Source: an uncultured Lachnospiraceae bacterium (lineage in GTDB: Bacteria; Bacillota; Clostridia; Lachnospirales; Lachnospiraceae). From it: a stretch of 35,001 nt of DNA. A program made the translations under genes and the position numbers. How positions within the stretch are numbered: position 1 is the first letter of the stretch; every line of letters begins with the position of its first letter. The notes below the pieces were generated by a model. The model was not told the DNA's origin. It saw only the letters and a list, made by a program, of their open reading frames with translations, and searched no databases. Positions 1 through 35,001 of this stretch are shown one piece after another. The DNA is taken from positions 1 to 35,001 of the forward strand of contig CACYTU010000017.1 in assembly GCA_902777355.1 (NCBI GenBank), in the 5' to 3' direction.

Positions 1-14
1 TCTGTACCTCTCAA

Positions 15-240
15 AACAGAGCTGATGGTGATGGACATCGTTGTATCCAGTACCGAACAGCTGATTTTGGGTATGGCGAACAGAGCGTCCTGTGTGGCAT
101 GCTCTGTTACGGCCGTTATTACTCTGATCAGCTATGGCGGTGAACCTTCCGTGCCTACAGGGATCGTGTCCCAACTTCCTTCGTCCCACCTGTCCATACA
201 CCGAGCGCCGACAAAACTGTCTCACGGGATCATGTCCCAG
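15..240 (-). ncRNA. Candidate bridge-RNA-like structured region of the IS110 element
   Basis: Two nested perfect inverted repeats are visible: AGCTGAT (59-65) with ATCAGCT (127-133) encloses AACAGAGC (79-86) with GCTCTGTT (101-108). The unpaired flanks at 66-78 and 109-126 would form a large internal loop. A second part holds two near-identical 14-mers, GGGATCGTGTCCCA (160-173) and GGGATCATGTCCCA (226-239), each able to form a short hairpin. IS110-family elements encode a bridge RNA with internal guide loops in a non-coding end, and the IS1111 subgroup places it after the transposase gene as here. The assignment is inference from shape and position; the strand is assumed to follow the transposase. 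Confidence 0.3.
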
Positions 241-415
241 GGGTGGTTACTGTTATCGGCTGCGGCTCCTGTTTTCATTTGATAGTTACTGACCCGGCTT
301 TTACTACAGCGGTCCTGAAATGATCAGAGGACGCGGTACCGCCGCATTTTCCGCCGGAGCATGATGACGATGTGATGGCTGCTGTATCCTGGTATGCCCG
401 GTATGAGACCTTTGA

Positions 416-1798
416 TCAGGCCACTGACGTCTTTTCCGCAGGGCGGTGTATATCACCGAGCATCCTGGACGGATCATAGCTGCGCCGTGTGCGGAGCAGC
501 ATGTAAATGATCCTCAGGAGTTTGCAGGCGATGACGATAAGGGACTGCATCTTTTTCAAAGGGTTTTCCTTCCGGGTCGTGTAGTAGATATGCAGCGCCC
601 TGAACTCATCTGCGTGTGCGACCGACGACCTCGCTGCCTGGAACAGCCAGTACCTGAGCCTTTTCCGGCCGCGCCGGCTGATCTTTGTATCTCCCCTGTG
701 CTTGCCGGAACTGGAAGATACGAGGCTCAGCCCGCTCATCTTCTGGATCTCCTTCGCGTCATCAAAACGGCTGATATCACCCATTTCAGAAAGGATCCCG
801 GACAGGATGTTCTCACCGATCCCCCGTATCTCCAGTACATTGGACGCGGAGGGTATCTCGCGGCATCTGATGTGCAGCATCTCTTCGGTATCCGCTATCT
901 CCTTGTTGAGACGTTCCAGCTCCTCGGCAGACCATCTGACCGCTTTCCGGCCGCCCTGCGTGCCGTGCACCAAGCCGACGCTCCCGGAAGCCAGGTCCAC
1001 GATCTTTCCCGCCCTGCCGTAGCCGCGTCCCTTGAGGCCTGCTCTCCGCCATATATCACGGAGGCCGTCCGCGCCTATGGAGAGTATGTCCTCAGGGAAA
1101 GGGGCTTCTTTGAGCACTTCCAGGGCAAAAGCACTTTCTATCTTTCCGAATGCGTCCTTATATTCCGGAAAATAGATCGACATCTCCCTGTGCAGGCGGT
1201 TGATCGCACGGATCCTGTCTTCAGACAGCTGGTCTTTGAACCTTGAGAGCCTTCGGAGCTCTGCGTATACATCCTCCGGAAGATACGGCATTCCGTAATT
1301 CCCGTCCTTGACGAGGTTCGCGATCAGCTTCGGATCCTTGCGGTCATCTTTGAGCTGGCTGTTGTCCTCCAGTTCCTTTGTCTGCTTCACGGCATAAGGA
1401 TTTACCTGGACGACACTGATCCCGTTTGACACCATCCAGGCGGCCAGGCAGAACCAGTAATGTCCTGTCGGCTCCAGTCCGAGTACGATCTGCTTTTTCT
1501 GGTGCCGCGCAGCGAGATCCAGGGCCCATTTTTTTGCGGACTGGAAACCGTCGGAATCATTACTGAATGAAAAAGGGTTCCTGCTCAATTCCCGGCCCCT
1601 GAGATCGATCGCTCTGGCATAATGTGTCTCACTCCCGACATCGCATCCGATGATGAGCATGTCATCAGTGATGAATGTAAGCTTGTCGTCTTTGGTGAAT
1701 TTCCCTTTCGTTTCCAGTTCCTTCCAGGTCGAAGCCTTCAGACTGATGGGATTGTTATTAAGTACTTGCTTTTTTTCCTGGCCGATTTTATTATTCAT
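416..1798 (-). CDS. IS110-family transposase (DEDD recombinase)
   Basis: This 460-residue protein has the two IS110 domains. The N-terminal RuvC-like DEDD domain shows GCDVGSETH (first Asp), LGLEPTGHYW (Glu) and NSQLKDDRKDPK (Asp pair). The C-terminal transposase domain shows the helix-hairpin-helix-like segment EIRGIGENILSGIL and the serine-rich SGLSLVSSSSGKHRG, where the family's catalytic serine lies. The ATG at 1798 follows an AGAGG ribosome binding site. The N-terminal 45 residues before the DEDD domain are longer than in many relatives, so an internal start at the second methionine run is possible. No frameshift or internal stop is seen, so the gene looks intact. The long opposite-strand open frame at 446-1246 is a shadow. 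Confidence 0.93.
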   Translation of the reverse strand: MNNKIGQEKKQVLNNNPISLKASTWKELETKGKFTKDDKLTFITDDMLIIGCDVGSETHYARAIDLRGRELSRNPFSFSNDSDGFQSAKKWALDLAARHQKKQIVLGLEPTGHYWFCLAAWMVSNGISVVQVNPYAVKQTKELEDNSQLKDDRKDPKLIANLVKDGNYGMPYLPEDVYAELRRLSRFKDQLSEDRIRAINRLHREMSIYFPEYKDAFGKIESAFALEVLKEAPFPEDILSIGADGLRDIWRRAGLKGRGYGRAGKIVDLASGSVGLVHGTQGGRKAVRWSAEELERLNKEIADTEEMLHIRCREIPSASNVLEIRGIGENILSGILSEMGDISRFDDAKEIQKMSGLSLVSSSSGKHRGDTKISRRGRKRLRYWLFQAARSSVAHADEFRALHIYYTTRKENPLKKMQSLIVIACKLLRIIYMLLRTRRSYDPSRMLGDIHRPAEKTSVA

Positions 1799-1801
1799 TT
1801 T

Positions 1802-1874
1802 AGATACCTCTTGTATAAATGGATTTTACTAACTCTGGTCGGTCAGTAATTGTTCAAATGTACTTGAGGTATCT
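1802..1874 (-). promoter_or_regulatory. Hairpin sequestering the transposase ribosome binding site
   Basis: AGATACCTC (1802-1810) and GAGGTATCT (1866-1874) are perfect 9-base inverted repeats. Read on the minus strand, the transposase-proximal arm contains the AGAGG ribosome binding site, so a transcript entering from outside would fold it away. Insertion sequences commonly limit transposase translation from read-through transcripts this way. A transcript starting between the arms would escape. The interior (1827-1850) contains a smaller TTACT/AGTAA pair. Confidence 0.5.
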
Positions 1875-2010
1875 TTTTATGTCAAGGCAGTTTCCGGTCA
1901 TGTCTTAAACAATACAGGAAGCTGTCTCCCGTGTCTCCGCTGTCTCCTGTCGCCTCTCCCACCAACTCAAAAAAAGAGTTAGTCATGACTAAAAAAATTC
2001 GCCGATTATA

Positions 2011-3397
<1,387 letters not shown>

Positions 3398-3462
3398 TGT
3401 GCGAATGAAATCCTGACAGAAAGTGAGGATGGATGCCTGATAAAAGTGTGAATCACTATACG

Positions 3463-3604
3463 AAAAAGGCTTGAGTGAATGCGTGAAAAAGTGCATGAAA
3501 AAGCCTGAGTGAGAGCGTGAAAAAGTGCATGAAAAGGCCTGAGTGAATGCGTGAAAAAGTGCATGAAAAAGCCTGAGCGAATGTGTGGAAAAGCCTGCGT
3601 AAGC
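3463..3604. repeat. 34-base tandem repeat array after eno
   Basis: Units begin at 3463, 3498, 3532 and 3566 and share GCCTGAGTGAATGCGTG followed by AAAAAGTGCATG. Three units are complete, the fourth is partial, and a short fifth fragment ends near 3604. The 34-base period is not a multiple of three and no plausible gene spans it. The rest of the 3398-3833 gap holds two leader hairpins near its end. Confidence 0.9.
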
Positions 3605-3770
3605 AAGGACTGATGGTTCAGCCGCCCCAGGCTGCCCCGGAAGGCTCCCCGCAGGAGATGACGCAGATTTTACCGTGCTCAAAAAATAAAGCTCAATCAT
3701 ATGCCATACTTATCTCATAAGAAACAGAAGAACTGCTAAGAAACAGAAGATGGATCGAAGCAGATCCTCA

Positions 3771-3805
3771 GCCGCCGGAAAGGCGGCCTGCGGGATGCCC
3801 CGCAG
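3771..3805 (+). promoter_or_regulatory. Two back-to-back hairpins in the leader of the 90-residue gene
   Basis: GCCGCC (3771-3776) pairs with GGCGGC (3782-3787), and directly next CTGCGGG (3788-3794) pairs with CCCGCAG (3799-3805). Both stems are perfect, with 5- and 4-base loops, and end 15 bases before the AGGAGG ribosome binding site. No T-run follows, so they are unlikely to terminate. They may stabilise the 5' end or form part of a regulatory leader. Confidence 0.5.
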
Positions 3806-3833
3806 AGCAGAATCTTTCAGAGGAGGTTAAGTC

Positions 3834-4106
3834 ATGACAAGAGCATTTGCACTCGCATTACAGCCGCTTGCGCCCGTCGAGGCATTCATTGACATCGACC
3901 AGACCGTGCTGATCGTGGCAGCGCTGACCGTCCTCGGAATCATGATCTTTCTGAAGGCCGTCACCACAATAGTTGTTTTGATCGCCCTGGATCATCAGAC
4001 CAGACCGGCGGACACAATCGCTGTGAATCTGAACAGGATCTATGATCAGTACGCATCCTGCCACACCAGGGGACGCGTTTTCAATCGGGAGCATCCGGGC
4101 ATATGA
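3834..4106 (+). CDS. Small single-span membrane protein, unknown
   Basis: This 90-residue protein is not recognised. An excellent ribosome binding site, AGGAGG at 3821-3826 with 7-base spacing, supports translation from ATG 3834. Residues about 22-52 form one long hydrophobic stretch (VLIVAALTVLGIMIFL followed by VVLIALDH), so the protein probably crosses the membrane once. The tail is polar, with an acidic/aromatic segment NLNRIYDQYASC. The gene stands alone between enolase and a strong terminator at 4194-4228, with two leader hairpins upstream, so it looks like an independent small transcript. Opposite-strand frames here lack ribosome binding sites. Confidence 0.6.
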   Translation: MTRAFALALQPLAPVEAFIDIDQTVLIVAALTVLGIMIFLKAVTTIVVLIALDHQTRPADTIAVNLNRIYDQYASCHTRGRVFNREHPGI

Positions 4107-4193
4107 GCAATTAAAAATAAATAACCGAAGTTCTTCTTTTGTGAAGAATCTACCAGCCGGCCGGACATCTGTTCCGGCCTGACGGAAAAACAG

Positions 4194-4228
4194 AGGCCGG
4201 ACACCTTCAGAACGGGTGTCCGGCCTTT
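4194..4228 (+). terminator. Intrinsic terminator
   Basis: AGGCCGGACACC (4194-4205) pairs perfectly with GGTGTCCGGCCT (4215-4226), followed by a short T-run. A second GC-rich hairpin, GGCCGGA with TTCCGGCC near 4159-4178, precedes it. It closes the 90-residue gene's transcript, and a dispersed repeat copy starts immediately after it. Confidence 0.85.
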
Positions 4229-4229
4229 A

Positions 4230-4320
4230 CTATGACATGGCCCGGGTAATGTATTTTCTGCCTTCTGGCGGATGCGGGGCGGTCGGGGGGTGGGAGAGGG
4301 CGGTATGACTGTCCCTGCCC
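4230..4320 (+). repeat. Dispersed structured repeat, copy A
   Basis: This copy starts with CTATGACATGGCCCGGGTAA right after the terminator T-run. Its first 63 bases match copy C (minus strand, 30147-30233) at about 57 positions by eye. The conserved core includes GTATTTTCTGCCTT and GGTCGGGGGGT. The hairpin at its end is imperfect here, so this copy looks partly decayed. No gene fits the 4107-4790 region. Confidence 0.85.
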
Positions 4321-4417
4321 TGTTGACACGGCTCCCGTAACGAATTTTTCCGCCTTGCGGCGGATGCGGGGCGGTCGGGGGGTGGCAGAGAGCGGCGTGG
4401 CAGCCTCTGCCCTGTTG
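4321..4417 (+). repeat. Dispersed structured repeat, copy B
   Basis: This copy directly follows copy A in the same orientation. It shares TGACACGGC, the CCGCCTTGCGGCGG segment and GCGGTCGGGGGGT with copies A and C. It keeps a 7-base stem, GGCAGAG (4384-4390) with CTCTGCC (4405-4411). In copy C the same stem reads GGTAGAG with CTCTACC, a compensatory change that preserves pairing. Confidence 0.85.
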
Positions 4418-4505
4418 CCATAGGCAGCGCAATATATCTCACATTTCAGATGAATCCGTGCTCTCACTACTTTTCCACAAAAATCGATGAAAAAACGCTT
4501 TTTTA

Positions 4506-4535
4506 TTGTGCTATTTCCACAAGGTCTGTTATAAT
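4506..4535 (+). promoter_or_regulatory. Promoter of the lactate dehydrogenase-like gene
   Basis: A perfect extended -10, TGTTATAAT (4527-4535), lies about 255 bases before the start codon, with a weak -35 TTGTGC (4506-4511) at 18 bases. Two sequences one or two changes from a DnaA box (TTTTCCACA near 4474, ATTTCCACA near 4514) sit at or before it, possibly by chance. Confidence 0.65.
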
Positions 4536-4544
4536 GTATTTTAC

Positions 4545-4780
4545 GGAAGGTTCTGTCAGAAACCTTCCGCAGAAGGACACCAGGAGGTGTCCGGGAATCG
4601 GCCGCTCTGGTGAACGGGAGGTCCGAAGAGGGCAGAATACTTTATGATGGCAGGAGCGCGGAAGATTCCTGATCTCTGATGTACGTTGACCGCGGGTGGC
4701 TGCCCGTCGGGAAATCTGCAGTATGGCGGCATTCCCCGGAGGTTTGCCGGCCTCATGATTCGGGTGATGATTCAAGGAGG
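4545..4780 (+). ncRNA. Long structured 5' leader, unidentified
   Basis: About 240 bases separate the promoter from the ribosome binding site. The leader begins with two clean hairpins: GGAAGGTT with AACCTTCC, and GGACACC-AGGA-GGTGTCC. GC-rich, partly self-complementary sequence follows, including CGGGTGGCTGCCCG. No known riboswitch consensus was recognised, and no T-run terminator is visible before the gene. It may be a cis-regulatory RNA or simply a long leader. Confidence 0.4.
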
Positions 4781-4790
4781 ATCAGATACT

Positions 4791-5747
4791 ATGGCAGTAA
4801 ATAAGAGAAAAGTGGCAATTGTGGGATGCGGACGTTCCGGTTCAGCAGTCAGCTTTGCGCTGATGCAGAGCGGACTGTTTGCGGAGATGGTGCTTGTTGA
4901 CTCGCTGACACAGAAAGCTGAGCGCACAGCCCTGGATCTGGCGTACGGTATCTCATTTGTGAAACCAATGAATATCTACGGAGGCGGGTATGACGATCTC
5001 GCCGATGCCGGCATTATCGTGATTGCCGCGGGAGAACCCTGGGTCAAAGGCGACACACGTATGGATTTCATCCGTAAGAACGTAAATGTCCTTGAATCTA
5101 TTGTCCCGGAGATCGCTAAGAGAAACACAGAGGCCATCTTCCTGATCGTCTCGAACCCTGTCGATATCCTGACTTATGCTGCACTGAAATACATTGAGAT
5201 TCCGGAGAGCCGGATCATGGGTATCGGAACGGTCGCTGACACAGCCCGTGTCAAATCTCTGATCGGGAAGAAACTCAATGTAGATGCCCGCAATGTCCAT
5301 GCCTTCGTCGTGGGTGAGCATGGCCGCTCCGAGGTTCCGATCTGGTCCAGCGCCCGTATTTCCGGTGTTCCGCTCTATGACTTCTTTGAGATGCGCGGTT
5401 ATCCGGATCCCGACGCCTTCCTGGAAGAGGTTATGAAAGGTGTGCGCTTTGACGCAGGAAACCTCAGCTACAGGAAAGAGGATACCTTCTTCGGCGTAGC
5501 AATGGCTGCACGCAGGGTCTGTGAGGCAATCGTGCGCGATGAAAAAGCCGTCCTCTCCGTCACATCCCTGATGTACGGTGCCTTTGATATCGACGGAATC
5601 GCCCTTTCCATGCCTGCAGTGGTCGGCGCTGAGGGCGTCGAGTGCCTTGTGCCTGTAGATATGAATGAGAAGGAAGCCGATGAAGTCCGCAAAGCTGCCG
5701 CGACAGTTATGTCGATTTCGGATCTGGTCCTGGATCAGGCCAGGTAA
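4791..5747 (+). CDS. L-lactate/malate dehydrogenase family enzyme, unusual substrate loop
   Basis: This 318-residue NAD-dependent 2-hydroxyacid dehydrogenase starts at ATG 4791, 5-15 bases after AAGGAGG. The Rossmann motif GCGRSGSAV is near residues 12-20. The catalytic set is kept: Arg90 in DTRMDF, Asp150 and Arg153 in VADTAR, His177 in GEHG. Two positions differ from ordinary lactate dehydrogenases. The specificity residue (Gln102 in standard numbering, Arg in malate dehydrogenases) is Trp84 in AAGEPWVKGD, and the Asp after GEHG is Arg179 (GEHGRSE). Fold and chemistry are therefore clear, but the substrate may not be pyruvate. The gene has its own promoter and long leader and no operon partner. 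Confidence 0.9.
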   Translation: MAVNKRKVAIVGCGRSGSAVSFALMQSGLFAEMVLVDSLTQKAERTALDLAYGISFVKPMNIYGGGYDDLADAGIIVIAAGEPWVKGDTRMDFIRKNVNVLESIVPEIAKRNTEAIFLIVSNPVDILTYAALKYIEIPESRIMGIGTVADTARVKSLIGKKLNVDARNVHAFVVGEHGRSEVPIWSSARISGVPLYDFFEMRGYPDPDAFLEEVMKGVRFDAGNLSYRKEDTFFGVAMAARRVCEAIVRDEKAVLSVTSLMYGAFDIDGIALSMPAVVGAEGVECLVPVDMNEKEADEVRKAAATVMSISDLVLDQAR

Positions 5748-5764
5748 TGAACCCGGAATCCGGG

Positions 5765-5950
5765 GGTCTGCGTAAGCCTTGAAATCGGTGAGGTTTTCAG
5801 GATCGGTGAGATTTCCGGAAGCTGTGAAATCAGCGGAACCTTTGGTATCTGCCAAATCAGCGGAATATTCAGGGTCTGTGAGATTTTCGGAAGCTGTGTG
5901 TTTTCAGAATCCATGAGATTTTCGAAATCTGTGAGCCTGTGAAATCTTTG
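5765..5950. repeat. Degenerate tandem repeats after the dehydrogenase gene
   Basis: The stretch repeats variants of GAAATCAGCGGAA, CTGTGAGATTTTCGGAAG and TTTTCAGGATCGGTGAG without a strict period. No ribosome binding site or credible gene is present. The remainder of the 5748-6146 gap holds the promoter and hairpin described next. Confidence 0.6.
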
Positions 5951-6025
5951 TAGTAAAGCAGCAGTTTCTGCGGGACTGAGAACAACGCTTATGATGATAA
6001 GTCGAAAGCGTTGAGATGATGAGAT

Positions 6026-6054
6026 TTGACAGGGCAGATTTTATAGAATACAAT
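6026..6054 (+). promoter_or_regulatory. Near-consensus promoter of the EamA transporter gene
   Basis: A perfect -35 TTGACA (6026-6031) and a -10 TACAAT (6049-6054) are separated by exactly 17 bases. The predicted start near 6061 lies 12 bases before a 14-base perfect palindrome. Confidence 0.8.
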
Positions 6055-6072
6055 TCGTTTTTATAGTGAGAC

Positions 6073-6106
6073 TTAAAGGCCGGGCTATACCAAGCCCGGC
6101 CTTTAA
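6073..6106 (+). terminator. Terminator-like hairpin or operator in the EamA leader
   Basis: TTAAAGGCCGGGCT (6073-6086) pairs perfectly with AGCCCGGCCTTTAA (6093-6106) around a 6-base loop. It begins about a dozen bases after the predicted transcription start and ends 40 bases before the start codon. The tail is only TTTAA, so termination may be weak. It could act as an attenuator, an operator for a repressor, or the terminator of a very short RNA. Confidence 0.6.
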
Positions 6107-6146
6107 TATGAGAGTTTGTGAACAGGCAAAGGACAAGGATTGGAAG

Positions 6147-7049
6147 ATGAGTAAAAACAGGACAGCAGGCAAAAAACAGGAAAGCATAAACGGAATAAAG
6201 GATAAAACTAAAGGGATTATCTTCATCCTTCTGGCGGCTTTTTTCTTTTCCACTATGTCGGTCTTTGTGCGGCTGTCCGGAGACGTCCCTACCATGCAGA
6301 AGGCCTTTTTCAGGAATATTGTCGCTGCTGTTGTGGCGGTGATCATCCTGCTGCGGTCCGGCGGACCTGTCACTGTCCGCAAAAAGAGTCTGCCGGCCCT
6401 GTTTCTGCGAAGTGCCTTTGGAACCGTGGGGATTCTGGCCAATTTCTGGGCGGTGGATCACCTGGACATTGCCGATGCAAATATGCTCAATAAACTGTCG
6501 CCTTTTTTCGCGATTCTGATGTCGATCTTTATCCTGGGGGAGAAGCCCAACCGGATCGAATGGATAAGTGTTGCTTTTGCCTTTATCGGAGCTGCTTTCG
6601 TGGCAAAACCCTCTTCGGGGATCATATCATTGCCTGCGCTGGTCGGAATTCTGGGTGGATTCGCTGCGGGTACTGCCTACACGTATGTGCGCAAGGCGGG
6701 ACTGCAGGGGGTCAGGGGTCCCATCGTCGTGGCCTTTTTTTCAACCTTTTCCACACTTGTGCTGCTGCCCAACCTGCTGATGAATTTCACGCCCATGAGT
6801 GGCAGACAGTTTATCCTCCTGATTCTGGCGGGCTGTGCCGCCGCGGGGGGACAGCTGTCTGTGACGGCAGCTTATCAGCATGCGCCCGCGCGGGATATCT
6901 CTGTGTTTGATTACTCCCAGATTATCTATGCAGCGTTTTTCGGATTCCTCCTGTTTGGAGAGATTCCGGATGTCTGGAGCGTGATCGGCTATGTGATTAT
7001 TATAGGGACTGCCTTTTTCAAGTGGTACCTTGTGACCCGCAAAGGATAA
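6147..7049 (+). CDS. EamA/DMT-family membrane transporter
   Basis: The 300-residue protein has about ten hydrophobic segments in two homologous halves, the hallmark of the drug/metabolite transporter superfamily. The first half starts GIIFILLAAFFFSTMSVFVR and contains the conserved LNKLSPFFAILMSIFILGEK. The second half ends with SQIIYAAFFGFLLFGEIPD, the matching signature. These proteins export or import small metabolites; the substrate cannot be read from sequence. ATG 6147 is chosen over the upstream ATG at 6066, which lies before the leader palindrome. A consensus promoter lies upstream and a strong terminator downstream, so the gene is transcribed alone. Confidence 0.9.
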   Translation: MSKNRTAGKKQESINGIKDKTKGIIFILLAAFFFSTMSVFVRLSGDVPTMQKAFFRNIVAAVVAVIILLRSGGPVTVRKKSLPALFLRSAFGTVGILANFWAVDHLDIADANMLNKLSPFFAILMSIFILGEKPNRIEWISVAFAFIGAAFVAKPSSGIISLPALVGILGGFAAGTAYTYVRKAGLQGVRGPIVVAFFSTFSTLVLLPNLLMNFTPMSGRQFILLILAGCAAAGGQLSVTAAYQHAPARDISVFDYSQIIYAAFFGFLLFGEIPDVWSVIGYVIIIGTAFFKWYLVTRKG

Positions 7050-7071
7050 GAATTTATGAGACAACAAAAAG

Positions 7072-7121
7072 ACCGTGGCCGCGCGATGATGGATTCACAT
7101 TCATCGCGGCTGCGGTTTTTT
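7072..7121 (+). terminator. Intrinsic terminator after the EamA gene
   Basis: A long stem includes CGCGATGA (7082-7089) paired with TCATCGCG (7101-7108), extended by flanking CCG/CGG pairs, followed by TTTTTT. It separates the EamA gene from the convergent AraC gene. Confidence 0.85.
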
Positions 7122-7164
7122 GATGTATTACTTTCTCCTGATTCGCGAGGCATCTGTCTGCCAA

Positions 7165-8070
7165 TCAGGACATTTTGTGCTTTTTCCGGTAGTCTCTGGG
7201 GGTCAGCCCGTAGATTTCTTTGAATATTTTGCCGAAATAACTGTCCGATAAAAAACCGCACTGTTCCGCGATCGAAGAGATGCTGTCGCCGGTGCGCTCC
7301 AGTTTCATTGCAGCCATCTGGGCGCGGTATTCGATCAGAAAGCGGATGGGAGGCCGGTCAATTGAACGGTGAAAACAACGCGTGCACTCGCGGGGGCTGA
7401 TTCCGGCGGCCGCCGCGATCTCATCGAGCCCGATGGGTTCACTGTACTGCGAATAAATAAATTGAAGCATCTGCTTCATGCGCTCCAGGTCACGCTCATT
7501 TCCCTTCTTTTCAGTGGCGCGGACAGACTCCGTCTCTTCCTGCATGAGCAGGAAAAAGCGGCTGAGAATTTCCCGGACAGTGAACTCGTAGCCGGCAGGT
7601 TCTTCCCGCATCTGGTCGATGGCTTTCAGGATGGACCCGATCATATGGATTCGCCGCGCGGAATCGGATCTCAGATGGAGGGCAGGGAGACTTTTGCTGC
7701 GCAGAATCGGAGCAAAGTACTTGCGGTCTATGTAGCTTCCGAATTCACCTGCCAGAAAACGGGCGTCAAAGATGAAGGAATAATAGTTGACCTGATCTGG
7801 AAAATCATAGGCGTGCATAATGTTCCTGTTTATAAAGATCACATCGCCGGGGCGCGCCTCCACCTCCTGATCGGTGGTATACATTTTCAAAATCCCGCTG
7901 TCCACATAGTTCAGTTCAATCCAGTCGTGCCAGTGCCAGGGAATGTGATTGCCTGTAAAGAGCCGGCTCTCGTCATAGTAGCACACGAAAGGAAGCCCGC
8001 CGGAATCCTCCGACAGGAGCTCCTCGCTGTTGTCCTTTAAAGTCAGATTTTTTTTCTTATAACAAATCAT
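7165..8070 (-). CDS. AraC-family transcriptional regulator
   Basis: The 301-residue protein has an N-terminal cupin sensor domain, with HIPWHWHDWIELNYV and ARPGDVIFINRNIMHAY typical of sugar- or metabolite-sensing AraC regulators. The C-terminal pair of helix-turn-helix motifs includes IGLDEIAAAAGISPRECTR and SISSIAEQCGFLSDSYFGKIF followed by GLTPRDYRK. The ATG at 8070 follows AGGAGGG on the minus strand. It converges on the EamA gene. The adjacent upstream region carries the remnant of a sugar-binding protein gene on the other strand, so the regulator may once have controlled a sugar uptake operon that is now lost. Confidence 0.92.
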   Translation of the reverse strand: MICYKKKNLTLKDNSEELLSEDSGGLPFVCYYDESRLFTGNHIPWHWHDWIELNYVDSGILKMYTTDQEVEARPGDVIFINRNIMHAYDFPDQVNYYSFIFDARFLAGEFGSYIDRKYFAPILRSKSLPALHLRSDSARRIHMIGSILKAIDQMREEPAGYEFTVREILSRFFLLMQEETESVRATEKKGNERDLERMKQMLQFIYSQYSEPIGLDEIAAAAGISPRECTRCFHRSIDRPPIRFLIEYRAQMAAMKLERTGDSISSIAEQCGFLSDSYFGKIFKEIYGLTPRDYRKKHKMS

Positions 8071-8377
8071 GTCAAATCCCTCCTCTGAGGAATATGGGTA
8101 CAGATCTTATATCCTCAATTATTTATATCAGGCAGAATAAACAGGCGGTTTATCCCTTATTATGGCAAAATATGCCGGTTTTTATGGCTTTATAGTTATA
8201 TTTTAGCACATATCCAAACACAAAAAACATGCAGAAGGATGAATTTTGTAGAAAAACAAAGAGTTTTTTAGGGGAATTTTTAAGGAACGGAGATGTTGAA
8301 TATGACCGGATTAAGATAGTTTTGGTCAGAAAAGGCTCTGAAAAAGGCGAGCCCGCCCACCTATAATACAGACATAA

Positions 8378-8490
8378 GGAACAGCAAAGTCAATCAAAAA
8401 GGAACAGAAAAGAAAACAAAAAAGGAACAGCAAAGAAAACAAAAAAGGAACAGCAAAGTCAGGCAAAAAGAAACAGCAAAGTCAGTTTGA
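8378..8490. repeat. 23-base tandem repeat array
   Basis: GGAACAGCAAAG-type units start at 8378, 8401, 8424, 8447 and 8470, an exact 23-base period. The array passes into shorter CACCGGAAGAAA repeats to about 8545. It is A-rich on the plus strand and shows no credible gene. The region 8071-8377 before it is AT-rich, with no supported feature beyond the AraC upstream sequence. Confidence 0.85.
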
Positions 8491-8652
8491 AAAACACCGG
8501 AAGAAACACCGGTGAGGAAAAGGCACCGGAAGAAACACCGTTGAGGGAAAGTGCAGAAAGACGCGCGGAACCTCCCGGCCCGGCAGCAATGAGTTGTGAA
8601 ATCAACCATACCAACCATACAGACAAAAACGAATACATCAAATCAAAAAATC

Positions 8653-8844
8653 CAGGGCAAGATGGCGATGACCGTTTTCCAGAGCGCAAAGGGACAGGCA
8701 GAAGGATCTGTTGCCGCAGCGATCAATATGGTCGAGGGAAATGACCTGGCAAAGGACACCAATTGTGAAGTGTCCAAAGAAAACCCCCATGTACTGTATG
8801 TTCCCTTCGTTCCGGTGACATCTGAGAACGTGGACGATATCTGA
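8653..8844 (+). pseudogene. Remnant of a sugar ABC transporter substrate-binding protein (C-terminal end)
   Basis: About 63 codons read GKMAMTVFQSAKGQAEGSVA and end near LYVPFVPVTSENVDDI. This matches the C-terminus of ribose/galactose-type periplasmic binding proteins, where a TVFQ-type strand, a QGxG helix and a PFVPVTxENV end are typical. The upstream codons do not continue the family, no signal peptide or ribosome binding site is present, and tandem repeats lie just before it. It is best read as a 5'-truncated gene relic, still followed by its terminator at 8941-8977. Confidence 0.7.
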
Positions 8845-8940
8845 GTAAAACTTAAGACAGGGCAGAAAACACAGCAACAGGGCAGAGAACACATTGATAC
8901 AACGATAGTTTAAAAATATATTACATCCTCTTAAACAGGA

Positions 8941-8983
8941 GAGCCTGCAGACAGACTGACTGCCTGCAGGCTCTTTTGTTTTT
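8941..8983 (+). terminator. Intrinsic terminator after the binding-protein remnant
   Basis: GAGCCTGCAG (8941-8950) pairs with CTGCAGGCTC (8964-8973), followed by TTTTGTTTTT. Its plus orientation fits the remnant gene, not rubredoxin. Confidence 0.85.
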
Positions 8984-9085
8984 CCAAGGTAAAATGCCCG
9001 TGAAATATTATTACTATTCCGCATTGAAGAGAACACGGACCTTCGATATTCACGGTCAGGCGGGAACACTGAGAATCCGGATGAA

Positions 9086-9256
9086 TTATTCCTCTTCCTC
9101 GTAAGGGGAGAACTCATCTTTTCCTACGCTGCAGAGGGGACACTCGAAATCATCGGGAAGATCTTCGAACTTGGTTCCGGGCTCGATGCCGGCCTCGAGA
9201 TCGCCGTTGTCCTCGTCATAGATGTATCCGCAAACGCCACAAACAAATTTTGCCAT
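9086..9256 (-). CDS. Rubredoxin
   Basis: This 56-residue iron protein is an electron carrier, often used in oxygen or peroxide detoxification in anaerobes. It has the family pattern: [14 protein letters not shown] gives the first CxxC and [15 protein letters not shown] the second, with the usual spacing and the conserved PGTKFEDLP between them. The four cysteines bind one iron. The ATG at 9256 follows GGAGG with 7-base spacing on the minus strand. The C-terminus ends in four glutamates, a little longer and more acidic than usual. It stands alone, so its partner enzyme must be elsewhere. Confidence 0.97.
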
Positions 9257-9382
9257 ACTTATTCCTCCATTGAGAATTTTGATTAAATATTGGTTTTTTT
9301 ATAATGCAATGATAGAATGATATTTCTATTAGTACATTAACAAAAGAGCAATGCTGTGTCAAAGAGTATTTCACTGTTCTCC

Positions 9383-9424
9383 GACAAGGTGCTGCGCTGC
9401 CCCCCTGACGAGGTGCTGCGCTGC
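9383..9424. repeat. 24-base direct duplication before the MATE gene
   Basis: GACAAGGTGCTGCGCTGC (9383-9400) recurs as GACGAGGTGCTGCGCTGC (9407-9424). It lies in the leader about 75 bases before the start codon. Confidence 0.7.
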
Positions 9425-9497
9425 ACCCGGGAGAGGTGTTTTACGGATCCCGGACCAGGTATCTCATTATTCCCTGCAGGGAGTGAGAGGAGTTAAT

Positions 9498-10832
9498 ATG
9501 CAGTCAGACAATTTCACGCAGGGCAGTATTGTGCGCGGAATGCTGCGCTTTTCGGTCCCCTACCTGATCACCTGTTTTCTGCAGACATTTTATGGTATGG
9601 GGGACCTGTTCATTGTGGGGCAGTTCAACGAGGCGGCCTCGATCACGGCAGTGTCTGTCGGGAGCCAGCTGATGCACATGCTGACAGTGGTGATCGCAGG
9701 CTTTGCCATGGGTTCCACGGTTCTGATCGGCCGCAGCGTCGGAGCAGGGAACCGGAAAGGAATATCGGCAGCAGTCAGTACGACATTCGCGGTCTTCGCT
9801 GCTCTGGCAGCGGTGCTGACCCTGGTGCTTTTGGCCTGCACCGATCCGATCATCGGCGTACTGCAGGTTCCCGCCGAGGCGGTGCAGGAGGCAGCGGCCT
9901 ACATGCGAATATGCTTTGCGGGAGTCATTTTTATCACGGCCTATAACGTTGTCTCCGCCGTTTTCCGGGGGCTGGGCGATACACGGCGCCCCATGTATTA
10001 TGTCGCCGCTGCGGGTGTTATCAACGTCGGTCTGGACTGGCTGCTGGTGGGACCTCTGGGAATGGGCGCGGGCGGCGCGGCGGCCGCCACGGTGGCAAGC
10101 CAGGGGATCTCGGTCCTTCTGGGCATGATCGCCCTGAAAAAATATCACAGTGATGCATTTCCCAGGTCGCTCCGTCCGGACGGGGAGGACGCCGGATATA
10201 TCCTGGGCATCGGCCTTCCCATCGCTCTGCAGGAGGGACTGATCCAGGTCTCCTTCCTGGTGATTACCATGATCGCCAACAGCCGGGGCGTGGAAGTCGC
10301 GGCGGCAGTCGGAATCGTGGAAAAAGTCATCAGTTTCCTCTTCCTGGTACCCAGTGCCATGCTTTCAACCGTGTCTGCTCTCTGTGCCCAGAATGCGGGA
10401 GCAGGCCGGCATGACAGGAGCAGGCAGGTGCTGCGCATAGGCTGTATGATCTGCGCGGGATTCGGAGCAGTCATTTTCGCCCTCTGCCAGCCGCTGGCTC
10501 CATGGATCGTCTCCCTCTTTGTGAAAAACGGAAACAATGTCGAAACGGTGGTTCGCCTGGGAGGACAGTATCTGCGCACTTATTCCGTCGACTGCATGAT
10601 CGCAGGCATCCACTTCTGCTTCAGCGGTTTTTTCAGTGCCTACGGAAGGTCTGTCTATTCGTTCCTGCACAATATTATTTCCATCATCACCTTCAGGATT
10701 CCCGGTGCCTGGATCGCGGCTGTGTATTTTCCCGCGACCCTCTACCCTATGGGGCTTGCGGCGCCCATGGGGTCGCTTCTGTCCGTCCTGATCTGCCTCT
10801 TCCTCTACAGGCGGATGAAACTGAAGGGCTGA
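9498..10832 (+). CDS. MATE-family multidrug/toxin efflux transporter
   Basis: The 444-residue protein has about twelve hydrophobic segments in two related halves, as in MATE exporters that use Na+ or H+ gradients. Family features include the N-terminal GSIVRGMLRFSVPYLIT, the helix MGDLFIVGQFNEAASITAVS and the repeat-half segment IANSRGVEVAAAVGIVEKV. ATG 9498 follows GAGAGGAG, and the family begins MxxxxxxG at this point; a longer upstream reading frame is Cys-rich and spurious. It has no operon partner. The exported compound is unknown. Confidence 0.93.
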   Translation: MQSDNFTQGSIVRGMLRFSVPYLITCFLQTFYGMGDLFIVGQFNEAASITAVSVGSQLMHMLTVVIAGFAMGSTVLIGRSVGAGNRKGISAAVSTTFAVFAALAAVLTLVLLACTDPIIGVLQVPAEAVQEAAAYMRICFAGVIFITAYNVVSAVFRGLGDTRRPMYYVAAAGVINVGLDWLLVGPLGMGAGGAAAATVASQGISVLLGMIALKKYHSDAFPRSLRPDGEDAGYILGIGLPIALQEGLIQVSFLVITMIANSRGVEVAAAVGIVEKVISFLFLVPSAMLSTVSALCAQNAGAGRHDRSRQVLRIGCMICAGFGAVIFALCQPLAPWIVSLFVKNGNNVETVVRLGGQYLRTYSVDCMIAGIHFCFSGFFSAYGRSVYSFLHNIISIITFRIPGAWIAAVYFPATLYPMGLAAPMGSLLSVLICLFLYRRMKLKG

Positions 10833-10837
10833 GAGCA

Positions 10838-10930
10838 AACAAATCGGCTGGAGGAAATAAATCGGCTGAGTGGAAATTAGTTGGTTGGATAGAAATAAAC
10901 CGGCTGAAGGAAAGCAGGAAGCTGAAAAAC
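10838..10930. repeat. Degenerate short tandem repeats after the MATE gene
   Basis: Variants of AAATAAATCGGCTGAGGG recur three to four times starting at the stop-codon region, where GGGCTGAGAG resembles the later units CGGCTGGAGG and CGGCTGAGTGG. No gene is supported here. Confidence 0.55.
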
Positions 10931-11011
10931 GGATAAAGAATGCAGGATCCATGTAGTCAGGAACCGGGGGCATTCCCGAATCCCTACACCACGCATTAAA
11001 CGGGAGTTAAA

Positions 11012-11641
11012 ATGATCAGGAATATTGTATTTGATATCGGGGGAGTCCTGGCAGATTTCAGAATCAAAGAGTTTCTTATGGAAAAAGGCTTTGACGGACC
11101 AATGATTAAGAGAATTCTCAAGGCGTCTGTCATGAGCCCGTACTGGGGCAGGTTTGAGCGCGGTGAAATCACCGAAGAGGAAGCCCTGCAGGGCTTCGCA
11201 TCTTCCGATCCGGAAATTGCAGAACACCTCAGAAAAGCTTTTTCCAGTATTGAGGGTATGCTCACCATCCGGGACTATGCGATCCCTCTGGTAAAAGCCC
11301 TGAAAGAGTCAGGCCTGGGAGTGTACTACCTGTCCAATTATTCTAAGAAAGCCTACGACGAATGCGCCGGGTCCCTGGAATTCATGCCATATATGGATGG
11401 AGGCCTGGTTTCGTTCCTTGCCGGGAAAACCAAGCCTGATCCGGAGATGTACAGGATGTTTCTGGAAAGGTACCTCCTTCAGGCAGATGAAAGTGTCTTT
11501 GTTGATGACACAGAAGAGAATGTAAAAGCGGCAAAAGCGATTGGATTCACGGGAATTGAGTTTCATGGCCCTGAAGAATTGATGCTGGCTCTTAAGGGAC
11601 TCGGCATCCATATTCCGGAGTCAGAGGATTCTTCCGTATAA
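11012..11641 (+). CDS. HAD-superfamily hydrolase (class IA phosphatase-like)
   Basis: The 209-residue protein carries all four HAD motifs. Motif I is VFDIGGVLADF, motif II is YYLSNYSKKA, the motif III lysine is in GKTKPDPEMY, and motif IV is VFVDDTEENV. The motif I Asp nucleophile is followed by GG in place of the usual second Asp, a pattern found in the YihX/epoxide-hydrolase-N-domain branch. The helical cap between motifs I and II fits sugar-phosphate or nucleotide phosphatases. GGGAG precedes the ATG. A strong terminator follows, so it is a single-gene transcript. The substrate is unknown. Confidence 0.9.
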   Translation: MIRNIVFDIGGVLADFRIKEFLMEKGFDGPMIKRILKASVMSPYWGRFERGEITEEEALQGFASSDPEIAEHLRKAFSSIEGMLTIRDYAIPLVKALKESGLGVYYLSNYSKKAYDECAGSLEFMPYMDGGLVSFLAGKTKPDPEMYRMFLERYLLQADESVFVDDTEENVKAAKAIGFTGIEFHGPEELMLALKGLGIHIPESEDSSV

Positions 11642-11691
11642 TAACCGGAATAATAGCCGCACTGATCCATATTGTTTTTACAAACAACATT

Positions 11692-11731
11692 AAAACAGCG
11701 TTTCTGCACTTTAGGAGAAACGCTGTTTTTG
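11692..11731 (+). terminator. Intrinsic terminator after the HAD gene
   Basis: AAAACAGCGTTTCT (11692-11705) pairs perfectly with AGAAACGCTGTTTT (11716-11729), and the T-run continues one base further. The matching A-run at the left makes it usable from the opposite strand as well. Confidence 0.88.
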
Positions 11732-11751
11732 AATGAAATAATTAAATGAGA

Positions 11752-11878
11752 TTTTTCGACGATAATTTTCGACGAAATTATTTGACGACAGTTATTGACG
11801 AAATTATTTAACGCATATTTTTCGACGAAATTTTGAACGAAGTTTTTGAACGAAATTTTTGAACGAAATTTTCCGAAA
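11752..11878. repeat. AT-rich tandem repeats of about 15-17 bases
   Basis: Variants of TTTTTCGACGAAATT and TTTTTGAACGAAATT recur about eight times. They sit between the HAD terminator and the 39-base array, downstream of the minus-strand malic enzyme gene. Confidence 0.75.
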
Positions 11879-11897
11879 AATCGGGAAAAGCATCGGA

Positions 11898-12014
11898 CTG
11901 CAGACGGTCCCTGCTGAATGTCGTCGTCGATTGTCTCTGCAGACGATCCCTGCTGAATGTCGTCGTCGATTATCTCTGCAGACGGTCCCTGCTGAATGTC
12001 GTCGTCGATTGCTT
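11898..12014. repeat. 39-base tandem repeat, three units
   Basis: Units start at 11898, 11937 and 11976, each reading CTGCAGACGGTCCCTGCTG and then AATGTCGTCGTCGATT. A degenerate fourth follows to about 12060. On the minus strand the period equals 13 codons and stays open, reading IDDDIQQGPSAET repeatedly (frame 12060-11563). That frame starts with TTG, lacks a ribosome binding site and becomes low-complexity, so it is not called as a gene. Confidence 0.85.
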
Positions 12015-12087
12015 TAGTTGACGGACCCTGCCGATTGTTCTGGCTGATTGTCTCTGCCAATTGTCTCTGCAGGCTTTGTCATCGGGT

Positions 12088-13260
12088 TCAGATTCGGGCA
12101 ACTCCGCTGGCTGCGGCTGCCTCGGCGGTCGCCTTTGCGACGGCATCCCTGACCCTGGGGTCGAAGGCCTTGGGCAGGATGTGGTCGGCAGAGAGTTCCT
12201 CGTCGGAGACAAGTGAAGCGATGGCCTTTGCGGCTGCGATCTTCATCTCGTCGTTGATGTCGGAGGCACGTACATCGAGGGCGCCGCGGAAGATTCCGGG
12301 GAAGCAGAGCACGTTGTTGACCTGGTTGGGATAATCGGAGCGGCCGGTGGACACGACAGCAGCGCCTGCTGCCTTGGCTTCATCCGGGAAAATCTCGGGG
12401 ACGGGATTGGCGCAGGCAAAAATGATGGGATCCTTTGCCATTGTGCGGACCATGTCCTGTGTGAGGGTGCCGGGAGCGGAAACGCCGATGAAGACGTCCG
12501 CGCCTTTGATCACATCCGCGAGCGTGCCGGACTGGCATTCGGCATTGGTGACCTCCGCCATTTCAGCCTTGATCGGATTGAGGCCGTCGCGTCCGCGGTA
12601 GATCGCGCCCCTGCGGTCCGTCATGATGACGTTTTTCAGGCCCATGGCCATCAGCAGCCTTATGATCGCGATGCCTGCAGCTCCCGCGCCGGAGGTGACG
12701 ATTTTGACATCCTCGATCTTTTTGCCGACCACCTTGAGGGCGTTCATCAGACCGGCCAGTGTGATCACGGCGGTCCCGTGCTGATCGTCGTGGAAGATGG
12801 GAATATCGGTGCAGGCCTTCAGCTTTTTTTCGATTTCGAAGCAGCGGGGGGCGGAGATATCTTCGAGGTTGACTCCGCCGAAGGACCCGGCAAGCAGGGC
12901 TACGGTCTTTACGATCTCATCGACATCCTTAGTGCGGACACAGAGAGGGATGGCATCAACGCCGCCGAAAGCCTTGAAGAGGGCGCATTTTCCCTCCATA
13001 ACAGGCATGCCGGCTTCCGGGCCGATGTCGCCCAGGCCCAGGACGGCAGTGCCGTCAGTGACGACCGCCACGGTGTTCCACCTGCGGGTAAGGTCATAGC
13101 TTTTATTGACATCTTTCTGTATCTCGAGGCAGGGGGCTGCCACACCGGGTGTGTAGGCGATGCTGAGCGCTTCATCGCTGTCTACCTTGGCGCGAAGGCT
13201 GATCTCTATCTTTCCTTTCCATTCCGCATGCTTTTCAAGTGACACTTTTCCGTAGTCCAT
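12088..13260 (-). CDS. NAD(P)-dependent malic enzyme (decarboxylating)
   Basis: This enzyme converts malate to pyruvate and CO2. The 390-residue short bacterial form contains the malic N-domain (SIAYTPGVAAPCLEI with the catalytic Tyr, VVTDGTAVLGLGDIGPEAG, the metal-binding SAPRCFEIE and FHDDQHGTAVI). The NAD-binding domain has VTSGAGAAGIAI followed by IMTDRRGAI. The substrate loop ACANPVPEIFPDEA is also present. The ATG at 13260 follows GAGGAAG. The Asp-Arg pair after the second strand does not settle NAD versus NADP use. The gene follows an unknown gene on the same strand by 100 bases. Its 3' side has only tandem repeats and no clear minus-strand terminator. Confidence 0.95.
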   Translation of the reverse strand: MDYGKVSLEKHAEWKGKIEISLRAKVDSDEALSIAYTPGVAAPCLEIQKDVNKSYDLTRRWNTVAVVTDGTAVLGLGDIGPEAGMPVMEGKCALFKAFGGVDAIPLCVRTKDVDEIVKTVALLAGSFGGVNLEDISAPRCFEIEKKLKACTDIPIFHDDQHGTAVITLAGLMNALKVVGKKIEDVKIVTSGAGAAGIAIIRLLMAMGLKNVIMTDRRGAIYRGRDGLNPIKAEMAEVTNAECQSGTLADVIKGADVFIGVSAPGTLTQDMVRTMAKDPIIFACANPVPEIFPDEAKAAGAAVVSTGRSDYPNQVNNVLCFPGIFRGALDVRASDINDEMKIAAAKAIASLVSDEELSADHILPKAFDPRVRDAVAKATAEAAAASGVARI

Positions 13261-13295
13261 TTATTCTTCCTCATTTTATCTGTATGTGCTGCGTC

Positions 13296-13319
13296 CCGTG
13301 CCCTCAGGCACGGTTTTTT
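13296..13319 (+). terminator. Intrinsic terminator pointing against both flanking genes
   Basis: CCGTGCC-CTCA-GGCACGG (13296-13313) is followed by TTTTTT (13314-13319) on the plus strand. Both neighbours are on the minus strand. It could end an antisense transcript over the malic enzyme gene, or the hairpin may act in the malic enzyme leader. Confidence 0.7.
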
Positions 13320-13360
13320 CTATTTTATGATCTTTCAAGGCCGGCCTTATGCGGCGGGGT

Positions 13361-14062
13361 TCAGCGCTTTTTTTCAGTGCCGCCAAATTTTTTGTAGACG
13401 AACTCGAGGGACTCGGCACCGTCGACGGATGCGCAGTACTCATCGTTCGCGGCCCGGCAGATAAGCTCCATCTCTTCCGTGAGGTCCAGGAAGCGGGCAA
13501 GTCCGAAGGAGAAGCCCCAGGTGTCAAAACAGCGAAGCCTTTCCCGTTCCTCAGGCTTTGCAATACCGAGACCCAGTAATTTTCTTCCGTAGGTGTAGTC
13601 CTGGCAGGTGGAAAAATATCGCTTTATGGCGTTGCGCAGTTCCAGGTAGAGGACCTCCTCGCAGTCTTTGTCCCTGGAGGGCCTGTCGTCCACTCGGAGA
13701 GTGCTCAGACATGTCAGCACATCCTTACTGTTTTTTTTCGGAAAGGGACTTCCGTTTTTATAAATGGTCAGCATGACGAGGAGCTCTCTCAGGAAAACGT
13801 CCAGTTCTCCGGGAGGATTGGGAAGGGATGAATCATTCCCGCTGCCTGCCCTGCTTCCGGGGGATTTTGACTTTCCGAAAATTCCGAAAATGCTTTTTGC
13901 ATTGGAATTGGAATGCCGCGCATTAAAAAGATCAATCCTGTAGACATCGGCAGGGGACATCCCGCTTCCGACGGCCTCGGCATATTCTTTGAGATATGCA
14001 TACCGCTTAGGCGGATCGATTTCATCATAATAACTGATAAGCAGAGGGTGGAGTTCTGTCAT
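13361..14062 (-). CDS. Conserved-looking protein of unknown function
   Basis: I do not recognise this 233-residue protein with certainty. It is probably soluble: no signal peptide or membrane segment is visible. The N-terminus (DEIDPPKRYAYLKEYAEAV, then YRIDLFNARHS) resembles small clostridial proteins of the DUF6553 kind, at low confidence. A Ser/Gly/Pro-rich linker near residues 60-85 separates it from a helical C-terminal part with ELRNAIKRYFSTCQDYTYGR and DLTEEMELICRAA. GGAGG precedes ATG 14062. It lies upstream of malic enzyme on the same strand, but the 100-base gap and repeats give no firm functional link. Confidence 0.7.
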   Translation of the reverse strand: MTELHPLLISYYDEIDPPKRYAYLKEYAEAVGSGMSPADVYRIDLFNARHSNSNAKSIFGIFGKSKSPGSRAGSGNDSSLPNPPGELDVFLRELLVMLTIYKNGSPFPKKNSKDVLTCLSTLRVDDRPSRDKDCEEVLYLELRNAIKRYFSTCQDYTYGRKLLGLGIAKPEERERLRCFDTWGFSFGLARFLDLTEEMELICRAANDEYCASVDGAESLEFVYKKFGGTEKKR

Positions 14063-14350
14063 GGTTCTTATCCTCCATAGGCTATGATTTTTTCGCGCAA
14101 TCCCTGTGACTTTATCATGTCGAGCGATATTTACGTAAAAAAGAAAACCGGCTTTATCGCGCGAACATCCGTGACACCAGAAGCGGAATACGCATGTAAA
14201 AAGTTAAAACGCATCATAGCGGTGCTGCGTTTCACGGGCAGGATTCCGCTATAGCGTGTATGTGGGCATTTCACTGAAAAATGTCAAGACTCATTATAAA
14301 AGAACATGGGCGGGAATGAAAGAAAAAAATGCCGGCGGCCCCTTTCCCGG

Positions 14351-14402
14351 TACTGTCAGGCTATTGGCGATACTGCCATTTCCTCCCGACAGCCTGACAG
14401 TA
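14351..14402. repeat. 12-base perfect inverted repeat in a gene-free region
   Basis: TACTGTCAGGCT (14351-14362) and AGCCTGACAGTA (14391-14402) are perfect inverted repeats around a 28-base spacer. No T-run follows, so it is not an ordinary terminator. It lies in the 874-base gap 14063-14936, which holds no gene. Confidence 0.75.
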
Positions 14403-14561
14403 TCCTGCGTGCGTCCATGCAGGCTCTGCTTCGCTTATGGTCCGCCCGTCTTCAGGAGTTCATCAAAAACTGCTGCCGGCAGCGGAAGTCCTTTTTTGAA
14501 TTAAAGAGCTTTGCGCTGCAGAATCTTTTTTTGAAAATATGTGGGCACTGGAATTCATATA

Positions 14562-14682
14562 TGTGGATATTTGACGATGTGATTACTGCGTATATGTGAT
14601 TATGTGGATAAGTTTGTGGATAAATATATTTTTGACACTTGAAATCACTGGAGTTACGCATGAAAACAGAGATTGTGGATAA
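14562..14682. promoter_or_regulatory. Cluster of DnaA-box sequences
   Basis: TGTGGATAA, the complement of the consensus box TTATCCACA, occurs perfectly at 14603-14611, 14615-14623 and 14674-14682. A one-mismatch copy, TGTGGATAT, is at 14562-14570. All four have the same orientation and lie in AT-rich DNA. DnaA boxes bind the replication initiator, but no dnaA, dnaN or rep gene is nearby, so a regulatory or titration role is more likely than a chromosomal origin. Confidence 0.6.
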
Positions 14683-14737
14683 AAAAAACCATATTTTTCG
14701 TCAAAACGATGAAAATGAAGTAGTTCGTATTTTTGTA

Positions 14738-14766
14738 TTGAAGGCTGGGGAGGAGATGATTATAAT
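14738..14766 (+). promoter_or_regulatory. Probable promoter of the tad pilus locus
   Basis: A -35 TTGAAG (14738-14743), a 17-base spacer and a perfect -10 TATAAT (14761-14766) lie 171 bases before the first tad start codon. A 9-base palindrome lies just downstream of the predicted start. Confidence 0.7.
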
Positions 14767-14783
14767 CTTCAAATATAACAGAC

Positions 14784-14805
14784 GTTGAATAAATAATTAT
14801 TCAAC
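14784..14805 (+). promoter_or_regulatory. Palindrome, possible operator of the tad locus
   Basis: GTTGAATAA (14784-14792) and TTATTCAAC (14797-14805) are perfect inverted repeats around ATAA. The position, about 10-30 bases past the predicted transcription start, suits a repressor operator. It could instead be an RNA hairpin, though no T-run follows. Confidence 0.5.
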
Positions 14806-14936
14806 ATGCTGATGGCGGTCGATAGGGGGACGATGAAAAAATGTTGAAAAAGCGGAGCGGGGCGGTTTTGATTTGCCTTTGAAGCCGCTCAGGAAATCGA
14901 TCTGGTGATATGTCAAGAAAGGAGGATGCAAATAAG

Positions 14937-15407
14937 ATGGACCGGTGGATTTTTTTTCAGGAGTGCTCATCGGAGGGATGGATTTCGCTTGCGGCGGATA
15001 TTGTACTGGTCTGTCTGGCTGTATTTTCCGCCGCGACGGATCTGTACAGGGGAAAGGTATACAATGCCGTGACTATGCCGGGGCTTCTGGCCGGGCTGGC
15101 ATTTTCTGTGCAGCGGGCAGGGGCGCCCGGGATTCTGGATGTTTTTTGCGCCGTCGGCTTTACGGGACTTGTCCTGTTTCCTTTTTATAAGGCGGGAGGC
15201 CTGGGAGCGGGAGATATCAAACTTCTGGCGGCTGTCTCCGCCTTCATGCCCTCCGGGGATTATCTGCATTGTTTCGCGGCTTCTTTTGCCGCCGGAGCGG
15301 CTATAGGGGTTATCAGACTTATCTGGACAAAAGGAGAGGTGCACAGAGTCCACTTTGCCCTTCCGGTGGCGGTGAGCGTACTGTTTCACCTGGCGGGATT
15401 TTACTGA
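14937..15407 (+). CDS. tadV: Prepilin peptidase (A24 family, TadV/CpaA-like)
   Basis: The 156-residue integral membrane aspartyl protease should cut the leader from Flp prepilin. The two catalytic aspartates are in FSAATDLYRGKVYN (first) and GGLGAGDIKLLAA (the GxGD motif). Several membrane segments surround them, and the large methylase domain of PilD-type enzymes is absent, as normal for TadV. ATG 14937 is chosen because AAAGGAGG lies at 14918-14925; a frame starting at 14910 would overlap this site. It is the first gene of the tad locus, 222 bases before tadZ. That gap has weak, degenerate repeats. Confidence 0.9.
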   Translation: MDRWIFFQECSSEGWISLAADIVLVCLAVFSAATDLYRGKVYNAVTMPGLLAGLAFSVQRAGAPGILDVFCAVGFTGLVLFPFYKAGGLGAGDIKLLAAVSAFMPSGDYLHCFAASFAAGAAIGVIRLIWTKGEVHRVHFALPVAVSVLFHLAGFY

Positions 15408-15629
15408 GGAGCGTTTAGATGATTTCAGGGAGATTCAAAAAGGGACTGCCTTCCTCTGGTACTGCTTTGGAGGAAAGGACCAGGGGTTCGGGGAACATGC
15501 AATGTGGGAAGCAGGCACTGTTTCGGAGAACAGGCAGTGTGAAGAGGTACTGCGGATTCCGGAGTACATGTGACGGCGGAGCATTGCCGTGAGAAGAAGG
15601 CAGTCGGTGTGAAAAGGGAGGATGCGTAA

Positions 15630-16643
15630 ATGGGCAATCCGGGTAATACAGAGAAGGTAATAGCAATCTGCGACAGCGATATCTCATATGCCGGCCGGCT
15701 TGTGGAGTATCTCCGTCAGGAGGCGGCTTTCCCTTGTGAAATCAGGCTCTATACAGGCGCGGACAAACTCCTGGAGGATCCTGAGTGCAGGGACATGGCG
15801 CTGATCGTGATCGCGCAGTCCCAGTATACGGAGGCAGTGAAAGAAGCGCGGTTTGAGAATCTTCTGCTGTTGAATGAGAGCGATGAATGGATTGAGGAAC
15901 CGGAGAATATCAGCAAGTTCCAGTCGATCACAAATATTGCGCTCAGCATCCGGAAAAAGTGTCTGGTCGGGGATGAACCGGTAGTGGCGTCTATGCGGCA
16001 TGGAAGCCCTATGGTCAGGATCGGAGTCTACACTCCTGTGACCCACTGCATGCAGACTATGTTTACCATGACTCTGGGACAGATCCTCGCCCGCAGGTAC
16101 AGGGTTCTGTACATGAATTTCGAGGCCTTTTCCGGGCTTGAGAAGATGCTGTCCAGGGAATTCCAGGGAAGCGTGAGTGACTTGATCTACTACAACGAAT
16201 GCGCCAGGGAGAAACTTGCCGGACAGCTGGAACTGATGACGGAAGAGGTGGGAGGACTCCATTTCCTGCCCCCGATGAAGTCCTTTATCGAACTGCGCTC
16301 CATCAGGAAAGAACAGTGGAGCAGCCTGCTGCGCACGATTGAGAAAGTTACCGAATATGAATATCTGCTCATGGATCTGACAGAACACACGGACGGGCTT
16401 TTTGATCTGCTCAGGACCTGCGACAAGGTCTACACCATTGTGCGCGATGACACATTTTCCCGCGCGAAATATTTTCAGTATGAAGACCTGCTGCGGAGAT
16501 CCAACTATGAGGATGTGAGGATGCGGACAGAGCACTGGAAGTTTCCTGTGTTCAGAGAACTCCCGTCCGGGCTGGGGGACCTGACGCGGGGCGAACTGGC
16601 CGCCTATATCCGCAGCCAGCTGCTTAGCGGGGAGTACGATTAA
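15630..16643 (+). CDS. tadZ: TadZ/CpaE-like pilus localisation protein with degenerate P-loop
   Basis: The 337-residue protein has an N-terminal receiver-like domain (KVIAICDSDISYAGRLVEYL, residues about 9-28) that lacks a clear phospho-acceptor set. A C-terminal MinD/ParA-like domain starts near residue 128. TadZ proteins place the pilus machine in the cell. At the Walker A position the sequence is IGVYTPVTHCMQTMF, without the GKGGxGKT glycines and lysine, so ATP hydrolysis is doubtful. Atypical receiver and ATPase domains are known for TadZ in this bacterial group. AGGGAGG lies 9 bases before ATG 15630. It precedes the cpaF-like ATPase gene. Confidence 0.8.
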   Translation: MGNPGNTEKVIAICDSDISYAGRLVEYLRQEAAFPCEIRLYTGADKLLEDPECRDMALIVIAQSQYTEAVKEARFENLLLLNESDEWIEEPENISKFQSITNIALSIRKKCLVGDEPVVASMRHGSPMVRIGVYTPVTHCMQTMFTMTLGQILARRYRVLYMNFEAFSGLEKMLSREFQGSVSDLIYYNECAREKLAGQLELMTEEVGGLHFLPPMKSFIELRSIRKEQWSSLLRTIEKVTEYEYLLMDLTEHTDGLFDLLRTCDKVYTIVRDDTFSRAKYFQYEDLLRRSNYEDVRMRTEHWKFPVFRELPSGLGDLTRGELAAYIRSQLLSGEYD

Positions 16644-16647
16644 AAAA

Positions 16648-16802
16648 GCATTGCGGGAGCGCCTGCGGCGCGGAGCAATGCGGGCTTTAATCATACGAAG
16701 TTTAGATAAGCAGCGGGGAAAGCGCGGAGCTTTGATCTTAACCGATCAGATAAGCAGCGGGGAGAGCGGCCGCAAATGCCGGGCCCGCCCGGGCATTTGC
16801 GG
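16648..16802 (+). promoter_or_regulatory. Two large hairpins between tadZ and the cpaF-like gene
   Basis: The first has outer stem GCATTGC (16648-16654) with GCAATGC (16675-16681) and inner stem GCGCC-TGC-GGCGC (16659-16671). The second pairs CCGCAAATGCC (16770-16780) with GGCATTTGCGG (16792-16802), 15 bases before the AAAGGAG site of the next gene. Between them, GATAAGCAGCGGGGA is repeated twice. They may set the relative output of the upstream and downstream genes. Confidence 0.55.
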
Positions 16803-16832
16803 ACATTTAAACAGGGAAAGGAGACCGCGGGG

Positions 16833-18068
16833 ATGAGAGAACAGGACTACGCCCTTGTCAGGGACGGGATTCACGGCGCAATCATGCGGGGGATCGATTT
16901 TTCCAGAAGCGTGGAGGACGAGGAAGTCCTCGGGCTGATTGACGAGGAGATTATCCGGGCAAAGAGAGAGGGAGAACTCTCCCTCGATGAAATGAAGCAG
17001 ATGCGCATGGAACTTTTCAATGCGATCCGCCGGCTGGATGTGCTGCAGGAGCTTATTGAAGACTCCACCGTCACAGAGATCATGATCAACGGGCCGGACC
17101 ATATTTTTATTGAACGCGCAGGCAAGATCCAGCGCACCGACAGGACTTTTGTGTCAAAGGAGAAGCTGGAGGATGTGGTGCAGCAGATCGTATCCGCATG
17201 CAACAGAGTGGTCAATGAATCGACTCCGATCGTGGATGCCCGCCTGGCAAACGGAGACCGTGTCAATGTAGTTCTGCCGCCGGTGGCTCTGAACGGCCCT
17301 ATTGTGACGATTCGCCGCTTTCCGGAAAAGCCCATCCGCATGGAAGACTTGCTCGGGTTCGGTTCGATCCCCGAAAATATCGCGGCTTTTCTGAGCTGTA
17401 TCGTCCGGGCAGGATACAACATCTTTATCAGCGGAGGTACAGGATCCGGAAAAACCACTTTTCTGAACGCTCTCTCGGAGTACATACCTGCAGAAGAGAG
17501 AGTAATAACCATTGAAGACAATGCCGAATTACAGATCAGGCATATAGAGAATCTCGTGCGTCTTGAGGCGAGAAACGCCAACGTCGAGGGATGCCGCCCG
17601 ATCAGCATCCGGGATCTGATCCGCTCTGCGCTTCGCATGAGGCCGGACCGCGTGATTGTCGGGGAGGTCAGAGGAAGCGAGGCGATCGATATGGTGCAGG
17701 CTATGAATACCGGACACGACGGCTCACTTTCGACGGGGCACGCAAACAGCGCACAGGACATGCTGGCCAGGCTGGAGACCATGATTCTCATGGGAATGGA
17801 TCTGCCCCTGCCCGCGATCCGCGGGCAGCTTGCCTCGGCGATCGATGTGATCATTCATCTGGGAAGGCTGCGCGACAGGACCCGGAAACTTCTGGAAATC
17901 TGTGAAGTCACGGGAATGGAGGACGGAAGGATCGTGACCGCGCCCCTTTTCCGCTTCCGCGAGAAAGAAGAAAGGGACGGAAAAATTATCGGAATCTGGG
18001 AACAAACCGGAAAACTGATTTCCAGAGATAAGCTTGCCATGGCAGGTGTGGACTGCCCCTGGGGATAA
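16833..18068 (+). CDS. tadA: CpaF/TadA-family pilus assembly ATPase
   Basis: The 411-residue secretion ATPase powers Flp pilus assembly on the cytoplasmic face. The Walker A motif ISGGTGSGKTTFLNAL lies near residue 200. An Asp/Glu-box region MRPDRVIVGEVRGSEAID and a His-box STGHANSAQDMLARLETM follow. The N-terminal domain contains the family segment TVTEIMINGPDHIFIERAGK. ATG 16833 is chosen because AAAGGAG is at 16817-16823; the upstream ATG at 16776 lies inside the hairpin and encodes an unrelated extension. All key residues are intact, so this is the active motor next to the ATP-impaired TadZ. Confidence 0.95.
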   Translation: MREQDYALVRDGIHGAIMRGIDFSRSVEDEEVLGLIDEEIIRAKREGELSLDEMKQMRMELFNAIRRLDVLQELIEDSTVTEIMINGPDHIFIERAGKIQRTDRTFVSKEKLEDVVQQIVSACNRVVNESTPIVDARLANGDRVNVVLPPVALNGPIVTIRRFPEKPIRMEDLLGFGSIPENIAAFLSCIVRAGYNIFISGGTGSGKTTFLNALSEYIPAEERVITIEDNAELQIRHIENLVRLEARNANVEGCRPISIRDLIRSALRMRPDRVIVGEVRGSEAIDMVQAMNTGHDGSLSTGHANSAQDMLARLETMILMGMDLPLPAIRGQLASAIDVIIHLGRLRDRTRKLLEICEVTGMEDGRIVTAPLFRFREKEERDGKIIGIWEQTGKLISRDKLAMAGVDCPWG

Positions 18069-18169
18069 CAGACGGGACAGGGGAGGAATGTCGAAAAAAA
18101 TTCACATGGAAATTCTTTATACGGATACACCTTACACAGATATTTCTTACTCAGAAACGAAGGACAGCC

Positions 18170-18994
18170 ATGAGGATAAAAACAGGGAAAAAAGAAAAAA
18201 CGGGAAAGACCGGACAGCAGAAGAACTCCCTCGGGATGGAGAGAAGAGCGGGTCCGGTACAGTGGATCCGGGGCAGGCTGCATATGCCGGGGCATCCTGT
18301 CTTCATTCTGGAGGGAGCAGTCCTGATCGCAATGGCAGCTCACCTTTTTTATGATTCCATTATTGCCGCAGTATTTTTGATTCCCCTGATCATACCGTAT
18401 TACAGACGCAGATGCAGGGAAAAGGCACAAAAAGACAGAAGGGAGCTGTCAGGTCAGTTCAGGGAGGCTCTCGCCGCCATCATCACAGCTCTTAAGGCGG
18501 GTTATTCGTCGGAAAATGCCTTTGCCGAATGCCGCCGCGAAATGTCATTCCAATTCGGGGAGAAGGCTATGATCACAATGGAGATGGAAAGAATCGTGCG
18601 CGGGATGGAGAACCGGATTCCATTGGAAAAGCTGCTGGTGGAATTCGCCTCCCGCTGGGAGATTGAAGAGATCAGTGAATTCGCGGAGGTGTTTGCCATA
18701 GCAAGGCGCAGCGGCGGCAACCTGCCCGAGATTCTGAACAGGACAGCGTCTCTGATCAGGGACAGGATGGAAATTGACACAGAGATTGACCTTCTGCTCA
18801 GCAGCAGAAGGTTCGAACAGAAAATCATGGACAGTGTGCCGTTTTTTATCATTTTTTATCTGGGGATTTCCACAGAGGGCTTTTTCGATGTGCTGTATCA
18901 CAACGCGGCGGGGATTGTCTTTATGACAGGGTGTCTGATCGCATACCTGACCGCGATCCTGCTGTCCGACAAGATTATGGCGATTGAGCTTTGA
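18170..18994 (+). CDS. tadB: TadB-like inner membrane platform protein (type II secretion F domain)
   Basis: The 274-residue protein has an N-terminal hydrophobic pair (VFILEGAVLIAMAAHLF, AAVFLIPLIIPYY), then a cytoplasmic T2SF domain. That domain has FREALAAIITALKAGYSSENAF, ISEFAEVFAIARRSGGNLPE and RMEIDTEIDLLLSSRRFEQ. Two C-terminal membrane segments follow. With TadC it forms the membrane platform moved by the ATPase. It is somewhat shorter than proteobacterial TadB. AAGGA precedes ATG 18170. The last 20 bases, including the stop codon, are imperfectly duplicated immediately downstream (18993-19012). Confidence 0.85.
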   Translation: MRIKTGKKEKTGKTGQQKNSLGMERRAGPVQWIRGRLHMPGHPVFILEGAVLIAMAAHLFYDSIIAAVFLIPLIIPYYRRRCREKAQKDRRELSGQFREALAAIITALKAGYSSENAFAECRREMSFQFGEKAMITMEMERIVRGMENRIPLEKLLVEFASRWEIEEISEFAEVFAIARRSGGNLPEILNRTASLIRDRMEIDTEIDLLLSSRRFEQKIMDSVPFFIIFYLGISTEGFFDVLYHNAAGIVFMTGCLIAYLTAILLSDKIMAIEL

Positions 18995-19012
18995 TCATAG
19001 CGATTGAATTAA
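18973..19012. repeat. 20-base duplication spanning the tadB stop codon
   Basis: GATTATGGCGATTGAGCTTT (18973-18992) is followed directly by GATCATAGCGATTGAATTAA (18993-19012), matching at about 14 of 20 positions. Confidence 0.55.
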
Positions 19013-19038
19013 AAAAACACGGATAAGAGGAAGAAGAG

Positions 19039-21021
19039 ATGAGAATAGGACTGAGGGATATTATTCCGGTGCTGTATTCCGGATTGTATTTTGTGCTGGC
19101 TGGCGGGGTAATCGCCCTTGCGGTACTGGCTTTCCGCGAAGATGTTCCCCCGTATGCGCGGGATCCTCCCTGTTTCCTTCCACTCAGGAAAATGGCTGTT
19201 TTTCTGTATAGAAAACTCCTCGAATATCGGGAAAAGAGAAGGAAGAAAGGAAAGGATTTCCCGATCCCGGGGGAGGAGGGGGTGCGGAACGATTTCTCAG
19301 TTCTGTACCCCTCGATCAAGGCACGGCGCTGCGAGATCGTCTACAGGATTGCCAAGACCGAGAAGATTTTGCTTCTGTTAATAGCCGGAATAGTGCTTGC
19401 CGGAGTCCTGCACTTTCAGTCTCTGGGATCCGGAGTAGTACGGGATGACGGAACAATAGAACGGGCACCGGCAGGCGGATCGGACCGCAGGGTCAGTGTG
19501 ACGGCTCTTCCCGCGCCTGTACCTGAGCCTGTACCCGAATCTGTACCTGAGTCTGTAACCGAATCTGTTCCTGAGTCTGTACCCGGGTCTGTGCCTGTAG
19601 CGCAGGAAGAGGCAGAGAGGGCAAAGACAGAGAAAATGTCCGGTGCGGAGGCGGCGGAAATGGCAAAAGAATCGGGAACGACGGCAGCATTGGCTAAAGA
19701 GATGGCAGAAACGGTGGAAGTGACGGAAGCACCGGGAACGATGGCAGCATCGGCCAAAGAGATGGCAGAGGCGGCGGAAATGGCAAAAGAATCGGGAACG
19801 ACGGCAGCATCGGCCAAAGAGATGGCAGAAACGGCGGAAGTGACAAAAGAATCGGGAACGACAGCAGTATCGGCAAAAGAGACAGAAGAGCCGGAAAAAG
19901 AAGCGGAAGCAGCAGTAGAACAGGGAGGTGAGGAGACAGAGAAGAAAAAGGATTTCGGGACTTATACAGTCACTGTACATGCGCGCCGGCTGACCCGTCC
20001 GGAGGCAGAAAAACAGGCCGGGAATATTCTGAAACGCTTTCCGGACTGCCTGCTGGGTGACAATGCAGATGCTGATGATATCCGGCAGCCCTTGAAAATG
20101 CCGGCAGCGGAAGAATTATTTCCCTTTGCGGCGGACTGGGAGAGCAGCCGGTACGCAGTACTGGATACTGACGGGAGTATTTTTAACAGCGAGTATGCCG
20201 ACGACAGGGCAGAGAAAGCGGACCTGACTCTGATCCTCACATACGGAGACTGGAGATTTGAAAAAAAGATGTCCTTCACGGTCAGGGCGCCGGTCCGGGA
20301 CGAGGAGACCAGATTCCGGGGAGAAATCGAGAATACACTGAAGGAGGCTGAAAAGAAAAGTTCTGAGGACAATATTTTTTCCCTGCCCTCCGAGGCGGAC
20401 GGAACCGCCCTGGTTTGGAAGGAACAGATTGAAGACGTCAGCTCCGGGATCCTGTTGATGGGAATGCTGATCTGCGCGTGCGCCTGGTACATGATGGACC
20501 GCAGAATTCATGAACGGACGATTGAGAGGAGCCGCCAGCTGGCAATTGACTATCCTCAGCTCATCAGCAGGATTGTCCTGTACCTGGGCGCGGGAATGAG
20601 CGTGCGCAATGTTTTTTATAAATGCGCCTCGGAATACCGCGGCCAACAGGAAGCGGAGAGCAAAAGGAAAGCGGGAAAAAAACAGAACATTCGATATCTC
20701 TATGAGGAAATCCTTCTGGTATGCAATGAACTTGACAGCGGAGTTGCTGAGGCGGAAGCCTACATGCACTTCGGGCGCAGATGCCATTCCCGCCAGTACA
20801 CAAAGCTCTGCAGCCTTCTGGTCCAGAACCTCCGCAGAGGAAATGACACCCTGCTGGCTGTTTTGCAGGAGGAGGCACAGAGTTCATTTGAAGAACGGAA
20901 AAATCTGGCCAGAGAACTTGGGGAAGAGGCGGGGACAAAGCTGCTTCTGCCGATGATGATTATGCTCGGCGTGACAATGCTGATCATTATCGTACCGGCA
21001 TATTTCAGTTTTTCCATGTAA
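19039..21021 (+). CDS. tadC: TadC-like platform protein with large extracytoplasmic insertion
   Basis: At 660 residues this is about twice the usual TadC length. Membrane segments lie near residues 10-32, 109-126, 468-488 and 634-658. The C-terminal T2SF domain (about 495-630) includes YPQLISRIVLYLGAGMSVRN and YTKLCSLLVQNLRRGNDTLL. Basic residues at 65-72 place that loop inside, so the roughly 340-residue insertion (127-467) should face outside. The insertion has a PVPESVPE-type stretch, four 20-residue Ala/Glu/Lys/Thr-rich repeats (19654-19893) and a possibly folded part from about residue 310 to 450 (TYTVTVHARRL to MSFTVRAPV). It follows tadB by 44 bases. The T2SF identity is firm; the insertion's function is unknown. 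Confidence 0.82.
   Translation: MRIGLRDIIPVLYSGLYFVLAGGVIALAVLAFREDVPPYARDPPCFLPLRKMAVFLYRKLLEYREKRRKKGKDFPIPGEEGVRNDFSVLYPSIKARRCEIVYRIAKTEKILLLLIAGIVLAGVLHFQSLGSGVVRDDGTIERAPAGGSDRRVSVTALPAPVPEPVPESVPESVTESVPESVPGSVPVAQEEAERAKTEKMSGAEAAEMAKESGTTAALAKEMAETVEVTEAPGTMAASAKEMAEAAEMAKESGTTAASAKEMAETAEVTKESGTTAVSAKETEEPEKEAEAAVEQGGEETEKKKDFGTYTVTVHARRLTRPEAEKQAGNILKRFPDCLLGDNADADDIRQPLKMPAAEELFPFAADWESSRYAVLDTDGSIFNSEYADDRAEKADLTLILTYGDWRFEKKMSFTVRAPVRDEETRFRGEIENTLKEAEKKSSEDNIFSLPSEADGTALVWKEQIEDVSSGILLMGMLICACAWYMMDRRIHERTIERSRQLAIDYPQLISRIVLYLGAGMSVRNVFYKCASEYRGQQEAESKRKAGKKQNIRYLYEEILLVCNELDSGVAEAEAYMHFGRRCHSRQYTKLCSLLVQNLRRGNDTLLAVLQEEAQSSFEERKNLARELGEEAGTKLLLPMMIMLGVTMLIIIVPAYFSFSM
19654..19893 (+). 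repeat. Four 60-base in-frame repeats inside tadC
   Basis: Each unit encodes 20 residues such as AEMAKESGTTAASAKEMAET, alternating with VEVTEAPGTMAASAKEMAEA-type versions. The alternating unit pattern suggests duplication of a 120-base pair of units. It encodes a flexible or helical stalk in the outside part of the protein. Confidence 0.88.
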
Positions 21022-21083
21022 AAAATGAGGCATGCGGGAAAGGAGTCCTATGTAAAAAATAAGACACAGATGAAAGGAGCAGG
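21016..21083. repeat. 34-base duplication spanning the tadC stop codon
   Basis: ATGTAAAAAATGAGG begins at 21016 and ATGTAAAAAATAAGA at 21050. Both units contain GAAAGGAG near their ends. The first copy contains the tadC stop codon. Confidence 0.65.
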
Positions 21084-21235
21084 CGCATACATTTACGGTC
21101 ACGCCCCTCACCGGCGTGTGAAAACAGCGCTGACGCGCGGGAAAAACCAACATTTGCGGATGCTGTCAGACATTGTTCTCCGGTAGCGTTTTGAGGGGAT
21201 GGATGTAAGGGACAGCATCAGAAAGCGAGGACGGA

Positions 21236-21439
21236 ATGAGAAAGGAAATGAGTGATTTCTGGAAAGATGAATCAGGTATGGGAACAGTGGAAGTCATACT
21301 GATCATCGTAGTCCTGATCGGACTGGTCATCATCTTTAAAAAACAGATCAATGACCTGGTCAACAAGATCTTCAAGAAAATCACAACGGACAGCAACAAG
21401 ATCATCGGATGGGACGGAAGCATGATTCCCCATGTATAA
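21236..21439 (+). CDS. flp: Flp-type class IVb pilin
   Basis: This 67-residue protein is the likely major pilus subunit. It has a short basic leader and the prepilin processing site DESG|MGTVEV, with cleavage after Gly14 and the invariant Glu at position +5 (Glu19). The hydrophobic assembly helix VEVILIIVVLIGLVIIF follows, then a short polar tail KKQINDLVNKIFKKITTD. Flp pilins of Gram-positive tad loci have this size and layout. GCGAGGA lies just before ATG 21236. Either or both of the prepilin peptidases in the locus could process it. It is preceded by a 214-base gap containing the tadC stop duplication. Confidence 0.9.
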   Translation: MRKEMSDFWKDESGMGTVEVILIIVVLIGLVIIFKKQINDLVNKIFKKITTDSNKIIGWDGSMIPHV

Positions 21440-21696
21440 TCTGCTGCCTGAGCAGGTGCTTCCGCTGAGGGATGTTCCGGACTAACATTTTCCGGAAGCT
21501 GTCTGAATAAACGCTCCGACCCACCGAAGGTGTGTCAGATGAGGCAGGGATGCGCTGCGGAACAGGCTGCTCTTATAACGGGTTTGCACAGCAGGGATGT
21601 TACAGCCGCGCATACGATGCACAAGACCCGCAGGCGGGGTTTCAGGCGAGTATTGAATTTTAAAGGATGGCAATAAAGGGCCGGGAGGAAAAAGAG

Positions 21697-23193
21697 ATGA
21701 AACTGCAAAGAAAGGCAGGAGAAAAACCATATGAGGATGGATATCTGACAATCTTCCTGGCCCTGAGCATCACCGTTCTTCTGTCGCTGATCTTGGTGCT
21801 CCTGGAGGGGGCGAGGATCAATGCGATCAGAATGAAGACAGAGACGGCGGGCAACATTGCGGTCCGTTCGGTTCTGGGGGAATTCCACCGTGAGCTCCTT
21901 AAGCAGTATGACTTGTACTTCATTGATACTTCCTATGGAAGCGGAGCGGGAAGCCTTGAGAATGTGCGGCAGCATCTTCAGGATTACATGGAAAAAAACC
22001 TGAATTCGGGAACTGCCTCCGCTTTTGGACTCAACGGGGAACTCACGGGAACAAAGCTTTCGGAGCTCACAGTGGATTCCTCGAGGTTTGCCGCGGACGA
22101 CGGAGCGAGAGCGCTCAGGGAGCAGGTCTACGCATATATGTCCGCAGATCCGGCGGGAGGCGTTCTGGCAGAAATTCTGGCAGATGCAGACACCTGGCAG
22201 GGCCTTCTGGAAGACGGCAGTATCTGGGAGGAAAAAAGAAAAGAGGCCTCAGAAGATCTCCGGGAAGGATTTCGGGAGGCAAAAGAGGAGGCCAGGGAGA
22301 ACCACACCGCTGAAGAGAGAAAAGAAGCCCGGGAGGAGGGCGATGATACTGCTGAGGAGATAATTGAAAAAATGGACAGTTTCAGACAGCTTCCCCTTCT
22401 TCAGCAGGTCTTCGGCGATGTCTCGGCACTGTCTGCGGCCTCTTCCGGCGGCAGCCTGCTCTCGGAGCGGGGCATACACTACGGGGACGCCCTGGTGCCG
22501 GAAAATTCACACCGCTATCCGCGGGCGGATGAAGCTGTTTACGACCTGTATCTGGGAGAGAAATTCGGCTGTTATACGGCGCCGCTGGAGAAGGGAAAGC
22601 TGAAATATCAGCTCGAGTACATACTGTGCGGCAGGGATACGGACAGGGAAAATCTGGAGAAAATTGCGGAGCAGCTGTTTCTGATCCGCATGGCATCAAA
22701 CTGCGTCTGTATTTTTTCCGATTCTGCCCGCCAGGCGGAGGTGGAGATCATCGCGGCGGTCGTCTCCCTGGTTCTGTTCAGCCCGGAACTCAAAGACCTG
22801 ATCCGCAACGCCCTTCTGTTCGCCTGGGCATATTTTGAGACAATCCAGGACCTGAGGACCTTGTTTGACGGCGGAAGAGTGCCTCTTCATAAAACCCCTG
22901 AGGCGTGGAAATCTTCTCTGTTCGGCATGCTGACCCCGGAGACATCGATTCAGGGAGGGGCGGAGGGAAGCGGCCTGCTCTATGCGGAATACCTGCAGGG
23001 ACTGCTGTTTTTGGAGGGCAGTTCCATCAAGAGCCTGCGGACAATGGATGTGATGGAAATGGATATACGGCAGACGGACGGAAACCAGGGCTTCTGCATG
23101 GACTGGTGTATGGACGCCTTTTCCATGAAGGCGGCGGTCACGAGCAGGTTCGGTTATGAATTTGAACTGACAAAATGCGAGGGCTATAACTGA
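21697..23193 (+). CDS. DUF5702-like pilus-locus membrane protein
   Basis: The 498-residue protein begins with one membrane anchor (DGYLTIFLALSITVLLSLILVLLEGARINAIR). It continues as a long extracytoplasmic part with FHRELLKQYDLYFIDTSYG, a pattern of DUF5702 proteins found in clostridial tad loci, where they stand in the place of TadG-like minor components. A highly charged Glu/Arg helix (about residues 175-225) follows. A later helical hydrophobic section (VEIIAAVVSLVLF and LIRNALLFAWAYFETI) may re-enter the membrane. ATG 21697 is preferred because GGGAGG lies 8 bases upstream; a frame from 21667 lacks a good site. Its exact job is unknown. Confidence 0.75.
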   Translation: MKLQRKAGEKPYEDGYLTIFLALSITVLLSLILVLLEGARINAIRMKTETAGNIAVRSVLGEFHRELLKQYDLYFIDTSYGSGAGSLENVRQHLQDYMEKNLNSGTASAFGLNGELTGTKLSELTVDSSRFAADDGARALREQVYAYMSADPAGGVLAEILADADTWQGLLEDGSIWEEKRKEASEDLREGFREAKEEARENHTAEERKEAREEGDDTAEEIIEKMDSFRQLPLLQQVFGDVSALSAASSGGSLLSERGIHYGDALVPENSHRYPRADEAVYDLYLGEKFGCYTAPLEKGKLKYQLEYILCGRDTDRENLEKIAEQLFLIRMASNCVCIFSDSARQAEVEIIAAVVSLVLFSPELKDLIRNALLFAWAYFETIQDLRTLFDGGRVPLHKTPEAWKSSLFGMLTPETSIQGGAEGSGLLYAEYLQGLLFLEGSSIKSLRTMDVMEMDIRQTDGNQGFCMDWCMDAFSMKAAVTSRFGYEFELTKCEGYN

Positions 23194-23387
23194 CAATCTG
23201 ATGCCGGTATGCGTGATGGCAATCCGTCTCTCCGGGGATACAGAGGTTAATTGACGACAGAATAGCCTGAGCTTCCGACAGGACCCGGAAGATACTGGTG
23301 AATGCGGCTGCAGAATTGCAGAAACGCGGATCTCCGGGGCCTGCAGTGCCGGAAAGAGCGATGCTTTTTTGTGGAGGTTATCAAAAA

Positions 23388-24296
23388 ATGGAAAAAAGTT
23401 CACTCCGGGCAGAAGACATCATGAGAAACCGAACTCAAAAAGGCATCGCTCTCTCCGGAGACGGCTCTCTCGGGGCAAGCATGACGGTGGAGGCCGCACT
23501 GGTGCTTCCGCTTTTCCTGTTTTTTATCTTTAATGTCCTCTTCCTGTTCGATGTGGTCAGGCTGCAGAGCAGTGTGACCGGCGCCCTGCAGCAGGCGGGC
23601 GACCGGATCTGCGAATATGCCTGGTACCGGGAGTACGCAGGAGGCGAAACCGGAGGCGGAGCGAGCCTGCCGGAGATCCCGGGAGGCGACTTTCTGTCCA
23701 TGGCCTTTGTGGCGGGAGAAGTCCGCAGCAGCCTGGGCAGCGGGTATTTAAACAGTACCTGCCTGAGGGGAGGAGCGTCCGGGATCTCCTATCTGCATTC
23801 CCATATTCTCTCCGGAAATGACATAGTCGAGATCAATGCCGATTACAGGACCAGGCCCTTCATTCCTGTTTTGAACGGACCGGATTTCTCCATCCGCAGC
23901 ACCTATTACGCGCACGCGTGGACTGGATATGAGATTGGAAGCGGAACGGGGAACCAGGAGGATGGTGAACCGGTGGATGCTCCGGATGATCCTGTGATCG
24001 TAGCGGAAAACGGCGTCGTGTACCACAGAGACCCGAATTGTGTCTATCTGAAGCCCCATGTCCACCAGGTGAATGGATCGGATCTGGGCAGGCTGAGAGC
24101 AAATGACGGTTCTATTTATCATCCCTGCGAATACTGTCATCCTTCTCCGGACGGGACAGTCTATATCACACCTGACGGAAACCGTTACCACAGTTCGCCT
24201 GACTGCTCACGGATTTCCAGAACGACACACCAGGAGACGGCGGAAGAGGCAGCAAAGCATCTCCGCCCCTGCCCCAAATGCGGGGGGACGCACTAA
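23388..24296 (+). CDS. TadE-like pseudopilin with Cys/His-rich C-terminal tail
   Basis: The 302-residue protein starts with a pilin-like N-terminus, LGASMTVEAALVLPLFLFF, typical of TadE/TadF proteins that cap or start the pilus. Its middle domain is extracytoplasmic. The C-terminal 90 residues contain two repeats of one pattern: VYHRDPNCVYLKP then YHPCEYCHP, and RYHSSPDCSRISRTT then RPCPKCGGTH. Each has a YHxxPxC and a PCxxC, so two zinc-ribbon-like or disulphide-linked knuckles are likely. GGAGG precedes ATG 23388. Such tails are not part of ordinary TadE. Confidence 0.8.
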   Translation: MEKSSLRAEDIMRNRTQKGIALSGDGSLGASMTVEAALVLPLFLFFIFNVLFLFDVVRLQSSVTGALQQAGDRICEYAWYREYAGGETGGGASLPEIPGGDFLSMAFVAGEVRSSLGSGYLNSTCLRGGASGISYLHSHILSGNDIVEINADYRTRPFIPVLNGPDFSIRSTYYAHAWTGYEIGSGTGNQEDGEPVDAPDDPVIVAENGVVYHRDPNCVYLKPHVHQVNGSDLGRLRANDGSIYHPCEYCHPSPDGTVYITPDGNRYHSSPDCSRISRTTHQETAEEAAKHLRPCPKCGGTH

Positions 24297-24348
24297 ATAA
24301 CCGAAGGACCCGTCAGGGAAAACATATGGATCGAGGGAGGGAAGCAGA

Positions 24349-24834
24349 ATGGCTGGATTATTTCCGCAAGAGATGGAAGGAAGTGCCGGAATCAGGCTTT
24401 TGCTGGCGGCTGTCTATGTGGGAATCTGCGCAGTGCAGGACCTCAAAAGACGCAAGATCAGCCTTCCGGTCACTGTCTGTGCAGGATGCGCGGCATTCCT
24501 GCTGGACATTCCCATCATGGCGAAAGGAGGAGAGAATATTTTCCGCCTGATCCCGGGCATGCTGCCGGGGGCCATGTTCCTGCTTCTTTCGCTGGCGGCT
24601 GAAGGCGCAGCCGGGAAAGGAGACGGATACTGCTTTCTGGTCCTGGGGGCCCTGCTCGGAACCCGGATGGTGTGGACTGTTGCGCTGACTTCGCTCCTTT
24701 TGGCTTCTCTGTGCGGAATCCTGCTGATGATCTTCAGGAGAGCGGAGAGAAAAACCAGACTGCCTTTTTTGTTTTTCACCGGCCTTGCCTTAGCAGGAGA
24801 TATGCTTTTGTGCCTCGGGAAAATTCAATGGTGA
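24349..24834 (+). CDS. Second prepilin peptidase (A24 family)
   Basis: The 161-residue membrane protease has the two aspartate sites, CAVQDLKRRKISL and AAGKGDGYCFLVLG, and about five membrane helices. It is as short as the first peptidase (14937-15407) but differs widely in sequence. GGAGGGAAGCAGA precedes ATG 24349. It lies between two TadE-like genes, so it may mature those pseudopilins while the first enzyme handles Flp, or they may be redundant. It lies 53 bases after the previous stop. Confidence 0.85.
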   Translation: MAGLFPQEMEGSAGIRLLLAAVYVGICAVQDLKRRKISLPVTVCAGCAAFLLDIPIMAKGGENIFRLIPGMLPGAMFLLLSLAAEGAAGKGDGYCFLVLGALLGTRMVWTVALTSLLLASLCGILLMIFRRAERKTRLPFLFFTGLALAGDMLLCLGKIQW

Positions 24835-24910
24835 CAGGACCGGGAAACGGGTATCGCCCCATTCTCTGCCCTGACGTAAAAGGAAAAAGCGGTATAAGCG
24901 CGATCAGGAG

Positions 24911-25121
24911 TATAAACGGCATAAGAGTGCACGTGCAGTCAGGAGTATAAACGGCATAAGAGTGTACGCGCAATCAGGGATATAAACGGCATAAGAGTGT
25001 ACGCGCAATCAGGGATATGAACGGCATAAGAGTGCACGTGCAGTCAGGAGTATAAACGGCATAAGAGTGTACGCGCAATCAGGGATATGAACGGCATTAA
25101 GAGTGTACGCGCAATCAGGGA
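24911..25121. repeat. 35-base tandem repeat array inside the tad locus
   Basis: Six units begin at 24911, 24946, 24981, 25016, 25051 and 25086, each starting TATAAACGGCATAAGAGTG or TATGAACGGCATAAGAGTG. Two subtypes alternate: A ends CACGTGCAGTCAGGAG and B ends TACGCGCAATCAGGGA, in the order A B B A B B, so a 105-base block was duplicated. Degenerate units extend to 24880 and 25160. There are no unique spacers, so it is not CRISPR. The gap 24835-25167 holds no gene. Confidence 0.92.
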
Positions 25122-25167
25122 TAATAACGGTATTAAGAGCATCATGACAGTAAGGATATAAGCGGCA

Positions 25168-25677
25168 ATGGGGAAGGCTCATAAAAACACAGATCAAAAA
25201 AGGAACGGCGGCCTCCTTTTCGGAGATCATGACGCCTATTTCACAGTTGAAGCAGCGCTTGTCATACCGATCGTGCTGGGCATCCTGGTGATGATCATTT
25301 ATCTGTCATTTTATCTATATGACAGGTGTGTGATGGCCCAGGACTGCTATGTGCTCAGCTATCGGCAGAGTATCGAAAAAGGCAATGCGGACAGAGCCGG
25401 TCAGGAAAAGATCCGGGAGCAGCTCGCTGGGAAACTCTTTATGCTGTCCGGAATGGATGCAGGTTCGTCTGCCGGAGGAACGATCCGGGTGAAGACGGAA
25501 GGGCAGATGGATCCTCCCCTGTTCGGGCTTCCTGTATTCGAGGAGGAAAACCACTGGAAGATCGCTGTGGAGAGAAAGGCCAGGAAGACAGATCCTCCCA
25601 GGGACTATCGGAGAGTGAGGAGGCTTCTCTACCTCGCCTCAAAAGTGATGCCGGGAGAAGCGGCGGATACCCCCTGA
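25168..25677 (+). CDS. TadE/TadF-like pseudopilin
   Basis: The 169-residue protein has the pilin-like segment HDAYFTVEAALVIPIVLGILVMIIYLSFYLY, with a Glu placed as in TadE/F, then an extracytoplasmic domain of about 110 residues. The first 22 residues are basic and cytoplasmic. It is the second TadE-like protein of the locus and lacks the Cys/His tail of the first. The ribosome binding site is weak (AAGG at 25152) because the start lies just after the 35-base array, so the array may affect translation. It ends 60 bases before the FHA gene. Confidence 0.8.
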   Translation: MGKAHKNTDQKRNGGLLFGDHDAYFTVEAALVIPIVLGILVMIIYLSFYLYDRCVMAQDCYVLSYRQSIEKGNADRAGQEKIREQLAGKLFMLSGMDAGSSAGGTIRVKTEGQMDPPLFGLPVFEEENHWKIAVERKARKTDPPRDYRRVRRLLYLASKVMPGEAADTP

Positions 25678-25737
25678 TTGTGGGAGGCAGTTCAGAGGCA
25701 GTAACAATATGTCCGGAACCTCAGAAAGGGATTGGTT

Positions 25738-27528
25738 ATGGATGACAATATCGTGAGGACTTTTTACAGTGACGCGTCCCACAACTACATGGTGATAGAA
25801 TGCCCTCATGAGCTGAGGGATAATTACCAATACAAGATGCTTGCGGCAAACCAGATCAGAGGACTTCTGCCCTGCAGCAGCCGATGCATTGATAATCAGG
25901 AATATCTGTATTACGACATCACCTCCAGACAGAGCATGGAGGATGTATATGACAGGAAGCCTGTCAGGGGAGCGGACATGGAAAAGCTTCTGGGAGACCT
26001 GCTGAGAGTAGAAAAAACTCTGACGGAATATCTTCTGGACGCATCGCATATGATCCTGGATCCCTCCTGCATATATATGGATTTCAGGGGGAATGAATGC
26101 TCATTTGTTTATTATCCCGGGGAAGTCGGCGATACCGGCTGGGAAGAGCTCTTTTCCTTTCTTGCAGACAGAGTGGACGGCAGGGACAAGAGGGCGGCCG
26201 CCCTTGTCTACCGTCTGTGCATGATGGCGGAGAAACCCGGATTCAGGCTAAGGGAGGAAACCCTGGAGGAACTGGGAATTCATATTGGGAAAAGAATGAA
26301 GGAAAACGGAAGCGGAGCGCTTTTCGATCCTGCCGATATCCGGGGAAGAGCCGGTTATACTCAGGGGGCATTTCCGGGGCAGGGATCAGAGAGATTTAAA
26401 GGATTCGACCGGGATAATTCCGGGGGACAGAGCTGCGCCGGGGGATATTCCACGGACTGTGCACGGGATTCCGGCAGAATGACTGCTGTGGAAGGAGAAT
26501 CCGGATCTTCCTTGTATGGATCCGAACGATATGGATTTGAAAGACATGAATTCGAGAGAGGGGGAAAGCGAGGCACAGGAAAAAGCGCAGGGTTCACAAC
26601 AGGCAGAGAATATGCAGAGAATGAAGCAGAGGCGGCTGACGGCATTTCAGGGAGCAGGGAAGATCCTTTTTTCAGCAGAATGCCGGTGCGGGTCATCCTC
26701 TCTCTGCTGATGGCTGCGGCAGGAACAGGCCTTATCTTTCTGCACAGGTTTGTTATCCTCGGGGAAACAGAAAGAATAATGACCTTTGCTGCGGGCGGGT
26801 TTCTGATTGCCGCAGGGATTCTGCTCCTTATAATTTCTCTGATCAGGAAACGGAGAGAAAAAAAGGAAGAAGACTATGGAACCGGAAAAGACCCGGTATA
26901 CAGAAACCCTGACCGCGCTTCAGAGACGCAGGGAACAGGGATCGAAGAACTGCTGTATGGAGGCGGACAGGAGGCGGAGATATGGAGTCCGGGAACTTCC
27001 GGCGGGCTTAGGAGCTTTTATGATCCCCGGGGATACAGCGATATGTCCGGGTATTCGGGGGATGAAAGAACAAGTGCCTTCAGGGATTATGAGAAAAGCC
27101 ATGCTGTACCCTCAGCAGGGGCGGAACCATCAGGCTATTCAGGCCGTACCGGAAGACAGGAAGGAGAGGGGAAAGGGCAATATGCCCGGGCTCTGCCCGG
27201 GGAGACCTGTGTTCTCGGACCGGAGACCGGCAGACCTGTGGCACTTTACGGGACCGGAACATGCAGGGGAGAGCAGATCAGCCTGGCGGACCTTCCCTGT
27301 GTAGTGGGGAAAATGCACGACTTTGTGGACCAGGTACTGGACGACAGCAGCGTAAGCCGTATGCACGCCCGCTTTTCAGTCGATCATGAAGGGAAGATGA
27401 CAGTAAGGGATCTGAACAGCACCAACGGCACCTGGCTGAACGGGGAACGCCTCATGCCCAATGAGAGCCGGGTGATCAGGCAGGGAGACCATGTCCGGCT
27501 GGGCAGTATGGAATTTGTCTATCGGTAA
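25738..27528 (+). CDS. DUF6382/FHA-domain membrane protein
   Basis: The 596-residue protein has three parts. The N-terminal 180 residues (from NIVRTFYSDASHNYMVIE through ITSRQSMEDVYDRKPV) match the DUF6382 kind of domain seen beside FHA domains in clostridia. A Gly/Ser/Glu-rich linker follows, then two membrane helices (VILSLLMAAAGTGLIFL and TFAAGGFLIAAGILLLIISLI). After a second low-complexity linker comes an FHA domain with VVGKMHDFVDQVL, SSVSRMHARFSVD and DLNSTNGTWLNGERL. FHA domains bind phosphothreonine, so it may link the pilus machine to a Ser/Thr kinase, none of which is in the window. ATG 25738 follows AAAGGG. It is the last tad-linked gene before a strong terminator. Confidence 0.85.
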   Translation: MDDNIVRTFYSDASHNYMVIECPHELRDNYQYKMLAANQIRGLLPCSSRCIDNQEYLYYDITSRQSMEDVYDRKPVRGADMEKLLGDLLRVEKTLTEYLLDASHMILDPSCIYMDFRGNECSFVYYPGEVGDTGWEELFSFLADRVDGRDKRAAALVYRLCMMAEKPGFRLREETLEELGIHIGKRMKENGSGALFDPADIRGRAGYTQGAFPGQGSERFKGFDRDNSGGQSCAGGYSTDCARDSGRMTAVEGESGSSLYGSERYGFERHEFERGGKRGTGKSAGFTTGREYAENEAEAADGISGSREDPFFSRMPVRVILSLLMAAAGTGLIFLHRFVILGETERIMTFAAGGFLIAAGILLLIISLIRKRREKKEEDYGTGKDPVYRNPDRASETQGTGIEELLYGGGQEAEIWSPGTSGGLRSFYDPRGYSDMSGYSGDERTSAFRDYEKSHAVPSAGAEPSGYSGRTGRQEGEGKGQYARALPGETCVLGPETGRPVALYGTGTCRGEQISLADLPCVVGKMHDFVDQVLDDSSVSRMHARFSVDHEGKMTVRDLNSTNGTWLNGERLMPNESRVIRQGDHVRLGSMEFVYR

Positions 27529-27756
27529 GAGCGTGTGTACTTACAGTGGAAAGGAACAGCTGAGACCTCCGTTACCCCTGTGAACAGGGCGCTCCACTGC
27601 GCTGCGAAATCAGACCGGTACACTGGCCCTGCAAACATCCAGCGGACAGCCTTATCCGTTACTGCTTTGAATACAGAGGCTGTGAATACAGACCTGTCCG
27701 TTACCCTTGTGAATATTGACGCGAAAAAGTGCCGATGATAAGATGATTGTTACAAG

Positions 27757-27807
27757 TCACTACCCGCACCAAACACTTAGCTGTTTGGTGCGGGGGCAGT
27801 GATTTTT
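27757..27807 (+). terminator. Intrinsic terminator closing the tad/FHA region
   Basis: TCACT (27757-27761) and CCCGCACCAAAC (27763-27774) pair with GTTTGGTGCGGG (27783-27794) and AGTGA (27798-27802), followed by TTTTT. The stretch before it (27529-27756) shows degenerate CCGTTACCCTTGTGAATA repeats and no supported gene. Confidence 0.9.
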
Positions 27808-27819
27808 ACTGGGCTCAAG

Positions 27820-27986
27820 GGCATTTTCCATTGGCCGAAGGCCTGTTTGGAATGGAAAACGCCTTGTTACTGGTCACGGTGTGACCAGTAACAGATGATT
27901 CCTGATGAGCGGTCAAAGGCAGGTTTGTGCCTTGACCGGTCAGGATTTATTCTTCATCGGTCAGTACCCGTGACTTCAGTCATGGG
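27820..27986 (+). other. Run of four further hairpins, candidate structured RNA
   Basis: Hairpin 1 pairs GGCATTTTCCATT (27820-27832) with AATGGAAAACGCC (27851-27863), one mismatch, with GGCC-GAA-GGCC inside. Hairpin 2 pairs GTTACTGGTCAC (27866-27877) with GTGACCAGTAAC (27881-27892) perfectly. Hairpin 3 pairs CCTGA and GGTCAA-GGCA with TGCC-TTGACC and TCAGG (27901-27944). Hairpin 4 pairs CCCGTGAC with GTCATGGG (27967-27986). None has a T-run. They follow the terminator directly and precede the HIT gene. No known RNA family was recognised. Confidence 0.6.
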
Positions 27987-28080
27987 ATGTGCGCGCAAGA
28001 CTCGAGACCGGGTCCTGAACGGGCCGCGGCTTAGCGCGGCAGGTATCGACAGTGTTATAAACAGGAGGTCTAAGATAAAT

Positions 28081-28488
28081 ATGAAAGATCAGAACTGCAT
28101 TTTCTGTAAAATAGCAAACGGAGAGATTCCGTCCAGAACTCTGTATGAGGATGAGAGATATCGTGTGATCCTGGACCTGGGTCCTGCCACAAAAGGGCAC
28201 GCCCTGGTACTGCCTAAAGAGCACTTTGCCAACATTTATGAGATTCCTGCGGAATGGGCGGCAGGCGCCATGGAAATCGGACAGAAGATGGCGATCCTCA
28301 TGAAGGAAAGGCTCCACACTGACGGCGCGAACCTTGTTCAGAATAACGGCGAGACCGCCGGACAGACTGTTCACCACTTCCACCTGCACATTATTCCCCG
28401 CTATAAGAACGATGGGCAGCGTATTCTCTGGAAACCCGGAAAAGCCACTGACGAGGAACTGGACGCTATCGTCAGCGCGATGAAGTAA
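28081..28488 (+). CDS. HIT-family protein (Hint-like nucleotide hydrolase)
   Basis: The 135-residue protein belongs to the histidine triad family, which hydrolyses nucleoside phosphoramidates or dinucleotides. The triad HHFHLHIIPRYK contains the HxHxH pattern with the nucleotidylated central histidine. The N-terminal CIFCKIANGEIPS is the zinc-binding-like entry of Hint proteins, and GHALVLPKEHFAN is the second conserved block. ATG 28081 lies 12 bases after AGGAGG and matches the family start; the in-frame extension to 27895 crosses the hairpin run and is not real. asnB-like starts 24 bases after its stop, so the two are probably co-transcribed. Confidence 0.95.
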   Translation: MKDQNCIFCKIANGEIPSRTLYEDERYRVILDLGPATKGHALVLPKEHFANIYEIPAEWAAGAMEIGQKMAILMKERLHTDGANLVQNNGETAGQTVHHFHLHIIPRYKNDGQRILWKPGKATDEELDAIVSAMK

Positions 28489-28512
28489 AAAGATGTGGAG
28501 AAGAACGAACGA

Positions 28513-30060
28513 ATGACAGAAATCAGGACATATAGAGGACATATCAGAAACTGGAAAGCCCTCGTGAGAGAGCTGGGGATCGAAGGCGCAGAGAAGCTCT
28601 CCAGACAGGAGAGAGAGCCCCTGATCCTTGAGAAGGCTTATGAGAAATGGGGACATGAGATGGGTCTCCATATGCACGGGATGTTCGCGCTTGCGCTGTG
28701 GGACGCAGACAGGAACGAATTGTTCTGCCTGCGCGATCCGTTCGGAACAAAGCCTTTTTACTATTGCCTGGCGGAAAACGGAAAGCTGCTGTACGGGACA
28801 ATGATCAGGGATATCCTTGCGGATCCGTCTTATCACAGGGAACTGAATGAGGATATGCTCCAGATTTACCTCAGTCTGACATACGGAGCGGGCGAGGACA
28901 CTTTTTTCAAAGGAATCAAAAAGCTGATGCCCGGCCGCTATCTCGTTGAGAAGGACGGACAGATCACGATAACCCGCTATTTTACTCCGACTTTTGCGCC
29001 GGATGAGAGCCGCGGGCTCCAGGACTGGGCGGATGAGATTCATGAGACGCTGAAAAACATTATGACAGAAGTCAAGGACCCGGACGAAGAGGCGGATTCC
29101 TTCCTTTCAGGCGGCGTCGATTCTTCCTATGTTCTGGCCATGTCGGACGCGAAGATGACGGATTCTGTCGGTTATGATGAGGAGAGATTTGACGAATCCG
29201 GACTGGCAAAGCAGACTGCAGACCTTCTGGGACGAGGATTCAGCCGCTGCAGGATCACTCCGGAGCAGTATTTCGGGATTGTACCCTGGGTCATGAAAAA
29301 TATGGAGCAGCCTCTCGCCGACGCTTCTGCAATCGCCTTTTCAATCGGCTGCCTCGAGACGGCGAAACACACGAAGCTCTGCTATTCGGGAGAGGGATCC
29401 GATGAGTTCTTCGGCGGTTACAATATGTACCGCAATGCTCCCCGCTATGGAGACAACCTGAAAAACTTTTACGTGGGCAACACCAACATCATGAAGGAAG
29501 ACGAGAAGGAGCGGATCCTTCTCAGGTATGACCCCGCGAATCTGCCGATCAACCTGGTCAAAGATATCTATAAGGAGACAGAGGGCCTGGATCCGCTGTC
29601 GAAGATGTCGGATGTGGATATTCAGATCTGGCTCGAGGGAGACATATATCTGAACGTCGACAAGATGAGTACAGCTGCAGGTCTGGAGATCCGCATGCCC
29701 CTTACGGACCGCAGGATCTTTGACATCGCGTCCCGCATGCCCTCCCGTTTCAAAGTGAACGAGGAGCAGAACAAAGTGGCCTTCCGGACTGCTGCGGCAA
29801 AGGTCCTCCCCGAAGAAATCGCGTTTAGAAAAAAACTGGGATTTATCGTTCCGATCCGGATCTGGATGGCGGACGAGAGATACAACAAAGATGTCAGGGA
29901 AAAACTCGCCGGCGCAAGCTGCGCGAAGTTCTTCCATGTGGAAGAGGTGCAGGCGATTTTCGATGAGTATATCGGCGGAAATTCGGACCTCTGGAGAAAA
30001 GTGTGGACGATTTACACCTTCCTGGTATGGTATGACGAATATTTCGGGGAAGAACTGTAA
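28513..30060 (+). CDS. Asparagine synthase-like protein lacking the glutaminase nucleophile
   Basis: The 515-residue protein aligns with glutamine-hydrolysing asparagine synthase from about residue 75 onward. The synthetase PP-loop SFLSGGVDSSYVLAMSD, the acidic SGEGSDEFFGGYNMY and STAAGLEIRMPLTDRR are all intact. The glutaminase half keeps GMFALALWDADR and LRDPFGTKPFYY, but Met-Cys-Gly-Ile and the Arg-Gly-Pro-Asp segment are absent. The upstream DNA is the HIT gene, so no missing part is hidden. ATG 28513 follows GGAGAAG; GTG 28495 has no site. It may use ammonia directly or adenylate another acid. Confidence 0.88.
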   Translation: MTEIRTYRGHIRNWKALVRELGIEGAEKLSRQEREPLILEKAYEKWGHEMGLHMHGMFALALWDADRNELFCLRDPFGTKPFYYCLAENGKLLYGTMIRDILADPSYHRELNEDMLQIYLSLTYGAGEDTFFKGIKKLMPGRYLVEKDGQITITRYFTPTFAPDESRGLQDWADEIHETLKNIMTEVKDPDEEADSFLSGGVDSSYVLAMSDAKMTDSVGYDEERFDESGLAKQTADLLGRGFSRCRITPEQYFGIVPWVMKNMEQPLADASAIAFSIGCLETAKHTKLCYSGEGSDEFFGGYNMYRNAPRYGDNLKNFYVGNTNIMKEDEKERILLRYDPANLPINLVKDIYKETEGLDPLSKMSDVDIQIWLEGDIYLNVDKMSTAAGLEIRMPLTDRRIFDIASRMPSRFKVNEEQNKVAFRTAAAKVLPEEIAFRKKLGFIVPIRIWMADERYNKDVREKLAGASCAKFFHVEEVQAIFDEYIGGNSDLWRKVWTIYTFLVWYDEYFGEEL

Positions 30061-30146
30061 ACAGCCATGAGTGGATTGACCGGACGGCGCCCTTCAGGAC
30101 GCAGAGAAAGTCCTCGGATATGAGGCGGTGAACTTAAGAGTAAATA

Positions 30147-30233
30147 GGGTAGAGGCGGTCACGCTGTCCTCTACCCCCCGACCGGCCCGCGTCCGCCGCA
30201 AGGCAGAAAATACATTACGCGGGCCGTGTCATA
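30147..30233 (-). repeat. Dispersed structured repeat, copy C (inverted)
   Basis: This is the best-kept copy. Two perfect stems are visible: GGGTAGAGG (30147-30155) with CCTCTACCC (30168-30176), and GGCCCGCGT (30184-30192) with ACGCGGGCC (30217-30225). Read on the minus strand it starts CTATGACACGGCCCGCG directly after the TTTTT of the esterase terminator, just as copy A follows another terminator. The gap 30061-30302 has no gene. Confidence 0.88.
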
Positions 30234-30234
30234 G

Positions 30235-30272
30235 AAAAACCGGGGCGATGCCGCCAATGGCATCGCCCCGGT
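30235..30272 (-). terminator. Intrinsic terminator of the esterase gene
   Basis: ACCGGGGCGATGCC (30239-30252) pairs perfectly with GGCATCGCCCCGGT (30259-30272). On the minus strand the stem is followed by TTTTT (30239-30235). Confidence 0.9.
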
Positions 30273-30302
30273 TCGTATAGAAGGCAGATTCAACACATAG
30301 AT

Positions 30303-31076
30303 TCAGCACCAGAGGAAGTTCATGAAGCGGGGAATCTGCTTTTCCCAGCTCGCTTCATTGTGCCCGCCGCCAATCTGGCAGCAGAGATCGGTCATTATGC
30401 CGTGCTGCTCCTGCAGATCGGCCTGAATGGTCAGATTATGCTGTGCGGTGAGGCTCTTCATGGGATCATGGGGATCCCGGCGGAAGGCCTCCTCCGTTCC
30501 CCAGGAGAGATAGACCCGGGTGTCCGGCGACAGAGAACTCTTTTTTATATCGCGGCGCAGGGGCGCCATGCAGGGAGAGATCGAGCTGGACACACACGCT
30601 GCCTTTGAGAACCATTCGTTGTAACAGACGGCGGCATAGAGGGACATCAGACCTCCCATACTGGATCCGCCGATACCTGTCGCCTCTCTGTGCGGCCAGG
30701 TGCGGTATTCACGGTCGATCAAAGGCTTGAGTTCGGAGACGATCCACTGCATGGTATCCTTTCCGGTGCCCTTCAGGATTCCTCCCCAGAACTTTCCTCG
30801 GAAGGTGTAGGGACAATATTCCTGAAGCCTCTGATTGCCCTCGTGTGAACACTCGAGGCCGACGATGATGATCTCTTTTCCCCAGCTTTCCAGAAACTCT
30901 TTCAGCCCCCAGCTTTTGCCGAAGGTCGCGTCGGCATTGTTAAAGAGATTGTGCCCGTCAAAAAAGTACATGACAGGATAGGACTCGTTTCCTGCCTGAT
31001 AAGAGTCCGGCAGATAAATGTGAAGACGCCTTGTGCTGCCGGCAGGAGTAAAAAGGACGTCGCGCTTAATGATCAT
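30303..31076 (-). CDS. Alpha/beta-hydrolase, putative esterase (esterase D/Fes-like)
   Basis: The 257-residue protein has the esterase pattern: an N-terminal RRLHIYLPDSYQAGNESYPVM, then YFFDGHNLF with the oxyanion-hole region. The nucleophile elbow is GIGGSSMGGLMSLYAA, and the catalytic His lies in QIGGGHNEASWEKQIPRF. No signal peptide is seen, so it is probably cytoplasmic. The weak site AAAGGAA lies 13 bases before ATG 31076. The gene is divergent from the MGMT-like gene 31 bases away, so their control regions overlap. The substrate (acyl ester, siderophore or carbohydrate ester) cannot be assigned. Confidence 0.88.
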   Translation of the reverse strand: MIIKRDVLFTPAGSTRRLHIYLPDSYQAGNESYPVMYFFDGHNLFNNADATFGKSWGLKEFLESWGKEIIIVGLECSHEGNQRLQEYCPYTFRGKFWGGILKGTGKDTMQWIVSELKPLIDREYRTWPHREATGIGGSSMGGLMSLYAAVCYNEWFSKAACVSSSISPCMAPLRRDIKKSSLSPDTRVYLSWGTEEAFRRDPHDPMKSLTAQHNLTIQADLQEQHGIMTDLCCQIGGGHNEASWEKQIPRFMNFLWC

Positions 31077-31107
31077 AAATGTTGTAATTCCTTTCCAGAG
31101 AGGGCTT

Positions 31108-31473
31108 ATGAAAAAAAAACAGAACGGCGGTAAAGACGCCGGAAATAATTCTTTTGAAAAAATCTATGAGGTCGTCCGCCAGATCCCGCCCGGAAAGGTT
31201 GCGACTTACGGCCAGATCGCGGCGCTTGCCGGCAACCGCCGATGGTCCAGAGTGGTCGGATTTGCCCTTCATGTGAATCCGGATCCTGACAATGTCCCCT
31301 GCTTCAGGGTGGTGAACCGGTTTGGGGAAGTCTCTTCGGCTTTTGCCTTCGGGGGCGGTAACCGTCAGATCGAACTTCTCGAGGCAGAAGGGATTCCATG
31401 TCCCGATGGAAAAGTGGACCTCGGCAAATATCAGTGGGAGAGAGTGACCACCGACTACCTGGCGAAAATGTGA
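31108..31473 (+). CDS. MGMT-family (alkyltransferase-like) DNA-binding protein
   Basis: The 121-residue protein corresponds to the C-terminal DNA-binding domain of O6-alkylguanine-DNA alkyltransferases: FEKIYEVVRQIPPGKVATYGQIAALAG, then GFALHVNPDPDNVPCFRVVNRFGEVSSAFAFGG. In true enzymes the active site is PCHRV; here it is PCFRV, keeping Cys but replacing the activating His by Phe. Alkyltransferase-like proteins without activity carry Trp in place of Cys, so this is a third pattern. The N-terminal ribonuclease-like domain of Ogt is absent. ATG 31108 has AGAGAGGG just upstream. It may sense alkylated bases for other repair enzymes. Confidence 0.87.
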   Translation: MKKKQNGGKDAGNNSFEKIYEVVRQIPPGKVATYGQIAALAGNRRWSRVVGFALHVNPDPDNVPCFRVVNRFGEVSSAFAFGGGNRQIELLEAEGIPCPDGKVDLGKYQWERVTTDYLAKM

Positions 31474-31629
31474 CAGGTGAGGAAGGCAGTCTGATCGTTC
31501 TTATGAACCGAATACTGTGTGAAACAGATGAGTGTGCAAGGCGGATAGCATGTGAAACCGATACCTGCAAAATCTTTACTGCGTGAGCCGGAAGACCTGA
31601 TTCCACCGGAAGACCTGATTCCTCAGATG

Positions 31630-33003
31630 TCAGTGCAGGGCGGGATTCTCATAGGTATCAAAGAAGGGCAGATCGATGTCTTCGTCGTTGTCAATATAGT
31701 AGTTGTCATAGGAGTTGACACCGCTGGCACCGAACCTGAGAATCGAAGCTCCTCCGCTGAGCCATCCGACGTTGCGGTAGCGGTTTCCGTAGACAGTGAC
31801 ATCGCGGACGTGGCCGCTGCCGCCGGGAGTACCCAGACCTACAGCCGCCTCCGCGCAGTTTACGAGCAGGTTGTTGGCGACCAGGATCGTGTGGGTGCTC
31901 CCCGATTCCTCGGCCCCGACCTCGATTCCTCCGTCGCAGTCCCTGACTGTATTGCAGATGAAATCCACGTCCTGTGTACCGTCGGCATAAATGGCGAAGC
32001 CCGTGTCATAGCCGCAGTGACAGTTTGTGACGATGTTTCCGAAGACAAGTCCGTGAACGGGATGATCGACAGAAGAGGGCGCGTTTCCGTAGTTGCCCGC
32101 GAAGCAGATCGCGATATTGCCGGTGTTGGTCAGCTGATTGGCAACGATATTGACGGAGGAAACGTTGGCGGATACAGCGATTGCCTCGGACCAGCCTGTC
32201 TTGCAGTCGTAGATATTGTTGCGGAAGAGAAGGACATTTGAGATCGTGGAGCCTCCGCGTCCCATCAGAAGGATTGCGTTGCAGCAGTGGTCCTCACTCT
32301 TGGGGCTGGGTGTCGTGATGTTATGGATCGTGAGATCGCTCACGACGACGTGGTGGGTCCCCGGTTCCAGAAGAATGGCGCTGGCGTCTCTGCCGTGAGC
32401 GTCCTTCACTTCAAAACCGGTGAGCTGCACATATCCGCATCCATACAGCCAGAACATGGAGGGACCGTCCTGGTCCTGATCGTGCCCGTTGAGCCCCGAT
32501 CCGTCAAAGACCACCTCTTCGCCGGGCGCGGCAGCGATCGTGATATAGGCGTCCTCCCTGCCCTGCACACCGCTGTAGAGACGGATCTTGCGGCTGTATA
32601 CACCGCCCCGCAGATAGAGAGTGTCGCCGGGTCCGAGCATATTGATGATGCCCTGTACATCATCAGACGGACCGGCATAATAGACCTCCCCCTGTCCGGA
32701 AGGTGCTGTGATTCCCGTCTCTATAATCTGGCGCGAATGCGCCTGAAAGGCCTCGTCCCCGCGCAGATAATATTCGTGTTTCCACGGAGCGGAGGCTTCG
32801 GCCCGGGTTGAGAGCGGTCCGGAAATACTGATCGGAAATCCCTTGTTTTCTACTATAGAATCTGCGGAAAAAAGGAATTCCACAGGGGCGAACATAATCG
32901 CCAGTACGAGAATAAGAGGTACGGTATAACGGAAAAATCTGTGAAGACGCAGCGGAGAGAGCGCTGGTCGGCGGTCTGTCTGTGGTGTTCTGCAGTTATG
33001 CAT
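31630..33003 (-). CDS. Exported right-handed parallel beta-helix protein
   Basis: The 457-residue protein has a basic N-terminus and one hydrophobic segment (YTVPLILVLAIMFAPVEFLFS, about residues 27-47), so it is secreted or anchored. From residue 110 it has the pectate-lyase/Polysaccharide-lyase-like start GQGEVYYAGPSDDVQGIINML and LYLRGGVYS, followed by successive beta-helix turns with NNIYDC, NQLTNTGN, NIVTNCHCG, NTVRDCDGG and NNLLVNC. Such proteins bind or cleave polysaccharides. AAAGGAGG lies before ATG 33003. The C-terminus after the helix (YIDNDEDIDLPFFDTYENP) is short. Substrate and catalytic residues cannot be assigned by eye. Confidence 0.83.
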   Translation of the reverse strand: MHNCRTPQTDRRPALSPLRLHRFFRYTVPLILVLAIMFAPVEFLFSADSIVENKGFPISISGPLSTRAEASAPWKHEYYLRGDEAFQAHSRQIIETGITAPSGQGEVYYAGPSDDVQGIINMLGPGDTLYLRGGVYSRKIRLYSGVQGREDAYITIAAAPGEEVVFDGSGLNGHDQDQDGPSMFWLYGCGYVQLTGFEVKDAHGRDASAILLEPGTHHVVVSDLTIHNITTPSPKSEDHCCNAILLMGRGGSTISNVLLFRNNIYDCKTGWSEAIAVSANVSSVNIVANQLTNTGNIAICFAGNYGNAPSSVDHPVHGLVFGNIVTNCHCGYDTGFAIYADGTQDVDFICNTVRDCDGGIEVGAEESGSTHTILVANNLLVNCAEAAVGLGTPGGSGHVRDVTVYGNRYRNVGWLSGGASILRFGASGVNSYDNYYIDNDEDIDLPFFDTYENPALH

Positions 33004-33058
33004 AGGCCTCCTTTTTGATCCGGCGGCGTTGCCCCGAAAACATCTTTGATGGTTCTTT

Positions 33059-33200
33059 CAGATAAATTCTTCCAATGATTTTTTCCAGATAAATTCTTTC
33101 AATGATTTTTTTCAGATAAATTCTTTCAATGATTTTTTCCAGATGAATCCTTCATAAATTCTTCCAGACAAATTCTTCCAGACAAATTCTTCCGGATAAA
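33059..33200. repeat. 27-base tandem repeat array before the beta-helix gene
   Basis: CAGATAAATTCTTTCAATG followed by ATTTTTTC starts at 33059, 33086, 33113 and, in altered form, 33140. Shorter CCAGACAAATTCTT units follow at about 33164 and 33178. The gap 33004-33603 otherwise holds only the promoter of the next plus-strand gene. Confidence 0.85.
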
Positions 33201-33412
33201 TATATCCAGATGAATTTTTTTAGATGAATTTTCAAAATAAGTCCTTCCGGATGAACCTGTATTGCCCAGGTCCAACGGCTTACAGCCGTGAAATCTGTGT
33301 ACGGAACAGGATTAGTCCTGGTTGGCATGGATTGGCAGAGTTCGAGCTCAAGGATGTTTTCATCCCTGTTTTCATTATATATAGTGTAGCAGAAATTAGG
33401 CAAGCTATGTAG

Positions 33413-33441
33413 TTTACCGTCTCATAAAAAAAAGGTACAAT
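33413..33441 (+). promoter_or_regulatory. Probable promoter of the coiled-coil membrane protein gene
   Basis: TTTACC (33413-33418), a 17-base spacer and TACAAT (33436-33441) lie about 160 bases before the start codon. Confidence 0.5.
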
Positions 33442-33603
33442 ATAAATAATCAGAAAACCACGGGTTAACTCTGATAAAAAATAGAAAATTCCGGGATCTG
33501 CCGCACATTGGCAGGACTCCGGGACGGAATGGAATACTGAACAAAAGGACATCCTTACGCTTTTTGCGCACAAGCTTTGCGGTATTTCGACATGGAGGTT
33601 TAT

Positions 33604-34812
33604 ATGACAAAAACAAAAAAGATTGCGGCAGCAGCTGCAGTAATTGCGGCACTGATCATTGCTGTCTTCGTTTTTTCAATCTGGAGTTCGAGTCAGGCGG
33701 CTCACAGTGCTGTCGACGCGTACAATACCGCTGCGGAACAGTACAATGCGAGAATCGACACTTACAACACCGCCGTGAATGGAATTGCCTCTGAGAACGA
33801 AGAGATGCAGAAGGTAATGGACAGAGCAGAGGCCGATATCAAAAATGATGCCGAGGCCTATGAGCCGGATACGAAGGAGGATCTTCAGGACGAGCTGGAA
33901 AAAGAAAAGAAGCTCCCCGTCCAGGTGCCTGCCCTGATCGATCCTTTTGACGCGATGACTGTCTCCGGAGGTTTCAGCAAAAAAGAATTCGAGCGCCAGA
34001 AGCAGGAGGCGGAAGCCTCGCTTGCGGCAGTGAGAGAGGCGGAGAAGAAGATTCCGGAAACTCCCGCGGTGCCGGATTTTTCTGATGCCAAAAAGAAACT
34101 TCAGGATAAATGTGAAGAATATGAAAAGAGTGTCCAGAAGCTGAAAAATGTCACTGCCCCTTCGGAATCTTTTGTGACAGAACGCCTGAGCAAAGTTGAC
34201 ACAGTAGTGCAGACAGGCGCAGTGACGAAAGAAAACGATCCCAACGGACTTCTGGGGAAAAAGGGAGGATACACAGCCTGCATTTATTTCCTGGATAAGC
34301 GCGTTGACAGAGAATTACTCCCTGCCGAAGCTTTTCGCGAGGCCGATGATCCGGACGATGAGGAGAAAGCAGAGGCCGGAGCGACAGATTCCGAAGCTGC
34401 AGAGGAGTCCAAAACCGGAGAGACGGGCTCTGAAACCGCAGAGGAGTCCAAAACCGGAGAGACTGGGGCCGAAACCGCGGAGGAGTCCAAAACCGGAACG
34501 ACAGATACTGAAACCGCGAAAGAAGCAGGATCAGGAGATACTGCCGCGAAGGCCGCAGAAGAAGCCCCCAAAGAAAAAATTGATGTCGTTATGATCGGCA
34601 CTGCGGGCGGCGGCGCAGTAGAGGTTTTTGCTTCCAAAAAGGATGCAAAAGAGAGAATTGAATATCTGGAATTCTTTGACGGCAGCGTGATGGCGGCAGG
34701 ATCGTACGATTTGGAGGGGACCTGTGTGATCCGGACGTCAAAACACCTCAGTGAAGAGGATCAAAAGAAACTTACGAAAGCAGTCCGGGAGGCACTGCTG
34801 GAAGTCGATTGA
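33604..34812 (+). CDS. Membrane-anchored coiled-coil protein of unknown function
   Basis: The 402-residue protein is not recognised. One N-terminal membrane helix (AAAAVIAALIIAVFVFSIW, about residues 7-28) anchors it, and the rest should be outside. Residues 30-190 are largely helical and charged with coiled-coil character (AVDAYNTAAEQYNARIDTYN, KEFERQKQEAEASLAAVREA). A small domain near 200-245 (VDTVVQTGAVTKENDPNG, GGYTACIYFLDKRVD) is interrupted by an acidic low-complexity insert with three 39-base repeats (34402-34518). The sequence then resumes as a folded-looking end IDVVMIGTAGGGAVEVFASK and DGSVMAAGSYDLEGTCVIR. GGAGG lies 5 bases before ATG 33604. Confidence 0.75.
   Translation: MTKTKKIAAAAAVIAALIIAVFVFSIWSSSQAAHSAVDAYNTAAEQYNARIDTYNTAVNGIASENEEMQKVMDRAEADIKNDAEAYEPDTKEDLQDELEKEKKLPVQVPALIDPFDAMTVSGGFSKKEFERQKQEAEASLAAVREAEKKIPETPAVPDFSDAKKKLQDKCEEYEKSVQKLKNVTAPSESFVTERLSKVDTVVQTGAVTKENDPNGLLGKKGGYTACIYFLDKRVDRELLPAEAFREADDPDDEEKAEAGATDSEAAEESKTGETGSETAEESKTGETGAETAEESKTGTTDTETAKEAGSGDTAAKAAEEAPKEKIDVVMIGTAGGGAVEVFASKKDAKERIEYLEFFDGSVMAAGSYDLEGTCVIRTSKHLSEEDQKKLTKAVREALLEVD
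34402..34518 (+). repeat. Three 39-base in-frame repeats inside the coiled-coil gene
   Basis: Units starting at 34402, 34441 and 34480 encode EESKTGETGSETA-type 13-residue repeats. They form an acidic, probably disordered linker inside an otherwise ordered C-terminal domain. Confidence 0.88.
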
Positions 34813-34864
34813 GATGGATTGAGAGTTCAGAGGGAAAGAGCGGGTGTCTGCCCCCGATTTAAAC

Positions 34865-34898
34865 CACTTAAGCCGTGTAAGGTTCACTTAAGTCGTGT
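34865..34898. repeat. 20-base direct duplication near the window end
   Basis: CACTTAAGCCGTGT (34865-34878) recurs as CACTTAAGTCGTGT (34885-34898). Nothing else is supported in 34813-35001. Confidence 0.6.
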
Positions 34899-35001
34899 GG
34901 GGCTGCTAGCGTAAAGTTTTAGTAGGAAAAGTAAATAAATGGGTACAAAAATAAGCCCCCCTTGTGTTAAAGTGAAGTCTTCCACAACCAAACACAAACA
35001 C

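Follow-up and report, generated by a model that had tools for sequence, protein, structure and literature searches.

A small repeat located behind transcription terminators in a Lachnospiraceae bacterium shares its 3' end with a group II intron

The window analysed here, a stretch of 35,001 nucleotides from an uncultured Lachnospiraceae bacterium (contig CACYTU010000017.1 of assembly GCA_902777355.1), carries three copies of a small structured repeat, designated A, B and C. On the plus strand, a terminator-like hairpin (4195..4225; GGCCGGACACC..GGGTGTCCGGCC, 12 bp, -24.1 kcal/mol) and a short T-tract, TTTAC (4226..4230), lead into copy A (4231..4324; 76.5 bits), which comprises a head hairpin with a left-hand bulge and then a tail hairpin ending CTGCCCTGTT. 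Copy B (4325..4416, plus strand; 81.6 bits) abuts copy A at the junction CCCTGTT/GACACGG. On the minus strand, the gene upstream of copy C has a terminator-like hairpin (30240..30271; CCGGGGCGATGCC..GGCATCGCCCCGG, 13 bp, -29.8 kcal/mol), which is joined by the T-tract TTTTTC (30234..30239) to copy C itself (30143..30233; 105.1 bits, rank 14 of 144 covariance-model matches). The head of copy C (30180..30230, minus strand) has an outer stem (GAC-CGGCCCGCG/CGCGGGCCG-GTC), a 5'-side bulge of ~10 nt and an inner hairpin with a TTGC loop, while its tail (30143..30177, minus strand) is a hairpin (GGGTAGAGG..CCTCTACCC) plus TATT, resembling the end (domain VI) of the L205-type group II intron described below. 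The layout agrees with the preliminary description of this DNA, in which copies A and C were said to start directly after the T-runs of unrelated terminators and copy B to follow A in tandem: both A and C begin TATGACA straight after the T-tracts, the two terminator stems have unrelated sequences, and position 4325 adjoins 4324. The close likeness of A and C also stands, with the match over the first 63 bases (from the C before TATGACA), put at about 57 by eye, amended to a counted 56.

The element family, with a unit length of ~90 nt, is far larger than chance would give. A BLAST search of the host genome with the 191-nt stretch of A plus B finds 45 matches, and a covariance model, with which 150 of 1828 first-look candidates were scored, gives at least 144 matches at E<=0.01. 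Copies begin with TATGACA or close variants, and 10 of 117 lie within a long ORF by crude ORF calls. Compensatory changes are present in both hairpins (24 of 31 pairs). Mismatches of the G.T and A.C kinds occur equally often among the copies (120 versus 119), which gives no indication that single copies are maintained as RNAs. The family is patchily distributed, being present in nine of 41 congeneric genomes, and the 19 genomes searched include ten carriers (G000, G198, G026, G009, G008, G028, G010, G195, G017 and G013). In keeping with the preliminary description, which matched it to nothing familiar, no known counterpart was found: the Rfam search of the window gave no match at gathering score, laxer searches returned weak, unrelated matches only, and no comparable element is described in the openly accessible literature searched. 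Viral contigs gave 0 matches in both an exact and a degenerate pattern scan, as did genome contigs in the exact scan; the degenerate scan of genome contigs found four stretches, in three assemblies that carry the name Lachnospiraceae or Eubacteriales.

A terminator-like hairpin and T-run lie directly upstream of 89 of the 117 copies with flanks, and all 89 hairpins differ from one another. The rule for calling terminators was set after the sequences had been seen, and all controls were scored by the same rule: terminators were called at 70 of 1136 random points on the upstream side and at 92 of 1103 on the downstream side, on the opposite side of 11 of 117 copies and in 53 of 585 shuffled flanks (an earlier rule, in which the stem could absorb the T-run, gave 55/117 and is superseded). 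Terminator placement is commoner in better-scoring copies (53/58, versus 36/59 in the worse ones) and reaches 48 of the best-scoring 50. Among copies in relatives and named records, 24 of 27 lie behind a terminator. The proposed terminator-targeting element, small, structured and dispersed, is thereby borne out; the prospect, raised along with it, that only three copies exist or that the others lie away from terminators is not what the genome holds.

Comparison with the closest relative, G198, shows the element to be mobile. Seven sites carry a matching terminator but no element in that genome, and at one of them, the glgP site, six other species too have the terminator alone, indicating that the element is added behind existing terminators; two further element sites are common to host and relative. 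In one clean pair, the sequences ..ACCCCTTTTTTGTTG.. and ..ACCCCTTTT-TATGACA...CTACTCTAT-TTGTTTG.. differ by a clean insertion into the T-run, and orientation relative to the terminator is fixed. No clear target duplication is visible in this pair, where one or two T's cannot be judged, and no terminal inverted repeats are seen by eye, the ends TATGACACGG and CTACCCTAT not being inverted repeats of each other. A MITE of a DDE transposase, which should have such features, was rejected on this judgement by eye. The word TTTAT was favoured for a time as the target and then dropped, because the relative's junction contains TAT at just one of the seven empty sites, that of the copy ranked 38, and lacks it at the other six.

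At its last hairpin and 3' end (CTCTACCCTAT), the element matches the terminus of a group II intron; the 5' half of this intron is present in the host genome. Intron L205 ends ..GGGAGGGGCGGAGCCGTTCGGCTCCCCTCTACCCTAT and the element consensus ..GGGTAGAGGGCGGCGTGGCCGCCTCTACCCTAT; alignment of the two tails scores 28, compared with 22 for the best of 500 dinucleotide shuffles. The match is short, consisting of 12-13 terminal bases and a similar, domain VI-like hairpin. The terminal run identical to the element is 12 bases in L205 and L211, versus 2 bases in L203 and L201 (two other introns of the genus, used for comparison), and at one tail position the commonest element base is G (CTGCCC) where the intron has A. 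Within 2 mismatches, 79 of 117 copies end in CTCTACCCTATT, compared with none of 585 random 22-mers. A further control with random 20-mers was disregarded, since its threshold of 15 of 20 lay one above the 14 observed. Rfam model RF00029 aligns L205 and L211 through its last position (consensus end cCUACCCcAU). When the whole element is the query against the intron, its score is reached by 4 of 500 shuffles; for the head by itself the figure is 30 of 500, which is not significant. The element encodes no reverse transcriptase (RT); two copies searched alone gave no RF00029 match to domain V up to E 10, and the GUGYG 5' end of group II introns is absent from the copies, the sole GTGTG copy being the chimera L116.

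The intron and the element also share their surroundings. By eye, four intron 5' ends (L205, L208, L116 and L376) lie directly behind a terminator, and a fifth, L090, lies directly behind an element. In the L116 chimera, a terminator is followed by ~35 nt of intron 5' end and then by the element from bulge to tail. A partial intron with RT (L208) lies at a contig end in the host genome. Across three species, copies of the intron are 98-99% alike, and it may therefore have arrived recently. Its RT was not found in the incomplete assemblies of carriers G198, where only a 5' fragment of the intron is seen, G009 and G010, and the RT loci examined in carriers G026, G028 and G195 belong to other types. 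The L205-type intron is assigned to class IIC by its target and not by protein phylogeny; sharing both its kind of target and its 3' end with the element, it is the closest partner.

On balance, the element is probably a SINE-like non-autonomous retroelement, copied in trans, we infer, by the machinery of the group IIC-type intron. In design, it would join a structured head, belonging to the element itself, to a tail modelled on the resident intron's domain VI and 3' end. The element would be transcribed, probably through read-through past the host terminator, and its RNA would be recognised by the intron reverse transcriptase/maturase or ribonucleoprotein via its domain VI tail, with a possible contribution from the head. 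At a terminator hairpin with its T's, the primer and target of the intron may then serve to copy the element into the T-run; the target, orientation and clean insertion of this step are observed, and the priming is conjectural. Since the tail of the element also forms a GC hairpin with TATT after it, additional elements or the intron might insert behind it, or the enzyme might jump between template ends, either of which would yield the head-to-tail pairs and intron-element neighbours that are seen. Points against this reading are the missing GUGYG start and domain V match, the shortness of the tail match, the lack of a significant score for the head, the carriers in which the intron's RT was not found, the possibly recent arrival of the intron and the equal G.T and A.C counts; in addition, the L116 chimera could be a deletion following nested insertion.

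Unlikely, though deserving real weight, is the alternative of a mobile element of some other, unspecified enzyme type, whose likeness to the intron tail would be convergence, because element and intron both need a GC hairpin and then TATT. The shortness of the tail match, the lack of an intact mobiliser linked to the element and the failure to find the intron RT in several carriers are all consistent with convergence. It is opposed by the 12-base terminal run, which is specific to the carriers' type of intron and is cut to 2 bases in the two other intron tails compared, and by the chimera L116 and by L090, where intron and element are neighbours.

We consider it rather improbable that an IS200/IS605-type Y1 transposase moves the element as a fragment of a single-strand DNA transposon, in the manner of palindrome-associated elements (PATEs), with the two hairpins as its ends and an enzyme that targets hairpin-plus-T single strands. 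All ten carriers among the 19 genomes do have Y1 genes; a second repeat family, with IS605-like ends, is also often found after TTTAT behind terminators, three element copies lie directly behind the terminal hairpin of that family, and the unit-to-unit junctions, which occur without TAT, would suit end-to-end joins. However, 43 Y1 and RT loci examined have no convincing copy nearby (one weak match, 17.8 bits, E 0.13), the Y1 proteins of the host genome are ordinary IS200/IS605 transposases, the relative lacks TAT at all but one of the seven empty-site junctions, and the intron-like 3' end and the chimera are left unexplained. The comparison with REP or MITE elements in the preliminary description likewise finds no footing, given the Y1 loci without convincing copies and the missing inverted repeats and clear target duplication. 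A REP/REPIN family maintained by a RAYT would fit small, palindromic, intergenic repeats in many copies, but is very improbable, as the host Y1 proteins score 27-38 bits against a RAYT cut-off of 80, and four longer, RAYT-like Y1 loci in relatives have no element nearby (these assemblies are incomplete and a gene may be missed). A non-mobile host part kept behind terminators, such as a second terminator or a read-through-blocking RNA, would suit the position and the compensatory changes, but is scarcely credible in view of terminators without the element in relatives, the patchy distribution, the equal mismatch counts, and the chimeras and tandem copies.

Those eukaryotic SINEs whose 3' tail is shared with a partner LINE combine it with an unrelated structured head, and form partner chimeras and end-to-end copies. 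The element resembles them in its own head, a tail shared with an autonomous partner, its partner chimera and its end-to-end copies, and differs in having a bacterial host, a group II intron as partner and a terminator as target. Like REP/REPIN elements with RAYTs and IS200/IS605-derived PATEs, it is small, structured, intergenic and present in many copies, but unlike them it shows no link to a RAYT, and it has a fixed position behind terminators and an intron-like tail. Group IIC introns are described in PMC4424553 as inserting behind intrinsic terminators, and the same paper describes ORF-less group II introns as rare in bacteria. With group IIC (class C) introns the element has in common the terminator target, the orientation and a similar 3' hairpin and end, but it is ~90 nt long compared with roughly 2 kb, lacks the RT and the GUGYG start, and has no domain V that could be found. 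ORF-less introns served in trans are comparable in being non-autonomous and residing in genomes with related introns, but they keep the ribozyme, whereas the element has no ribozyme core and far more copies.

More tentatively, and with slightly more doubt than confidence, the element may be the first SINE of bacteria: a parasite, itself lacking both ribozyme and RT, that exploits a group IIC intron and offers for recognition only the intron's domain VI tail and a head of its own. The intron RT would copy it at terminators, with end-to-end template jumping, and its copy number would have risen to one to two orders of magnitude above that of its partner. Similar parasites would then be expected for other IIC introns, and would have escaped searches, which depend on domain V or the RT gene. 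The LINE/SINE-type split between an autonomous copier and a tail-sharing parasite would also have arisen in bacteria, around a group II intron. Group II introns are the proposed ancestor of spliceosomal introns, and models of intron spread assume the mobilisation of ribozyme-stripped RNAs; if the reading is true, intron machinery can mobilise such RNAs, a step that is now testable. Even if no retro-mechanism is involved, landing behind terminators throughout a genus is a new safe-site strategy for a small element, one that marks terminators and puts extra hairpins behind many genes.

The three repeat copies of the preliminary description, A (4231-4324, plus strand), B (4325-4416, plus strand) and C (30233-30143, minus strand), are present at the positions it gave, and A and C share 56 of their first 63 bases (∼57 when counted by eye). 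In the host genome (3.87 Mb in 150 contigs, completeness ∼84%), the A+B stretch as a BLAST query gives 45 matches, and a covariance model built on 41 copies gives at least 144 at E≤0.01 (150 of 1828 first-look candidates scored), by which the copies are ranked here. The flank analyses involve 117 of these 144 model matches, those with flanking sequence. The end is recognisable in 71 copies, 11 of which adjoin the next copy directly.

The ∼90-nt element starts with TATGACA (with TATCGCAGGGC in one subtype), followed by a head consisting of an outer stem, a ∼10-nt bulge on its 5' side and an inner hairpin, then a G run and a tail hairpin with the end CTRCCCTRTT. When 108 copies are aligned to the model, an alignment fitted to the structure, standard pairs fill 89.2% of pair cells and both-side changes are found in 24 of 31 pairs (0/500 shuffles as high); the corresponding values without such fitting, from the 41-copy alignment, are 91.5% and 12/31. 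Mismatches are equally G.T (120) and A.C (119), which fits decay of dead copies or action at the DNA level; this count gives no sign of RNA-level upkeep of single copies.

Comparison of the hairpins preceding copies A and C confirms that they are terminator-like and unrelated, as had been claimed, and the genome search with tabulated flanks, proposed at the same time, extends this placement to 89 of the 117 copies, which lie directly behind a terminator-like hairpin (GC foot, ≥5 bp, ≤-6 kcal/mol) and T-rich tract. No two of these 89 hairpins are alike. The same rule accepts 70/1136 random upstream points, 92/1103 random downstream points, 11/117 opposite sides of copies and 53/585 shuffled flanks. 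The upstream hairpin and tract are present in 48 of the 50 best-scoring copies, and in 53/58 of the better-scoring half compared to 36/59 of the worse, the pattern that a target preference exerted at insertion and subsequently decaying would produce. Among the 28 copies without such a hairpin, several directly follow another copy (ranks 17, 54, 74, 118, 120, 136 and 140, by eye), ranks 52 and 98 directly follow an IS605-like repeat's hairpin, and rank 83 is an intron-element chimera. Terminator-like hairpins also precede 24 of the 27 copies from relatives and named records (38 matches minus 10 same-copy repeats and one cut-off match).

In G198, the closest relative found, 651 kb of sequence yielded flanks for 28 of the 117 copies, representing 23 sites (classified by eye). 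Seven contain the matching terminator and no element (ranks 4, 8, 18, 20, 24, 38, 56), seven lack the element and have an unrecognisable terminator (ranks 3, 23, 26, 34, 35, 54/62, 68), two have the element in common (ranks 11/17 and 19), and seven are uninformative (ranks 22, 50, 58, 79, 83, 85, 98). Rank 20 provides a clean pair, with the element inserted into the T-run and no clear target duplication. At rank 4, beside a glgP-like gene (named by eye), a short element relic may be present in the relative; six other species have this terminator without the element. Copies A and B are absent from the relative, which has no counterpart of the whole ∼1-kb stretch, and the place corresponding to copy C in eight relatives gives no element match, the terminators there having diverged. 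The element is almost certainly a family with a terminator target and mobility. It occurs in 9 of 41 congeneric genomes (E≤1e-4); a family-wide sample (120 genomes, strict filters) yielded only the host genome and a weak match in G113 (E 6e-5), and BLAST found it in 0/24 genomes of other families.

Other repeats are also present. A second family with IS605-like ends (TTTATTCTTCATCGCGC..GTGACTTCAGTC..GCAAGACTCGCGGGCGAGTCTTGAAT) occurs in the window (about 27920-28020) and at loci L022, L094, L100, L130, L246 and L315; several members are likewise preceded by the T-run of a terminator, and in three cases an element copy comes immediately after the repeat. Longer RAYT-like Y1 transposase genes are found in relatives (L225, L237, L238, L239), two of them (L238, L239) adjoined by GGGGACGGTTC-type motifs. 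Locus L170 (8120-8253) contains a ∼135-nt repeat that has matches in several relatives, some of them tandemly arranged. The window further contains a 35-nt tandem repeat with at least 6 overlapping copies (24857-25132), 60-nt repeats (19645-19944) within a 660-aa ORF (19039-21021), and 39-nt repeats (34337-34570) within a 411-aa ORF (33577-34812).

PMC4424553 describes intrinsic terminators as insertion sites of group IIC introns, with which the element shares target, orientation and 3' end; unlike them, it has no RT and no GUGYG start, and domain V was not found. The host genome's single RT match (L208) represents a group II intron truncated at a contig end; the 5' end of this intron, GTGTGCCGGGC, lies immediately behind a terminator (..GGATGG..CCATCCTGTTTTTATCAT). 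Intron L205 of G017 is 98% identical to it over 1188 nt and 99% identical to intron L211 of G008 over 747 nt; because other DNA of the three species is far more different, these sequence identities suggest recent transfer. L205 and L211 end in ..CCCCTCTACCCTAT(T), and the RF00029 alignment reaches its last position in both (37.9 and 34.9 bits, just below the gathering score of 40). The element tail aligns to the L205-type end with a score of 28 (highest of 500 shuffles, 22); the whole element is less clear, this score being attained by 4/500 shuffles, and the head is not significant (30/500). The identical terminal run is 12 bases for L205/L211 versus 2 for the congeneric introns L203 and L201, and 79/117 copies end within 2 mismatches of CTCTACCCTATT (random stretches, 0/585). 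Intron and element are connected at two loci, the chimera (L116) and L090, where an intron begins directly after an element tail; at L376 of G198 an intron 5' fragment lies behind a terminator. A second intron type of the genus (L203, 1-145), with ∼64% identity to L205 and the 3' end CTACTCGAT, also begins behind a terminator-like hairpin.

An intron-like target, orientation and 3' end in an element without RT would be most simply explained if the intron's machinery copied the element in trans. Template switching is known for group II intron RTs, and may have produced the end-to-end copies and the chimera at L116 (terminator, ∼35 nt of intron 5' end, then element from the bulge onward), both of which resemble its products; the chimera would also follow from nested insertion with subsequent deletion. 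Counting against copying in trans, the match at the tail is short, the intron's RT was not seen in carriers G198, G009 and G010, and the RT loci examined in G026, G028 and G195, also carriers, belong to other types. Y1 transposases in 10/10 carriers tested make an IS605-type route the main DNA rival, but no convincing element copy is linked to the Y1 loci examined. We consider the element-intron partnership probable on balance. If true, it would be categorically new, and even without it the element is a new, terminator-targeting mobile element.
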